Source: Ohtaekwangia koreensis (lineage in GTDB: Bacteria > Bacteroidota > Bacteroidia > Cytophagales > Cyclobacteriaceae). Taken from it: a stretch of DNA of 64,000 bases. The stretch is from positions 2,627,331 to 2,691,330 of the forward strand of contig NZ_FUZU01000001.1 in NCBI RefSeq assembly GCF_900167975.1. Direction: 5' to 3'. The notes under the pieces were generated by a model that saw only the letters and a program-made list of their open reading frames with translations, searched no databases and was not told the DNA's origin. Each line of letters starts with the position of its first letter. Position 1 is the first letter of the stretch. Shown here one piece after another: positions 1-64,000 of the stretch. The translations under genes were made by a program, and so were the position numbers.

Positions 1-114
1 ATTGAACAGGTATTTAAGGAAGTGCGGTCGAATGTACTTCGCCTGTCAGGTGATAAGCAGAATACCTGGGACAGCTCCAATATTATCGGAGAATTCTACT
101 TCCGGTTTAACTAA
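1..114 (+). CDS. C-terminal end of a caspase-like (peptidase C14) protein, partial
   Basis: Frame 1 is open from the window edge to TAA at 112-114 and gives 37 residues ending in GEFYFRFN. The pattern of an alternating hydrophobic helix (VFKEVRSNVL), then a Gly-Asp-Lys-Gln turn, a Trp and Ser-Ser-like segment, and a final GEFYF strand is typical of the end of the caspase fold in bacterial peptidase C14 proteins. The catalytic His and Cys would lie upstream, outside the window. The family assignment rests on this short tail alone and is an inference. Confidence 0.6.
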   Translation: MEQVFKEVRSNVLRLSGDKQNTWDSSNIIGEFYFRFN

Positions 115-206
115 GTATACTTCAGCTTATTTTAATTTTATTTTCTGAAGAGAAGAAACGCATCCATAAATTCTTTTGTTTAGTTTACAGACCAAAAGAA
201 AAATGT

Positions 207-686
207 ATGTCGAATAAAAATTCTATAGGACTTGAAGTAAAAGATTCCGAACAACTGGCTAGCGGCTTGAATGATCTGTTGGCAAACTATCAATTATTTT
301 ATATGAATGCCCGTGGCTTTCACTGGAATATAAGAGGCGATAAGTTCTTTGAACTTCACCTTAAGTTTGAAGAACTGTACAGTGATGCCTTTCTCAAAGT
401 TGATGAGATAGCAGAGCGAATATTAACACTGGGTTATATACCTGTTCATAGTTATTCAGACTATGTTAAGAAATCGGAAATAAAAGAATCGAAAGATATC
501 TCTGACGGATACATTGCTGTGCAGCAAGTGCTTGACGGTTTCAGAACGTTACTCATCAAGGAGCGTGCGTTATTAAAGATGTCAGCCGACGCAGAAGATG
601 AAGGAACCAATGCATTGATGAGCGACTATATTCGTCAGCAAGAGAAGTCGGTATGGATGTACTCATCTTTCCTTTCTAAAAAATAA
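207..686 (+). CDS. dps: Dps family DNA-protecting ferritin-like protein
   Basis: 159 residues, normal length for Dps. Dps assembles as a dodecamer that oxidises and stores iron with hydrogen peroxide and protects DNA during starvation or oxidative stress. The ferroxidase ligands are visible: His39 in GFHWNIRG and, about 27 residues on, Asp66 and Glu70 in the DEIAER motif. The second helix (residues 46-72) carries the usual FELHLKFEELY pattern. The N-terminal tail is short with few lysines, so non-specific DNA binding through the tail may be weak. The gene stands alone, 92 bases after the caspase-like gene, and is followed by a large hairpin. Confidence 0.93.
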   Translation: MSNKNSIGLEVKDSEQLASGLNDLLANYQLFYMNARGFHWNIRGDKFFELHLKFEELYSDAFLKVDEIAERILTLGYIPVHSYSDYVKKSEIKESKDISDGYIAVQQVLDGFRTLLIKERALLKMSADAEDEGTNALMSDYIRQQEKSVWMYSSFLSKK

Positions 687-701
687 TTTTTTATTTATCC
701 A

Positions 702-751
702 TGATCATCTGAAATATTCTTGACAGTGCATAGGTGTATTTCAGATGATCA
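702..751. terminator. 15-bp perfect inverted repeat downstream of dps
   Basis: Positions 702-716 and 737-751 are exact reverse complements (arm TGATCATCTGAAATA) around a 20-base loop. The hairpin begins 15 bases after the dps stop. No U-run follows on either strand; a T-rich tract lies before it on the + strand instead. It could be a transcript 3'-end stabiliser or a factor-assisted terminator rather than a simple intrinsic terminator. Confidence 0.6.
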
Positions 752-908
752 GTTTGCTATACTTTCCTGTTGTAATGTATTCTCTTCCAGATAGTAAAGA
801 CAATTGAAGAAGACGAATGTATTTATGCACAATGACTCTTGTGTTATCATTTTGAAGGTGCGTTGGAAACAAATAGAAAAACATATCCATAATTTTTTTG
901 TTCCAAAT

Positions 909-939
909 TTTGGAGATTTTAAACCCAATACTATCTTTG
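909..939 (+). promoter_or_regulatory. Bacteroidota-type promoter for tRNA-Asp
   Basis: TTTG at 909-912 and TATCTTTG at 932-939 match the Bacteroidota -33 TTTG and -7 TAnnTTTG elements with exactly 19 bases between them. Transcription would begin about 55 bases before the tRNA. The rest of 752-1000 holds no convincing gene: the overlapping short frames on both strands lack family features. Confidence 0.6.
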
Positions 940-1000
940 CACTCCCTTTGAGACACACTCCTAGGGGAAACCAAAAAGAAGTCTTGGTTTTATAGAAAAT

Positions 1001-1074
1001 GGTCCGGTAGTTCAGCTGGTTAGAATGCCTGCCTGTCACGCAGGAGGTCGCGGGTTCGAGTCCCGTCCGGACCG
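1001..1074 (+). tRNA. tRNA-Asp (GTC anticodon)
   Basis: The acceptor stem GGTCCGG (1001-1007) pairs with CCGGACC (1067-1073), with discriminator G at 1074. The anticodon arm is CCTGC / CTGTCAC / GCAGG with anticodon GTC, and the T arm is CGGG-TTCGAGT-CCCG. CCA is not encoded. The last 17 bases (1058-1074) reappear with two substitutions at 49434-49450. Confidence 0.97.
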
Positions 1075-1075
1075 C

Positions 1076-1117
1076 AAAGACCGCTTAAACGGAATGTTTA
1101 AGCGGTCTTTTTGTTTT
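1076..1117 (+). terminator. Intrinsic terminator of tRNA-Asp
   Basis: A 15-base arm (AAAGACCGCTTAAAC) at 1076-1090 and its exact complement at 1096-1110 flank a five-base loop and run into a T-rich tail. The right arm and tail, but not the left arm and loop, are kept in the second copy near 49451. Confidence 0.9.
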
Positions 1118-1139
1118 ATCATGCCTGTTCAAGCAGCCT

Positions 1140-1655
1140 GAGGTCAATTCCCCTGTTAGTGAATTTCCTGTATCACATCAATAACAAAGCAGAAGAGGAC
1201 TTATGGTATGCACGGATATTCTCAATTCATCTAGGCTGGTAAAAAGCAGGGAGCATTTAGCGGTAAACGATAAAGAACCGAAATATTCCTTGAAGCGAGA
1301 AGTTGATGAATCACAATGCAACGCCGATAAAATAAAGAGAAGGACACTGGAGGCGCGAGATCTTAATATATATCCGTGAACTAAAAAGTTAACTCTTAAA
1401 TATATACCTGGACTTGTCCGCGAAAGGCGAATATACTTCGCCCGAAGCCATCAGAAATGTCTATACTGGAAGTATAGTACAGCAACACACTATACTAGAA
1501 CTCCTCAAGCTGCACAACGAAGACTTAAAAAAAGAATCAGTATAGATGTAGCAAGTAGCACCTGGACTAAATTCAATACCCTTGAGAAGAAGCTGTCGGT
1601 ATATATATAAGCAGCTTAATAAAATAGATATTTACCCTGTATCCTACTCTCTGAT
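1140..1655 (+). pseudogene. Decayed tyrosine recombinase (integrase), copy A
   Basis: No long frame survives, but conceptual translation across frameshifts gives consecutive blocks in family order: YSLKREVDES (arm-type DNA-binding domain), then EARDLN, SPEAIRNVYTGS and LELLKLHNEDLKKRIG, then FNTLEKKLSVYI (SAM-like core-binding domain). These match the N-terminal half of Bacteroidota phage-type integrases. The catalytic domain (Arg-His-Arg-Tyr) is absent. The position directly behind tRNA-Asp fits an integrase that used this tRNA as its attachment site. A shorter, more deleted copy lies at 49500-49890. The assignment is inferred from block order and was not confirmed by database search. Confidence 0.7.
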
Positions 1656-1665
1656 CAGACGATTG

Positions 1666-2613
1666 TTAATTATTGAATAGCACTAGCTTCCTGTCCCTGT
1701 TTCCTGCTTGTCTGTGCATCAATAACTTTCCATTTTTTGTCCTTTTCAAAAGATTAGACATGTTACCTTCAAACTTTCCTCCTTTGGTTGAATCGCCCCA
1801 CCCGCCTTTATACTGACCAACTACAAAAACATAATCCCCAAGATCATATATTCTATTATAGTAGTGCTTTACAATATAGGACATGTTTGGTGTATAGGTT
1901 TTGAGCATTTTCGGCCTGATATTCTCCATTCCCACCCGAATCGAATCAAAATTTGACAGAAGGATTGCATCCTCTGTAAATCCGTCAGCTCTCGCCTTTC
2001 CGTCACTATTCGCTACGGCTTTTAACACGACTGCGTCAAACTCTTTAACTTCAGCAATCAATTTCTTATCCATATTATTGATTGCCGTGAAGTTAGTTTC
2101 CTCAACCTGAACATCCGCATACGGCACAACGTCAGGCTCGATATATGTATCAGCTCCAAACGTTTCTGATATAATACTCAATTTTCCATCGTTGTCCTTT
2201 TTCCATAAGACCATATAATTTCCTTTGTATTCACCTTGTGGATTTTTAATGGATGAGTAGTGGAAACTAAAAGCGCCTAATTCAAGCAAATGATTAGAAT
2301 ATGTCTCCACTACAGATATTTTTTTCTTGTATATCTTAACATCTCCTGCCGTAAACCAGTCCTTAAAAAATTTATTTAACGCTTTAATTTCAAAAATAGC
2401 AGGCTTATACTCAGGAAAAAAAGTAAACTGACTGGCGTATAGGTTGGTCAAAGCATCAACATCTTCTGTTAAGTATAATTGCTCTATTCTACTGTTTATC
2501 GCTTCCAGTTCCATTCGAGAATCATCGAAATTCTTAGTGATATTTAGGCTCTTTAAGTCAATATTTAAAGCACCTGTTAACGACATAATTAATATTACTC
2601 CGGTCATTTTCAT
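1666..2613 (-). CDS. Protein with two NTF2/SnoaL-like domains, probably exported
   Basis: Starting at the ATG at 2613 gives 315 residues with a short hydrophobic N-terminus (MKMTGVILIMSLTGALN) that resembles a signal peptide. An in-frame start at 2694 would add 27 residues before that segment and is less likely. The protein repeats one unit twice: a helix with a DALTNLYA- or DAVVLKAVA-like phrase, then a strand-rich part ending in WKKDNDGKLSIISE or LKRTKNGKLLMHR. This is the layout of NTF2-fold (DUF4440/SnoaL) domains, which are small-molecule-binding or unknown-function modules. No catalytic residues can be assigned. It lies beside the recombinase relic. Confidence 0.7.
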   Translation of the reverse strand: MKMTGVILIMSLTGALNIDLKSLNITKNFDDSRMELEAINSRIEQLYLTEDVDALTNLYASQFTFFPEYKPAIFEIKALNKFFKDWFTAGDVKIYKKKISVVETYSNHLLELGAFSFHYSSIKNPQGEYKGNYMVLWKKDNDGKLSIISETFGADTYIEPDVVPYADVQVEETNFTAINNMDKKLIAEVKEFDAVVLKAVANSDGKARADGFTEDAILLSNFDSIRVGMENIRPKMLKTYTPNMSYIVKHYYNRIYDLGDYVFVVGQYKGGWGDSTKGGKFEGNMSNLLKRTKNGKLLMHRQAGNRDRKLVLFNN

Positions 2614-2694
2614 ATATATACCAGTTTCAAAAATCAGTTTCAGGGTGTGCGAATAAAATTGAGTTGTCCACTTGCGCTTACTCAAAAGTACCAA

Positions 2695-3267
2695 CCCGTT
2701 GATAAGGAAGAAATTTGATTGACTAATAGAGGTCAGGGGTATATCAAATACCTGTTTTTATTGACGAAGGGAAAGTGTTTCCCGGTGCTACCGGCTATGG
2801 CACATGTACATGTGAAATTATAATTCTTGAAATCCATTATACCCGAGGAGGCTGTTTTGGGGATGCCGTGTTGAGCGAAAGGCGATGAAAGGACTAAATA
2901 TAGTATATATTGATCCTTAAACTTAAATTTGCGCTGTGGCACGATTTACTAATGAATATTAGCCAGTGAAAGTGTGCCAGAAGTACACCTTGCGCTATTC
3001 TGATTGTTTTCCAGTATAAGATACATTAAGTGCGCTTGCATTGTGGGCCATTAGCGAACAGATTCTAAAAGAACAGAACCAGTTTTCTGCAGCCTTAGTA
3101 TATATAATTAGAAAAACTCGTAACACTTTTTGATTTCTATTTTAGGACAGTGCAGCAGGACTCAACCACATCTCAAATGTCAATGCATCACAGTTTAACG
3201 AAGAACCACTTGAGACATTCAAAGGAGAAGTGGTATAACTGGCTTGTTGTGTCAGGTTGATTTTCTC
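2695..3267. other. Intergenic region with short unassigned coding-like remnants
   Basis: No intact gene is visible. Two stretches keep open + strand frames that end in natural-looking stops: 2754-2888, containing KVFPGATGYG and vaguely reminiscent of the start of pectate-lyase-like mature proteins, and 3146-3238, containing LNHISNVNASQF. Neither has an upstream start in frame. They may be further gene debris; the pectate-lyase resemblance is weak. Confidence 0.3.
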
Positions 3268-3611
3268 TCACTCTACGGTATATACAAAGCTGTCGCCGCG
3301 ATAGTAGCCATAGTTGAATTCTATTGGATTTTACTTTCATCGTAAACCAGGCGTTTGCGAAACAACACAGGCTCATCGGCAGCAATGTTCAATTTCTTGT
3401 AAATATGCTGAGGCGCTTTTATAGCGGTTAACTCCTCATATGAAAGGGAAGCCCTGACTTTATATTTCTCTTCGAGGATTTCATAGAGCGGTTTACTAAA
3501 ATCTTCGTTCCCCGTCATGCCGATGGAGGGATTGAAATACGAGACGAAATAAACAAACGGAAAGTTTTCTTTACCTCGCAACCTTTCCAGGCATAACACG
3601 GTGAATGGCAA
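3268..3611 (-). pseudogene. GntR-family regulator fragment (UTRA effector domain)
   Basis: The minus strand codes for the effector-binding half of a GntR/HutC regulator: a strand VLCLERLRGKENFPFVYFVS, a PLYEILEEKYKV helix, and FRKRLVYDESKI. One frameshift near 3322 separates this from the true C-terminus EFNYGYYRGDSFVYTVE, which ends at TGA 3268-3270. The winged-helix DNA-binding domain is missing; homology stops at about 3611, exactly where homology to the ROK kinase begins on the other strand. This points to a deletion or rearrangement breakpoint. UTRA regulators usually sense sugar phosphates. Confidence 0.75.
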
Positions 3612-4205
3612 TTTGGAAACGGAAAAGGTGCAAATGATTTGGTTCTCATTACACTCGGAACAGGCGTAGGTTCTGCTGTGATGATGGACGGCCGTGTTTT
3701 ATCAGGAAGAAATTTTACGGCAGGAAATCTCGGGGGTCACATGACGATCAACCTGCATGGTAAAGTTTGCAACTGCGGTAATATAGGATGTGTTGAGACG
3801 GAAGGCTCCACATGGGCGTTGGCTGATGCTGTTAAGAGCGCCCCCGAATTTTCGCGCAGCACATTGTCAAAAGAATCTGATATACATTTTAAAAACCTGT
3901 TTGGGCACGCAGCGCAGGGAGATATACTGGCTACACAAGTCCGTGATAACTGCCTCAACGCATGGTCGCTGGGAATCATTAACCTCATTCATGCTTTCGA
4001 TCCGGAGCGGGTTGTAATCGGAGGAGGTATCATGGAGAGTCAGCATATTTTACTACCCTATATTCAACGCAAGATCAATACGCATGCGTGGGTAAAAAAT
4101 AATCCTCCCCAATTACTGGCCGCAGCGCATCTGCAGACAGCCGCGCTGTTGGGAATGTATCATGTATTAACAGAAGGCAAGAGAGCCCCGATAACGATGT
4201 TATGA
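3612..4205 (+). pseudogene. ROK family sugar kinase, N-terminally truncated
   Basis: About 197 codons match the C-terminal two thirds of ROK glucokinase/N-acetylhexosamine kinases. Seen here are the GKGANDLVLITLGTGVGSA phosphate loop, the AGNLGGHM substrate segment, the zinc knuckle CNCGNIGC, and a C-terminal VIGGGIMES motif. The N-terminal DxGGT ATP-binding lobe, about 110 residues, is absent, and the first homologous residues are at about 3612 with no credible start codon. It overlaps the following gene by four bases (ATGA), so the original pair was probably translationally coupled. It is unlikely to be active. Confidence 0.8.
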
Positions 4206-4663
4206 AATCAAATTTTGATAAATATCCTTTTATTCAGGTTAGCGAAAGTAATGATGATTGTCTGCAGGTACATCCTACCACCGAGTATATAAAAGATAAG
4301 TTCGGCATGGAATATACCCAGGATGAAAGCTACTATATGATGGACGTGAAAAATGATGCATATGTATACCTGGGGCTAAGAGACGATGTAGTTCCTGAAG
4401 AGATGATCGAAGAACTGAGAAGATCGCAGGAGGCAGGAACGACCTTCGATGCGGAGAAGCACGTTCAGAAGTGGCCGGTGAAAAAACACGACCACGTCCT
4501 GATACCAGCGGGGACTGTACATTGTTCGGGTAGGGATAGCGTTGTGCTGGAGATCAGTGCTACTCCTTACATCTTTACATTCAAACTCTTTGATTGGGGC
4601 CGGCTGGGCCTTGATGGGAAACCGCGCCCCATCAATATCAATAGCACACCTGATTTTTTTTAG
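4202..4663 (+). pseudogene. Class I mannose-6-phosphate isomerase fragment
   Basis: 153 codons closely resemble an internal section of the long Bacteroidota class I phosphomannose isomerase, which interconverts fructose-6-phosphate and mannose-6-phosphate. Diagnostic pieces are LQVHPTTEYIKDKFG, the zinc-site-like HDHVLIPAGTVHCSG and FKLFDWGRLGLDGKPRPIN. Full-length homologues are several hundred residues long, so both ends are missing. The reading frame stops in a T-rich run (TTTTTTTTAG), consistent with a frameshift. Together with the ROK and GntR fragments it looks like a deleted hexose-utilisation locus. Confidence 0.75.
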
Positions 4664-4990
4664 GAAGTTTATCACAGAGTTGAATAGGTAGTATATATAT
4701 GAGGCTTGAAGTATGGGCTCATATCAAGTCGAGGAGGCCAACAAAGAAGCAAAGGCATGGTAATTCTATAAAGATCACTACGATTGTCATTAATGTCTTG
4801 CTTAATAGAAGGTATATATTGGGTCCAATAATGGATCTTAGAGGATATATCAAGTGGAAAGACTAGTGCAGCGATTACGTCGAAGATATAGATTCAAATC
4901 CTGTTACTCGTTTGTGAAATGACATCCTGGAGTGGTATACTTAAAAGACGTGATTAAATACACGCAAGTAAAACTGCTGTAAGTATATAC
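4664..4990. other. Intergenic region, nothing recognised
   Basis: About 330 bases with several stops in all frames and frequent TATATA words. No RNA gene, repeat or operator could be supported. It probably contains decayed coding sequence, but no family is recognisable. Confidence 0.4.
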
Positions 4991-7900
4991 TTACGCGCAA
5001 GGAATTCTGACAGTAATCGTTGTCATTACATTGTACTCGCTTTTAATTTCCATGTTGCCTTCGAGTATTTCCAAAGCTTTCTTTACCATGAATAATCCCA
5101 GTCCATTTCCAATTGACTTTTCTGAGCCACGATAAAACATGTTCGATATCCGATCCATTACAGATGAAGGAATACCCGTGCCATTGTCGATCACATTTAT
5201 AATAAGTTGCCCTTGCTCCATGCTCAACACGCAGGTAGCATAGGGATGTTTGTCGTCTCTAAAGACAATACTGTTTTCCATGAGATTAACGATGATGCAT
5301 TTAAGCAAGGTTGCATCTGATGAAAAGACCTGATTGATTCTATTTTCAAATTCGATTTTTACGATGTTATCAGTATTGAGTTCTTTAATAGTGGTGTCGA
5401 TGTTTTGAATCAGCTCATCCACATGGATGAGCTCCAGCGTACGCTGAGCCCGAAACAGAGAGCTGGTTTCGTCCAATCTTTTGAGAAGTCTTAACATGCG
5501 TGTTGAAGTCTTCTCAATGTTTGCAAAGTATACAGTTAACTCCTCAACGCTGTGCGGCATTTTACCCAGGTGAGCCAGTCCGAGTATGGTGGCAATAGGA
5601 CCTCGCAGGTCATGAGAGGAGCGATATAGAAATGTCTCAAGGCCTTTATCCGTTTCGGTTAGCTTATTAATCGTGCGGGTTAATTCGGTAGTTCTGTTTT
5701 CAACCAGTTTCTCAAGGTTTAAATTAACACGGTGTAGTTCATCATTTGTAGAGCTGACCTCTTCGTAGGCTTGTTCCAGTTTTCTGTTTTTGTCTTTGAT
5801 TTCTATCTTTTGTGTCTCCACTAAATTGGTGCGCGCTTTAACCAGGCGTTCAAGCTTTATCTTTTGTTTGAATAGTAATTTTGTTCTCAGGTGTATAATG
5901 AGTACGGTGAGTATAGTCAGAAATATAGCGGCTCCGTATTTTGTTCCGGATCGTTCATACCACTTGGGGATCACTATAATTTTGATGCTTGCAGCATTTT
6001 CATTCCAGTGCCCACTTCTATTGGAAGCACTTACTTTCAGCGTATAGCTGCCTGGTGGTAAGTTGGTATAGGTGGCCGTCCGGCTTGCGTTCGCATCGTT
6101 CCATGCTTTATCGAACCCTTCGAGGTAATATCTATACTTAGTCTTTTTTGGGAAATTGAATTCAAGACAAGCAAACTCAAGGGAAAAGACCTTTTGGTCT
6201 GCCTGCAGGGTTATTGATTCTGTCTGGGAAATGCTTTGTGTAAGAAGGCCTGATTTATCGTTAATTTTAACGGGTATACTAAAAAGCGTAAGTTGTGTAA
6301 AAACAACTTTGGCTTTGGTGGTGTCATCGGCTATATTTTCCGGACGAAAAACGTTTAACCCATTGGTGCCTCCCAGGTAATAAGTGCCATCCGAACTTTT
6401 CAATCGGGCGCCTTCATTAAATTGCGTGCCTTGCGAACCATCCGCTATCGTATAGTCATAAATTAGTGAGGTTGACGGATCAAATTTGTGTACTCCGTCA
6501 ACAGAAGTAAACCACACGTTATGCGAATCATCTTCGAGTATATTTGTAATACGTTTCTCTTTTAGAGGAGCGATTCTTTCAAAACTAAATTTTTCAGGAT
6601 CGAATAAAATCAATCCTTTATTGGCGGTACCTACCCAGAGTTTTCCTTGAAAATTTATAGTCAGATCGGATATCTCATTTGTTGGCATGCTCGCAGAATC
6701 TGCCGGTATATTTAAAAAGGATTTGAATGTTTTTGTTTCCGGTTCGTAGCGGTGAAGGCCATCTAATCGTGACCCGATCCAAATATTTCCTCCTGAGTCT
6801 TCTGCCAGGGAAAAAATGGAACCTGGTATAGTAAGAGGTTTAAATACTTTTTTATAGGGAAAGAATTCATCTAGTGCTGCGAGCTGGCCTGCATAAATTG
6901 TATGGTTGCTAGCTTCTAAAAGTGACCAAACGTGGTTTGTGCTTATGCTTGCGTTATTACCAGGTATATGTATATACCGTGAGAAGCTTCCTGTTTTAGT
7001 ATCCAGGTAATTAAGCCCACCTCCAAACGTGCCTGCGTATAGGTTGTTCTTTTTATCCACGGCCAGTGATTTTACAACGTTGGAGCTTAAGCTGTTTTTA
7101 TTCGTTGACGAATGCCGGTAGGAGGTAAATAGTTTTGTTTGAGGATCGAATCTATATAGCCCGGCTCCATCGGTTCCAATCCATACTTTTTGATGTTGAT
7201 CTTCAGCAATTGCCAAGATCGAATTCTTTTCCATACGCTCCATATCGAGGTCGAAGTATCGATAGTGTTCAAAGCGTCTGGTGCCTGCATATACAATTTG
7301 TAAACCACCGCCATAGAGACCAAACCAATACGAATTATCATCGTTCACAAATATGTTTCCTATATTTCCATTGTGGAGGCGCCTGCTTTGGTTGCCCAGA
7401 ATCTGTCTGAAATTTCCGTCATCATCTTGTTTATATATACCTGCGCCATCGGTGCCAACCAGAAGTTTTCCATCTTTGTCGATAGCAAGTGAACCAATAA
7501 TGTCACTGCCAAAAAATGGCTTGCCCGGCTCGGAAGTGAAGTATTTAAATGTTTTATCATTTTCGTCATTCAATCGAAGCACTCCCATACCATTGGAACC
7601 AAAATATAGGGCACCTGTAGCGTCTTGTACCATACTGATGACCATATCGTTGGGTGAATTGCCATGGGTATCTTCATAATATATAGTACGTTCCACGATG
7701 CCTGCTGAATTGAGAATGCAAATACCTCTGCGGGTAGCGGCCCAGATTTTGCCATGTCTATCTTCCAATAGTGCATTAACAGCATCCAGGCCTGTGCTGT
7801 CGTTTCTGTAATCGTATTTTTTGATAGCAAGGGTTTCAATATTAATTTTATAGATAATCCCACGAGACGCAACCCAAAGTTGGTGATGTCTGTCTTCTAA

Positions 7901-8374
7901 AAGAGAAAAAATTGTACTGTGACTGGAGTAGTCGTCTGGCGGTTCCATCAGAAATTTTCGAAATGTCTCCGTTTTGTTGTCATATAGATTTAAGCCATGA
8001 TAGGTTCCTACCCATAACTGTCCCTTGCTGTCCAGCAACATATTTTTAACGGCACTGTTACCTAAGCTTGAAGAATCACGATCGGAGTGAACGAAGTTTA
8101 CAAATGAGTATCCGTCAAATCTGTCAATACCTTCTCCCGTGTTGATCCATATAAAGCCGTCCCGGTCTTTTAGGATGGATGTGACATTGTTTTGAGAAAG
8201 TCCATTCACCGTAGTGAAACTATGGTTATAAGCCATAATAGGTGTAATCAATTGCTTCTGGCCGTATCCGTGATGCGGGGATAGGGCTGCGGTTAATTGC
8301 AGCAATAGAAATAACAGGAATGAATAAATCCGAGAGGGCACATTCAAATTTAAAAAAAATCCTACACTTTTCAC
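4991..8374 (-). CDS. Propeller-type sensor histidine kinase
   Basis: 1127 residues. Order: signal peptide/anchor (about 15-39), two-component regulator propeller blades (about 50-720, repeats of the type GFIWINTGEGIDRFD or KIWAATRRGI), a Y_Y_Y domain (about 740-820, FDKAWNDANASRTATYTNLP), one transmembrane helix (about 830-850), a coiled coil, HisKA with His921 in SSHDLRGPIATILG, and HATPase with an N-box near Asn1034, DNGTGIP and a GNGLGLFMV lid. There is no receiver or DNA-binding domain, so a separate response regulator is needed; none intact lies next to it. Such periplasmic propellers commonly sense polysaccharide fragments. The ligand is unknown. Confidence 0.92.
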   Translation of the reverse strand: MKSVGFFLNLNVPSRIYSFLLFLLLQLTAALSPHHGYGQKQLITPIMAYNHSFTTVNGLSQNNVTSILKDRDGFIWINTGEGIDRFDGYSFVNFVHSDRDSSSLGNSAVKNMLLDSKGQLWVGTYHGLNLYDNKTETFRKFLMEPPDDYSSHSTIFSLLEDRHHQLWVASRGIIYKINIETLAIKKYDYRNDSTGLDAVNALLEDRHGKIWAATRRGICILNSAGIVERTIYYEDTHGNSPNDMVISMVQDATGALYFGSNGMGVLRLNDENDKTFKYFTSEPGKPFFGSDIIGSLAIDKDGKLLVGTDGAGIYKQDDDGNFRQILGNQSRRLHNGNIGNIFVNDDNSYWFGLYGGGLQIVYAGTRRFEHYRYFDLDMERMEKNSILAIAEDQHQKVWIGTDGAGLYRFDPQTKLFTSYRHSSTNKNSLSSNVVKSLAVDKKNNLYAGTFGGGLNYLDTKTGSFSRYIHIPGNNASISTNHVWSLLEASNHTIYAGQLAALDEFFPYKKVFKPLTIPGSIFSLAEDSGGNIWIGSRLDGLHRYEPETKTFKSFLNIPADSASMPTNEISDLTINFQGKLWVGTANKGLILFDPEKFSFERIAPLKEKRITNILEDDSHNVWFTSVDGVHKFDPSTSLIYDYTIADGSQGTQFNEGARLKSSDGTYYLGGTNGLNVFRPENIADDTTKAKVVFTQLTLFSIPVKINDKSGLLTQSISQTESITLQADQKVFSLEFACLEFNFPKKTKYRYYLEGFDKAWNDANASRTATYTNLPPGSYTLKVSASNRSGHWNENAASIKIIVIPKWYERSGTKYGAAIFLTILTVLIIHLRTKLLFKQKIKLERLVKARTNLVETQKIEIKDKNRKLEQAYEEVSSTNDELHRVNLNLEKLVENRTTELTRTINKLTETDKGLETFLYRSSHDLRGPIATILGLAHLGKMPHSVEELTVYFANIEKTSTRMLRLLKRLDETSSLFRAQRTLELIHVDELIQNIDTTIKELNTDNIVKIEFENRINQVFSSDATLLKCIIVNLMENSIVFRDDKHPYATCVLSMEQGQLIINVIDNGTGIPSSVMDRISNMFYRGSEKSIGNGLGLFMVKKALEILEGNMEIKSEYNVMTTITVRIPCA

Positions 8375-9407
8375 TTTGTTGATATTCTTTGCAATCCTTA
8401 TTCACAATGGGCAGGCATTCAAATTTTTAAGCTGTTAGCCTGTAGAGAAACAACATATGCGAAGATCGGTATATTGGCAGGTATTAAGTCAAGCTTAAAA
8501 AAAGCAATCCATTCTTTTGATTTGCTGCCCCGAAAGCTATATATAGTTAAACATGAGCACCCTATGGCAATCACGGCAAGATTTAGCTCTGAGTTATCGG
8601 GGTAGCCGATAGAGCAGTTTGCTGCTTTGTAAAGTCAACCGGAAAACGACAATCACTATATATAGGGGGTAAGTATACATAAATACTACAGGTATTAAAG
8701 TGAATATCAGGAATAGCTCTTCATGCCAAACCTATAAACTCATCATTCACGCTTAAAACCGGTAACCAGCATGATCACTATGGTTGATATACTTTTTATT
8801 CTTGCATATAGCTCGTTATGAAAGAATGATGGGCAATTCAATTTAGCCTTGCGCGCAATGTACTTGTGGTTTTTGTTCTATTTAATTTCACGGCGGCAAC
8901 AATTTTTATAATTTATGCCAGCTCACTATATCTAGGAACAACCTCTCCAACGCCCGGGCATCATGACTCTGATCATTTTGGGAGTTATAGAACCTTTTTT
9001 TGTATGAGGTCTACATAAAAATCAGAAGAGATATAACGTTGATCGAGAATTATCATAGGCTTCGCGGGGCTTTGATATTTAGTATGGCTATAGTTTACTA
9101 TACGCTATTGGCAATTTTAATATTGTTCTTATTGGGATGTATACTATACTTAGGCGGGGTTCACGGCGAAGACGGTTTGTAAAAGGAAACTACTGCAGAG
9201 GTATACTTTTAGAAAGTATAGTTCTTTGCTAGCACTGCGTTTTTGTTACCTCGTACCAGAATATCACTTGAAGTAGCGGTTTAATGTTCGCTGCCGGCCA
9301 CCGGTCGCTATTTTTCCGTACACACGTGCTACTGATTTCCTTTAAAATACGCTGATTTCGCATCGGCCTGCTATTTGTTCTACAACTGTTGAAATAATAA
9401 TAACTCA
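8375..9407. other. 1-kb intergenic region with possible membrane-protein debris
   Basis: No convincing gene. A frame without an ATG (about 8828-9016) codes for a hydrophobic stretch (VVFVLFNFTAATIFIIYASS), and an overlapping frame from TTG 9000 to 9182 codes for another (MAIVYYTLLAILILFLLGC). Together they look like pieces of a small membrane protein broken by frameshifts, or chance hydrophobic frames in AT-rich DNA. The last 150 bases before the PadR gene should hold its promoter, but no clear TAnnTTTG element was found. Confidence 0.3.
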
Positions 9408-9728
9408 ATGTCCGGACGTATATACCTTGGCGAACTGGAAGAACTCATATTACTCATGGTCGCACTCATCGGTGCTGACGCTTATGGGGTGTCCATCACA
9501 AAAGAGCTCGAAGAGCAAACAGGCCGCGTGATCACCATCAGCGCCGCGCACGCAGCGCTGCACAGGCTCGAAGAAAAAGGATTTGTAAAATCGAAAATGG
9601 GCGGAGCGTCGATGGAGCGGGGAGGACGACGAAAGAGACTGTTTCAAATCACAGCTTACGGTCGCCAGACACTGGAAGAACTTCGCGATGTACGTAGCAC
9701 GATCTGGGCTCAAATTTCAACTACCTGA
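9408..9728 (+). CDS. PadR family transcriptional regulator
   Basis: 106 residues, the short PadR class. The winged helix is visible: LGELEELILLMVALIGADAYGVSI, then the recognition region SAAHAALHRLEEKGFV, and a wing KMGGASMERGGRRKRLFQIT. PadR proteins repress neighbouring genes and often release DNA on binding small ligands. Its TGA shares a base with the ATG of the following permease (TGATG), so the two are translationally coupled. A second such pair is at 28629-31600. Confidence 0.9.
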   Translation: MSGRIYLGELEELILLMVALIGADAYGVSITKELEEQTGRVITISAAHAALHRLEEKGFVKSKMGGASMERGGRRKRLFQITAYGRQTLEELRDVRSTIWAQISTT

Positions 9729-12388
9729 TGGCTACTTATCCACACCCCCCCGAATGGGCTGAGGCGCTCATCGAGCGTCTGGCTCCTGAGCATCTGGCAG
9801 AAGAGATCAAGGGCGACCTGTACGAAATATTTCTGTCCGATGTGAAACACTATAATGAAAGAAATGCGCGGCGAAGGTATACATGGCGTGTGATTGGATT
9901 TCTTGCCAAAGCGTTTTTCTGGAAACGATCAACCCAACAAAATCACAATATGACAGGAAGCTATTTTAAGATGGCCAGGCGAAGCTTGCTGGCCAGCAAA
10001 AGTACAACAGCCATTAACGTTCTGGGCCTGGTGATCGGCATCGCCTCGGCACTGGCGATTATTTCCATTATCCGGTTCGAACTCAGCTTCGATACGTTCC
10101 ACACGGATTATAAAAACACCTACAGGATGGTGAGGGTGAGTGGTGCAGACCTCTCGGAATTTCGCACCGGTATCCCGTATGCCGTCCCTCCGGCGATGAA
10201 AGATATTTCAGGCATCCTCAAAATGACCAAGCTGGAATACTTGGGTGGATCCAGCGTTGATGTGCTGAGTGCCGATGGCAAGTTCGAAAGACAGTTTGTT
10301 GAAGAAAGTGGTGTGGTGACGGTCGAGCCGGAGTTCTTCGATGTTATCGATTTTGAAGGCAGTCCCATAGAGTGGATTTCGGGTGAGCGGAAAACCTCGC
10401 TTCGCGAGCCCGGCAGCATCGTTGTTACCAATAGCATTGCCAGGAAATATTTCGGCGACCAGGACCCCATCGGCAAGACGCTTCGTTTCCAGAAGGCATT
10501 TGATTTCAAGATCACAGGCGTCATCAAGGACTTTCCTGCAAATACTGATTTCCCCTTCCGCATGCTTGTGTCTTATTCATCGATGCCGCTGCTCTTCGAA
10601 GAGCGTATGTCGGATTGGACGAGCGTGAATGATGGACATTCCGTTTTCGTTGTTCTTCAGGACGGCGCAGAAGTAAAAGATGTCGAGGAGCAGATTGCCA
10701 AATTGCACGCGGCAAATGTTGGAAAAGATCTATCGAGTTATCGTCATTATTTTCTTCAGCCACTCAGCGAAATGCACTTCGATCCGAACTTCGGCACATT
10801 CAGCCGGAGGACCATCACACATAAAACTATTTTTGCTCTCAAGCTGATTGTCCTTTGTCTTTTGGCTGTGGGGTGCATTAACTATGTGAACCTATCTACG
10901 GCGCAGTCGACACTGCGCTCAAAGGAGATTGGTTTGCGCAAGATCATGGGAAGCAGCCAGAAGAACCTGATCGTACAGTTTCTTGTGGAGACGCTCATCA
11001 TTGCTTTTATAGCGGCCTTCGCGGCACTCGCCCTGGTAGGAGTCGCTATGCCATCGCTTGTCTCGATGCTGGGCCTGCAGGTAGGAATCAATTTCTCCGA
11101 TCCGTTCCTGTGGATCACCCTCGCATCAATCATCGGAGTTGTTACCATTTGTGCAGGACTATACCCGGCATTGTTGATTGCTAAGTTCAATCCGATTGCG
11201 GCCATCAAAAATCAGTTTGCTACGGGGCGCATTGCCGGTGTGAGTCTGAGGAAAACACTTGTCATTATACAATTCACAGCAACGCAGGTGCTGGCCGTGG
11301 CAACGTTTATCGTTGTCGCTCAAATGGAATTCTTCAGAAACGTTGACATGGGCTTCGATCGAAAGGCTACCGTGGTGACCATGCGGCTGCGTCTATTGGA
11401 CAACGATCACTCTTCACTTCGTTCGTTAGAAACCGAATTAAGAAGACTGCCTTTTGTAGAGGATGTTGCTAAAAGCTTTACGTTGCCATCCGGCGTAGAC
11501 CGCAATAGAAATTCACGCAACATTGGTAAACCGGATGCTAATGAGGTCCAGGATTATCAGAACTACGAATACTCGGCCATTGATGAAAATTACCTTGACC
11601 TCTATGGCATACGGTTGCTTGCCGGACGCAATCTCACGCCGACTGATTCGAGTAAAAACATTCTTGTGAACGAGACGCTGATGAAAAATTTGGGCTATAA
11701 TAACCCCGCAGATATTGTTGGCGTAGAGCTAAAGTTAGGGGGTAATGACCGGGTGCATGTGGTGGGTGTGATCAACGACTACTACGGAAACTCGCTAAAG
11801 GAACGCGTTGACAACATCGCCCTGGATGCCGATGCCGGTCGCTTTCGTCAGGTGAGCGTCAAGCTTAATCTTGCGGCCGGTCAGAACGTGAGTGATGTGC
11901 TGGCAAAGCTCGAACAAGCCTGGACATCGGTCTACCCGGAAGATGCTTTTCAGTTTCGTTTTTTGGATGACAACATCGCCATGTTCTATGAGCAGGAATT
12001 AAAGTACTCCCGGCTGTTCCAGATCTTTTCAATGCTGTTCGTTCTGATCGGATGCTTGGGTTTGTATGGCCTGATCACCTTTATAGCTAACCGAAAAGGG
12101 AAGGAGATCGCGGTACGAAAAACACTCGGGGCAAGCGTGAGCAATATTATTATAATGTTCTCCCGTGAATATATAGCGCTCATCACCGTGTCGTTCGCCC
12201 TGGCGGTTCCTATTGCCTGGTACGGAGTACATGAATGGCTTATGAATTTCGAGAACCATATAGATGTTCAATGGTGGCTGTTTGCTGTGCCGGGTGTGCT
12301 GGTACTGGCGATTGCTCTTGCGGTCGTGTGCATGAAATCATTCAATGCGGCGATGGCAAATCCCGTAGATAAGCTCAGGAATGAATAG
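9728..12388 (+). CDS. FtsX/MacB-type ABC transporter permease with N-terminal prefix domain
   Basis: 886 residues. Residues 1-75 form a soluble prefix (EEIKGDLYEIFLSDV) followed by the usual FtsX start MTGSYFKMARRSLLAS. The first transmembrane helix (about 95-115) leads into a periplasmic MacB-like domain; three helices follow around 370-500, then a second periplasmic domain and three more helices near the C-terminus. Both FtsX signatures are present: LRSKEIGLRKIMGSS and RKGKEIAVRKTLGAS. No ATPase gene is adjacent, so a partner encoded elsewhere is expected. The repeat of two halves matches the family of PadR-linked permeases of unknown substrate. Confidence 0.9.
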   Translation: MATYPHPPEWAEALIERLAPEHLAEEIKGDLYEIFLSDVKHYNERNARRRYTWRVIGFLAKAFFWKRSTQQNHNMTGSYFKMARRSLLASKSTTAINVLGLVIGIASALAIISIIRFELSFDTFHTDYKNTYRMVRVSGADLSEFRTGIPYAVPPAMKDISGILKMTKLEYLGGSSVDVLSADGKFERQFVEESGVVTVEPEFFDVIDFEGSPIEWISGERKTSLREPGSIVVTNSIARKYFGDQDPIGKTLRFQKAFDFKITGVIKDFPANTDFPFRMLVSYSSMPLLFEERMSDWTSVNDGHSVFVVLQDGAEVKDVEEQIAKLHAANVGKDLSSYRHYFLQPLSEMHFDPNFGTFSRRTITHKTIFALKLIVLCLLAVGCINYVNLSTAQSTLRSKEIGLRKIMGSSQKNLIVQFLVETLIIAFIAAFAALALVGVAMPSLVSMLGLQVGINFSDPFLWITLASIIGVVTICAGLYPALLIAKFNPIAAIKNQFATGRIAGVSLRKTLVIIQFTATQVLAVATFIVVAQMEFFRNVDMGFDRKATVVTMRLRLLDNDHSSLRSLETELRRLPFVEDVAKSFTLPSGVDRNRNSRNIGKPDANEVQDYQNYEYSAIDENYLDLYGIRLLAGRNLTPTDSSKNILVNETLMKNLGYNNPADIVGVELKLGGNDRVHVVGVINDYYGNSLKERVDNIALDADAGRFRQVSVKLNLAAGQNVSDVLAKLEQAWTSVYPEDAFQFRFLDDNIAMFYEQELKYSRLFQIFSMLFVLIGCLGLYGLITFIANRKGKEIAVRKTLGASVSNIIIMFSREYIALITVSFALAVPIAWYGVHEWLMNFENHIDVQWWLFAVPGVLVLAIALAVVCMKSFNAAMANPVDKLRNE

Positions 12389-12397
12389 ATGGTTTGT

Positions 12398-12432
12398 CAG
12401 GCTCGTCAAGTGCTTCTGTTTTGATGAGCCTG
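12398..12432 (+). terminator. Hairpin after the first FtsX permease
   Basis: CAGGCTCGTCAA (12398-12409) pairs with TTGATGAGCCTG (12421-12432) with one G-T pair and an 11-base loop, ten bases after the permease stop. There is no U-run, so intrinsic termination would be weak. Confidence 0.45.
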
Positions 12433-12434
12433 CC

Positions 12435-12466
12435 CTATATATGCTTAAATCTATATATGCTTAAAT
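12435..12466. repeat. Two perfect tandem copies of a 16-bp unit
   Basis: The unit CTATATATGCTTAAAT occurs at 12435-12450 and again at 12451-12466 without a gap. It lies between the hairpin and the next gene. The role is unknown; two-copy tandems of this length can vary by slippage. Confidence 0.7.
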
Positions 12467-12638
12467 ATAGATTGCTATATTTTGTATGCATAGAATATAC
12501 AACTAGTGTTCACAACGGTACAGTGCATGCATTAAAAGTGAACATTGAAGGTGCTCAAATGCCTTGGAAATCATCATTTATACTCTGGTCGCATTTTTGA
12601 TCACTCATAACTATAAATTCAATTGTAAATAAATCGCT

Positions 12639-13034
12639 ATGAAAAGAATAACAATCCTTCTCTCGTTGTTGTCCATGATTCTTGCTTGCTGCCATTCCGG
12701 AAATTCAACCTCAACTACCGTAAGCAACGGGCAGGAGAGCGTGAAGATCTCCGATAACGACAACACCTATACGGTTGAAGCAAGCTTTGATGAAGACAAG
12801 ACCATGGACGTATTGCAGTATATCAAGGAAGCTGTCGAACCAAATTCTATTTTTAATCCCCAAGACGATCGCATCGATGCCAGTGCGACACTTTCAGATG
12901 GCGGCATTATTGACCTCAAGGCAAGCGGAGGCGAACTCACGCTGGCCTTCGACAAGAAAGCTAACAGCAGGGAAGCTTACCATCGCGTGAAGAAGCTGGG
13001 AGAAGGGGTGATGAAGATCTGTGACGTAAGGTAA
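12639..13034 (+). CDS. Small lipoprotein, function unknown
   Basis: 131 residues with a lipoprotein signal: MKR, a hydrophobic core, then ILAC with Cys17 as the probable lipidated residue, so it should sit in an outer or inner membrane leaflet facing the periplasm. The mature part is acidic and rich in Ser/Asp/Asn, with a central segment IDASATLSDGGIIDLKASGG that suggests beta structure. No family is recognised. It is a monocistronic gene after the FtsX permease. Confidence 0.7.
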   Translation: MKRITILLSLLSMILACCHSGNSTSTTVSNGQESVKISDNDNTYTVEASFDEDKTMDVLQYIKEAVEPNSIFNPQDDRIDASATLSDGGIIDLKASGGELTLAFDKKANSREAYHRVKKLGEGVMKICDVR

Positions 13035-13163
13035 CTTTAACCGGAATGCGGGACTAAAAAAATACACACAATGTGCTGCTATAAAAAATGATAACAGTGT
13101 TGTAGCCTATATTTACCGACATTTAAATTCAGGATATTTTGTAACGATAGATATATAAATCGA

Positions 13164-13535
13164 ATGACCAAGACAGTTCATAGAAGATGATGATCCTGAT
13201 GACTTGGAAATCCTATCCTAGTTAATTAATGAGCTTGATTCAGAAATAGTTTGTAGAAACTATCAGAACGCCGAAGATGTTTTAAGGGAAATAAAGGGTG
13301 GGTTCAGCCGCACTATATCTTCCTGGACATCAATTTAACAAGGGGGACAGGTGATAAATACCTTGCTGAATTTAGAAGCCGCAAGGAACTAATGAACACG
13401 GTCATCATCATACAGTCAACCACATTAGATCCGAGAATTATTCAAGAACTAAACAGTGACGGAGCCAACTTTATTTTCGAAAAGCCTCGCTTTTGGTTAT
13501 GTATCAAATCAGTAAAAAAGCCTGAAAGTTGGTAA
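13164..13535 (+). pseudogene. Broken CheY-like response regulator
   Basis: Conceptual translation gives a single receiver domain in three pieces: MTKTV, then IEDDDPDDLEIL (acidic pocket), then HYIFLDINLTRGTG (phospho-acceptor Asp in FLDI), a QST switch segment and FEKP (conserved Lys-Pro). It is interrupted by a frameshift near 13176, an in-frame TAG after EILS, and another frameshift near 13303. The length of about 120 codons fits a stand-alone receiver of the kind that pairs with histidine kinases in Bacteroidota. It is clearly inactivated. Confidence 0.8.
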
Positions 13536-13573
13536 TAGACTATGTCGGAGTTTTTATAATCACTTATTGCATA

Positions 13574-13900
13574 CTAATCGATATTGTAGGTGGTAAATTT
13601 GCCATCCTTTTCTACTTCATATTCCAGACGGTAATCAATTGCGTGCGCCCGCAACGCTCCAACCAATTTTGGCAAAAAAATCTTGAGTTCCTGCTCGTTG
13701 CCATGAAAACTAGCACTAAAAGCGAGGCGACCGGCCGCTTGGTCATGGTCGATCGCGTATTCCAACATGCCGCCGTCAGAAATGAGAACCGTTCCATTTT
13801 CAATGAAGGAGGCTTTGCTCGCCGGAAAGAGTGTATCCAGAGCAGTCTTTAACTGATGCAACGTTGCTCCACCCCTGAATCCACCGTAAAACATGATCAT
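13574..13900 (-). CDS. Hypothetical protein
   Basis: 108 residues, not recognised. The N-terminus has a glycine-rich phrase (MFYGGFRGGATL) followed by a helix (LHQLKTALDTLF), then mixed alpha/beta segments ending in a charged strand (YRLEYEVEKDGKF). There is no signal peptide or membrane segment, so it is probably cytoplasmic. The frame has coherent codon use compared with the opposite-strand frames. It is convergent with the broken response regulator. Confidence 0.55.
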   Translation of the reverse strand: MIMFYGGFRGGATLHQLKTALDTLFPASKASFIENGTVLISDGGMLEYAIDHDQAAGRLAFSASFHGNEQELKIFLPKLVGALRAHAIDYRLEYEVEKDGKFTTYNID

Positions 13901-14138
13901 ATAGCAATGAGATTGTCGATTATTAAGTTCGGATGATTCGCCTTTATTTGGTTATAGAGTCTTTACATCCTGAAATGATTTTGTTATTCGAATATGGCAT
14001 ATTTTCCTTGATGCACACAGTTGATACTAATTTGATTATTTTGGTGTGCCGGCACGCCTCATAGCCCAAACGTTGGTGGCAATTTTGAACGAGGCATTTC
14101 AACATGTATACACTATTTTCGGTTTTTTCGTTAATGAT

Positions 14139-14975
14139 ATGAAGCATTTCATAGTATTCTTTATATTTCTCACTTCACAGGCAACAGCCCAAGTACCAAA
14201 GTTATATAATCATATCGCCAACGATGTGTATTTAATACATTCGAGGGTGCTAAATCAAGACCGGCAGATATACATTAATGTTCCAAAACTCGATTCTGCA
14301 GATGTAAACAAGGCATTGCCCGTGTTGTATCTCTTAGATGGTGAGAATCATTTTCACATCCTTTCTGCATATATAGAATATTTAAGGCATTGGAAGATCA
14401 TTCCTCCCATAATAGTAGTAGGCATTCTTAGTGTGGACCGAGTAAAAGACCTCACTCCTATAAATAGTTTAATCAACTTTGACGGTAAAGTTGATTCTAC
14501 CTATAAGACGTCCGGTGGCAATGAGCAGTTTTTAAACTTTATCCAACAGGAATTGATGCCTTACATGGAGGCTAACTATAAAACAAGTCCTTTCAAAATA
14601 TTTGCCGGACATTCGTTCGGTGGTCTTACAGCTATTAATTGCATGCTTACGCGCCCTGATATGTTTAATGCCTATATTGCCATAAGCCCTTCACTATACT
14701 TTGGCAATAAATATGTTTTACGATTGGCCGAACAAAAACTACCAAAACTACCAATGAAGGATAAAAAATTTTTCTATAGCGTAGGGAATGAAGACGTCAC
14801 TTTTCGAGACGATTTGTTGAAATTTGATAAACTGGTAAATCAGAATAGTTTGAAAACATTTAAGCATGAGTATAAATATTATCCCTCTGAAGACCACATG
14901 ACAGAACCAATTCCTGCATATTATGATGCGCTGCGATTTGTTTATAAGAATTGGAAATTCGATACAACTAAGTGA
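14139..14975 (+). CDS. Exported esterase of the alpha/beta-hydrolase fold (enterochelin esterase/esterase D type)
   Basis: The ATG at 14139 is preferred because it starts a clean signal peptide (MKHFIVFFIFLTSQATAQ); an earlier in-frame start at 14046 would bury it. 278 residues. The family pattern is present: VLYLLDGENHF after strand 3, the nucleophile Ser159 in AGHSFGGLT, and a late EDHMTE segment near residue 260 that should supply the catalytic His. Members hydrolyse siderophore or other ester substrates; the substrate here cannot be read from sequence. Confidence 0.85.
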   Translation: MKHFIVFFIFLTSQATAQVPKLYNHIANDVYLIHSRVLNQDRQIYINVPKLDSADVNKALPVLYLLDGENHFHILSAYIEYLRHWKIIPPIIVVGILSVDRVKDLTPINSLINFDGKVDSTYKTSGGNEQFLNFIQQELMPYMEANYKTSPFKIFAGHSFGGLTAINCMLTRPDMFNAYIAISPSLYFGNKYVLRLAEQKLPKLPMKDKKFFYSVGNEDVTFRDDLLKFDKLVNQNSLKTFKHEYKYYPSEDHMTEPIPAYYDALRFVYKNWKFDTTK

Positions 14976-15336
14976 TATAATTACAATGAATGAATTTTTT
15001 AGGGAGCTTTAAGTGAAATGGCTGGAAATAGTGGAGCCGCAGAGAACAAAACTTATTATATATCATTCTCTCTCTCAGGGATGTTCGTTATACTATATCT
15101 ATAGGGTGTCAATTTTTTTCACCTGTTCAAGTCAGTCAAATCGCTCAAGCGTATTAAGGTGATATATTATAGTGTCCTTTAGACTTGCGCAAGTTGTTGG
15201 GTAGCGAACCCTCCTAAAAAATTCCACATAAAGATTTCTTCCCTAATGGAGGGGTTTAGAGTTGTTTATTAACTGTAATTCGAAGGCCGAATATGGTAAG
15301 AAGGTATAGTATAGGTATAGACACGATAAAATGTAT
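14976..15336. other. Intergenic region between convergent genes
   Basis: About 360 bases, AT-rich, without a plausible gene. An imperfect inverted pair of CCCTCC / GGAGGG lies near 15207-15256, but the arms are too short and distant to call a terminator. Confidence 0.35.
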
Positions 15337-16407
15337 TTATCTTTTTTGTGGTGAAAGTGAACTAAGTATTTCATTTATCGATAACTCTGCTCCACAGATT
15401 ACTTCATCGCTGGCTCCATAGTATAGTTGTAGTTTATCTCCAAACACCAGGTGCCCACTTGTGAAAATCACGTTGTTGAAAAGGCCAGTTAATTCATAAG
15501 GCTCAGTGGGCTCCATAAGAGGTGAATCACTTCGGGCAATTACCTGTGAAGGGTTTGTGAGATCAAGTAATAACGCACCAAGACAATAGCGATTTTGCTC
15601 ATCGGCTCCATGATAGATTGCGAGCCATCCGTGAGGAGTCAGGATCGGTGAGCAACCCGCGCCCACCCGGGCACTATCCCACATGCCTTCACGCGTTTTG
15701 GCAATGCACTTGTGATGCCCCCAATGGATAGTGTCAGGAGATTCGGCGATCCATATATAGTTCTCGCCAAGCTCATGAGTGCCGGGACGATGTAGTGCAA
15801 AATACCGGTCCCTGATCTTTTCCTCAAAAATTGTAAAGTTACTGTTATAGGGAGGTAAGATCATTCCTTTGCGATCGAAGCGTTTCCAATCGCGGGTCTG
15901 TATGAGTCCAACACCTACGCCACTGGACGATACCATGGTATAGGTCAGGTAAAATATTCCATTGATCTCGGTGACACGACAATCTTTAATTCCATACTCC
16001 TCCAGTTCACCGTCACCGAAAATAGGATCATAGTCCTCTGCAACCGAGAAATTTTCTCCATCGTCACTACACATCAGTCTAAGGTGTGAAAGTGAGGTGG
16101 GATAGTTGTCTCCTTTATAATGAATTACTCGAGAATCAGAAAAATCAAAGTGTGGATCACTTTTCGAAAACTCAAGAATTTGTATTTCACCATCCTGCTG
16201 TCTGGCAACTCGAATGATGTCGTCGGTTTGTTTGGGACGCTCGGTGACGCATACGAGTAACCATTTTTTTTTGGCAAATCTGAATACACCAGGGCTACCC
16301 AAGCATTCGACAACCATGTCTTCTCTACTTGGCTTTAGATTTTTTGCAGTAAGCAATGGGTTTTGTTCAAACCTCATGGCCAAGTCAGCTATAGATATTT
16401 CGTTCAT
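15337..16407 (-). CDS. Glycoside hydrolase family 130 protein (mannoside phosphorylase/hydrolase type)
   Basis: 356 residues without a signal peptide, so cytoplasmic. It shows the five-bladed propeller pattern of GH130: YGIKDCRVTEINGIFYLTYT, with Asp142 as the likely catalytic acid, then LHRPGTHELGENYIWIAESPD, a WLAIYHGAD strand and LQLYYGASD near the end. GH130 enzymes are mostly beta-mannoside phosphorylases, some hydrolases. The usual Glu before the catalytic Asp is replaced by Lys141 (KDCR instead of EDPR), which may affect phosphate use. The truncated mannose isomerase at 4202 would be a logical former partner. Confidence 0.88.
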   Translation of the reverse strand: MNEISIADLAMRFEQNPLLTAKNLKPSREDMVVECLGSPGVFRFAKKKWLLVCVTERPKQTDDIIRVARQQDGEIQILEFSKSDPHFDFSDSRVIHYKGDNYPTSLSHLRLMCSDDGENFSVAEDYDPIFGDGELEEYGIKDCRVTEINGIFYLTYTMVSSSGVGVGLIQTRDWKRFDRKGMILPPYNSNFTIFEEKIRDRYFALHRPGTHELGENYIWIAESPDTIHWGHHKCIAKTREGMWDSARVGAGCSPILTPHGWLAIYHGADEQNRYCLGALLLDLTNPSQVIARSDSPLMEPTEPYELTGLFNNVIFTSGHLVFGDKLQLYYGASDEVICGAELSINEILSSLSPQKR

Positions 16408-16851
16408 AATTTTTCAACAGTGCGTGCGTTTACTTTCGAGTTTAGATAAGAATTCGAGTTAGCTGTTTGTCTTCTCAGGTATCGTACGTTTGAACGGATT
16501 CGAGTATAGCATTTTACCTGAGGGTTAACTGACGCACAGTATTTGGTTTAAATAAGAAAAATCAGGTTAAGAATGCTAAAAACAAAAAGGACCTTCCGAT
16601 CTTTTTTTAGGCTGACAAGTCATGTAGTAGAACGGATATGCCTTTTGCTGTTCGATATATATACCTAGAAGACCGAAGCGATCTCCTTGTGGCAAAATCC
16701 ATTACGAAACCCTGGTCAGCGCCAGTATTATTTTTCCCATAGCGCTCAACGCTGGCCTAAAGTACATCGCCAGAGAGTTGTTTCGGCTACATTTTTCCTG
16801 AAAATAGTTGCATTCATTACAGGTGAATGTTGGCACAGATATATATCTGGG
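16408..16851. other. Intergenic region, possible coding remnant
   Basis: No intact gene. A frame at about 16692-16800 (HYETLVSASIIFPIALNAGL) reads like protein but has no start and ends at TGA; no family is recognised. A small GC-rich inverted pair (GGTCAGCG / CGCTGGCC) lies within it. Confidence 0.3.
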
Positions 16852-17412
16852 TTAAAGATCCTCCAGATTCCCCATGCGCTTGGCTTTAAGCTTTTTAAAG
16901 AAGGAAGGCGTAAGTCCGGTTATCTTCTTGAATTGATTTGATAAATGAGCTGTACTGCTGTAATGAAGCTTGTAAGATATTTCGGTGAGGTTTAGCTCAT
17001 CATAGAGCAATAGTTCCTTTACCCGCTCAATCTTGTGAAGGATGATGAAATGTTGTATGGTAATACCCTTCACTTCCGAAAATAAATTGGACAGGTAGGT
17101 ATAGTCATAATGTAATTTTTCGCTGATATAGTTAGAGTAGTTTACATTGGGCAGTTCATCCGAATAATGTATCATTTCGATGATCAAAGTTTTAACGCGG
17201 TCAATGAGAATGCTCTTTTTATCGTCGAGTAATTCGAGTCCGGAGTAACGTAGGTTTTCGTTCAATGTGCTGCGTTGTTCGGGAGTGGGGGATTCGGTTG
17301 TCTCCACTACGCCTAAATCCAGGGCCGTATAGTGTATTCCCAGTTTTTCCAATGCTTCTTTCACAACCAATTTACATCGAAGGCTGACCATATATTTGAT
17401 GTAAAGTTTCAT
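16852..17412 (-). CDS. AraC-type helix-turn-helix regulator (paralogue 1)
   Basis: 186 residues. The C-terminal half is an AraC DNA-binding domain: NYISEKLHYDYTYLSNLFSE for the first helix-turn-helix and LTEISYKLHYSSTAHLSNQF for the second, ending GLTPSFFKKLK. The N-terminal 80 residues (MKLYIKYMVSLRCK) form a short conserved domain instead of a cupin sensor. It is highly similar along its whole length to the gene at 23649-24209, which has the opposite orientation. It follows the histidine kinase at 17501-18442 on the same strand with an 88-base gap, so the two may be co-transcribed. Confidence 0.88.
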   Translation of the reverse strand: MKLYIKYMVSLRCKLVVKEALEKLGIHYTALDLGVVETTESPTPEQRSTLNENLRYSGLELLDDKKSILIDRVKTLIIEMIHYSDELPNVNYSNYISEKLHYDYTYLSNLFSEVKGITIQHFIILHKIERVKELLLYDELNLTEISYKLHYSSTAHLSNQFKKITGLTPSFFKKLKAKRMGNLEDL

Positions 17413-17500
17413 TAACGATTGCTTTTTCTATTCGAAAGAATGTCCAGTATTGCCACTCATACCATTTCCGTCAGAAGTCAATCAACGATGATATAATATT

Positions 17501-18442
17501 TCAAGCAGGCGGGTCAACAACAAGATGATAGGTCGGCAGGAAGATGGTAAATACAGCGCCAACGTTGACAATTCCACGTGCAAAAATAAATCCATCGTGC
17601 TCCTCAACTATTTTTCGGCAGATCGACAGTCCAGCGCCGGTGCCTTCGTCCCGGAGGTGTACCTTCTGAAAAAGCATAAACATTTTGGGAAGGTATTTTT
17701 CATCGAACCCTATACCGTTGTCATATATTCTGATAAAGAAATATTGTTGGTCTTTTCTCAGGCCAGTATACTTGGTTAACTCATCTTCCGTTGCCAGGGC
17801 AGAAATAATGGTAATTGCCGGAATGGCACTGGAGAACTTTAATGCATTGTCCAACAGATTCTGGAAGAGATGCTGCATTTTCATGGAGCTTCCATAGATC
17901 GTTGGAAGTACATTACTTCTTATGACAGCTTTTTTTTGGTCGATCATGGCTTTGCAATTAACAATTACATGCTTTAGTATATCGTTAAGATCTATATATA
18001 CCGCAGTGCCTGTATTCTTTTGTACGTTAAAAAAATGTACCAGATCTTTTATCTGTTCTAACATGCGCGATGCTGAAGTGTTTATCTTTCCGGTATAATT
18101 TTTTGCAGCGTCAGTAAGATTTACATCTGGCATTAACAGCCGGTTTGAAAAGGTTACAATTTTACGCAAGGGCTCCTGCAAATTGTGATTTGAAATAAAA
18201 ATGAGTTCCTCTAAATGCTCTTGGTATCTTTTTACATCGTGCTGTATGGAGCTTAATTCAATATTGCCTTTTCGCAATTCTTCGCGAGTATTTATGAGTT
18301 GTTGTTTTATATTCTGAAGCTCTCCCTGGATAACCACGTTATTACGGGGAAGTTCATTAATGGTATTGATTTCTCCATTTGATGAATATCGATGCACCTC
18401 AATCTCTTGGGTAAACAGTGAGGACAGGCGCTTTTCTTCCAT
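17501..18442 (-). CDS. Cytoplasmic sensor histidine kinase
   Basis: 313 residues with no membrane segment and no PAS domain. Residues 40-100 form a coiled coil. HisKA has the His of FISNHNLQEPLRKIV, and HATPase shows LFQNLLDNALKFS, YDNGIGFDEKYLPKMF and GAGLSICRKIVEEHDG. This NLQEP-type kinase core is usually attached to PAS or GAF sensors in the phytochrome-like branch. Here the sensor is missing, so the input may be a partner protein. It lies upstream of an AraC-type gene; no response regulator is adjacent. Confidence 0.87.
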   Translation of the reverse strand: MEEKRLSSLFTQEIEVHRYSSNGEINTINELPRNNVVIQGELQNIKQQLINTREELRKGNIELSSIQHDVKRYQEHLEELIFISNHNLQEPLRKIVTFSNRLLMPDVNLTDAAKNYTGKINTSASRMLEQIKDLVHFFNVQKNTGTAVYIDLNDILKHVIVNCKAMIDQKKAVIRSNVLPTIYGSSMKMQHLFQNLLDNALKFSSAIPAITIISALATEDELTKYTGLRKDQQYFFIRIYDNGIGFDEKYLPKMFMLFQKVHLRDEGTGAGLSICRKIVEEHDGFIFARGIVNVGAVFTIFLPTYHLVVDPPA

Positions 18443-18886
18443 ACATTTTGTATAATTTGCTAGTAAAAGTTATAAGCTTGGAACCAGTGTGGCTTGAAGT
18501 AGGTTGTGCCATTGGCTGATTCGAAGTGATATGTAATTCAGTTACGCTTTTCAATTGCTGGCTCTCTATACACTACGATCCAGCAACGTGAATATCTTCA
18601 TGCTATCCTTCATTCCAGTGTTATACGTCAGCATGGTCTCCCAATAGCTACACGACACAAGCTAAGTAAGGCATCACCTACAAGGTTTACACAATACTTG
18701 CAAAATGTTACATAAATCCTTGATTTAACGCTGCACGATGATCACGAACCTGGCTGTTTAGTAGTCGTAAGTCAGGTAATCTATGAAAAATGTAAAATCC
18801 AATATTCTATGTGTAACGTTTGGCTCGGTTATAAAAGCGATCTTTATCAAAGGCTCCCATATTCGTCAAACGAATAATATACTATC
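18443..18886. other. Intergenic region between divergent genes
   Basis: About 440 bases with no gene. It should hold the promoters of the kinase (minus strand) and of the small gene at 18887. An ATGTGTAA word ends 70 bases before that ATG; the same word ends 70-74 bases before two other small genes (see 20819 and 24467), but the rest of the shared module is not evident here. Confidence 0.35.
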
Positions 18887-19282
18887 ATGAATAATCCTAT
18901 ATATTTCAATTGCTTTTTTACCGATGATGAGGCAGAAGATACCGTGTGTACTTATAAAATTATGTTGTCGCAAAGTGTTCAATATCCGTTTGAACTATAT
19001 AAGTTAATAAACATCGTTTCGGATCAATGGGAACACAGTTCCTCCCATGCATTGTTAATGGATGCCATTAAGATACTTACCTGTGAATTGTTTAGTAGGG
19101 AGGTTCGCGATGCTATACATCACGATCAAGTACTCCTCAATATCAATGACATTCTTGCGAAAATAGATCAAGGGAAAATGTCAATATCGATAGGGGCTAT
19201 AAATCATAGAGAGTTTTTAATGCCCAGGTTTGATGTTGTTCTGGATGAGCTTCTACAAATGGATAAACCTGTGTTGAAGTAA
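18887..19282 (+). CDS. Hypothetical protein
   Basis: 131 residues, not recognised. It is mostly helical in appearance, with an acidic N-terminal part (FTDDEAEDT) and no signal peptide. Helical phrases such as SSHALLMDAIKILTCELF and a LDELLQMD C-terminus suggest a small cytoplasmic, perhaps regulatory, protein. It lies in the stress-related block and is transcribed away from the histidine kinase. Confidence 0.55.
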   Translation: MNNPIYFNCFFTDDEAEDTVCTYKIMLSQSVQYPFELYKLINIVSDQWEHSSSHALLMDAIKILTCELFSREVRDAIHHDQVLLNINDILAKIDQGKMSISIGAINHREFLMPRFDVVLDELLQMDKPVLK

Positions 19283-19560
19283 GTCTCCATGTATAGCTTG
19301 CACCTTGATTGAAGCATTAAAGGAAGATCGCAAAATTTTCGTGTTATATATTAAGCATCGCGCTTTCCTTATCGTTGAAAGTGTTTAAATAGATCGATAG
19401 AAATATATAGGTAGCCTGGAATCACAGGCAGGATCAGTAAAGTAGAAAGCACTAGAAAAATGTTTGCATACTTTTCTCACCAGGTAATTTTTCGTTACTT
19501 TAAAAATTGTGGAACTCATACCGTGTGAAATGTTCACTGGCATGGTGTGCTTTCGGCTCA

Positions 19561-20427
19561 TTAAATTTTAGACTTTTGTAGAACAAACCTGTAATATGGC
19601 CTCGAACCGTCTTTGAGGGTTATATAGAATCTTGACCCGACAACGCCTGCGAAATCACAAAATAACTTTTGGTACCGACGGGGTATAAGCGATTCAATTT
19701 TCTTTCGTTTGGACTCATCCTCCGACTCAATGGCAGCAACCACCTTGGCACTGATGTCCTCTTCACTTAAAACCGTAAGACCAGAATGTTTTAACTCTTG
19801 TTTGAAGAGCACCATGTTTTCAACGGAGTTACGAAAGTCTACCAGCAGCAGGTACCCGCCTGGCTTAAGTACGCGGGCAACTTCACGTAGAAACATTTTG
19901 ACATCGCCATATCCATGACATGATTCTACATTTATTACAACGTCGATCGAACGGTCTGTCGCCATCAATGATTCGGCACTTCCCTGGACAAATGATAAGT
20001 TAGGAAGAGGGTGAAGTTTGCAGGCCAGTTCAACGGCATTTTTTGCTATATCCAAACCTGTATAATGAGTCGGTTTGAAGTTGCGTGCTATATATGCAGC
20101 ACCACCGCCGCGGCCACTACCGATCTCCAGAATTTCTTTCCCTTCCAAAGGAGCTTTGCAGGCCAGGTAGTGATACATGTTGGCGGAATGTCGCTGATCT
20201 TTCACTGCGAAAGGTGGAACATTGTTTTCGGCTTCCGTAGGGTCGGGGATGTAGCCATAATTCATAAAATGCCAGTCCGCAGCAGGGATATACTTTGCCA
20301 AAACCTCATAGGTAACTTTGGCATTAAACCTTTTGAACCAGGCAAATTTTTTGAATGCAGAAATAATCTTGTTAACGACAAGCATAGGTGGCAATGGATT
20401 ATAATGATATAGTTGAAATAAGCGCAA
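19561..20427 (-). CDS. Class I SAM-dependent methyltransferase
   Basis: 288 residues. SAM-binding motif I is EILEIGSGRGGGAAYIA (about 98-114), with an acidic ribose-binding residue in YTGLDIA. Motif post-I is DVVINVESCHGYGD, followed by EVARVLKPGGYLLLVDFR, the usual methyltransferase strand. The N-terminal 80 residues form a cap with YGYIPDP. This resembles small-molecule methyltransferases related to the phthiotriol/ubiquinone group; the substrate is not predictable. It is a single gene on the minus strand. Confidence 0.87.
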   Translation of the reverse strand: MRLFQLYHYNPLPPMLVVNKIISAFKKFAWFKRFNAKVTYEVLAKYIPAADWHFMNYGYIPDPTEAENNVPPFAVKDQRHSANMYHYLACKAPLEGKEILEIGSGRGGGAAYIARNFKPTHYTGLDIAKNAVELACKLHPLPNLSFVQGSAESLMATDRSIDVVINVESCHGYGDVKMFLREVARVLKPGGYLLLVDFRNSVENMVLFKQELKHSGLTVLSEEDISAKVVAAIESEDESKRKKIESLIPRRYQKLFCDFAGVVGSRFYITLKDGSRPYYRFVLQKSKI

Positions 20428-20818
20428 GTGAAGAGCGACGGGGGTAGTGATGGTTTTCGTATCTATGAAAGTATACTCATGTGGGTCGTTCTGTTGATCA
20501 TGTGTGCCTCTTTATTTTCTTACAAGATACCACCTCTGCCGCGCATAACCAATATCTGTGCGTGTTGCAAAAGGAGAGAGCCCATGGTTGCCCGCATTGG
20601 AAGATTCACACAATAGCACTTCAATTGTTCTAAAGACCTTTTGAAATGCTAAATCAGTAATGGATGTAACTTTAATTGAAGCATTTGTAATACTTGTAAA
20701 AATGAATCAATCAACCTTTGGAGAACAGTTTGATGTATATTTTGGCTTTAATTTTAAAGGATGGATTGCGAAGATCTGTCCTTTATCTTTCCATCTGCGA
20801 GTTTCCAACTCGAGCAAC

Positions 20819-20886
20819 TGTGATATGTGTAAGAAATGCTATAGGATCTGTAATACTTTAGATATTTACTTACCGGTCCTTTGTAT
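20819..20886 (+). promoter_or_regulatory. Conserved upstream module, copy 1
   Basis: Three blocks match the module at 24467-24534 at identical spacing: TGTGATATGTGTAA (offset 0), TAATACTTT (offset 32) and CGGTCCTTTGTAT (offset 55). The module ends 20 bases before the ATG at 20907. It could be a shared promoter and leader. Both copies also read in one frame as a CDMCK...CN cysteine motif, so a coding origin is not excluded. Confidence 0.5.
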
Positions 20887-20906
20887 GAAGATATAGGGAC
20901 ATAAAA

Positions 20907-21056
20907 ATGAACACCTCACAGGAACAGTATTCAGCATTGGCAGATTCGAAATTTGAACTTGGAAAAGACGTGACCAGACGGATCGAGTCCACGCGCAGGC
21001 ATGAGCTTGAGAAGGTTATCATAATTAAGAAAGGACGCCTGATTAAAAGACCGTAA
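20907..21056 (+). CDS. Small basic hypothetical protein
   Basis: 49 residues starting MNTSQEQYSALADSK and ending in a basic tail (KKGRLIKRP). It is helical and highly charged with no membrane segment. Support comes from a clean frame, a conserved module directly upstream and its place among other small stress-type genes. The function is unknown and it may be a fragment. Confidence 0.4.
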   Translation: MNTSQEQYSALADSKFELGKDVTRRIESTRRHELEKVIIIKKGRLIKRP

Positions 21057-21157
21057 ATGTGTTCTAATAATGGTCAAGTTCTCATCACCGATTAAAGATA
21101 AGACTTGTTTCTCAAGCACCTGTAATAACGTAGGGGTCTTATCGAGTACAAGCATAA

Positions 21158-21370
21158 ATGAATAACATGTTAAACAACCAGGAATCAGAATCAAAATCGC
21201 TGCCCAAAACATGGGTCGACCAAAAGGCTAATCTTAGAAAGAAGTTTACTGTGCTCAGGGATCCGGATTTAAATTATGAAGAGTCTGAGAAAACTGAAAT
21301 GATATCAAAGCTTCAGGCTAAGCTGGGTTTAAGTGATGAAAGATTACTCTCCATTATGGAAGGCAGATAG
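21158..21370 (+). CDS. Small CsbD-like protein (paralogue 1)
   Basis: 70 residues. From Trp19 on it follows the CsbD-like pattern: WVDQKANLRKKFTVLRDPDL, then YEESEKTEMISKLQAKLGLSDERL. The pattern W-x-x-x-K-x-x-L-x-x-K-F-x-x-L-x-x-x-D-L, an acidic Glu/Lys turn, then a K-L-Q-x-K-L helix, recurs in the proteins at 24551 and 25603. CsbD proteins are small general-stress proteins with no known biochemical activity. The similarity to the namesake is moderate. It lies 150 bases upstream of the antiporter. Confidence 0.65.
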   Translation: MNNMLNNQESESKSLPKTWVDQKANLRKKFTVLRDPDLNYEESEKTEMISKLQAKLGLSDERLLSIMEGR

Positions 21371-21522
21371 CCTTACCGTTATTTACCATTAACTTAACCG
21401 ATTTAAAGCTGACATGCCCTAGCAAGCATGTTAGCTTATTTTTTTACCACGACGCGAGAGAAAGGGGAAGCAGGAAACAATTCCAAACCTGCTCTCAAAA
21501 CCATTCGTCCCTACTATCTCTG

Positions 21523-23007
21523 ATGCAGCATTTTGAAACCATCATTTTCGTTTTAACTATTTTAATTTGTTTACTCACCGTAGCCAATAAATTCAATTTG
21601 CCAAACCCCGTCTTGCTGGTAATCGGAGGGCTCATCATCGGGTTTATTCCAGGGATGCCGATTGTATCGCTTAATCCTGAGGTAGTATTCCTGATTTTTC
21701 TGCCGCCGATTTTATATAACGCTGCATCCAATACTTCCTGGCATGACTTTAAATCTGAGATAAAACCGATATCTACGCTGGCGATTGCTCTTGTATTTTT
21801 CACCACACTAGCGGTTGCTATATTCAGTCATTGGATGATTCCCGGGTTCTCCTGGCCTCTGGCATTTGTTCTTGGCGCCATTGTTTCTCCTCCCGATGCT
21901 GTTGCTGCCACAAGTATTACCAAGGGCCTGGGCTTAAACAGGAAAGTGATTACTATACTTGAAGGTGAAAGCCTGGTCAATGATGCTTCGGCTCTCATTG
22001 CTCTTCGGTTTGCAATTGCAGCCGTTGGCACTGGAACGTTTATTTTCTGGAAAGCCGGAATTAGTTTTCTGACAATTGTTGCCGGAGGTATCGTGATCGG
22101 AGGGATAGTCGGCTATTTGTTTATCAACGTCCACAAGCGAATACTGAATAATTCCATCATCAGTACAGCCCTTACATTACTCACCCCATTCATATCGTAT
22201 CTGGTGGCTGAGCACTTTGCAGCGTCTGGAGTACTAGCCGTTGTGAGCTCGGGTTTATTAATTTCCTGGCGTGCTTCAGATATATTTTCCTATCAAACAC
22301 GCCTTCGAAACCAAGCTGTCTGGGATACACTCATCTTCCTGCTGAATGGTTTTATTTTTATACTTATAGGTCTACAACTACCAGAGATCTTGCGAGACCT
22401 TTCGCGCTTCAGTGTGCTCGAATTGACTACCTATGGGCTTATCGTAAGTGCTGTAACGATAGCGGTGAGAATACTTTGGGTGTTTGCTGCAGCCTTTTCA
22501 TCACGGGGCAAGACTGTCGATAAAGATGTAAACACGTGGAAGAACGTGGCCATTGTAGCCTGGTCCGGAGGACGCGGTGTAGTATCGCTGGCCACAGCAC
22601 TGGCCATTCCATTAACGATCAATGCGCAGTTATTTCCACTGCGTTCGCTAATTCTGTTTCTTACCTTCGTTGTGATTTTTGTGACGCTGGTCATTCAGGG
22701 GTTATCACTTCCATTGCTTATAAAAATGTTGGGAGTAAAACCTCACATTTCGTCAGATTCTGAAGAAAGAGATTTGCGTCTTCTGCTTGCCAGCAGCACG
22801 ATTAGCTTTATTGATAATGACTTTCCATTTGTTCTGAATTCCGTTTGCCAGGTTCAAATAAAAAAGCCCCATCTTGATGTAACTGATTTGCTGTCCTCAG
22901 AACGGGAGGAGCACCTGCCTGCCACAGACAAGTCAGCTCAATCCAACCTTCTGGCTGCACAAATGGAGATACGAAAATTCCAACGCAAGTTTCTCAGCCG
23001 ATGTTAG
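21523..23007 (+). CDS. CPA1-family Na+/H+ antiporter
   Basis: 494 residues with about 12 membrane helices. CPA1 markers seen: FLPPILYNAASNTSWHDF, the half-helix SPPDAVAATSI with Asp125, and the ion site GESLVNDASALI with Asn153-Asp154; an internal Arg-rich WSGGRGVVSLATALA follows later. It exchanges sodium (or potassium) for protons across the inner membrane. The frame stops at TAG 23005-23007, but the same frame continues with protein-like sequence to TAA 23104-23106 (LRRLERELDLTDLQL), so the cytoplasmic tail is probably cut short by a nonsense change. Confidence 0.92.
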   Translation: MQHFETIIFVLTILICLLTVANKFNLPNPVLLVIGGLIIGFIPGMPIVSLNPEVVFLIFLPPILYNAASNTSWHDFKSEIKPISTLAIALVFFTTLAVAIFSHWMIPGFSWPLAFVLGAIVSPPDAVAATSITKGLGLNRKVITILEGESLVNDASALIALRFAIAAVGTGTFIFWKAGISFLTIVAGGIVIGGIVGYLFINVHKRILNNSIISTALTLLTPFISYLVAEHFAASGVLAVVSSGLLISWRASDIFSYQTRLRNQAVWDTLIFLLNGFIFILIGLQLPEILRDLSRFSVLELTTYGLIVSAVTIAVRILWVFAAAFSSRGKTVDKDVNTWKNVAIVAWSGGRGVVSLATALAIPLTINAQLFPLRSLILFLTFVVIFVTLVIQGLSLPLLIKMLGVKPHISSDSEERDLRLLLASSTISFIDNDFPFVLNSVCQVQIKKPHLDVTDLLSSEREEHLPATDKSAQSNLLAAQMEIRKFQRKFLSRC

Positions 23008-23106
23008 AAAGATAAAATCTTCAGCCAGGCAGTGTTACGAAGGCTGGAACGAGAACTGGATTTAACGGATTTGCAGTTGAGTTCCAAAGTACAAAAGCGA
23101 AAGTAA
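23008..23106 (+). pseudogene. In-frame continuation of the antiporter beyond a TAG stop
   Basis: Same frame as the antiporter, 32 codons from KDKIFSQAVLRRLERELDLT to TAA. The amphipathic, Arg/Glu-rich pattern matches the usual C-terminal tail of such antiporters, where an L-R-x-x-E-R-E-L-D-L helix ends the protein. It is either read through at low level or lost. Confidence 0.6.
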
Positions 23107-23648
23107 ACATCGCCGTAATGGATATTATGCCAAAGAGTAAAAGATATTGGCTCATAGTTGATTTTCAAAAGGCAGATGCATCGATCTACCGGCGTGAGAG
23201 AAGCTCTTCGGTGTGAACTCCCTGGAAGAGTAATGATACATACCACTTTGAGAGGGTCTATTCCACGAAGAACTGCTCAGGATTTTATATATGTTTTCCA
23301 GGATCTCCTGGAGGGGAACCAGTATAATCCTATAGAGCTTCAGATACATGTTCATGATTTCTAGTTGTTACATCCATTAACAATGAGCGCAAAAAACAAT
23401 GCTCCTTCAAACGTGATACTTTATCAGATCGAAAGTGTTATATAAAACCATAGAGTATTTACACATTTCACGGAAAGGTGATGATCGATCGTGTTAAACG
23501 GTAATATATACAGGGGAATTCTTGAATGTTGTGTTTTAAAATGAACGAACTTTCATATAGCCGATATTAATTAGATACCTTCCGACTTATTCTGAGCAAG
23601 GACCTTGTTAAACAACTTCCAGGCATACTATTTTCAATATCCACACAG
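23107..23648. other. Intergenic region, possible small ORF debris
   Basis: A frame from TTG 23158 to 23364 could code for 68 residues containing AQDFIYVFQDLLEGNQYNPIEL, and an overlapping frame from ATG 23119 reads KSKRYWLIVDFQKADASI; together they may be one frameshifted small gene. No family is recognised. The remaining 280 bases before the AraC gene contain no clear signal. Confidence 0.3.
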
Positions 23649-24209
23649 ATGAAGTTATATATCAAGTACATGGTCAGCCTCCGATGCAAGTTGTTGGTTA
23701 AGGAGGAACTTACGAAGCTCGGTATCAACCCGGTCTTCGTGGATCTTGGTATGGTTGAAGTTCCCGGGCAGATAAGTCAGCAAGACCATGATACGCTACG
23801 CGATAATCTTTTAAGATCAGGCCTTGAGCTGCTCGATGACAAGAAGAGTATCCTCATTGAGAGAATTAAAAACGTAATCACCGAGATGATCCATTATTCG
23901 GATGAGATTCCAACACAGAACTATTCAGACTATCTAAGTGAAAAGCTCGACTATGACTATACATATCTCTCTAATATTTTTTCGGAGGTGAAAGGTATAA
24001 CCATACAGCACTTTATCATCATCAATAAAATTGAACGTGCCAAGGAGCTACTGCTCTACGATGAACTTAACCTGACAGAAATCTCTTATAAACTTCACTA
24101 CAGCAGTGTGGCACATCTCTCCAACCAGTTTAAAAAGATCACAGGACTTACTCCTTCATTTTTCAAAAAATTAAAAAAGGCAAGAAACCAGAACCTTGAA
24201 AACATCTGA
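23649..24209 (+). CDS. AraC-type helix-turn-helix regulator (paralogue 2)
   Basis: 186 residues, the same length as and closely similar to the protein at 16852-17412. Identical phrases include SGLELLDDKKSILI, FSEVKGITIQHFII and GLTPSFFKKLK. Differences concentrate in the N-terminal domain at about residues 25-50. The two helix-turn-helix units are complete. The two genes lie about 6.2 kb apart in inverted orientation and flank the antiporter/methyltransferase block. Nearby targets such as the CsbD-like genes are plausible but not shown. Confidence 0.88.
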   Translation: MKLYIKYMVSLRCKLLVKEELTKLGINPVFVDLGMVEVPGQISQQDHDTLRDNLLRSGLELLDDKKSILIERIKNVITEMIHYSDEIPTQNYSDYLSEKLDYDYTYLSNIFSEVKGITIQHFIIINKIERAKELLLYDELNLTEISYKLHYSSVAHLSNQFKKITGLTPSFFKKLKKARNQNLENI

Positions 24210-24466
24210 GTCGATGCTCCAGGCTAGCGGCGCCCGTTACGGCAAGATAAGTTGTTTCAATCGGAGAAGTTTATCTCGGCCGGTAGCAAACTTATGTTCT
24301 CAATCTTAACGACGACAAGTGCGTCTTGCTGAGATGTTTTGAAGAAGGGGAGAAGGGTAGGTATATATTGGATGATCTCTTTCAACGGTAAGCTATTTAC
24401 CACGGGTCGCTATATCAATGCATGACTAACCCCGCTCTATTCAGAGTGGCTGCTAGTGTCCTCACG
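24210..24466. other. Intergenic region, nothing recognised
   Basis: About 260 bases after the AraC gene without a gene or a clear terminator. It leads into the conserved module at 24467. Confidence 0.35.
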
Positions 24467-24534
24467 TGTGATATGTGTAAATGCAGGAGCGACAAGTGTA
24501 ATGCTTTCCGTACTAGGGTGTCGGATCTTTATAT
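24467..24534 (+). promoter_or_regulatory. Conserved upstream module, copy 2
   Basis: TGTGATATGTGTAA (24467-24480), TAATGCTTT (24499-24507) and CGGATCTTTATAT (24522-24534) repeat the blocks at 20819-20886 with the same 32- and 55-base offsets. The module ends 16 bases before the ATG at 24551. The frame through it is open into the downstream gene, so an N-terminal extension with a Cys motif is formally possible. Confidence 0.5.
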
Positions 24535-24550
24535 CATAAAAACAAAAATT

Positions 24551-24772
24551 ATGGAGACCACAAAAAAACAGAAAGAGCTCTTTACCATTATCGGTAATTG
24601 GGATCTGCAGGCCAAGCAATTGAAAGAAAAATATTCATCGCTTACCGATGAGGATGTAAAGTTTGAATCCGGAAAGGAAAATGAACTTATAAAACGGCTG
24701 GAAACCAGGCTAAACAAAAAACGCGACGAGGTTATTCATATTCTTAAAAAAAGCCGTGTTGAGAAAGTATAG
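24551..24772 (+). CDS. Small CsbD-like protein (paralogue 2)
   Basis: 73 residues from METTKKQKELF. A further in-frame start at 24422 exists, but the added part covers the conserved upstream module. The CsbD-like pattern is clear: GNWDLQAKQLKEKYSSLTDE, then DVKFESGKENELIKRLETRL. It is highly charged and helical, with no membrane segment. Of the three paralogues here it looks closest to the CsbD consensus (LTDxDxxxxxGK). It is followed after 82 bases by a cupin gene, perhaps in one transcript. Confidence 0.68.
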   Translation: METTKKQKELFTIIGNWDLQAKQLKEKYSSLTDEDVKFESGKENELIKRLETRLNKKRDEVIHILKKSRVEKV

Positions 24773-24854
24773 CCCTGCCCCGCGCGGTGTATCAACTATA
24801 CAGAAACAAGCCCTCAACCTTGTCTCTGATATTAAAAGAAAAACGAACCATGCA

Positions 24855-25205
24855 ATGGAAAATCTAGAATTTGAAAAAGGTAAGCAGTTTATAATTGTTG
24901 AGATAACTGAATACATTCCGAATTCTGTCGTCATCAAGACAATCATAAAAAAAACAACCGGAAACGTAACGGTGGTATCCTTTGATTCGGGGGAAATGTT
25001 AACCGATAAAATTTCACCCTTCGACACATTTATTCAAGTGATCGACGGCAAGGCAGAAGTAATCATCAACGAGCAATCTACCATACTGGAAGTCGGTCAG
25101 GCCATCATTATTCCGGCACATGCCAGAAATTCCATTAAGGCAAATATTCGATTCAAGATGATTAGTACAATAATAAAAAGCGGTTACGATGAAATTACCT
25201 TGTAG
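24855..25205 (+). CDS. Cupin domain protein
   Basis: 116 residues from the ATG at 24855 (MENLEFEKGKQFIIVE); an upstream in-frame start at 24756 overlaps the end of the preceding gene and is less likely. It is a single beta-barrel cupin: SFDSGEMLTDKISPFDTFIQVIDGKAEVII is motif 1, and LEVGQAIIIPAHARNSIKA is motif 2 with one His. The first motif lacks the usual His-x-His pair (KISPFD), so metal binding is doubtful. Probably a small-molecule-binding or structural cupin. Confidence 0.82.
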   Translation: MENLEFEKGKQFIIVEITEYIPNSVVIKTIIKKTTGNVTVVSFDSGEMLTDKISPFDTFIQVIDGKAEVIINEQSTILEVGQAIIIPAHARNSIKANIRFKMISTIIKSGYDEITL

Positions 25206-25252
25206 GAAGCTATAGTGGTTCGTGTATACAACGCCTTCAGATAAATCAGGCA

Positions 25253-25564
25253 ATGAAGAAATATATAATTAATGATACTGATGTTTTTCATGCTGCTAGC
25301 TACCCGATGGAAGCAGATGAATTACGCGTCATTCGAAATATACTTTCTACCCATGCCTGTGGTAACAAAGGTGAAATGGTAATATCATTTGCGAAAGACC
25401 ACAGCCTAAAGAATGATTGGATACAAAACTGCGCTGTGCTGGCAAATGTGATTACGTCAAGAGATTTCAAGATTGCAAACCTGGAGTTGCTTTTTGAATC
25501 CTGCCGTGATCAGAAAACATTTCGCAGGAGTCTGGAAAATTATATTAGCGACTCATTACAATGA
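25253..25564 (+). CDS. Hypothetical protein
   Basis: 103 residues, not recognised. No signal peptide. The middle shows ACGNKGEMVISFAKDHSLKNDW, and the end is a helical RRSLENYISDSLQ. It lies between the cupin and the third CsbD-like gene, 47 bases after the former and 38 before the latter, so a small operon 24551-25800 is likely. Confidence 0.55.
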   Translation: MKKYIINDTDVFHAASYPMEADELRVIRNILSTHACGNKGEMVISFAKDHSLKNDWIQNCAVLANVITSRDFKIANLELLFESCRDQKTFRRSLENYISDSLQ

Positions 25565-25602
25565 ATGCCCTGACAGGAGGAGAGATCGAATAAAAAAAGA
25601 AT

Positions 25603-25800
25603 ATGACAGAAGTATGTGCGCCGGAGAAACAATGGCTCATTCAGAAAACGAAATTGAAACGGATATTTCATAACCTGAGTGAGAACGACTTTTGGTACGA
25701 CTACGGTCAGAAAGAAGTAATGATGATGAAATTGCAGGTCAAACTTAATTTGAACAGGCAAACCCTTAATCGACTACTCGCCGAGTTGACGAAAGAATAA
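25603..25800 (+). CDS. Small CsbD-like protein (paralogue 3)
   Basis: 65 residues. It keeps the pattern of the two other copies with more changes: QWLIQKTKLKRIFHNLSENDFW, then YGQKEVMMMKLQVKLNLNRQTL. The Trp, the K-L-K-x-x-F helix, the Leu-Ser/Thr-x-x-D turn and the K-L-Q-x-K-L helix align without gaps to the protein at 21158. It is the last gene of the stress-type block. Confidence 0.62.
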   Translation: MTEVCAPEKQWLIQKTKLKRIFHNLSENDFWYDYGQKEVMMMKLQVKLNLNRQTLNRLLAELTKE

Positions 25801-25982
25801 TGCGGATGTAATTACCAAAATCTTATTCTGCGCAGGTGCTGTGCGAAGCGACTTAAGCTTTGAAATGACTATAGGTTTATATTCTTTGTTATAGAAGTTC
25901 GGGGGGATTGTGTTACTTTCTGATTAGTATATAATGAACATGCATAAGGCAAAATTTAATATGTCCAATTGCTAGTGCAAGC

Positions 25983-26011
25983 AAAAAAAGCATCATGTAA
26001 TCATGATGCTT
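25983..26011 (-). terminator. Intrinsic terminator on the minus strand
   Basis: AAGCATCATG (25988-25997) and CATGATGCTT (26002-26011) form a perfect 10-bp stem with a four-base loop. On the minus strand it is followed by a run of U from the A-tract at 25983-25989. This implies a minus-strand transcript arriving from about 26160. Confidence 0.75.
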
Positions 26012-26056
26012 ATAACAATCGTGCAATTACAGTTTTACTATAACACCTGATCTGTT

Positions 26057-26158
26057 TCAAACGGGTTTAATAATTTTCATTGGTATACCTACTTCTGCGG
26101 GTACTTTTCTGAAATAAAGAATTTGGTTTTTGTGGTTTACGCTAATCTCCGTTGCCAT
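26057..26158 (-). CDS. Very small ORF before a minus-strand terminator
   Basis: 33 codons, MATEISVNHKNQIL then YFRKVPAEVGIPMKIIKPV, ending at TGA 26057-26059. The same frame runs on for NRSGVIVKL to a TAA at 26030-26032. The intrinsic terminator follows about 45 bases after the TGA. Either a genuine small protein or the end of a gene split by a nonsense change. No family is recognised. Confidence 0.35.
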   Translation of the reverse strand: MATEISVNHKNQILYFRKVPAEVGIPMKIIKPV

Positions 26159-26518
26159 CACAAAGATGGCTTATGGTTGTACTCATATGTTGTAGATATA
26201 CGGAAGTGTTTTACATAAATCACACATGACTTCTGCGGTTATGTCACTATGCTATACGCCGATGAAATTATATACTTCAGTATATTGGAGTGATAAATAA
26301 ATATTGGATTTTAGCGCTACAACACGATGTGAGACATATGTAACAATGAAAGAGCATTCTATAAGGGATACCGTTCATAAATACCTCACTTTTGGTAAGT
26401 CGTATGAAGACCGTGTATTCCCATACATACTATATATACCTATATATGTACCAGGCAAATAGCAGTATCCATACCGACTTGTTGGCTTAGTCAGTATAGG
26501 CTCATTAAACAATTATTT
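26159..26518. other. Intergenic region upstream of the OmpA gene
   Basis: About 360 bases containing the promoters for divergent transcripts, with several TATATA words near 26430-26450. No operator or RNA gene could be supported. Confidence 0.35.
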
Positions 26519-28018
26519 ATGAACAAGAAAATTTTACTTTTGGTATGCGTGACTTTCCTAGTCACGGGTTACAAAGCCAAGGCGCAAAGTGCGGCAATTG
26601 GTTTTCACATCACCGCCTCAGAATACGATGGTGATCTGAATGGAAATGAACATCATTTTTATAGTTTTAAGTCCCAGCAACTGGGAGGTGCTGTATCCCT
26701 GCAGCAATATCTTAACAGGTCTTTTAACCTGGTGGAGAAAGTGTCTTTCAACCAGGTTCGCTATCAGGATCGCCTGGAGACAGCGGGCGTGGATGCAGAC
26801 TTTTATACGGCCAATCTGAAGTTGAAATATAAATTTAACAACGGCTATATTTTTAAAGAAGACGCGGCGATCTCGCCTTTTCTGGTGGCCGGCATCGGTG
26901 GCACATACATAAACTCAAAGCAGTATTCCAGTTTGAGCTCAGCGGACATTGTGGACGGCGAGTTTAAAGGGAATGTGGCAGCAGGCGCAGGGATTCTGTT
27001 TCAATTTAACGACCGGGTAGGGCTGGAGGTGGCAAACACCATCAACGCGCCTTTGTATGATGCATGGGACGGCGTGGACCAGGGAGGCAACGATTTATAT
27101 CTGCAGCATAGTGCCGGTCTGATATTTAATCTCAGAAAACCAACCGATACCGACAAAGATGGTATATCCGATAAAAAAGATAAGTGCGCAGATACACCCG
27201 GCACAGCATCCGTGGATAGTAAAGGATGTCCTGTTGATACGGATGAAGACGGAGTGGCCGATTATATAGATAAATGTCCTGCATTGGTGGGTTCGTTTGT
27301 GTTGCATGGTTGCCCTGACAAAGACAAAGATAATGTTGCTGACAATGATGATAAATGCCCGGATGTTCCTGGTGTTGTACGGTTTGCTGGTTGCCCCGAT
27401 AGTGATGGCGATGGCATAGAGGACTCCAAAGACAAATGTCCAAATTTAGCCGGACTGGATATTTTTGAAGGATGCGCCGATGGTGATAGTGATGGTGTTC
27501 AGGACTCCATGGACAAATGTCCAGATACGGAGAAAGGTGTTAAAGTAGATGCAAGCGGTTGTCCAGCCGACAGCGATGGAGATGGCGTGATCGACTCGAT
27601 CGACAAGTGCCCATCATCCAAAGGAGAAGTGTCTAATAATGGCTGTCCGGAGATCAAAGAAGAAACTAAGAAGAGATTGAACTTTGCGACCCGCGGTATA
27701 AGCTTTGAGACCGGGAAAGCGGTGTTAAAAACTTCATCTTTTGCCATGCTAGACGAGGTTGTCAGTATCCTCAATGAGTATACGGATTACAATCTGAAGA
27801 TGGGAGGGCATACTGATTCCAACGGATCAAACGCAACCAATCTTGCATTGTCCCAAGCACGTGTGGATGCCGTTAAAACGTATCTGACCCGTAAGGGTGT
27901 TGACGCTGGCAGAATAGAAGCGGTCGGATATGGTGAGGAGCAGCCCCTCGCCTCCAATGCGACCAGCGCTGGGAGAACACAGAATCGTAGGGTGGCGCTT
28001 TCTTTAGTTTTAAAGTGA
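26519..28018 (+). CDS. OmpA-family outer-membrane protein with thrombospondin type 3 repeats
   Basis: 499 residues. Signal peptide 1-22 (ending KAKAQ), an N-terminal beta-barrel (about 25-200), then six or seven Ca2+-binding thrombospondin type 3 repeats (about 203-377) of the form DSDGDGIEDSKDKCP, each with acidic ligands and paired Cys. The C-terminal OmpA domain (about 385-499) has the peptidoglycan-binding MGGHTDSNGSNATNLALSQARV and AVGYGEEQP. It anchors the outer membrane to the cell wall. This architecture is common in Bacteroidota. It is monocistronic and followed by a terminator. Confidence 0.93.
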   Translation: MNKKILLLVCVTFLVTGYKAKAQSAAIGFHITASEYDGDLNGNEHHFYSFKSQQLGGAVSLQQYLNRSFNLVEKVSFNQVRYQDRLETAGVDADFYTANLKLKYKFNNGYIFKEDAAISPFLVAGIGGTYINSKQYSSLSSADIVDGEFKGNVAAGAGILFQFNDRVGLEVANTINAPLYDAWDGVDQGGNDLYLQHSAGLIFNLRKPTDTDKDGISDKKDKCADTPGTASVDSKGCPVDTDEDGVADYIDKCPALVGSFVLHGCPDKDKDNVADNDDKCPDVPGVVRFAGCPDSDGDGIEDSKDKCPNLAGLDIFEGCADGDSDGVQDSMDKCPDTEKGVKVDASGCPADSDGDGVIDSIDKCPSSKGEVSNNGCPEIKEETKKRLNFATRGISFETGKAVLKTSSFAMLDEVVSILNEYTDYNLKMGGHTDSNGSNATNLALSQARVDAVKTYLTRKGVDAGRIEAVGYGEEQPLASNATSAGRTQNRRVALSLVLK

Positions 28019-28039
28019 TAGGTGTTTTGTAGTTTCAGG

Positions 28040-28085
28040 AAGAATATACGGGGGCTATAACTCCTTGTGTATTCTTCTTTTTTTA
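28040..28085 (+). terminator. Terminator after the OmpA gene
   Basis: AAGAATATAC (28040-28049) pairs with GTGTATTCTT (28067-28076) with one wobble, followed by a T-run at 28078-28084. It lies 21 bases after the OmpA stop and next to the convergent pseudogene end at 28086. Confidence 0.7.
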
Positions 28086-28321
28086 TCAATTCTCTCTGTC
28101 CATACGCTGGCATTTTTGCGTGACGCCATTTTTGGAGTTCGTGTATATCATGTGGCTAAACTCACCAGTCACACGCTCAATCGCATCGCCGTATTGTACT
28201 TCCCATATATACTTCTCATTTAATAAATGCATCTGATATAGCCCAACCGGGATATCAATTTTCTCTTCCAGGGAAGCGATTTTTCAGAGTCAGCAATCAC
28301 ATAAAGCTTCAAGGAAATCAT
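28086..28321 (-). pseudogene. Small ORF broken by a poly-A frameshift
   Basis: The minus strand reads MISLKLYVIADSEK, then after one missing base in an A-run (about 28273) continues IASLEEKIDIPVGLYQMHLL and on to GVTQKCQRMDREN, stopping at TGA 28086-28088. Adding one A restores a single frame of about 78 codons. No family is recognised. Homopolymer shifts can be phase-variable or simply sequencing or decay errors. Confidence 0.5.
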
Positions 28322-28628
28322 TCGTCATTCGCCATCTATAGTATAAAATAGATATTGATAAAAACATTCCGAAAGATCGTTAGACTATATCATTGACTTG
28401 CGTAGGGTATAATTACAAATATAGGTGAATGTAATTTTTTCTACCTTTTGTTTACTAGGCTCTTTGCAGTGTGAAGATCGATGAGCTTGTTGCCCCTGTA
28501 CGGACAAAACCGTGCGATCGCGGACAATGCTTGTGGGCGCTATAGTGGAATATACTGCAGTTAAAGGCTTTTCAGATTCTGGCATCATTATTAATACTGC
28601 ATTTAGGAAATAATTATGCGGTGTGCAT

Positions 28629-28970
28629 ATGAAGAAGTATCAGCTGGGCGGTTTTGAAGAAGTTGTTATGCTCACGGTGGGCATACTCTATAACGATGCT
28701 TATGGTGTATCGGTAAAAAAAGAGATCGAGCAACGGCTGACGCGTAAAGTAAGCGTGGGAGCGTTGCAGAGTGCTTTAAAAAGACTCGAAGATAAAGGGT
28801 ATCTCAAGTCGCACGAGGGTGAGGCAACACAGGAGCGGGCAGGAAGACCCAAGCGATATTTTGTTATTACGGCATTGGGCAAACGTTCACTTGAGCACAC
28901 CAGGAATACACGTGAAAATCTTTGGAAGGCAATTCCGGAGATAGCACTAAATCCAAGATTTACCGACTAA
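28629..28970 (+). CDS. PadR family transcriptional regulator
   Basis: 113 residues from ATG 28629 (MKKYQLGGFEEVVMLTV); a GTG six bases upstream is also in frame. The winged helix is clear: NDAYGVSVKKEIEQRLTRKV, VGALQSALKRLEDKGYL, and the wing EGEATQERAGRPKRYFVIT. Eleven bases separate it from the FtsX permease downstream. It is the second PadR/permease pair of the window; the two PadR proteins are similar but clearly diverged. Confidence 0.9.
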   Translation: MKKYQLGGFEEVVMLTVGILYNDAYGVSVKKEIEQRLTRKVSVGALQSALKRLEDKGYLKSHEGEATQERAGRPKRYFVITALGKRSLEHTRNTRENLWKAIPEIALNPRFTD

Positions 28971-28981
28971 CCACTATATTA

Positions 28982-31600
28982 ATGCATCAACCTCCTGGTA
29001 TATTCTTGCGCTTCTTCCGGTGGTTTTGCAGACCGGACCTTCGAACCTATATTGAGGGAGACCTGGTAGAGCTATATAATGAGCACCGGGAGAAAAAAGG
29101 AAAGCGCATTGCTGACTGGCGTTTTGCTTTTGATGTGCTGCTTCTGCTTCGGCCCTCTATGATTAAATCCTTTCGCGGACTACAACCTGTTAACAACCCT
29201 GCTATGATCAAAAGTTATTTTACCATTGGCTGGAGAAATCTTCTTAGAAATAAAGGATACTCCATCATCAACATCGGAGGACTTGCTATCGGAATGGCCG
29301 TTGCTATTCTTATCGGGCTTTGGGTATATGATGAAATTTCATACGATAAAAACTTTAATAACTATACACGTATAGCGCGCGTGATGCAGAACCAGACCTT
29401 CGATGGTCAGGTAGAAACCTGGGGAAGCCAGGCCATGCAGCTTGGCCCCGAGCTTCGCAGCAGCTATAGTAATTACTTTGATCATGTGGTGATCGCTACA
29501 TTTCCAGGTGACCATAAACTTACTTTTAACAACAAGACGATAACCATGAATGGGAGTTTTGCTGAACCAGCCATTGCTGACATGCTTACCCTCGATATGG
29601 TAGAGGGAACGCGCAAGAGTCTGAACGGTATAAATGGAGCATTGCTCTCACGCTCGGCAGCACATGCGCTCTTTGGTAATGATGACCCGATCAACAAGAT
29701 GATTCGTGTAGACCATGACTTTGACGCAACGGTGACGGGTATATATGAAGACCTTCCTGGGAATTGTTCGTTTGCCGGCTGCAATGTTATGCTTTCATGG
29801 CAAATCATCGGGCCGGGCCTGGAGCAACGGACAGGGTGGGGGAACAGCTGGTTTCAATGCCTGGTACAACTTCGTGAAAATGTTAACCTCTCCGTTGCAT
29901 CGGAAGGTATAAGAGATGCCAAGATGAAACGCGTGTTGGTAGAGGATGATGATGCAAGGTTCAAGCCTGCGCTCTTCCTTCATCCGATGAATCGCTGGCG
30001 TTTATACTCTGAGTTTGAGAACGGAGTATATGCCGGTGGAAAAATACAGTATATACGTATGCTGGTGCTCATTGGTGCCTTTGTATTGCTACTCGCCTGT
30101 ATAAATTTTATGAATCTCAGCACAGCGCGATCCGAACAACGCGCTAAAGAAGTAGGTATACGTAAATCGATCGGCTCGCAGCGCATACAACTCGTCAGCC
30201 AGTTTTTTTCGGAGTCATTGCTGGTGGCGTTACTAGCAAGTATATTCTCATTAATGATCGTGCAACTGGCACTGCCATGGTTCAATGAAGTGTCAGGGAA
30301 AAGCCTGAGTATACTTTGGAGCTCATCATGGTTCTGGTTTTCATGCGTTGGGTTTGCGGCCGTTACCGGGCTTATATCAGGAACCTATCCTGCACTGTTC
30401 CTCTCATCGTTTCAGCCGGTAAAAGTTTTGAAGGGTACATTCAAAGCTGGTCGCAATGCCTTTCTGCCCCGTAAGGTGTTGGTGGTGGTACAATTCACCG
30501 TATCAGTTACATTGATTGTGTGTACGGTTATTATACTCAAACAAATAAAATTTGCGCAGAACAGGCCTATAGGATATAGTATAAATGGTGTTGTGTCGGT
30601 GCCCATACGCGATGCTGTGGTGATGAAGCACTACGATGTTCTTCGTGATGAGTTACTGAAGACCGGTATGGTCGAGGAAGTAGCCGCATCAGAGAGTGCG
30701 ATCACCGCTACCTTTACCACCAACAGTGGTTTCAACTGGCATGGCAAAGACCCCAACCGGACCGAGGAGTTTGTTACCACCGGGGTGACGCACGAGTTTG
30801 GTAAAACCATTGGCTGGAAGATGAAAGCCGGAAGAGATTTTTCCAGAGATATAGCAAGCGATTCATCGGCCTTCATTATAAATGAGGCTGCCGCAAAATA
30901 TCTCGGCATCAATGATGTGTTGGGTGAAACGATGATCTGGGGTACCAATGGTGAGTGGAAAATTATCGGTGTTGTCGAGGACATGGTAACGCAGTCTCCC
31001 TATAATTCGGTTGAGCCTATGATCTTCTTTCTGGAGTCCAATCGTATAGCCTGGATACAGTTCAACCGGGTAAACATGAAATTGAATCCGGATGCAAATG
31101 CTGCGGAAGCCTTGGCTAAAATTGCGCCTATATTTAAAAAATACGATCCTGAAACTGCAGTGGAGTATATGTTTGCAGACCAGGAGTTCGGTATGAAGTT
31201 CGATGAAGAAAGACGCATTGGCAACCTTGCGATGGTCTCTACGGTCCTGGCTATATTTATCAGTTGCCTGGGGTTGTTTGGCCTTGCGTCCTTTGTAGCA
31301 TCACAGCGCACCAAGGAGATCGGCATCCGTAAAATCCTGGGAGCTTCTATACCACAGCTATGGCAACTGCTGTCCAAAGACTTTGTTGTCCTTGTCATTA
31401 TCTCCTGTGTAATATCAGTTCCGTTTTCATTCTACTTCATGCGCGATTGGCTTACGCAATACGACTATCGCATAGATATATCCTGGCAGGTATATGCCGT
31501 GGCATGGCTGGGTTGTATGATGGTCACCCTGCTCACCATAAGTTTTCAATCATTACGAACCGCCCTGCAAAATCCTGTCGGTGCATTAAGGTCTGAATGA
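28982..31600 (+). CDS. FtsX/MacB-type ABC transporter permease with N-terminal prefix domain
   Basis: 872 residues from MHQPPGIFLRFFRWF; a longer frame from 28922 would overlap the PadR gene. Prefix domain about 1-75 (IEGDLVELYNEHREKKGKR), then MIKSYFTIGWRNLLRNKGYS opens the FtsX part. The first helix is at about 95-115 and three central helices lie at about 350-480, and three at the C-terminus. FtsX signatures: QRAKEVGIRKSIGSQ and QRTKEIGIRKILGAS. As with the copy at 9728, no ATPase gene is nearby. The substrate is unknown; related MacB permeases export lipids, antibiotics or peptides or transmit stress signals. Confidence 0.9.
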   Translation: MHQPPGIFLRFFRWFCRPDLRTYIEGDLVELYNEHREKKGKRIADWRFAFDVLLLLRPSMIKSFRGLQPVNNPAMIKSYFTIGWRNLLRNKGYSIINIGGLAIGMAVAILIGLWVYDEISYDKNFNNYTRIARVMQNQTFDGQVETWGSQAMQLGPELRSSYSNYFDHVVIATFPGDHKLTFNNKTITMNGSFAEPAIADMLTLDMVEGTRKSLNGINGALLSRSAAHALFGNDDPINKMIRVDHDFDATVTGIYEDLPGNCSFAGCNVMLSWQIIGPGLEQRTGWGNSWFQCLVQLRENVNLSVASEGIRDAKMKRVLVEDDDARFKPALFLHPMNRWRLYSEFENGVYAGGKIQYIRMLVLIGAFVLLLACINFMNLSTARSEQRAKEVGIRKSIGSQRIQLVSQFFSESLLVALLASIFSLMIVQLALPWFNEVSGKSLSILWSSSWFWFSCVGFAAVTGLISGTYPALFLSSFQPVKVLKGTFKAGRNAFLPRKVLVVVQFTVSVTLIVCTVIILKQIKFAQNRPIGYSINGVVSVPIRDAVVMKHYDVLRDELLKTGMVEEVAASESAITATFTTNSGFNWHGKDPNRTEEFVTTGVTHEFGKTIGWKMKAGRDFSRDIASDSSAFIINEAAAKYLGINDVLGETMIWGTNGEWKIIGVVEDMVTQSPYNSVEPMIFFLESNRIAWIQFNRVNMKLNPDANAAEALAKIAPIFKKYDPETAVEYMFADQEFGMKFDEERRIGNLAMVSTVLAIFISCLGLFGLASFVASQRTKEIGIRKILGASIPQLWQLLSKDFVVLVIISCVISVPFSFYFMRDWLTQYDYRIDISWQVYAVAWLGCMMVTLLTISFQSLRTALQNPVGALRSE

Positions 31601-31738
31601 GACAGTATATCATGACAATTAGCAAGCGATTGAAACAAAGCATGTGTGCTACCTGAGTAACGTAAATTACTTATATATATAGCGTTAGTTGAGTATTAAG
31701 CGGAAATAGAATTTCAGGCTTTCTTTAGGTCAACCAAT

Positions 31739-32182
31739 TCACGAGTTGTCCAACGACTTACTTAGCCACTCTTTAGCTGATTGAAGGTCCTCGAACATGG
31801 CAGTAGACATCTTTGCTGATGATTGATTTTCTTTATTCATTTCCAGGTAATTTGCTACTGGCATTTGCCCGAATACATCACCCGGCAATACAAATGCGAC
31901 ATGCCGTATACCTTCGGACAACGCTCGTGGATTCCAATCTTTAGCTGCCCACTCTTCACTTAAGAGTGCTACCAGTTTGGATGTATCTGCAAGCCAGCCA
32001 ATTTTCCCATGGACTTTCTTTTTCTCAACCATGAATTGCAATCCGAGGTTAAGGAAATTTTTAAATTCGTCATCGGTCATAAAGCCTATTGGCGAGAAAA
32101 TGATGCACGGTACTTTCTCGTCATATTCGAGTGTTCCATTTTCCTTCGTGTACAATCTGATAACTTCCGACAGGTGGCTCAT
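31739..32182 (-). CDS. Hypothetical STAS/SpoIIAA-like protein
   Basis: 147 residues, cytoplasmic. The sequence starts with a strand (TLEYDEKVPCIIFSPIGFMT), then a helix, then a GKIGWLADTSKLVALLSEEW segment and HVAFVLPGDVFGQ. The strand-helix order and a WLADTSKL phrase recall small STAS-like proteins common in Bacteroidota, where they are uncharacterised. No catalytic residues are seen. Single gene. Confidence 0.55.
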   Translation of the reverse strand: MSHLSEVIRLYTKENGTLEYDEKVPCIIFSPIGFMTDDEFKNFLNLGLQFMVEKKKVHGKIGWLADTSKLVALLSEEWAAKDWNPRALSEGIRHVAFVLPGDVFGQMPVANYLEMNKENQSSAKMSTAMFEDLQSAKEWLSKSLDNS

Positions 32183-32612
32183 ATTTATAGCATTGAATAT
32201 TCGATTAACACAGCAGCACTATTACCTTTAGGAAACGCTGCTTTTATGTTCACTCAAATTTATTCAAGCCCGTACAGGAATAAAATATAGAATATACTTA
32301 AAGGAATGTCCGCATTTTTACACAGAGTGCACTAAGTAACTCATTGATGCTTTCAGAAAAGGAAACTTGATATATGAGTTCTTTAAAATCCTATCCTAAT
32401 ATTTCACCAGAATTATAGTCACTCTTTAGCCGATTCTATATATGTAAAATGATATAGTCAATTTTGGTAGCCTACCATCGATGGTTTATGACAGCGTTCC
32501 CAGAGCATCTCAACAACTTTTACATTTCGTTTACTTTTTTTTACAAATCCTTAACTAAACCGAGCGCAAAGACTTGTAGGTTCGCCAGATCCCGGTATAG
32601 CAAAAAAGTAAA
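32183..32612. other. Intergenic region between divergent genes
   Basis: About 430 bases with no gene; short frames on the + strand overlap the end of the neighbouring minus-strand gene. It should hold the promoters of 31739-32182 and of the lipoprotein at 32613, but no exact TAnnTTTG pair was located. Confidence 0.35.
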
Positions 32613-33647
32613 ATGATGAGCCACTTGTATGTATATATATTATTGTTGTTTGTTTTTTGCGCTTCCTGTAAAGAGCAAAACAAAACCGAGCTGCCAAAGA
32701 ATGAAATCAAGTCTAAGACCAAAGACGTAATCCCTTCCTATGGACCTAACAGTGTTACGCGCAGTGTGAAGCAAGATCGAAAGGGTAACCTTTGGATTGC
32801 CTCCTGGGAAGGTGTTTTTCGCTATGATGGGAAGTCGTTTACCAATCTCACCAGTGAGATAAGTACAGCTCGTTTTTTTTCAATTTTAGAAGATAGGAAA
32901 GGCAACTTGTGGTTCGGCACTATTGGTTCGGGCGTTTATTATTACGATGGAGGATCTTTTCAAAATTTCACAACCAGGGATGGGCTAATCAACAATGAGA
33001 TTGTTTGTATTTATGAAGACAGGAGCGGAAACATATGGTTCGGCGCCAATGGTGGAGTAAGCCGCTATGATGGGATGTCGTTTCGAAATTATACGATGAG
33101 CGGAAATGTTATGAGTGAAGATAGAACAGGTAGATCCTTGCCGGACGTACGGCCCTCGAATGAAGTCAGTTCAATATTGGAAGACAAAACGGGAAGATTC
33201 TGGTTTGGCACAAAGGGCAACACCTTTGTTTATGATGGAAAAGCATTTGCTGTTTTTAGCTATAACGGAAAACCTTTTACGAATGTCCGCTCGATAATCG
33301 AAGATAGGAAAGGCAATGTTTGGCTTGGCGGCAATGATGGACTTTGGCGCTATGACGGCAGTGTATGTACCAATGTCGCGCAGAAGTTTGGTGGCTTTGT
33401 CTATAAAGACAGAAGTGGAATCATTTGGACAAGTTTGGAAACTTCGGAAGGGTGGGCCCTTTCGCGTTATGATGAAAAGTCTGTGTCCACTAACAAGCCA
33501 ACGGTGACGGAGATAAAATCAAAGGAAGTGATTTTTGGAATTTTGGAAGCCCGTGATGGAAGCATTTGGTTTGCCGGTGCGAGTGGAGTATATCGTTATG
33601 ATGGCAATACCATTACTGACTTTAGACGTAAAGAGGTTAAGAAGTAA
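32613..33647 (+). CDS. Stand-alone two-component-regulator-type propeller lipoprotein
   Basis: 344 residues. A lipoprotein-like signal (LLFVFCASCK, Cys19) is followed by about seven propeller repeats of the form DRKGNLWFGTIGSGVYYYDG. These are the Reg_prop repeats normally found as periplasmic sensors of giant histidine kinases. Here there is no Y_Y_Y domain, membrane helix or kinase; the protein ends after the last blade (GNTITDFRRKEVKK). It may be a periplasmic ligand-binding or accessory protein, or the sensor half of a split kinase. No kinase gene is adjacent. Confidence 0.82.
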   Translation: MMSHLYVYILLLFVFCASCKEQNKTELPKNEIKSKTKDVIPSYGPNSVTRSVKQDRKGNLWIASWEGVFRYDGKSFTNLTSEISTARFFSILEDRKGNLWFGTIGSGVYYYDGGSFQNFTTRDGLINNEIVCIYEDRSGNIWFGANGGVSRYDGMSFRNYTMSGNVMSEDRTGRSLPDVRPSNEVSSILEDKTGRFWFGTKGNTFVYDGKAFAVFSYNGKPFTNVRSIIEDRKGNVWLGGNDGLWRYDGSVCTNVAQKFGGFVYKDRSGIIWTSLETSEGWALSRYDEKSVSTNKPTVTEIKSKEVIFGILEARDGSIWFAGASGVYRYDGNTITDFRRKEVKK

Positions 33648-33879
33648 GTGCAAATCTATCAGGAAGAAAGGTATTACAGTATTTCAGCTGTATACTATAT
33701 ATAGCATTGCCTTCGTCGGTGCCTTGCTGGTTTTCATGAGTTGACAAGCGGATAACACTTAACTCGTTGTTTATTTACTTCAGCCGCGAAACAAATCAGG
33801 CCCGCATGAGGTTATCACTGATTGCAGCTATTGACTATATTTGTGATGATGATACTTAATATTAAGGATATATATATAT

Positions 33880-35091
33880 ATGTATCGAGCCATTCGCTTT
33901 CTAGTCATTATCTCCTTTTGTCTTGGTTGTTATTCATCTCTGCAGGCGCAGGAATTTGAGCCTAATTATGTTGAGACAAAAGTCCCGGAGTATGTGCTGC
34001 CTGATGTTTTGAAATCTGCGACAGGTAAACTCGTTGGTAATCGCAAGGAGTGGGAGCGATCCAGGCGAAATGAAATCCTGACGCTACTGGAAGATAATAT
34101 CTATGGTCAAATGCCAACGGTATATGACAGCATCCGGTATGCGATCGCAAGCGAGAACAAAATGAGTATGCAGGGACGGGCGCATTTGAAAGAAATCCTG
34201 ATCGAAGTTTTCAATCACGGAAAGTCGGTGAAAATAAACCTTGTTCTGTTTGTTCCAAACAATGCTCGAAAGCCGGTGCCTGCTTTTGTTTTAATCAACA
34301 ATCGAAGTAAAGATAACATGGACCCGGCGCGGGATATAAAAAGTAATTTCTGGCCTGCAGAAGTAGTGATAGATGCTGGCTATGCCATCGCAGCATTCCA
34401 TGTAGATGATCTTGCTCCGGACCATAAAGATCTTTTTATCAATGGCGTGCTAGAGTTGTATCCAGAGCAACTGAAGGCTGATAATGGAATGAGAGCTATA
34501 GGAGCGTGGGCCTGGGGAGCCAGCCGTGTCATGGACTACCTTGAGAAGGACTCGTTGATCGAGAAAGATAAAGTTGTGGTAGTGGGTCATTCGCGCGGAG
34601 GTAAAGCCTCGCTATGGGCGGCAGCGCAAGACGAGCGATTTGCTATTTGCGTTACAAATTGTTCCGGAAATACCGGGGCAGCACTGTCACGGAGGAAATT
34701 TGGAGAAAGGATCGCTGTGATTAACACCGCTTTTCCACATTGGTTTAATAACAACTATAAAGCATTCAATAACAAGGAAGACTTACTGCCGGTTGATCAG
34801 CACATGCTTATAGCATTGATCGCCCCACGTCCCGTGTATGCAACTAGTGCGTCTGAGGATCTGTGGGCTGATCCAAAAGGAACATTTCTTTGTCTAAAAA
34901 ATGCAGAGCCGGTTTTTTCATTATATGGGCTAAAGTCTTTACTTCCTGAAGAGCCACCGCCTATAGATAAGCCTATCATTCAATCACCGATCGCCTATCA
35001 CAACCGAGCAGGTAAGCACGACCTTACGTTATATGATTGGAAGAGCTTCATAAAATTTGCTGACTATCATTTTAAGCCTGGGTATAAATAG
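33880..35091 (+). CDS. CE15-like carbohydrate esterase (glucuronoyl esterase type), exported
   Basis: 403 residues with signal peptide 1-24 (ending LQAQ). The serine-hydrolase core shows GAWAWGASRVMDYLE, the nucleophile Ser238 in VVGHSRGGKASLWAAAQDER, then NCSGNTGAALSRRKFGE, FPHWF, the LPVDQHMLIALIAPRPVY block and a SEDLWADPKG acid region. The catalytic His is probably the one in [15 protein letters not shown] near the end. This matches bacterial CE15-like enzymes, which cleave glucuronate esters between lignin and xylan; here the nucleophile motif is GHSRGG rather than GCSRxG. A fragment of a paralogue's last 39 codons lies at 49974-50090. Confidence 0.85.
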   Translation: MYRAIRFLVIISFCLGCYSSLQAQEFEPNYVETKVPEYVLPDVLKSATGKLVGNRKEWERSRRNEILTLLEDNIYGQMPTVYDSIRYAIASENKMSMQGRAHLKEILIEVFNHGKSVKINLVLFVPNNARKPVPAFVLINNRSKDNMDPARDIKSNFWPAEVVIDAGYAIAAFHVDDLAPDHKDLFINGVLELYPEQLKADNGMRAIGAWAWGASRVMDYLEKDSLIEKDKVVVVGHSRGGKASLWAAAQDERFAICVTNCSGNTGAALSRRKFGERIAVINTAFPHWFNNNYKAFNNKEDLLPVDQHMLIALIAPRPVYATSASEDLWADPKGTFLCLKNAEPVFSLYGLKSLLPEEPPPIDKPIIQSPIAYHNRAGKHDLTLYDWKSFIKFADYHFKPGYK

Positions 35092-35265
35092 TTTGCATGT
35101 AATATTTACTTTCTGTTGTGATATCATCTCACAGATATAGGTATGCTCAGACACATGAATGATGAAGATACTTGTTCTCTAAATATAGCTTTAGATCGGC
35201 AGCGCTCTATGCAAGCAAAGTATGTAAATTAGAACCCTTGTACTTCTTTATTTTTTTTTCTAATA

Positions 35266-35312
35266 CTTGTAATATAAAGTCATCACCATCCGTGATGACT
35301 TTATATTACAAG
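35266..35312. terminator. 20-bp perfect inverted repeat between convergent genes
   Basis: The arms 35266-35285 and 35293-35312 are exact complements of 20 bases around a seven-base loop (CCATCCG). It sits between the CE15-like gene and the convergent metallo-hydrolase gene. A T-tract precedes it on the + strand, but no U-run follows on either strand, so it is not a textbook terminator. It could act as a two-way barrier. Confidence 0.65.
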
Positions 35313-35381
35313 CCAAATTCATACCCTTATTCTTAAATGGATCTGCATCTCCCTAAAGAGTTTACATGTTCCAAATATATA

Positions 35382-36581
35382 TCATCGGTATAGATTGGCA
35401 GATTGTTTATAAACGAGCTTCCAGCCTTCTTTTAATTTAGAATACGTTTCTGTTACGAAGACCGTGGTGGCCTCTTTACCTTCTAACTTCAGAGTTTCTA
35501 AATACGTCATCACAGCTGTATTTTCACTTGAGCACACGATCCTGAAATCTTCTGCAGCCAATGATTCTATTTTGATTTTTGGCTCCGTGACATAGGCTTT
35601 AGCAAATTCTGATTTGGTAAATTGTTTGCCTTGCGCAGTTCGCAGAATGAAATTGTCTGACAAATATTTGGTTTGTAAGTCCTGCTTGCCTTTCAGAGTC
35701 TCACGGAGTATATCTGCTTGCTGTTTGGAGAGAAGTTTAAGTAAAGGTTCTTCCTGAATGTACTTTGTTAGTTCATAAATTGAGACAGGTCCGTTATGGG
35801 TTGGATAGAGTGTTTTGACTTTATTATCGATGGCAATTTTCTCGATGTGTTTTAGATTTTGATCAGCCAGTTGTTTGTCCTCGTGAAAGAAGTGCTCGCG
35901 TACATGATGTCCATCAGGTGCTAGTCCGCCATCCTGCGCTTTAAACGTTCCGACAAAAGCATCACCAACAAAAAGATTTTCTTCGATGAGCACAAGTAAG
36001 TCGCCAGGAGTATGCCCACCCGGTATAGGAATGATTTTTCCATGTACTCCGTACTGTGCAAGGTCAATGCTCAGATTATCTACTATAATGTCGGGAGTGA
36101 AGGGAGTATAGCTTAAATCAGAATACGGGCGAAGTCGGGTTCCCCAGACGCTTACATCTTCGCTTTTTGATAATTCAGTTTTGCCGCTTTTGAATTTATT
36201 CAAGTCGCCTTTGCCGCCTGCAATTGGTATATGGAAGGTCTGTTGAAGAAAGCGGGCATTACCAGCGTGGTCGCCATGGCCGTGCGTTACAATGGCTAGG
36301 GCAATGCTCTCAGGTTTGAATCCAAGCCGTTTAATAGAATTGATTAAACTGTCCTGATAACCTGCAATGGGAACACCGGTTTCAATCAAGATTAGTTTGT
36401 CAGTATTCCCCTTTACAAGATAAGCTTCAGAAAAATAATTCTGAATGTGAAAGACCTTCTGCTCGAGAGCGTGATTTTTATTTTGAGCATGTACTATAAA
36501 ATTACCTGTTACCAGAATGATTATTAATACAAGAGAAAGTGTTTTACTCTTGCTTGAGTTGATCCATTTTTTCATTTTCAT
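35382..36581 (-). CDS. Exported metallo-beta-lactamase-fold hydrolase with C-terminal NTF2-like domain
   Basis: 399 residues with a signal peptide (about 1-33, ending VHAQ). The metal-binding motif THGHGDHAG (His100, His102, Asp104, His105) is followed by PIPGGHTPGDL and GDAFVG, giving the binuclear zinc site of MBL-fold enzymes, and TLYPTHNGPV supplies a late His. The last 110 residues look like an NTF2-type domain (FAKAYVTEPKIKIESLAAED). It resembles SoxH/subclass-B3-like hydrolases; the substrate is unknown and resistance is not implied. It lies downstream of a Crp/Fnr-type gene on the same strand. Confidence 0.85.
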   Translation of the reverse strand: MKMKKWINSSKSKTLSLVLIIILVTGNFIVHAQNKNHALEQKVFHIQNYFSEAYLVKGNTDKLILIETGVPIAGYQDSLINSIKRLGFKPESIALAIVTHGHGDHAGNARFLQQTFHIPIAGGKGDLNKFKSGKTELSKSEDVSVWGTRLRPYSDLSYTPFTPDIIVDNLSIDLAQYGVHGKIIPIPGGHTPGDLLVLIEENLFVGDAFVGTFKAQDGGLAPDGHHVREHFFHEDKQLADQNLKHIEKIAIDNKVKTLYPTHNGPVSIYELTKYIQEEPLLKLLSKQQADILRETLKGKQDLQTKYLSDNFILRTAQGKQFTKSEFAKAYVTEPKIKIESLAAEDFRIVCSSENTAVMTYLETLKLEGKEATTVFVTETYSKLKEGWKLVYKQSANLYR

Positions 36582-36652
36582 TTTTATATTTTTTGTAATT
36601 CAGTTGTCCCTAGTGACGATGCAAAAGTGAGGCTGAGTGAAAAAAATAAAAA

Positions 36653-36696
36653 TGAACTGGTTCAGGAAAATAGGTTGAACTAGTTCAACCTATTTT
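36653..36696. promoter_or_regulatory. Two palindromes with a shared TGAACTrGTTCA core
   Basis: TGAACTGGTTCA at 36653-36664 (one mismatch) and a perfect 30-base palindrome at 36667-36696 with core TTGAACTAGTTCAA, centres 23 bases apart. The 5-4-5 layout (TTGAA-4-TTCAA) is that of Crp/Fnr-family operators. They lie upstream of the hydrolase gene and overlap the stop codon of the Crp/Fnr-type gene. The larger one could instead end its transcript. Confidence 0.6.
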
Positions 36697-37272
36697 GGAT
36701 TTACGGTTGCGTATCTTACTTAAATATTCGTTGCTAAAACCAAGATAGGAGGCCAGGGCATACTGCGGAACACGTCTAGCGATCTCCGAATACTTGCTCA
36801 TAAATTCATCGTAGCGTTCTTCGGCGGATTTTGTAAAATTGGATAGCAATCTTTTTTGATGAAATGCCAGGGAGCGTTGCGTGATGATGCGTTCGAATTT
36901 TTCGAGCTTAGGGATCTGGCGCAGAAAAGTTTGCTCATCCTCGTAATCAATTTGTATCAGCACGGAATCTTCCAGTGCTTCAACGAACAACGTGGCGGGC
37001 TCCTGATAGATCAAACTGCTGTAGTCAGAAATCCACCAGTCTTCAATGGCAAAAACCAAAGTGTGTTCTTTGCCCTCGTTGTCTACCAGGTAGCCTCTGA
37101 ATGCTCCCTTTACAACATAACTCTTGCTTTTGCATACAAAGCCAGGTTGCACGATAAACTGTCGCTTTCTGACTTTTGTTATTTTCATAAAAGGTAATAG
37201 AAGATTTTGCTCCTCTTCTGTGAGCTCCACATACCTTGCTATGTATTCAAAAACCGGCGAGAAATCATTCAT
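36685..37272 (-). CDS. Crp/Fnr family transcriptional regulator
   Basis: 195 residues. A cyclic-nucleotide-binding-like barrel fills about 20-120 (FIVQPGFVCKSKSYVVKGAFRGYLV), followed by a long dimer helix (FERIITQRSLAFHQKRLLSNF) and a short C-terminal helix-turn-helix region (RVPQYALASYLGFSNEYLSKIRNRK). There is no Cys cluster for an iron-sulphur centre and no clear cAMP phosphate pocket, as is usual in this Bacteroidota group. The downstream hydrolase gene, separated by operator-like palindromes, is the likely target. Confidence 0.9.
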   Translation of the reverse strand: MNDFSPVFEYIARYVELTEEEQNLLLPFMKITKVRKRQFIVQPGFVCKSKSYVVKGAFRGYLVDNEGKEHTLVFAIEDWWISDYSSLIYQEPATLFVEALEDSVLIQIDYEDEQTFLRQIPKLEKFERIITQRSLAFHQKRLLSNFTKSAEERYDEFMSKYSEIARRVPQYALASYLGFSNEYLSKIRNRKSKIG

Positions 37273-37548
37273 TCTGTAAAGTTAAATAACTTGGCATCAG
37301 CAAATATCCAGCTTCGGGTCGAATGTGCTACTCTTTCTTTTTCTTTCCAGAGGGTCTTCCATTACCTTGATGATAATCTACCCTGAAACTGGTGCCTTAA
37401 ATGTAAGTGGTTCTGCTAAATTAGCATCAGCATTTTCGGCAGCGGAGACAAAGCTTACGATTAACCAAGATGGAGTTCAGACCAGGAGTAGGAAATTTAG
37501 TAGATGCGGATTGTCTCATGCAGTAGATCTACGGCAAAATGGTGTGAA

Positions 37549-38112
37549 ATGGATTTTAAAATTACTATGTCTAACGGAGTATATATGCAAAGCGAAAAGA
37601 TATCCGAACTTGAAGATGAGTTAGTTCAAGTTAATGCTTTTTTGAAAAATACTGTAACAGACCAAAGTACATTTGAAGTTGTCGACATGTTAAATAGACG
37701 ATCCTTCATTATTAGAAAAATAGACGAATTGAAATGGGCTGCCAAGAGCAAGCAAGAACGAATAGAGCAACGCAAAATCGATCTTAGAAGTCTTGAGAAA
37801 TATTATGAAAAGTACGGTGAAGCTGAAAGGGATGTTAGTGAAAAATTTATCTATAGAAGTATATACTTGAACGTGATGGTATCTCTCAATGAACTTAGTT
37901 TATCAATCGATGACAAATTTCAGGAGCTGAAAATTATTTTGACAGCCATGTATGAAATACTTGATAACGCTGATTTTGTTAATATACATGATCCTACGGT
38001 TAGCGTTAGCTTGAATGCCCTATCCAAATGTTTGACCCTCAATCAGGAGAAAATGTCAGAAGGTCTGCGCAGTAGATTGACCAGGTCAGAGTGGCTCTCG
38101 CCAGCCTTATGA
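37549..38112 (+). CDS. Hypothetical coiled-coil protein
   Basis: 187 residues from the ATG at 37549 (MDFKITMSNGVYMQSEK); another in-frame ATG is at 37504. Long charged helices run through it (SEKISELEDELVQVNAFLKN, then KSKQERIEQRKIDLRSLEKY), suggesting a coiled coil. No signal peptide or membrane helix. No family is recognised. The 270 bases before it contain no other supported gene. Confidence 0.5.
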   Translation: MDFKITMSNGVYMQSEKISELEDELVQVNAFLKNTVTDQSTFEVVDMLNRRSFIIRKIDELKWAAKSKQERIEQRKIDLRSLEKYYEKYGEAERDVSEKFIYRSIYLNVMVSLNELSLSIDDKFQELKIILTAMYEILDNADFVNIHDPTVSVSLNALSKCLTLNQEKMSEGLRSRLTRSEWLSPAL

Positions 38113-38303
38113 ATAGTTAACGAGTATTTTCAGTATGGCATGTTAACACATACTCATGGTCAGCAGTTTTTGTGCTTTATTCTTTTTTACCCTTACTTCT
38201 ATATATAAGCCAATAGAGAAGGAGGGAACGTTAGAATTTGATATTGGTTGTTACAGGTCTTCCTAAAGTATATATAGTAACTTCTGACTAGTTGTACGTT
38301 TTA

Positions 38304-38765
38304 TCATTTGCGTTGCTCTATTGATAAAGTAATTATGTCAGTGAGCACACTTTTTTGAGCAGGAGTTAATCCAAGAATTTCACTGTTACGAATCTCAATG
38401 GCCTTATTTAAAACTATATTAGAATCGATTATACCTTTGCGGATTATTTTATCATACAATGCAATCATTTTATCGATCAGCGCATTGGGACCTTCACCTA
38501 ACTTTTCATCAAACAAACGGAGTATTTCAAACCTGTCCTCTGTTCCTAAGGTGTTACGGCCAACCAGCGTACTGTCTATGAGTTCATTCAAAATCTTTAG
38601 CTTCCGCTTACTGCCGGATTGTACTCTTTCATCCAAATCCTTCCAGGTCGCCTTGCGAGATGGAAAAATAGTCAGTATTTCATTTGAATCGAGGTAAGTA
38701 AAAAACAGGGCAGCCCTTTCTGCCAAGTATTGAAATTCATCATCAGTATCGCTGGAGCTTCCCAT
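38304..38765 (-). CDS. Hypothetical protein
   Basis: 153 residues, not recognised. Helical, with mixed charge and no signal peptide. Phrases such as FPSRKATWKDLDERV and ILNELIDSTLVGRNTLGTED are well-behaved coding sequence. It is convergent with the coiled-coil gene and divergent from the gene at 38974. The cluster 37549-39726 consists only of unknown genes, as often seen in accessory regions. Confidence 0.5.
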   Translation of the reverse strand: MGSSSDTDDEFQYLAERAALFFTYLDSNEILTIFPSRKATWKDLDERVQSGSKRKLKILNELIDSTLVGRNTLGTEDRFEILRLFDEKLGEGPNALIDKMIALYDKIIRKGIIDSNIVLNKAIEIRNSEILGLTPAQKSVLTDIITLSIEQRK

Positions 38766-38973
38766 TGTATTAATGTTGTTGTAAAAACCGAATCTTAATA
38801 TATCTTATTTTTAAAAGACATCATAAAATTGCTTTATTCGATGATAGAAAGTTAAACCAAAGATTGGTGGAAGAAATTCTGTGAAAAAAGTTTATAAATT
38901 ATACACGTCGCTTTACCAGATAGAAGCACATTCATTCAATAATCAGCAACTGTGCTTGACTATATTTGTGGCA

Positions 38974-39726
38974 ATGATGAATCAGGATTTTGAAAATTTT
39001 AAGGACGAATGTATCGAGCAACTTTCCGCTCTTCAGGAAGAGTTTATCAAACTGTACGACATCAACAGCTATGAGCATTGGTTTTACGATCATGGTATTG
39101 GCGTGTTTCATTTCAAGTCGGATGACGGTAGAAATCTTTACTTCAAATACGTTGACGTAGGCTCATTCTCTACAAACCGAAACACCTGGATGTGGTCATG
39201 GGAAAACGAATCGACCCCGAAGCACGTTGCCAAGGGGCTTGAAAAAGTAAAAGAGTACGGTGAAGAGAATAATTTTAACGAGCTGTCTCAAGGGCTTCTT
39301 GAAAATGGCGATGAGTACACGGGTTGGGCACTGACGGCAATAACTGCCAAACTTTTGAATGCAATAGGAGCGTATCGTATTCCTCATGAACATCTCTTTG
39401 TATATTTTATATTCATCAATGAATTGACGCAAGAGCAGTATGACGACTTGAAAGAAAAGTATGTCGATTGTGAATCGCATGGAGCAAGTCGCATTGCTTT
39501 CGTCTGTCAGCATTTATTGAAAGGGGCGAACCTTGGTTTTCATGAAACCATTGACTCAAATCCATTGATTGATCCCGAAGATGACTATCAAGCCTGGTGT
39601 GATGATTGCGAAAAAGCTTGGGAGCGAGAGGGTGACTGGACTGAAAACTTCGAAGCGTTTGTGAATCTAAAGATAGTATGTGATCAATGCTACTTTGAAA
39701 GCAAGCGAAGAAATCAACGTGACTGA
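38974..39726 (+). CDS. Hypothetical protein
   Basis: 250 residues from the paired ATGs at 38974/38977 (MMNQDFENFKDECIEQL); a GTG at 38881 would add 31 poorly conserved-looking residues. Acidic, with several aromatic clusters (YEHWFYDHGIGVFHFKSDDG) and a Cys pair near the end (CDDCEKAW, then CDQCYFESKRRN) that could bind zinc. No family is recognised. It is followed by the radical SAM gene after 202 bases. Confidence 0.55.
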   Translation: MMNQDFENFKDECIEQLSALQEEFIKLYDINSYEHWFYDHGIGVFHFKSDDGRNLYFKYVDVGSFSTNRNTWMWSWENESTPKHVAKGLEKVKEYGEENNFNELSQGLLENGDEYTGWALTAITAKLLNAIGAYRIPHEHLFVYFIFINELTQEQYDDLKEKYVDCESHGASRIAFVCQHLLKGANLGFHETIDSNPLIDPEDDYQAWCDDCEKAWEREGDWTENFEAFVNLKIVCDQCYFESKRRNQRD

Positions 39727-39928
39727 AATTCTCCATCCTACATTAACCTATACATGGGCTTAGGCATTAACATTAAAGCAGAATTAAGTACAGCAATACA
39801 AGCGTCGACTTGTCTTTCGAAACCATTAAGTTATCAATCGCTTTTCTGAAATTGTAACGCTTCGCCTGTTATGATAAACTCAACTCATGAATCTTTAGTA
39901 TCAACAAATGAACCTTGTTAAGTAGCGC

Positions 39929-40810
39929 ATGTTCAAAAAAGTCTATCTCGAAATATCCAATATTTGTAATGTACAGTGTTCGTTTTGTCCTGTTGTAGAG
40001 AAGGACAAGAAGTTAATGGACTTGCAGGAATTTGAAGCCGTCTTAAAGGAGGTTGCTCCGCTTGCAGAAATTGTCTGCTTACATTTGCTCGGCGAGCCCC
40101 TTGCTCATCCCAAGTTCTTGGAAATATTGGACATTTGCGAGCGATACAATACTCAAATCGATCTGACCACGAACGGTATTCTGATTAAACGATATACCGA
40201 GCGCATCATAAGCTCCCGTTGTATACGACAAGTGAATTTCTCTATACAGGCCTTCAAAGATAATTATCCTGATCGGGACCTTGATCCCTTTCTACAGCCC
40301 ATATTTGAGTTCACAAAATCAGCGCACGCGCTACGACCGGAACTCTATGTAAATTTTCGATTATGGAATCAGCAAAGTAATGATTCGGATAATGAGGATG
40401 TCTTTCTAAAAATCGAATCGTACTTCAATGTTACGATCAATCGGAATGTGGAGACCGGAGCGATCAAATCCAAAAGGATCTGGAACAGACTATATTTGCA
40501 TTTTGATTCTCGTTTTGAATGGCCTTCTTTTTCACTGCCACATCAAGGTACGCGCGGCCGCTGCCATGGAGCTGTCAATCATATAGGCATTCATGCCGAT
40601 GGTACAGTGGTGCCGTGTTGTTTAGATAAAAATGGCACTATTAATCTGGGCAATGTCAAAGAGCAGTCTCTGCAAAATATACTCAACAGTGAAAGATTTA
40701 TAAAGATGCGAGACGGATTTTTAAATGGCGTGTTGGTTGAAACATTTTGTCAACACTGTTCATTTATTACCCGTTTTGACAAATCTGATAAAAAGAGGCA
40801 AGCGCTATGA
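39929..40810 (+). CDS. Radical SAM protein with SPASM-type C-terminus
   Basis: 293 residues. The 4Fe-4S cluster motif CNVQCSFC (CxxxCxxC, residues 13-20) starts a radical SAM barrel with a HLLGEPLAHP glycine-rich SAM strand and TTNGIL. The C-terminus has a SPASM-like set: CHGAVNHIGIHADGTVVPCC, then a later CQHC, which binds an auxiliary cluster. Such enzymes modify peptides, proteins or nucleotides. The short length and lack of a visible precursor gene nearby leave the substrate open. Confidence 0.88.
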   Translation: MFKKVYLEISNICNVQCSFCPVVEKDKKLMDLQEFEAVLKEVAPLAEIVCLHLLGEPLAHPKFLEILDICERYNTQIDLTTNGILIKRYTERIISSRCIRQVNFSIQAFKDNYPDRDLDPFLQPIFEFTKSAHALRPELYVNFRLWNQQSNDSDNEDVFLKIESYFNVTINRNVETGAIKSKRIWNRLYLHFDSRFEWPSFSLPHQGTRGRCHGAVNHIGIHADGTVVPCCLDKNGTINLGNVKEQSLQNILNSERFIKMRDGFLNGVLVETFCQHCSFITRFDKSDKKRQAL

Positions 40811-41070
40811 GTTGTCCTTGGCGAATGAATGGCTATGGCATGCTGCTGTTTCTAAGTTCGTTTCTGTTTTGAGATAGGTATAGTAAATCAAGTGCCCTGT
40901 TTTTTTAGGGGTGATATAAGAATAGAATTTCTGACTGTTTTCTAACTACCTCTTAACGCCCGCTATGTGCAGTGGGTGGTTATAGCCGATGTATAATTTT
41001 CTTTTAAAGAATAAAGATCAGCGCTAGCAGAAATATTTTATTAGTTCAAAGATTATTTTGGTATATATCT
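40811..41070. other. Intergenic region, nothing recognised
   Basis: About 260 bases behind the radical SAM gene without a supported gene. Small peptide-precursor genes were looked for, but no frame with a start, a leader-like part and a Cys- or Ser-rich core was found. Confidence 0.35.
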
Positions 41071-41313
41071 TCATGTATACTTACCAGTTATGATGGCTTC
41101 ACTTTTGCAAATAATATAGTTCGCTGGTGTTTGTCTTTGATCAAACGAGGAAATATAGCTAACGGAAAAGTGTAATATTTTCGTTGGATTGGAAAGTATT
41201 TTCCGGGCGAAAGATTCCGTAGTGCCTTGATATCTGTCCGAAGCTTTGCCCGATTCTTGCGTGACTTTGTACTGTAGCCAAATATCAACATAAGATATCG
41301 AAAGGAGTTTCAT
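41071..41313 (-). CDS. Possible small hypothetical protein
   Basis: 80 residues from MKLLSISYVDIWLQYKV; an earlier in-frame ATG at 41334 adds seven. No signal peptide or recognised family. It could be a decayed fragment; support is only the open frame in otherwise empty DNA. Confidence 0.3.
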   Translation of the reverse strand: MKLLSISYVDIWLQYKVTQESGKASDRYQGTTESFARKILSNPTKILHFSVSYISSFDQRQTPANYIICKSEAIITGKYT

Positions 41314-41472
41314 GCCTGTTGAATAATACATCAATCGTCATCCCGTGCTCAGTCGCGGTATACACCTTTCTGGAATAAAATCCACAGATAACCAACTAAA
41401 TCATCCGCTATATCGGGCACTATTTTTTTTGTCTACACCGGGATTTATAACATCAACTTAAATATACATCTT

Positions 41473-41886
41473 ATGAAAAAAGTTTTTGGTTTTATTCTCG
41501 CATTTGCTGTATTCAGCACTATGGCGTTCGCACAGGATCCAGGTATTGTTACCAGCGATAAACCCGGATGGCACAAGATCGGTGAAGTAAAAGCTGATTT
41601 CAAAAAGGAAAACGAATCTATTGTAGTTATGGGAGCTGATCAATTTAAGTCGATCAAACTAAAAGTTACCGATGCCCCTATTAACATAGATAAAGTGATT
41701 GTATACTATGAATCTGGCGCCACACAGGAATTGGCCGTTGCCAACCAGCTTCAGGCAGGAGGTGAAACAAAATCATTCGACCTGAAAAATGCTTCGGAAG
41801 ATTTGAAAAAAGTTGCATTTACCTATAAGACGCTTCCAAATTACCGCGGTGAAAAAGCGCACGTTGAACTCTACGGTTTGAAATAA
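41473..41886 (+). CDS. Exported DUF2541-like protein
   Basis: 137 residues with signal peptide 1-20 (ending FAQ). The mature part is a small beta-rich domain: GWHKIGEVKADFKKENESIV, KSIKLKVTDAPINIDKVIVY, and a C-terminal YKTLPNYRGEKAHVELYGLK. This pattern, in which a signal peptide is followed by W-x-x-I/L-G and a strand KxIKLKVxxAPI, matches DUF2541-type periplasmic proteins, of unknown function. Single gene with its own terminator. Confidence 0.72.
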   Translation: MKKVFGFILAFAVFSTMAFAQDPGIVTSDKPGWHKIGEVKADFKKENESIVVMGADQFKSIKLKVTDAPINIDKVIVYYESGATQELAVANQLQAGGETKSFDLKNASEDLKKVAFTYKTLPNYRGEKAHVELYGLK

Positions 41887-41908
41887 CCAGGAGAGGTTCA
41901 TTGATTAT

Positions 41909-41945
41909 AAAAGCAAAGGTTGGCAATCGCCGACCTTTTGCTTTT
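41909..41945 (+). terminator. Terminator after the DUF2541-like gene
   Basis: AAAAGCAAAGGT (41909-41920) pairs with ACCTTTTGCTTTT (41933-41945), one extra base in the right arm, with a T-rich end. It begins 22 bases after the stop. Confidence 0.8.
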
Positions 41946-42001
41946 ATACTATATATCGGATTTAAACGTCCAGTGGCACGAAGCTAGCAAAGAAGAGCAA
42001 G

Positions 42002-42330
42002 TTATTTCACCTGAATAACAAAGCCGCCATTTCCTTTCTGGGTGAGGCTTGCTGCACCGGTTCATTCTCAATAAACTCCTTCTGATGAAAGGATCGGATA
42101 TCAGCGCCTTCTGCTATCAGCGTTCCTTTCGTTTGCATGTGAAAAGGAGCTTTAGTGTTAATGGCTTATCCGTTGCTTCACCGTGATACCTATACACCCT
42201 TTACTTTCCGTACCATCATCATGTTTTCTTTGCGCCGTGCGTAATAGCATGCGTCATTTTCCCACAACAGCCCACCCTGTCCATTGTCGTCAATGAAGAC
42301 GGTGGGATCAATGCACGCCCAGTAGGCGCA
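42002..42330 (-). pseudogene. Relic of a family 43 glycoside hydrolase
   Basis: Minus-strand translation begins AYWACIDPTVFIDDNGQGGLL near 42329, the GH43 propeller signature around a catalytic Asp. It continues ENDACYYARRKENMMMVRKV, hits a stop, and after further frameshifts ends SLTQKGNGGFVIQVK at TAA 42002-42004. Most of the enzyme, including upstream blades, is missing. GH43 enzymes act on arabinans and xylans, so this would have worked with the CE15-like esterase. It lies directly against the SnoaL gene. Confidence 0.7.
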
Positions 42331-42336
42331 TTACAC

Positions 42337-42714
42337 CTACTTTAAGTTTGTCATGAAAGTTAAGGTATCGAAATACAAAGTCAGGGATTGAAGCTTTCCA
42401 TTTTTAACAGTCCAGTTCTCGGAGACGTTGCCATTTATTCTTTGTCCATTCGGAAACTGAAAATCGTAATTCCCAATAACACTGGCCTTGTCTCCGTCGA
42501 TGATCATTTGTTTTACCCGCATCGCTTGAAATCGTTGGGAAAAGCGTTTTATGATTTCAACATATGCTTGTTTGCCTACCACGGGTTGCGTGTTAGTCAT
42601 GTCACCACCTACGTACTGGAAGTCATCGGCGATGGTGTCTTCCCAATTTGCTTTTTCCGCAAAACCCTTGTAATAGTTTTCAAGAAGTTGCTTTGTGAGT
42701 GCTTGATTTTCCAT
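42337..42714 (-). CDS. SnoaL/NTF2-like protein
   Basis: 125 residues from MENQALTKQLLENYYKGFAEK; a longer frame from 42849 would run through the promoter region and into the divergent gene. The NTF2 cone-fold pattern is clear: NYYKGFAEKANWEDTIADDF, then VGKQAYVEIIKRF, ending with SENWTVKNGKLQSLTLYFD. Such proteins are small isomerase-like or ligand-binding proteins. It is divergent from an HxlR-type regulator which probably represses it. Confidence 0.8.
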   Translation of the reverse strand: MENQALTKQLLENYYKGFAEKANWEDTIADDFQYVGGDMTNTQPVVGKQAYVEIIKRFSQRFQAMRVKQMIIDGDKASVIGNYDFQFPNGQRINGNVSENWTVKNGKLQSLTLYFDTLTFMTNLK

Positions 42715-42727
42715 AGTAACGTATTTT

Positions 42728-42785
42728 AGTTGTTGCAAAATGCAAGTACAAATATAGGAAGTTGTTGCAATTTGCAATAACTTTG
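42728..42785. promoter_or_regulatory. Divergent promoters with two HxlR operator-like repeats
   Basis: AGTTGTTGCAAAATGCAA (42728-42745) and AGTTGTTGCAATTTGCAA (42760-42777) start exactly 32 bases apart, about three helical turns. The second extends into a near-perfect 21-base palindrome. A minus-strand -7 element TATATTTG (complement of 42749-42756) serves the SnoaL gene, and TAACTTTG at 42778-42785 serves the regulator, whose ATG follows at 42791, so its message may be almost leaderless. Binding would cover both promoters. Confidence 0.6.
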
Positions 42786-42790
42786 TAAGC

Positions 42791-43198
42791 ATGGATAAAA
42801 AAAGATCTGATTGCCCAATCAGTTGTTCACTGGATATACTTGGTGACAAATGGTCGCTGTTAATTATCCGCGATGTTATGTTAAGAGGTAAAATGTCTTA
42901 CAGTGAATTTCTGAATTCGGAAGAAAGAATAGCCACAAACATTCTGGTTAGCAGGCTTACCATTCTGGAAGGCGAGAAGATCCTGGTGAAAGACGTTTCA
43001 CCTGAAAATAAGTCTAAATATATCTATAGCCTTACACAAAAAGGGGCTGATCTACTGCCGATAATAATCGAGTTGATGGACTGGGGCGCAAAGTATAATA
43101 AGAATTGTCCCAGGAAGGAACTGGGGCAAAGGATAAAGAAGGATAAAGCTGCTGTCGTCCGAGAATTGAGCGAGGTCTTAAAGCATAAAGTGAAATAG
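42791..43198 (+). CDS. HxlR family transcriptional regulator
   Basis: 135 residues. The family start is typical: a Cys (CPISCSLDILGDKWSLLIIRD), then YSEFLNSEERIATNILVSRL as the recognition helix-turn-helix, and a wing ENKSKYIYSLTQKG. The conserved first Cys (residue 8 and a second at 12) is used by some members to sense electrophiles. It is divergent from the SnoaL gene and likely controls itself and that gene through the repeats between them. Confidence 0.9.
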   Translation: MDKKRSDCPISCSLDILGDKWSLLIIRDVMLRGKMSYSEFLNSEERIATNILVSRLTILEGEKILVKDVSPENKSKYIYSLTQKGADLLPIIIELMDWGAKYNKNCPRKELGQRIKKDKAAVVRELSEVLKHKVK

Positions 43199-43426
43199 GA
43201 TTTAAACAATTGAAAATTGGGGCCTGTATTCTATCGCGTTAGGCGTGTTTCTGATTTAAAACTTTTGTGAAACGAACTTATGTATCAGAGTTAAACAATC
43301 GACTTTGAAACTATAAAAGCAAAATGTGCTTCATGAAGTGGCAATGGCGGGAAAAAAAATTAAGCACTTGGCAGGCTGAGCGGTATATGCCGAAAATATA
43401 TACTTTACTGTAAGACAGGAAAGGCG

Positions 43427-44875
43427 TTATTGCGCCAGCGGCCTTTTGCCCGCCGACCAGTATAGTACAGACTTTTGCTTTTCATACTCGGCCATTATTT
43501 TGATGAGCTTGGACTGCGCATTGAAAAGTTTCTCCTGCTGCACGTTGATCTTAAAGAGATCGCTCTCGCCATTTTGAAGATTCAGGAGCTCGGCATTCAT
43601 CAGGCGGTTATAGTTGTCCACCATCGCGCGTTGCTGCCCTAGGACTACTCCGTTGTTGACAAGCTGGTTATAGGCTGCCTGTATATCATTGATGATCTGC
43701 CTGCGCGTAAGATCACGATCGTAGGTGGTGTTGCTGATCTTTAGCCTGGTCTGGGCAATCTTGGCCCGCTCTTTACGAAGGAAGAGTGGTATAGAAAAGT
43801 CAACGCCCAGTTTATAGTTATCATCCCAGGAAAATGAACTGGCTATACCCTCGGGATTAAACGGCTGGTTGAGCATATAGTATGATACATTCAGGCGTGG
43901 CTTCATATACTCTGCTGCCAGGCGCCTGTCAAGCTCCAGCTGCTGGAGTTTGATATTGAGCTTGCGCAGCTCGGGGTGATTGACTTTTGCTTCGCTCGTA
44001 AGCTCTTCCAGAATCGCCCCGGATAATACCACGGACTCCGCAGGCACAACGGGAGCATGCTCCAGGGAAAGGTCTACCGGGTTCATTGTACTGTCCCATA
44101 AGTAGGTTGACACTTTTATAGTACTGTTCTTTAAGGCAAGCAGCGCCTCCTGCATGTTTACCGCCCGCTCCAGGAAGGTAATACTGGCCTGCACGGTGTC
44201 CATGCCCGAGAGCTCACCACCTTCAAAATTCATTTTTACTCTTCTGAATATTTCTTGGGCAACCGCCGTTGTACGCGCCGCCAACCGATAGTTATAGTAA
44301 CTGTAATACCATTGCCAGTAATCCTTGGCAGCCTCTAGCAGCAACTTGTTGATGAGCTTCACCTGCTCAGCTTCCATCATGGCCTCGAAAAGCTCCGCCT
44401 GCCGGAGTGCAGTTCTTCGCTCATCGGTAAACAAACCTTGTCCCAGTGGTAAAGATATACCGGCGTAGAGTTGCTGGTAGTTATAGTCTCCGGATATATA
44501 GTGCTCGGGATTCAGGCGCTCTCCCGTGTTGCGTTCCATGCCGATGGTAGGGGTGAGGGGACTTGCCGTGGGAAATTTTACGCCCCCGTTAAACAAACGA
44601 TAATACTCGGTGCCGTCATAGTGCTTAAGCAGGAATTCACTTTCAATCTTGGGATCAAAACTGCCACGCGCCAGGCGTATTTCCTGTTTGGCAACCTGGG
44701 ACAGTAAATCCGTTTGCTTGACAACGGGATGATACCGCGTGATGAGCTGGTAAAAATTTTCAAGCGTAACAGGCCTCACCGTATCGGGCAGCACAAATAT
44801 AGAGTCGTTCTGCTGCTGCGCCCACAGCCCCGTATAGTATATACTAAACAAGATGATCAGCAATATATTCTTCAT
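43427..44875 (-). CDS. TolC-family outer-membrane efflux protein
   Basis: 482 residues with a signal peptide (1-19, ending LWAQ). Two long helical repeats (about 40-270 and 270-470) with coiled-coil heptads such as EMMEAEQVKLINKLLLEAAKDYW, typical of the TolC periplasmic tunnel, and short beta segments between them. It is the last gene of the operon tetR-abc-hlyD-tolC, 23 bases after the HlyD gene, and supplies the outer-membrane exit duct. Confidence 0.9.
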   Translation of the reverse strand: MKNILLIILFSIYYTGLWAQQQNDSIFVLPDTVRPVTLENFYQLITRYHPVVKQTDLLSQVAKQEIRLARGSFDPKIESEFLLKHYDGTEYYRLFNGGVKFPTASPLTPTIGMERNTGERLNPEHYISGDYNYQQLYAGISLPLGQGLFTDERRTALRQAELFEAMMEAEQVKLINKLLLEAAKDYWQWYYSYYNYRLAARTTAVAQEIFRRVKMNFEGGELSGMDTVQASITFLERAVNMQEALLALKNSTIKVSTYLWDSTMNPVDLSLEHAPVVPAESVVLSGAILEELTSEAKVNHPELRKLNIKLQQLELDRRLAAEYMKPRLNVSYYMLNQPFNPEGIASSFSWDDNYKLGVDFSIPLFLRKERAKIAQTRLKISNTTYDRDLTRRQIINDIQAAYNQLVNNGVVLGQQRAMVDNYNRLMNAELLNLQNGESDLFKINVQQEKLFNAQSKLIKIMAEYEKQKSVLYWSAGKRPLAQ

Positions 44876-44898
44876 AGCGTGTAGTCCTGCCGTTGTCC

Positions 44899-46197
44899 TT
44901 AACTCTTCTTTTCCTGCGCGTTTTTGGTCTCCTCCTTGGAAGGCAAAGCATCCTGCAGCGGAGCCTTATACAGGCTGGGAGGGAAGCCGTTGAGCTGGCG
45001 CCAGATCTCATACCACACCGGTACATTTTCCAGCATCACCCACCCGCGTGTTCCCGAGCCTACACGCAACTGCTGCGGCCATACCTCATCGGTCTTATCC
45101 GGTATAACCAGCATCCGGAATTCTCCCGGCTGAGAGCTTACATAGTCAATCACTTCTACGGTTCCGCCAAAGCTTCCCACCGATACGCTGGGCCATCCCG
45201 AAAACTGCAACGCAGGCCATCCGTCAAATTCAATACGCACCTTGCGCCCCTTGCTGATCAGGGGAACGTCCATAGCTTTTACGTACATCTCTACAGCCAG
45301 GTCCGTCACCTCCGGCATCACGGTGCAGACTGCATCGCCTTCTTTTATAGTCTCACCTATACCGGCCCGCATGGCGCGCACCACATAGCCGCTCTGGGGA
45401 GCCGTGATCTGGTACTGGCCGCTTCGGATCTGCGTGTTGGTATATTCATTGGTGAGTTTGGAGATCTCACCTTGCGCCTCAAATATATCGCCTTGCGTAG
45501 CACTCAGGTCGGACTCGGATTTACTGATCTTCTCCATATACTCGGCGCGCAGGCGGGCAATTTCCAGGGTGGCATTTCTATAGTCAGCTTCACTGCCCTG
45601 GTATTTATACTCTATCTCCTGGAACTTGGTCAGAGGTATATTTCCGGCTTCGAATAATTTTTTGTTGCGCTGATACTGGTTCTCTGCATTCTGAAATTTT
45701 ATACGCTCTGCCTGGAGCTTGGCAGTAGCCTGCTCAATCTTGCGTTGCATGCCGGTCTTCAATGCCTCGATCTGCCGGGAAAGTGCGTGCGCTTTCTCGG
45801 TCTTGGATGTAAGGCTGCTCTTCTTGGCAGTGAGTTGTTCCTGCAAACGCTCCAGTAGCTGGGGATCGAAATATTTTTCTTTTACCTCCCGTATCGTAAC
45901 AATCGTATCACCGGCCTTGACAGCCTGTCCTTCGCGTACATGCCATTTTTGAATTTGCCCGGCGATGACGGCCTGCACGGTCTGCGGCCGGTTGGCGGGA
46001 TTAAGCGCTGTAATTTTTCCTATACCGCGGATGTTTTGTTGCCAGGGCAGAAAGAGGAAGACTATAAATATAGCGCCCATCGCCATCAGCCATTTGGCCA
46101 TCAGTATACCGGCTGCGGGCCGCTTGAGGGCACGCAAGGAGTATAGATTTTCCTCCTTCACCATTTTGTCGATCCTCTGTGTTGATAGTCGCAGCAT
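44899..46197 (-). CDS. HlyD-family membrane-fusion (adaptor) protein
   Basis: 432 residues. A short cytoplasmic N-terminus, one membrane helix (about 35-53, MAMGAIFIVFLFLPW), a split lipoyl half (QKWHVREGQAVKAGDTIVTI), a long coiled-coil hairpin (about 115-260) and a second lipoyl half (APQSGYVVRAMRAGIGETIKEGDAVC), then beta-barrel. It bridges the inner-membrane ABC protein and TolC. A five-base gap separates it from the ABC gene, indicating tight co-expression. Confidence 0.9.
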   Translation of the reverse strand: MLRLSTQRIDKMVKEENLYSLRALKRPAAGILMAKWLMAMGAIFIVFLFLPWQQNIRGIGKITALNPANRPQTVQAVIAGQIQKWHVREGQAVKAGDTIVTIREVKEKYFDPQLLERLQEQLTAKKSSLTSKTEKAHALSRQIEALKTGMQRKIEQATAKLQAERIKFQNAENQYQRNKKLFEAGNIPLTKFQEIEYKYQGSEADYRNATLEIARLRAEYMEKISKSESDLSATQGDIFEAQGEISKLTNEYTNTQIRSGQYQITAPQSGYVVRAMRAGIGETIKEGDAVCTVMPEVTDLAVEMYVKAMDVPLISKGRKVRIEFDGWPALQFSGWPSVSVGSFGGTVEVIDYVSSQPGEFRMLVIPDKTDEVWPQQLRVGSGTRGWVMLENVPVWYEIWRQLNGFPPSLYKAPLQDALPSKEETKNAQEKKS

Positions 46198-46202
46198 ACT
46201 TT

Positions 46203-48377
46203 CTAATCGATATAGTTATTAATAGTACCCTTCTTTAAAAGTTCCTCAAAGTGACCTTCTTCGGAAATTTGTCCGTTGCTAAGAAGTATAACCCGGTCGC
46301 AGGCAGCCATGATGAGCGGATCGTTGGAGACAGCAAGCAATGTATAGCGGTTGTCGGCATGGATCACCGACTGCAGCATATCGAGTTTCTCCTGTCGCTT
46401 GAGGCCCGCGAAGAAATCATTAAGGATGATCAGCGCCGGTTTTTTAGCCAGGCACCGGGCCAGTATAAGTTTATGAATAAACGAACTTGAAAATCCTTTA
46501 CCGCCACTCACAATATGGGTATTCAACCCTTCGGGTAAACGGTTCACTTCATCTTCCAGCTTTACCTTTCGTATCGCCTGGATGGCATCTTCAACGCTGC
46601 GTGTAGCACTGCCCAGGGTAATGTTCTCCAGTATCGTACCATCGAATATATCTTCCGGTGAAATGTTTTTAGCCATGCTATCGCGCAGGTGGCGAATGTC
46701 CAGATCACGCAGTGAATAGTTGTTGATGGTGATGATGCCTTCATAGTCGGAATGTATACCGGCAATCAGGTTGGTGAGTGTGGTCTTTCCAGCGTTGCCC
46801 GGACCTGCAATGCAAACCCGCTCACCGGAATTGATACGAAGATCAATTCCATTGAGTACATGCTCTGTTTTCTGCGGGTACCTATATTTGAGTTGCTTCA
46901 ATTCAATGGAGTAACCCGTAACAGTATGTCTTTGAAAATCCAGCCCGCCTACTTTCTCCAGCGGCAAGTCCGTGAGCTGTGCGATCTTGTCCACGGCCGT
47001 TAGCAGATCATAGATAACATCCATATAGGTGATCGTTTTCTCAACGGCATTCAGCATGAGAATGATGATCACCTCGGAGGCCACAAATTGTCCTAATGTG
47101 ATTTCGCGGTTCACTACCAGTATAGTTCCCAGGATAAGCAAACTCGCGGTGACGGCCGTTTTAAAAACGACGATAAAAGAGAACTGTGTGATGAGCACCT
47201 GGAAGTGAGCCTTGCGATACTTCAGGTAATTGTTGACCATGTTGTCGGTTCGCCGGATGGGCAGGTCCGTATTGCCTGCCAGCTTAAATGAATTGATGGA
47301 ACGGGCGAGCTCCTCGAGCCATTGCACTACTTTGTATTTATACTTTGACTCATTGATGGATGAGGTGAGCCCGTTGGCCCCGGTGAGCCAGAAAATCAGG
47401 AACAGGACAAAGACCAGTATTACACTGAAGAACACAAAGAAGGGGTGGTATAGCGAGAGCAGGATGAGCCCGAAAAAGATCTGTATCGCTGCAGAGGAAA
47501 GATCGATCAGCATCTTGGGTAATCCTTTCTGTAGTGTAATCACATCGAAGAAACGATTCACAAGCTCCGGAGCATAGTTGTTGAGAATCGACTCCATACG
47601 AATGCGTGGAATACGGAATGCAAACTCGATGGCGGCCTTCGTAAATACACGCCGCTGCAAATGCTCAACCAAACCGATCTGTATGATCTGCAGTATCCCT
47701 GTGAAGAGTACACCCAGGATGACGGCAGCAATCAATAGATATACCGAGCTGAAGAACACGCCTCCGGAAATAAGCTCTACGGTGTTCTGGATACCAACCG
47801 GTAAGATCAGGCCGATGAGCCCCACGACGATGGAATAAAATAGTATATATAGTATATCTTTTCTTTCCGTGGACAGAAGCCTGAAAAACCTTCTGACAGG
47901 ACTCATCGGCTCAGGTACCACATCCCCCTCGTAGGCGTAGTCGCTCACCAGGTTTTTGTAAGGATATAGTATATACGTCACCACTCCGTTTGCATGGCTA
48001 TGGAGGGAGGTCAGCTGCGAGATGTCTGTTCCAAAGGAAAGCTGTGTATTTTCTTGCAGCGCGGTGATCGCTATTTTTTTTCTTTCACATGAAATCAGCA
48101 GCGGCACAAGCTCCTGCGGCGTTTCATGGAATACGAGCACAAGTATATTGTCGTCCTTTACCAGGTCTGTCAGGGATGCAGCGGGTATATTTTGCTCCAG
48201 GAAAAGCATACGCATTTTACTGCCCGCCTCGATGAGATCATTCTTGAACTCACCAAATTCATTTTTTGCATAGTGGCGGTTGTTGATCTCTACAAAGCGC
48301 AGGTCCGCCGGGTTGAATTCGTGCTTGAGTAAAAGTGCAGCCTCTCGCAGTATCCGTATGATGGAGTGATTGGTCAT
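46203..48377 (-). CDS. Type I secretion-like ABC transporter with degenerate ATPase motifs
   Basis: 724 residues: an N-terminal soluble domain of about 140 residues (C39-like position but no catalytic Cys), six membrane helices (about 175-450), then a nucleotide-binding domain. Walker A is intact (GPGNAGKTTL) and the signature region reads VSGGKG. Other key positions are altered: no Gln in the Q-loop (KNISPEDIF), Walker B/catalytic site LIILND instead of LLLDE, AGLK instead of SALD, and no H-loop His (AVSNDP). ATP binding seems kept and hydrolysis doubtful. It overlaps the TetR gene by four bases. The cargo is unknown. Confidence 0.88.
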   Translation of the reverse strand: MTNHSIIRILREAALLLKHEFNPADLRFVEINNRHYAKNEFGEFKNDLIEAGSKMRMLFLEQNIPAASLTDLVKDDNILVLVFHETPQELVPLLISCERKKIAITALQENTQLSFGTDISQLTSLHSHANGVVTYILYPYKNLVSDYAYEGDVVPEPMSPVRRFFRLLSTERKDILYILFYSIVVGLIGLILPVGIQNTVELISGGVFFSSVYLLIAAVILGVLFTGILQIIQIGLVEHLQRRVFTKAAIEFAFRIPRIRMESILNNYAPELVNRFFDVITLQKGLPKMLIDLSSAAIQIFFGLILLSLYHPFFVFFSVILVFVLFLIFWLTGANGLTSSINESKYKYKVVQWLEELARSINSFKLAGNTDLPIRRTDNMVNNYLKYRKAHFQVLITQFSFIVVFKTAVTASLLILGTILVVNREITLGQFVASEVIIILMLNAVEKTITYMDVIYDLLTAVDKIAQLTDLPLEKVGGLDFQRHTVTGYSIELKQLKYRYPQKTEHVLNGIDLRINSGERVCIAGPGNAGKTTLTNLIAGIHSDYEGIITINNYSLRDLDIRHLRDSMAKNISPEDIFDGTILENITLGSATRSVEDAIQAIRKVKLEDEVNRLPEGLNTHIVSGGKGFSSSFIHKLILARCLAKKPALIILNDFFAGLKRQEKLDMLQSVIHADNRYTLLAVSNDPLIMAACDRVILLSNGQISEEGHFEELLKKGTINNYID

Positions 48378-49060
48378 TTGATCTTTGCGTTAATTGTATT
48401 GAGCACCATGGTTTCCAGAAACTCGGCGAGCCGCTCATGCTTATGCCGCGAGTCTGTTTTTATATCCGTAAGAGAGGGCAGGTGCTGCGCATAGTATAGC
48501 TGGTGATTTGCACTTAGCATGACGGTGCTTACTAGCGAATGCGGAAATCCATAGTTCGGACTGATCTCCTTGAGTATACCGGCTATTTTTTTGCACAACG
48601 ATTTATAGGGAAGGAACAGCCCTTCTTTATTATCAGTATCCACCTGCCGGGTCAGGTACGTTTTTTCGAATTCAGTGTTGACGATGCGCTGCAGTCTCTG
48701 CTCATCGACAAAGGGAATCTCCGGGTCTATCTTCTTTTCTTCGGCCAGCATCCGGATACAGGTTCGCAGTCGCTCCACGGGGCTTGCTATATTCTGGATG
48801 CGATAATCTATTTTATACTCCAGCCAAGTCCAATACCAGTCGATTAAGTATAAAATCAGGCGATGCTTGTTTTCGAAATACCGGTATATAGATGCTTCCG
48901 TGGAGCCGATCTCGGCACCCAGCTTTTTGAATGTAAAATCCTCAGCACCGGTTTTGTCAATCATTTTAATACTGGATTGAATGATCTTCTGGCCCAGCGT
49001 ACTGGACTGCGGGTCCCGCAGGTATAAGTTCGGATTCAGTTTAAAAGAGACGATAGTCAT
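48374..49060 (-). CDS. TetR family transcriptional regulator
   Basis: 228 residues. The N-terminal helix-turn-helix is clear (about 25-70): KIIQSSIKMIDKTGAEDFTF, KLGAEIGSTEASIYRYFENK. The C-terminal ligand/dimer domain is helical and unlike known drug-binding members. It is the first gene of the export operon and overlaps the ABC gene (ATGA), so it probably controls the whole operon by autorepression at the palindrome at 49071-49089. Confidence 0.9.
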   Translation of the reverse strand: MTIVSFKLNPNLYLRDPQSSTLGQKIIQSSIKMIDKTGAEDFTFKKLGAEIGSTEASIYRYFENKHRLILYLIDWYWTWLEYKIDYRIQNIASPVERLRTCIRMLAEEKKIDPEIPFVDEQRLQRIVNTEFEKTYLTRQVDTDNKEGLFLPYKSLCKKIAGILKEISPNYGFPHSLVSTVMLSANHQLYYAQHLPSLTDIKTDSRHKHERLAEFLETMVLNTINAKIK

Positions 49061-49070
49061 GTGCTTAAAA

Positions 49071-49089
49071 ATGATAGTATTGCTATCAT
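49071..49089. promoter_or_regulatory. TetR operator-like palindrome
   Basis: ATGATAG (49071-49077), a five-base spacer and CTATCAT (49083-49089) form a perfect inverted repeat 11 bases upstream of the TetR start codon, where the transcription start should lie. Size and place are typical of TetR autoregulation. Confidence 0.7.
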
Positions 49090-49433
49090 AAACGGTAGTT
49101 ATGCAATATTGTTTAAATTTTTTTCTGTTTTTTATGCGGGGGTCGGGGGAGGTCCGGTGACCGGCTCACTTTCGAAGTAAAAAAAGGAGGAAGTTTTCGC
49201 TGCCCATGATGTCGATCGTAATTTGGTCTGTAAAGACAAATTATGTATGTCGTTTTGAAATGGTTATACGGATATATACATGTTATTTTTGACAAGTTGT
49301 TTGCTTAGAAATTTTGTCAGTGTCAATGGTTAGTCTTTTAAGACTCAAAATACTGTCTGGTGCGTACGGATGAGATAGACTTCTGGCATATATAGTCCTA
49401 CTAGATGGAAATCTTTCCTGTTATTTAGTAGTG
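49090..49433. other. Intergenic region before the tRNA-Asp-like repeat
   Basis: About 340 bases with no gene. It contains the likely promoter of the export operon (minus strand, AT-rich around 49090-49130) and a short CCGGTGACCGG palindrome near 49155. Confidence 0.4.
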
Positions 49434-49475
49434 GAGTCCTGTCCAGACCGTCTTTTTGTTTTATCATGCCTGTTC
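49434..49475 (+). repeat. Second copy of the tRNA-Asp 3' end and downstream flank
   Basis: 49434-49450 equals the last 17 bases of tRNA-Asp (1058-1074) except for two changes, and continues with TCTTTTTGTTTTATCATGCC exactly as found after the tRNA terminator (from 1106). The left arm and loop of the terminator are missing. The rest of the tRNA is absent. This is what an attachment-site remnant looks like. Confidence 0.75.
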
Positions 49476-49499
49476 AAGTAGTCTGTGGTCAATTCCCTG

Positions 49500-49890
49500 T
49501 TAGTAAATTTCAGTAATCACATCAATGAGCAGCAGAAGCGGATTTATGATAAGCGCGGATACTCTCAATTCATTTATAGGCCCAGTAAACGCAGGGGGAG
49601 CATGTAGCATTAGACGGTAAACGATAAAGAACCGAAATATCCTTGACGCGAGAAATCGATGAGTCACAATAGGACACGCAGTCAGTTAAATAATGGAAGG
49701 ACAGGCGTGCGGCCTATATATCAGTAAAAAGCGAACTCTTGAACAACGAAGATTTAAAAAAGAGAATTGGTATAGACGTAGCGAGTAGCGCCTGAACTCA
49801 AATTCAATCACTTGAGAAGAAACTGGCTGTATATATAGGCGGCTTAATGAAACAGATCTTTACCTGCATCGCCTGGATTTATTATGGAGC
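49500..49890 (+). pseudogene. Decayed tyrosine recombinase, copy B
   Basis: This aligns with 1140-1655 over most of its length but lacks an internal stretch of about 120 bases. Recognisable translated pieces are NEDLKKRIGIDVASS and SLEKKLAVYI, with stops and frameshifts between. As in copy A, only the N-terminal arm-binding and core-binding parts are represented. Orientation is the same as copy A. Confidence 0.68.
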
Positions 49891-49973
49891 AGGGAAACTT
49901 CTTAGGAATAAAAAAACAAAACTATAGGAAGGAATATTTCAATGTATCGGAAGGTCAGGAATGTAAGACGCCT

Positions 49974-50090
49974 CTCATTCATGCACCGTTCGTCTATCAC
50001 AACAGAGCAGGTAAGCACGACCTTACGCTATACGATTGGAAGAGCTTCATAGGATTTGCTGACTATCATTTCGAGTCAGGGTATAAATAG
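49974..50090 (+). pseudogene. C-terminal fragment of a CE15-like esterase
   Basis: The last 39 codons match the end of the esterase at 33880-35091 with few changes, including [19 protein letters not shown] and [11 protein letters not shown]. It is open from an ATG at 49884, but the first 30 codons are unrelated. The likely catalytic His segment is present and the nucleophile region is not, so the product cannot be an enzyme. It lies 84 bases behind the recombinase relic in the same orientation as the intact gene. Confidence 0.8.
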
Positions 50091-50212
50091 TATAGATGCC
50101 ATCACTGTAAAGGTATAGTTATATATATAAATATAGGTTTTGGATTTCAACTCCGCTTGCGTTACTAAAGAGATTTTTAGGGCTGACTTAGACTGCCAGT
50201 GCAGACGCTCCT

Positions 50213-53200
50213 TTAACTTTTATCTTTTTTATCGTGTATTATCTTCCCCCATTTTTCCAGCATATCCATAAGTGTATCGAGTTTGAAAGGCTTGCTTACA
50301 TAGTCATCCATACCAGCCTCAAAACAAATCACTTTATCCTCCGACATAGCGTTTGCTGTCATGGCTATAATGACGGGCTGGTTTCCAATCTTTTTTCGAA
50401 TGTGCCTTGTGGCTTCTAACCCGTCCATTTCTGGCATTTGCACATCCATGAAAATAAGGTCAAATTGAAATTGCCGGAGTTTATCAAGTACGGCAAGCCC
50501 ATCGGTTGCCACTTCAGATAAATAACCAAGTTTGTTCAACGCACGGATGGCTAATGTTTGATTTACAGCATTGTCTTCAGCAATAAGGATTTTCAATGGA
50601 TATTTTTGAGCCAGTTCGCTGGAGATTTTTCTGCTCTCGGTGGAAGGAGGTGTAAGTTTGCTACCTTTTTTGAGCAGGCCCATTATTGCATTTGAAAGTA
50701 CTCTTTGCTTTACAGGTTTATTCAATATCTGCGAGAATAAATGCTCATACTCCTTTTTCTTTTCATCGCCTATGGAGCTAAGTAATACGATGGGTAAATC
50801 TTTGCTGAGTTCTCTAACACGCTTGGCAAATCCAACTCCATCCATCACAGGCATTTGCATATCGGTAATAATTAAATCAAAATTGAAATTTTCTTGTGTT
50901 AAGATATCCAATGCTTTCTCGGCTGAACTTGCCACTACGCTGGCCAATCTCCACTGCTGGAGCTGCGTCTGCAGGATCCTGCAATTTGTACTGTTATCGT
51001 CTACAACCAGTATCCGCTTTCCTTGCAAACCATCGGTGCTAAAATGGATATAGTTAATGACCGGGGTCTTACCTGCTTGAGCCTGAATTGTAAAGGTAAA
51101 GGTGGTGCCTTGACCAGGAGTACTTTGAACACTTATCTCTCCTGACATTAATGTGACAAGTTTTTCAGTAATTACTAAACCTAACCCGGTGCCGCCATAT
51201 TTCCTGGTAGTCGAGGAATCAACTTGGGAGAAGGCTTTGAATAGTCTTCCTAATTTGTCTGCCGGAATGCCAATTCCGGTGTCGCTGATCTGAAACTCGA
51301 GTTTTAATGTATCTTGCTCCTGTTCCTGCGCCGATACGCTTACAAATATTTCCCCGTGCTTGGTAAACTTAATGGCATTGCCAACCAGGTTTATGAGTAT
51401 TTGCCGAAGTCTTAATTTGTCGCCTAAAATAGTATTGGGGACATTCGAATCTACCTGATAGAGAAGGTCAAGCCCAACGGAAGCCGCCTTAGCAGAAAAA
51501 ACGTCAAGCACTTCTTCAATGCATCCTCTCAAATCAAAGTCGTAGAGATCCAGTTCCATGTTTCCGGACTCTATTTTTGAGAAATCCAGAATATCATTTA
51601 TTACCGATAACAAGCTTTCCCCGGAGTTATGGATGATCTCTAAGTATTCTATCTGCTCGTCATTTAAGGGAGTCTCCCGGAGTAATGAAGCCATACCAAT
51701 CACACCATTCATAGGTGTTCGGATTTCATGGCTCATCGTTGCCAGGAAAACGCTTTTTGCTTTGTTTGCCTGTTCGGCCTCCATGCGTGCCTTGCGTTCT
51801 TCTTCCGTGGAACGGGCCAGCTGCATAGTCCTGGTTTCTACCTGAAGCTGAAGGGCTTCCTTTTGTCTTTTGATTATATTCATTCGGATAATAAAAAATG
51901 AGGCAAAGCATCCGATAATCAAAAAGACCGATGCTGACCGAAACCACCAGGTCATCCAGAAAGGAGGGGTTATTGTAATGGAAAGTGTAGCCATTTTCGA
52001 GGACCACTCGCCTTGATTGTTCAGCCCTTTAACTCTCAAAGTATAGTTTCCACCATCCAGGTTTGTATAGGTTACCGAATGCTTGGTTCCAACATAATTC
52101 CATTCTTTATCGAATCCCTCCAGCTTATAGGCGTATTGTTTTTTCTCGTTTGATGTATAGTTCAAAGATGCAAAACCAAAGGAGAGTACGGATGCACTGT
52201 GCGGAAGTACGATTGATTTGGTTTCTGAGATATGTTGTCTTAGCGGTGAGTTATCTTCGGGGCTCCCCGAAATCTTAACTGCCTTGTTAAAAAGTTGGAA
52301 ATCGGTAAACACAATAGGAGGATCATAGCTTTTTTCTGTTATGCTATCGGGATAGAATTCGTTGAATCCATTCGGCCCACCGAAGTACATGGCACCGGTT
52401 CTACTTTCACAAACGGCATTGGTTATAAATTCCTTTCCCTGGAGACCATCGTCGATACCAAAATTCTTGAAGGTGTTATTCTCTGGATTGAATCGGGAAA
52501 TACCGTTGCTGGTACTCAACCAAAGATTACCGTGCGAGTCTTCTAAAATACCCAAGATCTGTTCGGCAGGTAAACCATCGCTTTTGTGGAAAGAGCGAAA
52601 TGTTTTTCTATCACGGTCGAATAGATTGAGCCCGCCTCGCGTACCTGCCCATAGTCTTTTATGGCTGTCTTCAAAGATGGTCAGCACCGAGTTATTGCTG
52701 ACGCTGTTTTTGCCTGGGTTATTGTTAAATGGCACGAACGTTTTACTGGTTTTGTCCAGCAGGCATAGGCCAATACCTTCCGATCCTACCCAGAAATTCC
52801 CCTGGCTGTCTTCCATGATTTGATTAATGCATTTATTATTATTAAAGCCATCAGGGTGGTTCAAAACTGTGTTATATCGTATGAAATTGTCTTGACTTGG
52901 ATCGTACAAGTTAACTCCACCGGAGAAAGCGCCAACCCATATATTCTGTTGCCTGTCTTCATAGAGTGTAATGATGTTGTCATTGATCAGACTGTTGGCA
53001 TTTGCTGGATCATGCCTGAAATGTTTGAATGTATTTTTCTCTTTGTTAAAAACGGTTAAACCATTCCCCCATGTGCCGATCCAGAGGTTTCCCTTGCTAT
53101 CTTCTATAACTTTCAATACATGGTCTCCACAGATGCTGTTTCGATCATGTGCTTTATGCCGGTAGTGGGTGAAAGTTTTGTCTTTGCTGTCGAAGTAATT

Positions 53201-54400
53201 GAGCCCTCCGCCATCGGTGGCTATCCATAGATTATTTTTGGCGTCCTCGAAAAAACCCAATACGGTATTGTGGCTGAGACCTTGCCCGGACGTGTTTGAG
53301 CTATAGTGGGAAAATCTGCTCTCATCAATACCAACAAAATCAACGCCATGACTGAACGTACCAACCCACATGTTCCCTTTGGTGTCTTTGAGAAGAGAAG
53401 TTATCGAATTATCGCTTATGCTGTTGCTATTGCCAGCCTCAAATACGTAGTTGTAGAATGTGTTTGATTTACCATCCATTACACTCAGGCCTCCATTTTG
53501 AGTGCCGATCCAGAGGTTTCCTTTTTGATCTTCCTGCAAAGCAGTAATACTATTTTTGGGAAGCATGTTTTGCGGGTCACCGTTTCTAAATCTTTTAAAT
53601 TTTCCCGACACTTTCTCGATTACATTAACGCCGGTAACACCTCCGATCCAAAGTTGTTTTTTGCTGTCCTCAAACATGCACAAGATGCCGCTCACCGTTA
53701 AAGAATCGCTATTTTTTTCATGGGGTTTGAACCTGGTAAACGTTTGACTTTTCTTGTCAAAGAGATCCAGCCCATCGAAGGTTGCTATCCAAAGGTTATG
53801 GTCGCTGTCCTCCAATATACTATGGATGTAATTGTTGCTGATGCTGGAGGGGTTCGCTTTCTGGGAAGAATAGTAGGTGAATGTTTTAGTCTTCTTATTA
53901 AATCGTGCAAGTCCTTTCCCTTCCGTTCCGATCCAAAGATTACCTTGGTTGTCGATTTCAATACTTGATAATGGGCCAGAAAAGTCAGGATCCGTAAATT
54001 CGAGGATCTTATCCTGTTTTCTATCCAGCATCTGCAGGCTCCCTTTTTGAGTAGTCATCCAGATGTTACCCGCTGCATCTTCCTTCATATCGGTTACGGC
54101 ATTGGAGGCACCCTCATAAGTATTTTCATTCGCATTGTATGTTGTGAACGTATAGCCGTCATATTTATTTACACCCTCTCGCGTTCCAAACCACATCAGT
54201 CCTCTGCTATCCTGCAGAATGCAAAGTACATTTCCATGTGAGAGACCTGCCTCACTGCTGATATGATCGAACTTAATATTTTGCAGCTGGCTTAGCGCAT
54301 GGTAATGTAACAGCAGGATGCATGTGATAATTATTCCTATGCGTTTATAAGATTTCGAGGACATGAATTTGGAGTTAATTATATGTTTAACCTGAAACAT
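50213..54400 (-). CDS. Hybrid propeller sensor kinase with two receiver domains
   Basis: 1395 residues; an in-frame Met at residue 13 (54364) gives a cleaner signal peptide ([20 protein letters not shown]) and may be the true start. Two seven-bladed periplasmic propellers (about 45-720, repeats like [17 protein letters not shown]), Y_Y_Y domain (about 735-820), a membrane helix (about 830-850), HisKA with His891 in [13 protein letters not shown], HATPase (DTGIGIP, GTGLGL), then receiver 1 (Asp1180 in LIITDMQMP) and receiver 2 (Asp1319 in LIFMDVQMP). No output domain or Hpt, so phosphate must pass on to another protein. Confidence 0.92.
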
Positions 54401-55269
54401 GAACGAGTGGTAAAGATATAATTTAAAGGATGAGGATGCGTTGTGATCGGTGCGTTATCAGACAGTATAAAAATGATAATGATGGTGCAACTTATATCAG
54501 GTGTTGATTGAATTAAGGTATATATATCTTATGTGTTGACACCGTTAGTGGGAGAGATTCAGGTGTATATTGGATGCGCCATAATTATCGTCTTTCTATA
54601 TATATCTTAGTCTTCCGATCGTTTCTTGTTTTCTTCCTTTCTGTGTCAGAGAGTATTAACCCGGTTTTTTGAAAGGGTAGGGTTGTGTGCTACAAATGAA
54701 TAATGTTGCTATAATACTCTGTATGCCTGGAGGGTATCTATAGGTATGTCTGGGGCGCATCTGATGAAATACGACTAAAACGTATGCCATAAATAACTGT
54801 ACTGAATGGATGAACTGCTTTTATATATTTTATTGTGTGTTCCGTCTTTCCACATGGGCCTTTGATCACCTGTATTTACAGATGGTCATGTATACGTAAA
54901 GGAATTTTGCTGGTTCTCTTTGATGTCCGGTCTTAGGATTAACCTGAACGCAACATCATTTGTCAGGGAACTAACTGTCCAATTGATGAGCATCTTTATA
55001 TGGTTCATTACTGAATTGATGGGCTATAACTGAGGGGTGTCAATCTCTACAGAAGGTATATTTAGGTCAGGTGAGGAACTTAACATAATTGACCTGGCCC
55101 AATACACCCTTATTTAAGTATATATATATATACGGTCGCTAAAAAAAAACAAAAATTTTTTAAGGTGGTTGTCGGACGAACAAAGATTAGATGCTCGCCT
55201 GCAGCTAGGCAAAGGTAATCAAAAGTCAGGTGTACAATCAGTCGCGTTGATTTTATACCTTGCCAGTCT
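54401..55269. other. 0.87-kb intergenic region between divergent genes
   Basis: No supported gene. It is AT-rich with several long TATATA tracts (near 54520, 54600 and 55120). A frame of about 50 codons without ATG (around 54863-55032) is not recognised. It must hold the divergent promoters of the hybrid kinase and the AraC-type gene. Confidence 0.4.
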
Positions 55270-56142
55270 ATGATGAGTAAAAGAGCTATAGCGGAGTTTA
55301 AATTCAAACCTGGCCTTCCTTTGGAACTTGAAATCATTTCCATCAAAGACCTATACTTAAAGAACAGGAAACTACTGACCTTACCGCATCGCACAGATTT
55401 TTATCACATCATTTGGATTGAAACGGGAAGCCCCACACACTTGGTTGACTTTAATCCGGTGAAGGTGCAGAAGAATTCGATTCTGTTTATCAACAAGGCC
55501 CAGGTACACCTGTTTGACTCCTCGGAAAAGTATGATGGTAAGGTGATCATCTTTACGGATCGGTTCTTTTCCAAAAATCAACAGGATATAGATTTTCTTA
55601 ACAGCACAATTCTTTTCAATGATCTCTTGGAAAGAACACCCTTGAAGCTGGATGGTGTTAAGCATAGTCTTATTTCATTGCTGGAGCTGATGGGAGCGGA
55701 GATCGCCGGTAAAACTCATGCTGTGCAAGGTGATATTCTTCAAAACTACCTTCACAACTTTTTGCTTTTGTGTGACCGGGAAAAAAGAAGACAAGGTTTC
55801 AAGGAGATTCCCAAGGGCGCAGATCGCGACTATTCAATATTATTTACTTCCCTGGTTAATGAGCATTTCAGTAGCGTTAAGTCAGTATATGAGTACGCAG
55901 AGATGATGCACGTTTCTGAGAAAAGACTTAGTCGTGCGACTGCTCGCGTGCTGGGAAAATCTCCCAAGGACATCATAAGCGAACGTGTATTGCTTGAGAT
56001 CAAAAGACTTCTGGTGTATACCAACAAAAGCATCAAGGAAATTGGATTTGACATGGGATTTAATGAGCCCACCAACTTTATCAAATACTTCCGCGTGCAA
56101 ACGAGTCAAACGCCATCCGAGTTTCGGCAGACACATCTCTGA
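55270..56142 (+). CDS. AraC family transcriptional regulator
   Basis: 290 residues; two adjacent ATGs, either possible. The N-terminal 150 residues form a cupin-like sensing domain (HRTDFYHIIWIETGSPTHLVD, then NSILFINKAQVH). The C-terminal AraC domain has SVKSVYEYAEMMHVSEKRLS and IKEIGFDMGFNEPTNFIKYF, ending QTPSEFRQTHL. It is transcribed in the same direction as, and 91 bases before, the NTF2 lipoprotein gene, a possible target. Confidence 0.9.
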   Translation: MMSKRAIAEFKFKPGLPLELEIISIKDLYLKNRKLLTLPHRTDFYHIIWIETGSPTHLVDFNPVKVQKNSILFINKAQVHLFDSSEKYDGKVIIFTDRFFSKNQQDIDFLNSTILFNDLLERTPLKLDGVKHSLISLLELMGAEIAGKTHAVQGDILQNYLHNFLLLCDREKRRQGFKEIPKGADRDYSILFTSLVNEHFSSVKSVYEYAEMMHVSEKRLSRATARVLGKSPKDIISERVLLEIKRLLVYTNKSIKEIGFDMGFNEPTNFIKYFRVQTSQTPSEFRQTHL

Positions 56143-56233
56143 CAGTTGTCCCAAAAGTATCATTCGAAGGCCGGTTCTTACCTTTCCCCGGGGCACCTGG
56201 ACCAGCATCTTTGCATTGTTAAACAACACAACG

Positions 56234-57130
56234 ATGACAACAATCAAAACTTTAGTGCTGGGCCTAATAACGCTTGCAGTGGCTGCATGCTCAGGAAACA
56301 AAACCACTGACACTGCCGGAGAAAATGATTCAACAACAACCAATATATCTACGACTATGGCAAAAAGTAATAAGGAAAAAGGTGTCGAATTGCTTAAAGC
56401 AATAGAGACCGGCGCAGGTGAACCTATCGCCTATATCAACCCTCATCAGTACACGCAGCATAATTTAGGCGCTGCCGATGGCCTTGCCGGTTTTGGTGAG
56501 CTTCTAAAGGCGTTACCACCAAATTCAGCAAAAGTGAAAACGGTAAGAGCGTTTGAGGATGGCAACTATGTTTTCACGCATACCGAATATGATTTCTTCG
56601 GCCCAAAGATCGGGTTCGATATTTTCAGATTTGAAGATGGTCTCATCGTAGAACATTGGGACAATCTCCAGGAAACTCCCAAGCAACCCAACCCGAGCGG
56701 ACACACGATGATCGATGGTCCGGCCACCTCAACAGATACAGCAAAAACTGAAGAGAACAAGAAACTTGTCCGGCAATTTGTGGATGATATCCTGGTGAAC
56801 GGAAAAATGGACAAGCTTGCAGGTTATTTTAATGGCGATAACTACACCCAGCACAATCCCCAGATTCCAGATCAGCTTTCAGGCCTTGGTAAGACGTTAG
56901 GTGAACTCTCTAAGCAAGGTGTCACGTTGAAGTATGACACGATTCACAAAGTTTTGGGAGAGGGTAACTTCGTACTTGTGGTAAGCGAGGGGCACTTTGG
57001 AAAAAGCTATAACGCGTTCTACGATTTATTCCGGGTTGAAAATGGTAAGATCGCCGAGCATTGGGATGTGATCGAACCAATACCAGCAAAAGAGAATTGG
57101 AAAAACGGTAATGGTAAATTCGGATTCTAA
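56234..57130 (+). CDS. Lipoprotein with two SnoaL/NTF2-like domains
   Basis: 298 residues from ATG 56234, which gives a clear lipoprotein signal (MTTIKTLVLGLITLAVAAC, Cys19). A longer frame from 55985 overlaps the AraC gene and hides this signal. A Ser/Thr-rich linker leads to two SnoaL-type domains (about 50-150 and 175-298), each with the signature YTQHN (NPHQYTQHNL and DNYTQHNPQ) and ending IVEHWDNLQ or IAEHWDVIE. It is related to the predicted SnoaL-like aldol-condensation group; its function in the periplasm is unknown. Confidence 0.85.
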   Translation: MTTIKTLVLGLITLAVAACSGNKTTDTAGENDSTTTNISTTMAKSNKEKGVELLKAIETGAGEPIAYINPHQYTQHNLGAADGLAGFGELLKALPPNSAKVKTVRAFEDGNYVFTHTEYDFFGPKIGFDIFRFEDGLIVEHWDNLQETPKQPNPSGHTMIDGPATSTDTAKTEENKKLVRQFVDDILVNGKMDKLAGYFNGDNYTQHNPQIPDQLSGLGKTLGELSKQGVTLKYDTIHKVLGEGNFVLVVSEGHFGKSYNAFYDLFRVENGKIAEHWDVIEPIPAKENWKNGNGKFGF

Positions 57131-57151
57131 TAACTAAAATAAGTTGTATAT

Positions 57152-57191
57152 ATACTGGGGACAATTATAAAAACTGTTCCCAGTATTTTTC
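57152..57191 (+). terminator. Terminator after the NTF2 lipoprotein gene
   Basis: ATACTGGGGACA (57152-57163) pairs with TGTTCCCAGTAT (57175-57186) with one wobble and runs straight into TTTTT. It starts 21 bases after the stop. Confidence 0.85.
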
Positions 57192-57321
57192 TGTTCAAGG
57201 GCCGGAGTCTCTTGCTCCAATGACAAATTGTTGAACAAGACACGGTCCGTTTTCATACCTGTGGAGCCCAGCCACGAGGTAAGGCCCGTTTGTGACAGAT
57301 TTCAGTCCCTCTTCTGACGGA

Positions 57322-57351
57322 TTTTACCCCCTTCAAGCGCTTGTATTTTTG
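57322..57351 (+). promoter_or_regulatory. Candidate promoter of the hybrid sensor/regulator gene
   Basis: TATTTTTG at 57344-57351 matches the -7 element TAnnTTTG; a T-rich -33-like word lies 18 bases upstream. The start codon follows 46 bases later. The -33 match is weak. Confidence 0.4.
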
Positions 57352-57397
57352 AGTATCTTAAGCGTTTCTGTGAAAATCGAAACCAGGCGTATTGTTT

Positions 57398-60300
57398 ATG
57401 AGGAAAAGTTTTTTCCGAACCGTTATTACAGGGGTGTGTTTGGGTATTGTGATTGCCAACGTGTATGGCCAGCCTCCGGATTTTTCAATTGAGCACTTAA
57501 CAATCGACAATGGTCTCCCTCAAAATGAGGTGACAGCAATTATTCAGGACCAGAAAGGTTTTATATGGTTTGGCACCCGCGGTGGTTTGGCACGCTATGA
57601 TGGGGCAAGCATGAAAGTCTTTCAGTGCGAACCCGGCACGGTGAACAGTCTTTCCAACAATTCGATTGAGACTTTGTTTGAAGGCTCTGATGGAAAAATC
57701 TGGATTGGTACAAAGGCCGGTGGGTTAAACTCGTTCGATCCCTTCTCTGAAAAAGTCGAACAATTCCAGTTCAGGGCAGAAGATCAGCACTCACTGAGTG
57801 GAGATGGTGTTGTGGCGGTTGCTGAAACGCAGGACGGAAAAATCTGGGTTGGCACCGATGGCAACGGGCTGAATTGTTTTAATCCGAAAACAGGAAAGTT
57901 TACCCGGTTTTTGAAAGGACGCCATGTGCTGGCGCTGCGCTGTACAAAGGACGGCACATTATGGGTGTCTGCCGATCACTTGCTTTACCGGATTGAAAAG
58001 GGAACACAGGAACCAGTGGCGGTGAATTTGAACTTGCCGCAACACGTTATGATAACCTCTCTCATTGCTGACAACGACAGGGATGAATTATACATTTCAG
58101 GCTGGAAAAATGGCGTGATCATCTACAATTTTACTGAGAAAAAAATTACCGAGCACATCAGACTTTCGTCTGCTGAGCACCTTCAACAAGGAGATGACGT
58201 TTATTGCCTTCTTAAACCCACGCGGTCTAATTCTCTATGGATGGGAACCTGGGGTGAGGGTCTTAAACACCGGGATCCGGAAGGCCACGTGGAGAAGGTT
58301 TTCATTGCCCCCGATGTCCGGGCCCGCTATAACACTGACTTTGATATTATACTGACCATTTTCGAAGACCGTACCGGGAACATTTGGGTTGGAACCGACG
58401 GCGGTGGTGTTTGTAAGCTTACCACACAACGCAGGTTTTTTCAATCCTACACATTCAAGAACAGTAACCTCAGCAGTGGTCATGTTCTGAGTACGTTGCA
58501 AGATCGCACAGGGAGGCTATGGATCGGGACGAAAGGCGGCGGGCTGAACGAACTTCGGGGAAATGAAATTTTCCACCACCAGGAGATTTTTGACAAGATT
58601 AAAGATCTAAAGGTAAATGACATTCACACACTTTTTGAAGATGTTAATGGTGATGTCTGGTTTGGTTCTAACTATGGCCTGCACAGGATTACAGGAATTG
58701 TCGGAGATAAAATTTCATTTGAAACTATCACAAACGATCCGCTTGAGCAGACTTCGCTTAGTGACGAGAAGGTCACAGCCATACTGCGTGACCGCCAGGG
58801 CAGGTTATGGGTGGGAACGCAGCGGCAGGGGTTGAACCGGTTAACGGGAAGAGATGCCAACGCGAAATCTTCCTTTAGACACTATAAGAATGATTCCAGC
58901 AGTTCGTTTTGCCTGGCATCCAATCGTATCAGCGCGCTATACGAAGACAGCAAGGGAAGGCTTTGGGTAGGTTCCTATAAGGGACTGCATCTTTACAGGC
59001 CTGATATAGATGGCTTTGTTCGGGTGTCGCAAGGTACTGGTGGGCTGAGTAACAATATCGTCAGTTGTATCCAGGAAGATCGGCACGGCAATATTTGGGT
59101 AGGTACTGCCGGAGGCCTGAACAGGGTAACCGTTTTGAATGATGCACCGACCGTAGCGTACTTCACCCGGAAAAGTGGTTTGCCAAATGATTACATAACC
59201 TCGATTATCGCCGATGACCAGAACCATTTATGGATTGGTTCAAACGGAGGATTATTTAAGTTCGATATTGACAATCACCATGTTCAACTATTCAACCTCA
59301 GTGATGGACTGCAGGGCAATGCGTTCTCGGAGAATGCTGCCTGCAGCGGCAAGGATAACCTGTTATACTTTGGCGGCAGCAATGGGCTGACAGTTTTTAA
59401 CCCACATGAAAAGTTCGCCGAGGTGTCTTCACCACTTTCGTTTGTTTCATTAAAGGTGATGAATCAGGACGTATACCCGGGCGAATTGGTGCACGGGCGT
59501 AAGATTCTGGATAAGTCAATCTTGTATACGGATGCGATTGTTTTGTCTCACCTTGACAAAGTATTCACCGTGGAAGTTTCTTCGATGGACTTTTCAATGC
59601 CGGAGAAAAACTATTATGCTTTTAAGCTGGAGGGCTTCGACAAGGAGTGGTCCAATGTGAAGAATACACGAACGGTCACCTATACGAACCTGGCACCGGG
59701 TTCATATTCGTTACAGGTGAAAGCAGGTGATATGGGTAACATCTGGGTGGGCAAACCAATAACGCTACGCATTACGGTATTGCCACCGCCTTGGCGTACC
59801 TGGTGGGCCTATGTAGCGTATGCGGGTGTGATTAGTGGCTTTGCCCTGGTGGTACTGTATTATGTGAAGAAGCAAATGCATCTAAAGGAAGATTTGCAAA
59901 AGGCTCAACTCATGTCAGCCAAAGCTGGATTAGAAAAGATGAAAGAGCAGGAAATGAGCGAGATGAAATTCCGGTTCTTCACAAATGTTTCCCACGAATT
60001 AAAAACACCGCTAACATTAATCATCAGTCCCCTGGAAGAGGTCCTGATCTTAAAAGATTTACCCAAAAATATTCGGGAGAAATTGCTTTTAATGCATCGG
60101 CATTCAGGAAGATTGCTGACACTCATCAATCAACTCCTTGACTTACGGAAAGCCGAGAGCGGCAATATGCGACTTCAAAGTGAGCAAGGCGATATTGTCC
60201 GGTTGACTTTTGAAGTCTTCGAAGGATTTCAGGATCTGGCAAGTCGTCAAAATGTAAAGTACAGCTTTCAGAGTGACATTGATCAGTTGATGGCTGATTT

Positions 60301-61516
60301 CGATGAGAGTAAAATCGAGATGGTGATCACCAACATCCTGTCCAACGCATTCAAGCATACGCCTGCGGGTGGCAAAGTCAGTTGCTCCCTGTCAATCGAG
60401 AAGGACCATCTCATTAACAAATCCTTCTGCTGCATACATGTTGAAGATACGGGCCGCGGTATGCCTGTACATGTGCTCGACAAGATTTTTGACCTTTACT
60501 ACCAGGTTGCCGTGGTGGACTCAGTAAAAATTTCAGGAACGGGCATAGGCCTTTCCTTGGTGCGTGAGATCGTTCAGTTGCATGGTGGGGCTGTGGCGGT
60601 GGAGAGTGCAGAAGGCAAAGGTTCCAAGTTCAGCATTCGGCTGCCGCTTAAGAATTTAACAGCTGATTCCCTTCATTCCACCCGACCCTGTATTCCTACC
60701 GCTGTTGAATTTGTTCCGGGCGCTGAAACCATAGAGGATGATAAGCCGCTTGTGCTGATCATTGAAGACACCGATGAACTTCGGAGTTACCTTATTGATC
60801 TTTTGCATGATGAGTTCAATGTTATCCAGGCAATCAATGGCGAGGAAGGCTGGAAAATTGCTATGGATCGGGTTCCCGATATCATTGTCAGTGACGTGAT
60901 GATGGATCGGATGGATGGCTTTGAACTGTGCATGAAGGTCAAGAATAATGTGATGACCTCGCATATACCGGTAGTTTTATTAACGGCCAAGAACATGCCG
61001 GAGAGTGAGCTATCCGGTTTGGATGCAGGAGCAGACGACTACATCAAAAAGCCCTTTAATCCCATCATACTGGTGGCACGAATCCGGCGCTTGCTGGAGT
61101 CCTGCAAGAAGTTGAAGGAGTACTATAGCAAGAAAATTACCTTACAACCCACCAACATAGAGATTACGCCATTCGATGAGAAATTTCTGCAGCATGCCAT
61201 GAGCTATGTGGAGGTTAATTTACTAAATCCGGAATTGACAGCAGAGTCGTTGTGTCAGGAGCTGGCGATGAGTCATTCGCGTCTTTACAGGAAGTTAAAA
61301 GTGTTAACGGGTCAAACTATTCAGGAGTTTATCCGGTCTATTCGGCTAAAGCGCGCTGCTCAGTTTTTGGAAACGGGCCAGTACAGTGTTTCGGAAGCTG
61401 CGTTTCAGACCGGCTTTTCGGAGCTGAAATACTTCCGGAACTATTTTCGTGATCAGTTCGGGTGTTTACCATCGGAATACCACAAGGGAAATTCTGAACA
61501 AATACCGAAAGTCTAA
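57398..61516 (+). CDS. One-piece hybrid two-component regulator (HTCS) with AraC output
   Basis: 1372 residues from MRKSFFRTVITGVCLGIVIA. Signal peptide, two periplasmic propellers (about 28-700, for example GFIWFGTRGGLARYDG), Y_Y_Y domain (FDKEWSNVKNTRTVTYTNLA), membrane helix (about 800-820), HisKA with His866 in TNVSHELKTPLTLI, HATPase (GTGIGLSLV), receiver with Asp1166 in IIVSDVMMDRMDG and Lys in YIKKPF, then AraC helix-turn-helix (about 1285-1360). This combination senses oligosaccharides in the periplasm and directly activates degradation genes. The nearest candidate target is the secreted beta-helix protein just downstream on the opposite strand. Confidence 0.94.
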   Translation: MRKSFFRTVITGVCLGIVIANVYGQPPDFSIEHLTIDNGLPQNEVTAIIQDQKGFIWFGTRGGLARYDGASMKVFQCEPGTVNSLSNNSIETLFEGSDGKIWIGTKAGGLNSFDPFSEKVEQFQFRAEDQHSLSGDGVVAVAETQDGKIWVGTDGNGLNCFNPKTGKFTRFLKGRHVLALRCTKDGTLWVSADHLLYRIEKGTQEPVAVNLNLPQHVMITSLIADNDRDELYISGWKNGVIIYNFTEKKITEHIRLSSAEHLQQGDDVYCLLKPTRSNSLWMGTWGEGLKHRDPEGHVEKVFIAPDVRARYNTDFDIILTIFEDRTGNIWVGTDGGGVCKLTTQRRFFQSYTFKNSNLSSGHVLSTLQDRTGRLWIGTKGGGLNELRGNEIFHHQEIFDKIKDLKVNDIHTLFEDVNGDVWFGSNYGLHRITGIVGDKISFETITNDPLEQTSLSDEKVTAILRDRQGRLWVGTQRQGLNRLTGRDANAKSSFRHYKNDSSSSFCLASNRISALYEDSKGRLWVGSYKGLHLYRPDIDGFVRVSQGTGGLSNNIVSCIQEDRHGNIWVGTAGGLNRVTVLNDAPTVAYFTRKSGLPNDYITSIIADDQNHLWIGSNGGLFKFDIDNHHVQLFNLSDGLQGNAFSENAACSGKDNLLYFGGSNGLTVFNPHEKFAEVSSPLSFVSLKVMNQDVYPGELVHGRKILDKSILYTDAIVLSHLDKVFTVEVSSMDFSMPEKNYYAFKLEGFDKEWSNVKNTRTVTYTNLAPGSYSLQVKAGDMGNIWVGKPITLRITVLPPPWRTWWAYVAYAGVISGFALVVLYYVKKQMHLKEDLQKAQLMSAKAGLEKMKEQEMSEMKFRFFTNVSHELKTPLTLIISPLEEVLILKDLPKNIREKLLLMHRHSGRLLTLINQLLDLRKAESGNMRLQSEQGDIVRLTFEVFEGFQDLASRQNVKYSFQSDIDQLMADFDESKIEMVITNILSNAFKHTPAGGKVSCSLSIEKDHLINKSFCCIHVEDTGRGMPVHVLDKIFDLYYQVAVVDSVKISGTGIGLSLVREIVQLHGGAVAVESAEGKGSKFSIRLPLKNLTADSLHSTRPCIPTAVEFVPGAETIEDDKPLVLIIEDTDELRSYLIDLLHDEFNVIQAINGEEGWKIAMDRVPDIIVSDVMMDRMDGFELCMKVKNNVMTSHIPVVLLTAKNMPESELSGLDAGADDYIKKPFNPIILVARIRRLLESCKKLKEYYSKKITLQPTNIEITPFDEKFLQHAMSYVEVNLLNPELTAESLCQELAMSHSRLYRKLKVLTGQTIQEFIRSIRLKRAAQFLETGQYSVSEAAFQTGFSELKYFRNYFRDQFGCLPSEYHKGNSEQIPKV

Positions 61517-61863
61517 TGTGGTAAGGTCTTTAAGTATATACTATATCCTATATCGCTGAAGACGGGCAGTTTGTTTGGGTAGAGCGTTTTGCATAATGCA
61601 CTGTGCGGTATTTTTATGATCAGCAAATTCCTAAGGAGATTGCAATTGAACTAAAGCGAAATATATACCAGGTTTGAGTGATGAAAAAGATTGGCACAAG
61701 GAGCGTGAAGGTGCTGTGTATACTAGCCCGCCTTTAAGAGTTTGATAGATATATACTATCGTCGGTACGTCAACGCCCCATAAGTAATTCTTTTATTTTG
61801 CAGCAAGATATTCGCGGTGTGGCGTGAGGTATATATAGGAATATATACAGAGCTATATTGAAA
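61517..61863. other. Intergenic region between convergent genes
   Basis: About 350 bases, AT-rich, with TATATA words. A short frame (around 61616-61677, DQQIPKEIAIELKRNIY) recalls a sigma-factor region 4 helix but is too short to call. Otherwise nothing is recognised. Confidence 0.35.
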
Positions 61864-61889
61864 GAGGCCGCCTCACGTAAGGCGGCCTC
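61864..61889. terminator. Hairpin between convergent genes, probably two-way terminator
   Basis: GAGGCCGCCT (61864-61873) and AGGCGGCCTC (61880-61889) are perfect 10-base complements, GC-rich, with a six-base loop. ATCTTTT follows on the + strand and CTTTC on the minus strand. It is 23 bases past the stop of the minus-strand gene. Confidence 0.75.
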
Positions 61890-61912
61890 ATCTTTTGCAA
61901 AGGTATCTTCGA

Positions 61913-64000
61913 TTATAACTTTACTATCTTTTTTGAAACGATCAGGTTGCTTTCTTTGATTTTTACCATGTAGATTCCCGGTGCTATACTCGTCAGGTCC
62001 ACGGCGGCCTTGCTGGAATAAACCTCTTTAGTCAAGAGCAACACCCCCTGTAGGGTATATATTTCAACAACGGCCTGCTTTGAATCCATTACGCTGATAT
62101 AGAGGATATCGCTTACCGGATTGGGATACAGCTCGGTGGGGTTCGAGACGTCTTCGCTATACACTTCACTGGCCGAGGCGACACGGGCGTTACTTTGTGA
62201 GGTAACAAGTTCAAATTGCCAGCGTTGATTGGTGGCGTTGGCATTACAGGTCATTTGTTGCAATATAGCCCCATCGTTAGGCGATGCATCCTTTACTTCA
62301 ACACATTTTCCACTGTGTCGCGGTTTGATGGTGTAATAATTATCAACGTGCGAGATCTGAAATTGCTGGTTTTGGCCACTGACGGTGGGCCACTGAATGA
62401 GGGTTGCTCCATCGGCAGTTGACCCTCCGTTGACATCCATATATTTGTTGCTGTTTTTGTTTTTGAGCTTGTAATATCCATTGCCTGCATCTTCGAGGAT
62501 CCATTGCTGGTTGGCGCCTTCTTTATAGGGCCACTGCAAAATAGTCACGCCGTTGTCTGGTGATGCGCCCTTAACGTCTGCTACCTTTCCGCTGTGGACA
62601 GCTTTTAGTACATAGGTGCCACCCACAATCAGGTCATCGCTTGTCGCTACACGAAGGCTTAGCGTTACGGGTGCTCCGGTTCCAAACGAGTTGGTAGCCT
62701 GAAGAGTGATTGAATAGAATCCGCTAACGGTTGGAGTCCCTGAAATCACTCCTGTGCTGGTGTTGACCGAGATGCCTGCTGGCAGAGAAGTCGCGCTAAA
62801 GCTGGTGGGTGAATTGTCTGCGGCAATCGTATAGCTAAACGGTATACCCACCGTGGCGGTGGCCGTGGTGGAGCTGATGATAACGGGTACGGGAGGAACT
62901 ACGATGTATAGCTTTCGTGACCCCGTGCCGGAAGCATTTGTGGCTGTGATCGTAACCGTTGAAGTTGAACCTGCTGTTGTCGGTGTACCGGAAATAACGC
63001 CGGTACTGGCATTGATGGAAAGTCCGGCGGGTAGTCCCATTGCACTGTAGCTGGCAGGTGAGTTTGTCGCGGTTATTTTGTAAGTAAAGGGAGTATTATA
63101 CCGGGCAGATGCTGAGGTGGGGCTTGTAACGATAGGCGCGGCGCTGGCCGTTGCAGCGAAGGTTACATTCTGGGTATAGCTTCCAATGTTGAAGTTACCG
63201 CTCGCAGCATCGGTAATGGTAGCGCCATTCATTTTTATTCCCTGAAAGAAGATGTTTTTGGTCATGCGCGTGGCGTCCCAGCCTCTCACAGAAGAGCCGG
63301 GGGTATAGCCTGCCTGCGTAAAGGATATATTCATGAAATAGATACTGTCAATTTCGCGCCCGGGTGCGTAGTTGTAGGTTCCATTGTTTACGATGGCCAG
63401 TCCAATGAATGTCTTTGAATACGTTGCCGGGTCCATATAACCATTGACACGAATATTTTCATAGCGGTGGTTGGCAGCGCGTACCCTGTCGCCCACGGTG
63501 AAGTAAATCACCGGCCGGCCTCCCGAGCGACTCCAGTCGTCAATGTCTATATTTGAACAAACGATATCGCGTATTTCAGTGTCTATGTTTTGATCACCAT
63601 AAACTCCGATATGGAATGACTGTGCAAGGTCGGGGAGCAGCACGGAATTGGTAACGGTGATATTTTTGCAGCTGCCGGTAAAGCCGCTTTTGCCGCCTCC
63701 GTAGAATGTTATAGCATCATCGTGTGTTCGTATAAATACGTTGTCGACTGTGACATTCTGAGAACTGAATATATTATAGGCATCGCCCCATTTTTTGGAG
63801 CTGAACGACACGGTGTTTCGAATGGTGACATTGGTGGATTGGCCACAGCGTATACCTGCGCCACCACCGCCACCCCATCCATGGTTTAAGTCGATTAATC
63901 CATCAATGTATACATCGTTGACGCGCGTGATGTTGAGGGCATCATAGCCGGCCCGGTAAATAAATCCACGTCCGATAACCTTGGTATTATCACCGCATAC
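61913..64000 (-). CDS. Secreted beta-helix carbohydrate-active protein with lectin and type IX sorting domains, 5' end outside window
   Basis: At least 695 codons; the frame is open to the window edge, so the start lies beyond. Order on the protein: right-handed beta-helix with short repeats (NVTVDNVFIRTHDDAITFYGG, with an Asp-Asp pair, resembling GH28/GH49-type or pectin-lyase folds), two putative Ig-like (He_PIG) domains (ATNSPASYSAMGLPAGLSIN and a near repeat), a ricin-type beta-trefoil lectin with QQW/QRW motifs, and a C-terminal Por sorting domain (ELYPNPVSDILYISV to SKKIVKL) for export by the type IX system. Likely a surface or secreted polysaccharide-degrading or -binding protein. Confidence 0.88.
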   Translation of the reverse strand, partial: VCGDNTKVIGRGFIYRAGYDALNITRVNDVYIDGLIDLNHGWGGGGGAGIRCGQSTNVTIRNTVSFSSKKWGDAYNIFSSQNVTVDNVFIRTHDDAITFYGGGKSGFTGSCKNITVTNSVLLPDLAQSFHIGVYGDQNIDTEIRDIVCSNIDIDDWSRSGGRPVIYFTVGDRVRAANHRYENIRVNGYMDPATYSKTFIGLAIVNNGTYNYAPGREIDSIYFMNISFTQAGYTPGSSVRGWDATRMTKNIFFQGIKMNGATITDAASGNFNIGSYTQNVTFAATASAAPIVTSPTSASARYNTPFTYKITATNSPASYSAMGLPAGLSINASTGVISGTPTTAGSTSTVTITATNASGTGSRKLYIVVPPVPVIISSTTATATVGIPFSYTIAADNSPTSFSATSLPAGISVNTSTGVISGTPTVSGFYSITLQATNSFGTGAPVTLSLRVATSDDLIVGGTYVLKAVHSGKVADVKGASPDNGVTILQWPYKEGANQQWILEDAGNGYYKLKNKNSNKYMDVNGGSTADGATLIQWPTVSGQNQQFQISHVDNYYTIKPRHSGKCVEVKDASPNDGAILQQMTCNANATNQRWQFELVTSQSNARVASASEVYSEDVSNPTELYPNPVSDILYISVMDSKQAVVEIYTLQGVLLLTKEVYSSKAAVDLTSIAPGIYMVKIKESNLIVSKKIVKL

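Follow-up and report, generated by a model that had tools for sequence, protein, structure and literature searches.

The stretch of DNA analysed here (64,000 nt; hereafter the window) carries a tRNA-Asp (GTC) gene, detected by ARAGORN on the forward strand at positions 1001–1075, which appears to be an integration target, with its last 17 bases (1058–1074) as the att core. A second copy of the core, with two of the 17 bases changed, is found on the same strand at 49434–49450. Downstream of the first core lie a terminator hairpin and flank (1076–1125, forward strand), present too on the integrase side of the elements in a related genome (G005, see below), and a frame-broken relic of a tyrosine recombinase retaining the N-terminal part only (1257–1636, forward strand). 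The second core is followed by the flank and an N-terminal recombinase relic without the terminator hairpin (49451–49879, forward strand). An efflux operon for OEP, HlyD, ABC exporter and TetR proteins, identified by a family scan and searches of congeners, occupies 43427–49060 on the reverse strand. Copy 2 belongs to a block of ~29.7 kb (about 49223–78952; 49223–64000 falls in the window), from whose left end it is about 0.2 kb away. Window coordinates are used throughout and run on past both ends, so that −40 to 324 kb covers the adjoining stretches of the same contig.

Two copies of the tRNA-Asp core and recombinase relic

The original prediction held that the end of tRNA-Asp recurs with two changes, and that both copies lead into the same flank and the same decayed tyrosine recombinase in the same orientation. 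A direct match confirmed the former, and both the alignments and tblastn hits at the two copies confirmed the latter. The next best match to the 17-mer beyond copy 2 has five mismatches (both strands, 1.1–184 kb); as a chance-level control, nine matches of this five-mismatch class are listed in that range alongside the single copy 2. With up to four mismatches allowed, a 19-base core was detected in just two places between −40 and 324 kb, namely copies 1 and 2. Since this limit (4/19) is the level of copy 2 itself, more decayed cores would escape the scan.

Aligning the two copies, which had been proposed as a check, gave same-strand identities of 94% for 1105–1152 versus 49450–49497, 81% for 1105–1317 versus 49450–49670, and 83% for 1511–1636 versus 49740–49864. 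The flank repeat scored 196 bits in BLAST, versus a maximum of 32.8 bits in 100 shuffles that permuted the query in three-base blocks and did not preserve exact dinucleotides. When 1050–1660 was searched against the whole genome carrying the window (7.24 Mb, six contigs), three matches were obtained, one being copy 1 and the other two being parts of copy 2. Both copies thus have an att-type arrangement, in which the 3′ end of the tRNA is repeated as a core adjoining an integrase.

The reference for both relics is an intact 414-aa enzyme of G005, which tblastn aligned with copy 1 over aa 32–161 (83% DNA identity) and with copy 2 over aa 5–166. Both the intact enzyme and the broken-frame pieces themselves, searched by tblastn, indicate homology of the two copies to the arm-binding and SAM-like parts of the recombinase. 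The catalytic domain is absent from both window copies, and no further match to the enzyme was found between −40 and 324 kb at E 1e-3. The decay of the recombinases that had been proposed is therefore evident, both copies being frame-broken and devoid of the catalytic half. Copy 2 additionally lacks the 31-nt terminator hairpin and one inner stretch of the gene. A whole-genome search with the intact enzyme lists copy 1, and the Phage_int_SAM_5 profile alone listed neither copy in this genome.

Being only 81–83% alike in DNA, copies 1 and 2 are not a fresh duplication. Copy 1 is 83% identical both to the intact G005 gene and to a stretch of contig C53 of that genome (C53:39885), and copy 2 is 75% identical to C53:39936 and 78–85% to the intact gene. 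The two may have arrived separately or stem from an old duplication; separate arrival is weakly supported, as their mutual likeness is no lower than that of either to most G005 copies. Beside copy 2, 49970–50098 (forward strand) was also considered as a candidate piece of recombinase and discarded; it is a 3′ end fragment of an esterase-like gene, 87% identical to 34971–35099, the end of the esterase-like gene at 33880–35091 (Pfam GCE_fung).

The tRNA-Asp locus in congeneric genomes

We compared the window with six draft genomes of the same genus (G001–G006), mostly through chosen stretches; whole genomes were used for the searches with the core/repeat query, the SAM_5 profile, the efflux proteins and the intact enzyme. 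In the six congeners we identified seven tRNA-Asp loci. Their 19-base core is identical to that of the window in G005, G004, G006 and G001, and has one mismatch in the two loci of G002. The nearest relative, G005, carries the intact 414-aa recombinase on tRNA-Asp (C38:26260–27504); the domains Arm-DNA-bind_5, Phage_int_SAM_5 and Phage_integrase mark it as a tyrosine recombinase of Bacteroidota type. At the tRNA-Asp of G004 (C3), a recombinase copy is broken over three frames (66–81% aa identity), and that of G006 (C43) matches at 54% with one stop inside the match. At one locus of G002 (C5) the relic derives from a less closely related enzyme (25–33%); the other (C7) has no recombinase copy within about 32 kb, and its right flank showed no DNA match to the region studied here. 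Contig ends truncate the loci of G001 (C104) and G003 (C39). A further contig of G005 (C121) starts within tRNA-Asp and carries a frame-broken recombinase copy at 95%, which could represent either another copy or strain variation.

In G005, cores adjoin the intact recombinase or its relics. Contig C53 of this genome has cores at 13049 and 39888 (84% identity of their distal arms across 109 columns) as well as recombinase relics at 48.7 and 57.7 kb. The links from tRNA-Asp (C38) to C53 in G005 and from C43 to C13 in G006 are inferred, and that from C53 to C6 in G005 rests on an overlap of ~124 bases. A core with one mismatch and a terminator-like flank was also noticed at 378.4 kb of a 958-kb contig of G005 (C46:378395), far from any tRNA-Asp seen, and cores away from the tRNA therefore also occur in this genome. 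In G002, a second core (3/19 mismatches to the core in the window) lies 24.3 kb past the tRNA-Asp on C5 and is likely the far end of a decayed 24.3-kb element starting at the tRNA. As had been anticipated, then, a tyrosine recombinase targets tRNA-Asp, judging from the intact enzyme on the tRNA of G005 and from the cores and relics in series on C53. These data support repeated, decayed integrations at tRNA-Asp in the genus.

On C38 of G005, 31 kb further along the contig from the intact recombinase, we found a relaxase gene (PF03432) and a NikA/MobC-type gene; the right att is not reached there. The same contig gave a strong match to DruE and a weak one to DruF, resembling Druantia defence. 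In the window, no relaxase or mobilisation gene was found among the 30 proteins scanned (of 106 listed ORFs of at least 80 aa).

NBU1, NBU2 and Tn6031 are tabulated as integrative and mobilizable elements whose tyrosine integrase uses the 3′ end of a tRNA gene, the targets being tRNA-Leu, tRNA-Ser and tRNA-Pro (PMC5704250). The loci described here resemble these elements in having a recombinase gene beside the tRNA 3′ end and the tRNA end repeated as a core; on C38 of G005, the relaxase and NikA/MobC-type genes 31 kb along the contig may be a further likeness. The window copies differ in being relics with neither the catalytic half nor a demonstrable right att, and in the target, tRNA-Asp. The same source describes CIMEs and tandem accretion, in which decayed elements in series share att cores (PMC5704250). 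The decayed elements with common att cores on C53 of G005 are of this kind, and the tRNA-Asp hot spot of the genus would fit the accretion model as outlined there. In the window, by contrast, 48 kb of mostly chromosomal DNA separate the second core from the first. A CIME is marked by attL and attR that persist when integrase and transfer genes are gone; in the window contig the left cores are kept, and no right core was found to 324 kb at up to 4/19 mismatches.

The 48-kb interval and the block around copy 2

The original prediction regarded the 48 kb between the att-like repeats as trapped cargo. Counting matches of at least 140 bits, stretches of G005 carry 38251 of the 48359 bases of the interval (mean identity 90.5%) outside the att series of that genome, ~5.8 kb of this being the efflux operon on a separate contig (C5). 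In the stretches chosen from the other congeners, 6831 (G001), 5686 (G004), 5437 (G006) and 4518 bases (G002 and G003 each) of the interval were covered. Beyond the right end of the att series, G005 has DNA matching 3.2–43.3 kb in the order of the window, with gaps and inserts: C53 leads from the series into window position 3243 and extends as far as 31.5 kb, and C6 continues to 43.3 kb (matches above 140 bits past window position 700 for G005 and G006, and above 150 bits for G001). The inserts are ~19.7 kb of extra DNA at 3599 and a segment Y (79.5–82.9 kb in the window contig) between 35.1 and 37.6 kb; segments X and Y (79.06–82.86 kb) stand apart in G005. The interval is not wholly contiguous in G005, because the efflux operon is on C5 and C6 passes from 43.28 kb to 186.96 kb without it. 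The order of segments on C6:503–15187 and C5:26253–32736 is unlike that in the window contig, indicating that the zone to the right of tRNA-Asp has been rearranged between close relatives.

Broken genes do occur in the interval, as had been noted. At 3243–4205, a remnant of a regulator gene, presumably of GntR type, adjoins the C-terminal half of a ROK gene (assigned by family scan). Comparison with G005 and G001 places the breakpoint at 3599, where both have kept the ~19.7 kb that is gone in the window. As the extra DNA is present in both relatives, these broken genes reflect a deletion in the lineage of the window, which brought the two gene pieces together. Judging by N-termini, the DNA kept by G005 and G001 may be a SusC/SusD-type locus. 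Elsewhere in the interval, two HTH_18/AraC-type regulator genes form an inverted repeat of 360 nt (16885–17244 and 23817–24176; 74% complementary).

Base composition, which had been proposed as a further test, does not set off an island. The GC content is 42.5% in the 40 kb upstream, 41.5% at 3.2–43.3 kb, 48.7% in the efflux operon, 45.7% at 49.2–79.0 kb, 42.9% at 79–184 kb and 45.2% at 184–323 kb, with no clear separation of blocks inside and outside the interval (41.5–48.7%).

Genes for OEP, HlyD and the ABC exporter are present in all six congeners, and TetR in four of them among the matches listed (G001, G004, G005 and G006), taking one best match per protein and contig at a coverage of at least 50%. 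The operon lies ~22 kb to the right of an att core with 2/19 mismatches in G006, shares one contig with 3.26–4.64 kb in G001, and in G002 stands in inverted orientation at a distance of ~313 kb from the orthologous tRNA-Asp locus. We read the 3.26–4.64 kb segment (G001) and the operon (G006 and G001) as probable anchors in the chromosome on the right-hand side of the hot spot. After the operon, G006 continues with 177361–180892 of the window contig, and G001 and G004 have other DNA; neither core nor relic was found there in the stretches read from G001–G006 (13 to 54 kb each; up to 4/19 mismatches for the core).

Had the interval been cargo, an empty site joining 1–1074 to about 49451 onward had been expected. 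The right flanks of tRNA-Asp are readable at five of the seven loci, the other two (G001 and G003) being cut by contig ends; none of the five shows such a site or reaches the DNA past 49.9 kb at more than 140 bits. The idea of trapped cargo is not supported, given the 38251 bases present outside the att series of G005 and the efflux genes of all six congeners. On the best reading of these comparisons, 3.2–49.2 kb is likely chromosomal DNA lying right of the hot spot, in part specific to the lineage and shuffled.

An empty state was instead seen at the junction just right of the efflux operon. On C5 of G005, BLAST homology to the window contig stops at 49189 and resumes at 79059, and short motifs narrow the junction to ~49222 and ~78953, separated in G005 by about 55 bp, so that the window contig has ~29.7 kb extra. 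This block, which holds copy 2, has two genes for hybrid two-component sensors (50213–54400 and 57392–61516) and, beyond the end of the window, a SusC/SusD pair (65199–69667). For the block, no right-hand core was detected at up to 4/19 mismatches as far as 324 kb, and its left arm (49223–49433) had no match to the known distal arms or the other stretches compared. Insertion of the block by an integrase is accordingly kept as a candidate only. Three large ORFs of 1166, 1135 and 1136 aa, 80–83% alike in DNA and one of them inverted to the other two, are situated at 74.1–78.8, 127.5–132.1 and 132.4–135.9 kb; they are possible rearrangement sites.

Origin of the two copies

Taking the comparisons together, copies 1 and 2 are probably old, decayed integrase copies from the tRNA-Asp hot spot, and the interval is probably chromosome rather than cargo between att sites. 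The copies are better read as scars of insertion than as ends of an island, as most of the intervening DNA resembles ordinary chromosome. tRNA-Asp would be a recurrent insertion site for elements encoding a tRNA-Asp-specific tyrosine recombinase beside the 3′ end of the tRNA. Each insertion would rebuild the tRNA end and leave core, terminator and integrase directly after it, so that repeated insertions would build a series. In the lineage of the window, two copies would have been reduced to a core, its flank and roughly 160 initial codons, one still on the tRNA and the other at the left end of the separate ~29.7-kb block after the efflux operon. Copy 2 could have come to this place either because an element integrated at a secondary site or because part of an older series was moved.

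The latter is a special case of the same explanation, in which a chromosomal rearrangement, not an integrase, shifted a piece of the old tRNA-Asp series by 48 kb. It may well apply, albeit we lean slightly against it: the differing segment order in G005, the esterase fragment duplicated beside copy 2, and the long inverted repeats of large ORFs at 74–79, 127–132 and 132–136 kb, which offer sites for recombination, are all in its favour, but no single event giving the present order could be reconstructed.

In one form of the former, the tRNA-Asp recombinase or a close variant might have placed a polysaccharide-utilisation locus in a secondary site directly past the efflux operon and made this junction a second hot spot; this fuller reading we regard as rather unlikely. 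Such loci are horizontally exchanged in Bacteroidota, according to PMC13188876. The ~29.7-kb block resembles these loci in its SusC/SusD pair and hybrid two-component sensors, absent at the matching junction of G005; it differs in that no paired att was found for it, and position alone ties it to the integrase relic.

The reading of 1075–49433 as a single old integrative element at tRNA-Asp, or as several in tandem, whose recombinases are dead and whose right-hand att is copy 2, seems unlikely. This reading accounts for the direct repeats and for core and integrase being in the expected order and orientation; a decayed element of such a shape is likely present on C5 of G002, and the integration may have happened in the ancestor of the genus. 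Against it stand the presence of most of the interval outside the att series of G005, the efflux genes in 6/6 congeners, which in G002 are remote from the orthologous tRNA-Asp and inverted, and the lack of core or relic past the operon in the stretches read from G001–G006. An ordinary dispersed repeat unrelated to integration can be rejected as most improbable: G005 does have several relic copies, but the search of the window genome found two only, the cores of G005 adjoin the intact recombinase or its relics, and no wide scatter of copies lacking core or recombinase sequence was seen.

If the interval is mostly ordinary chromosome, as the preferred reading of insertion scars would have it, a pair of att-like repeats can mislead, as 48 kb of such DNA resembles an island when it is viewed without relatives. 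If insertion at a secondary site is genuinely the case, the junction after the efflux operon would be a second hot spot, with different DNA in each species of the genus. The comparison shows that insertions have recurred at tRNA-Asp in this Bacteroidota genus, one member of which retains an intact recombinase, with mobilisation and Druantia-like defence genes further along that contig.
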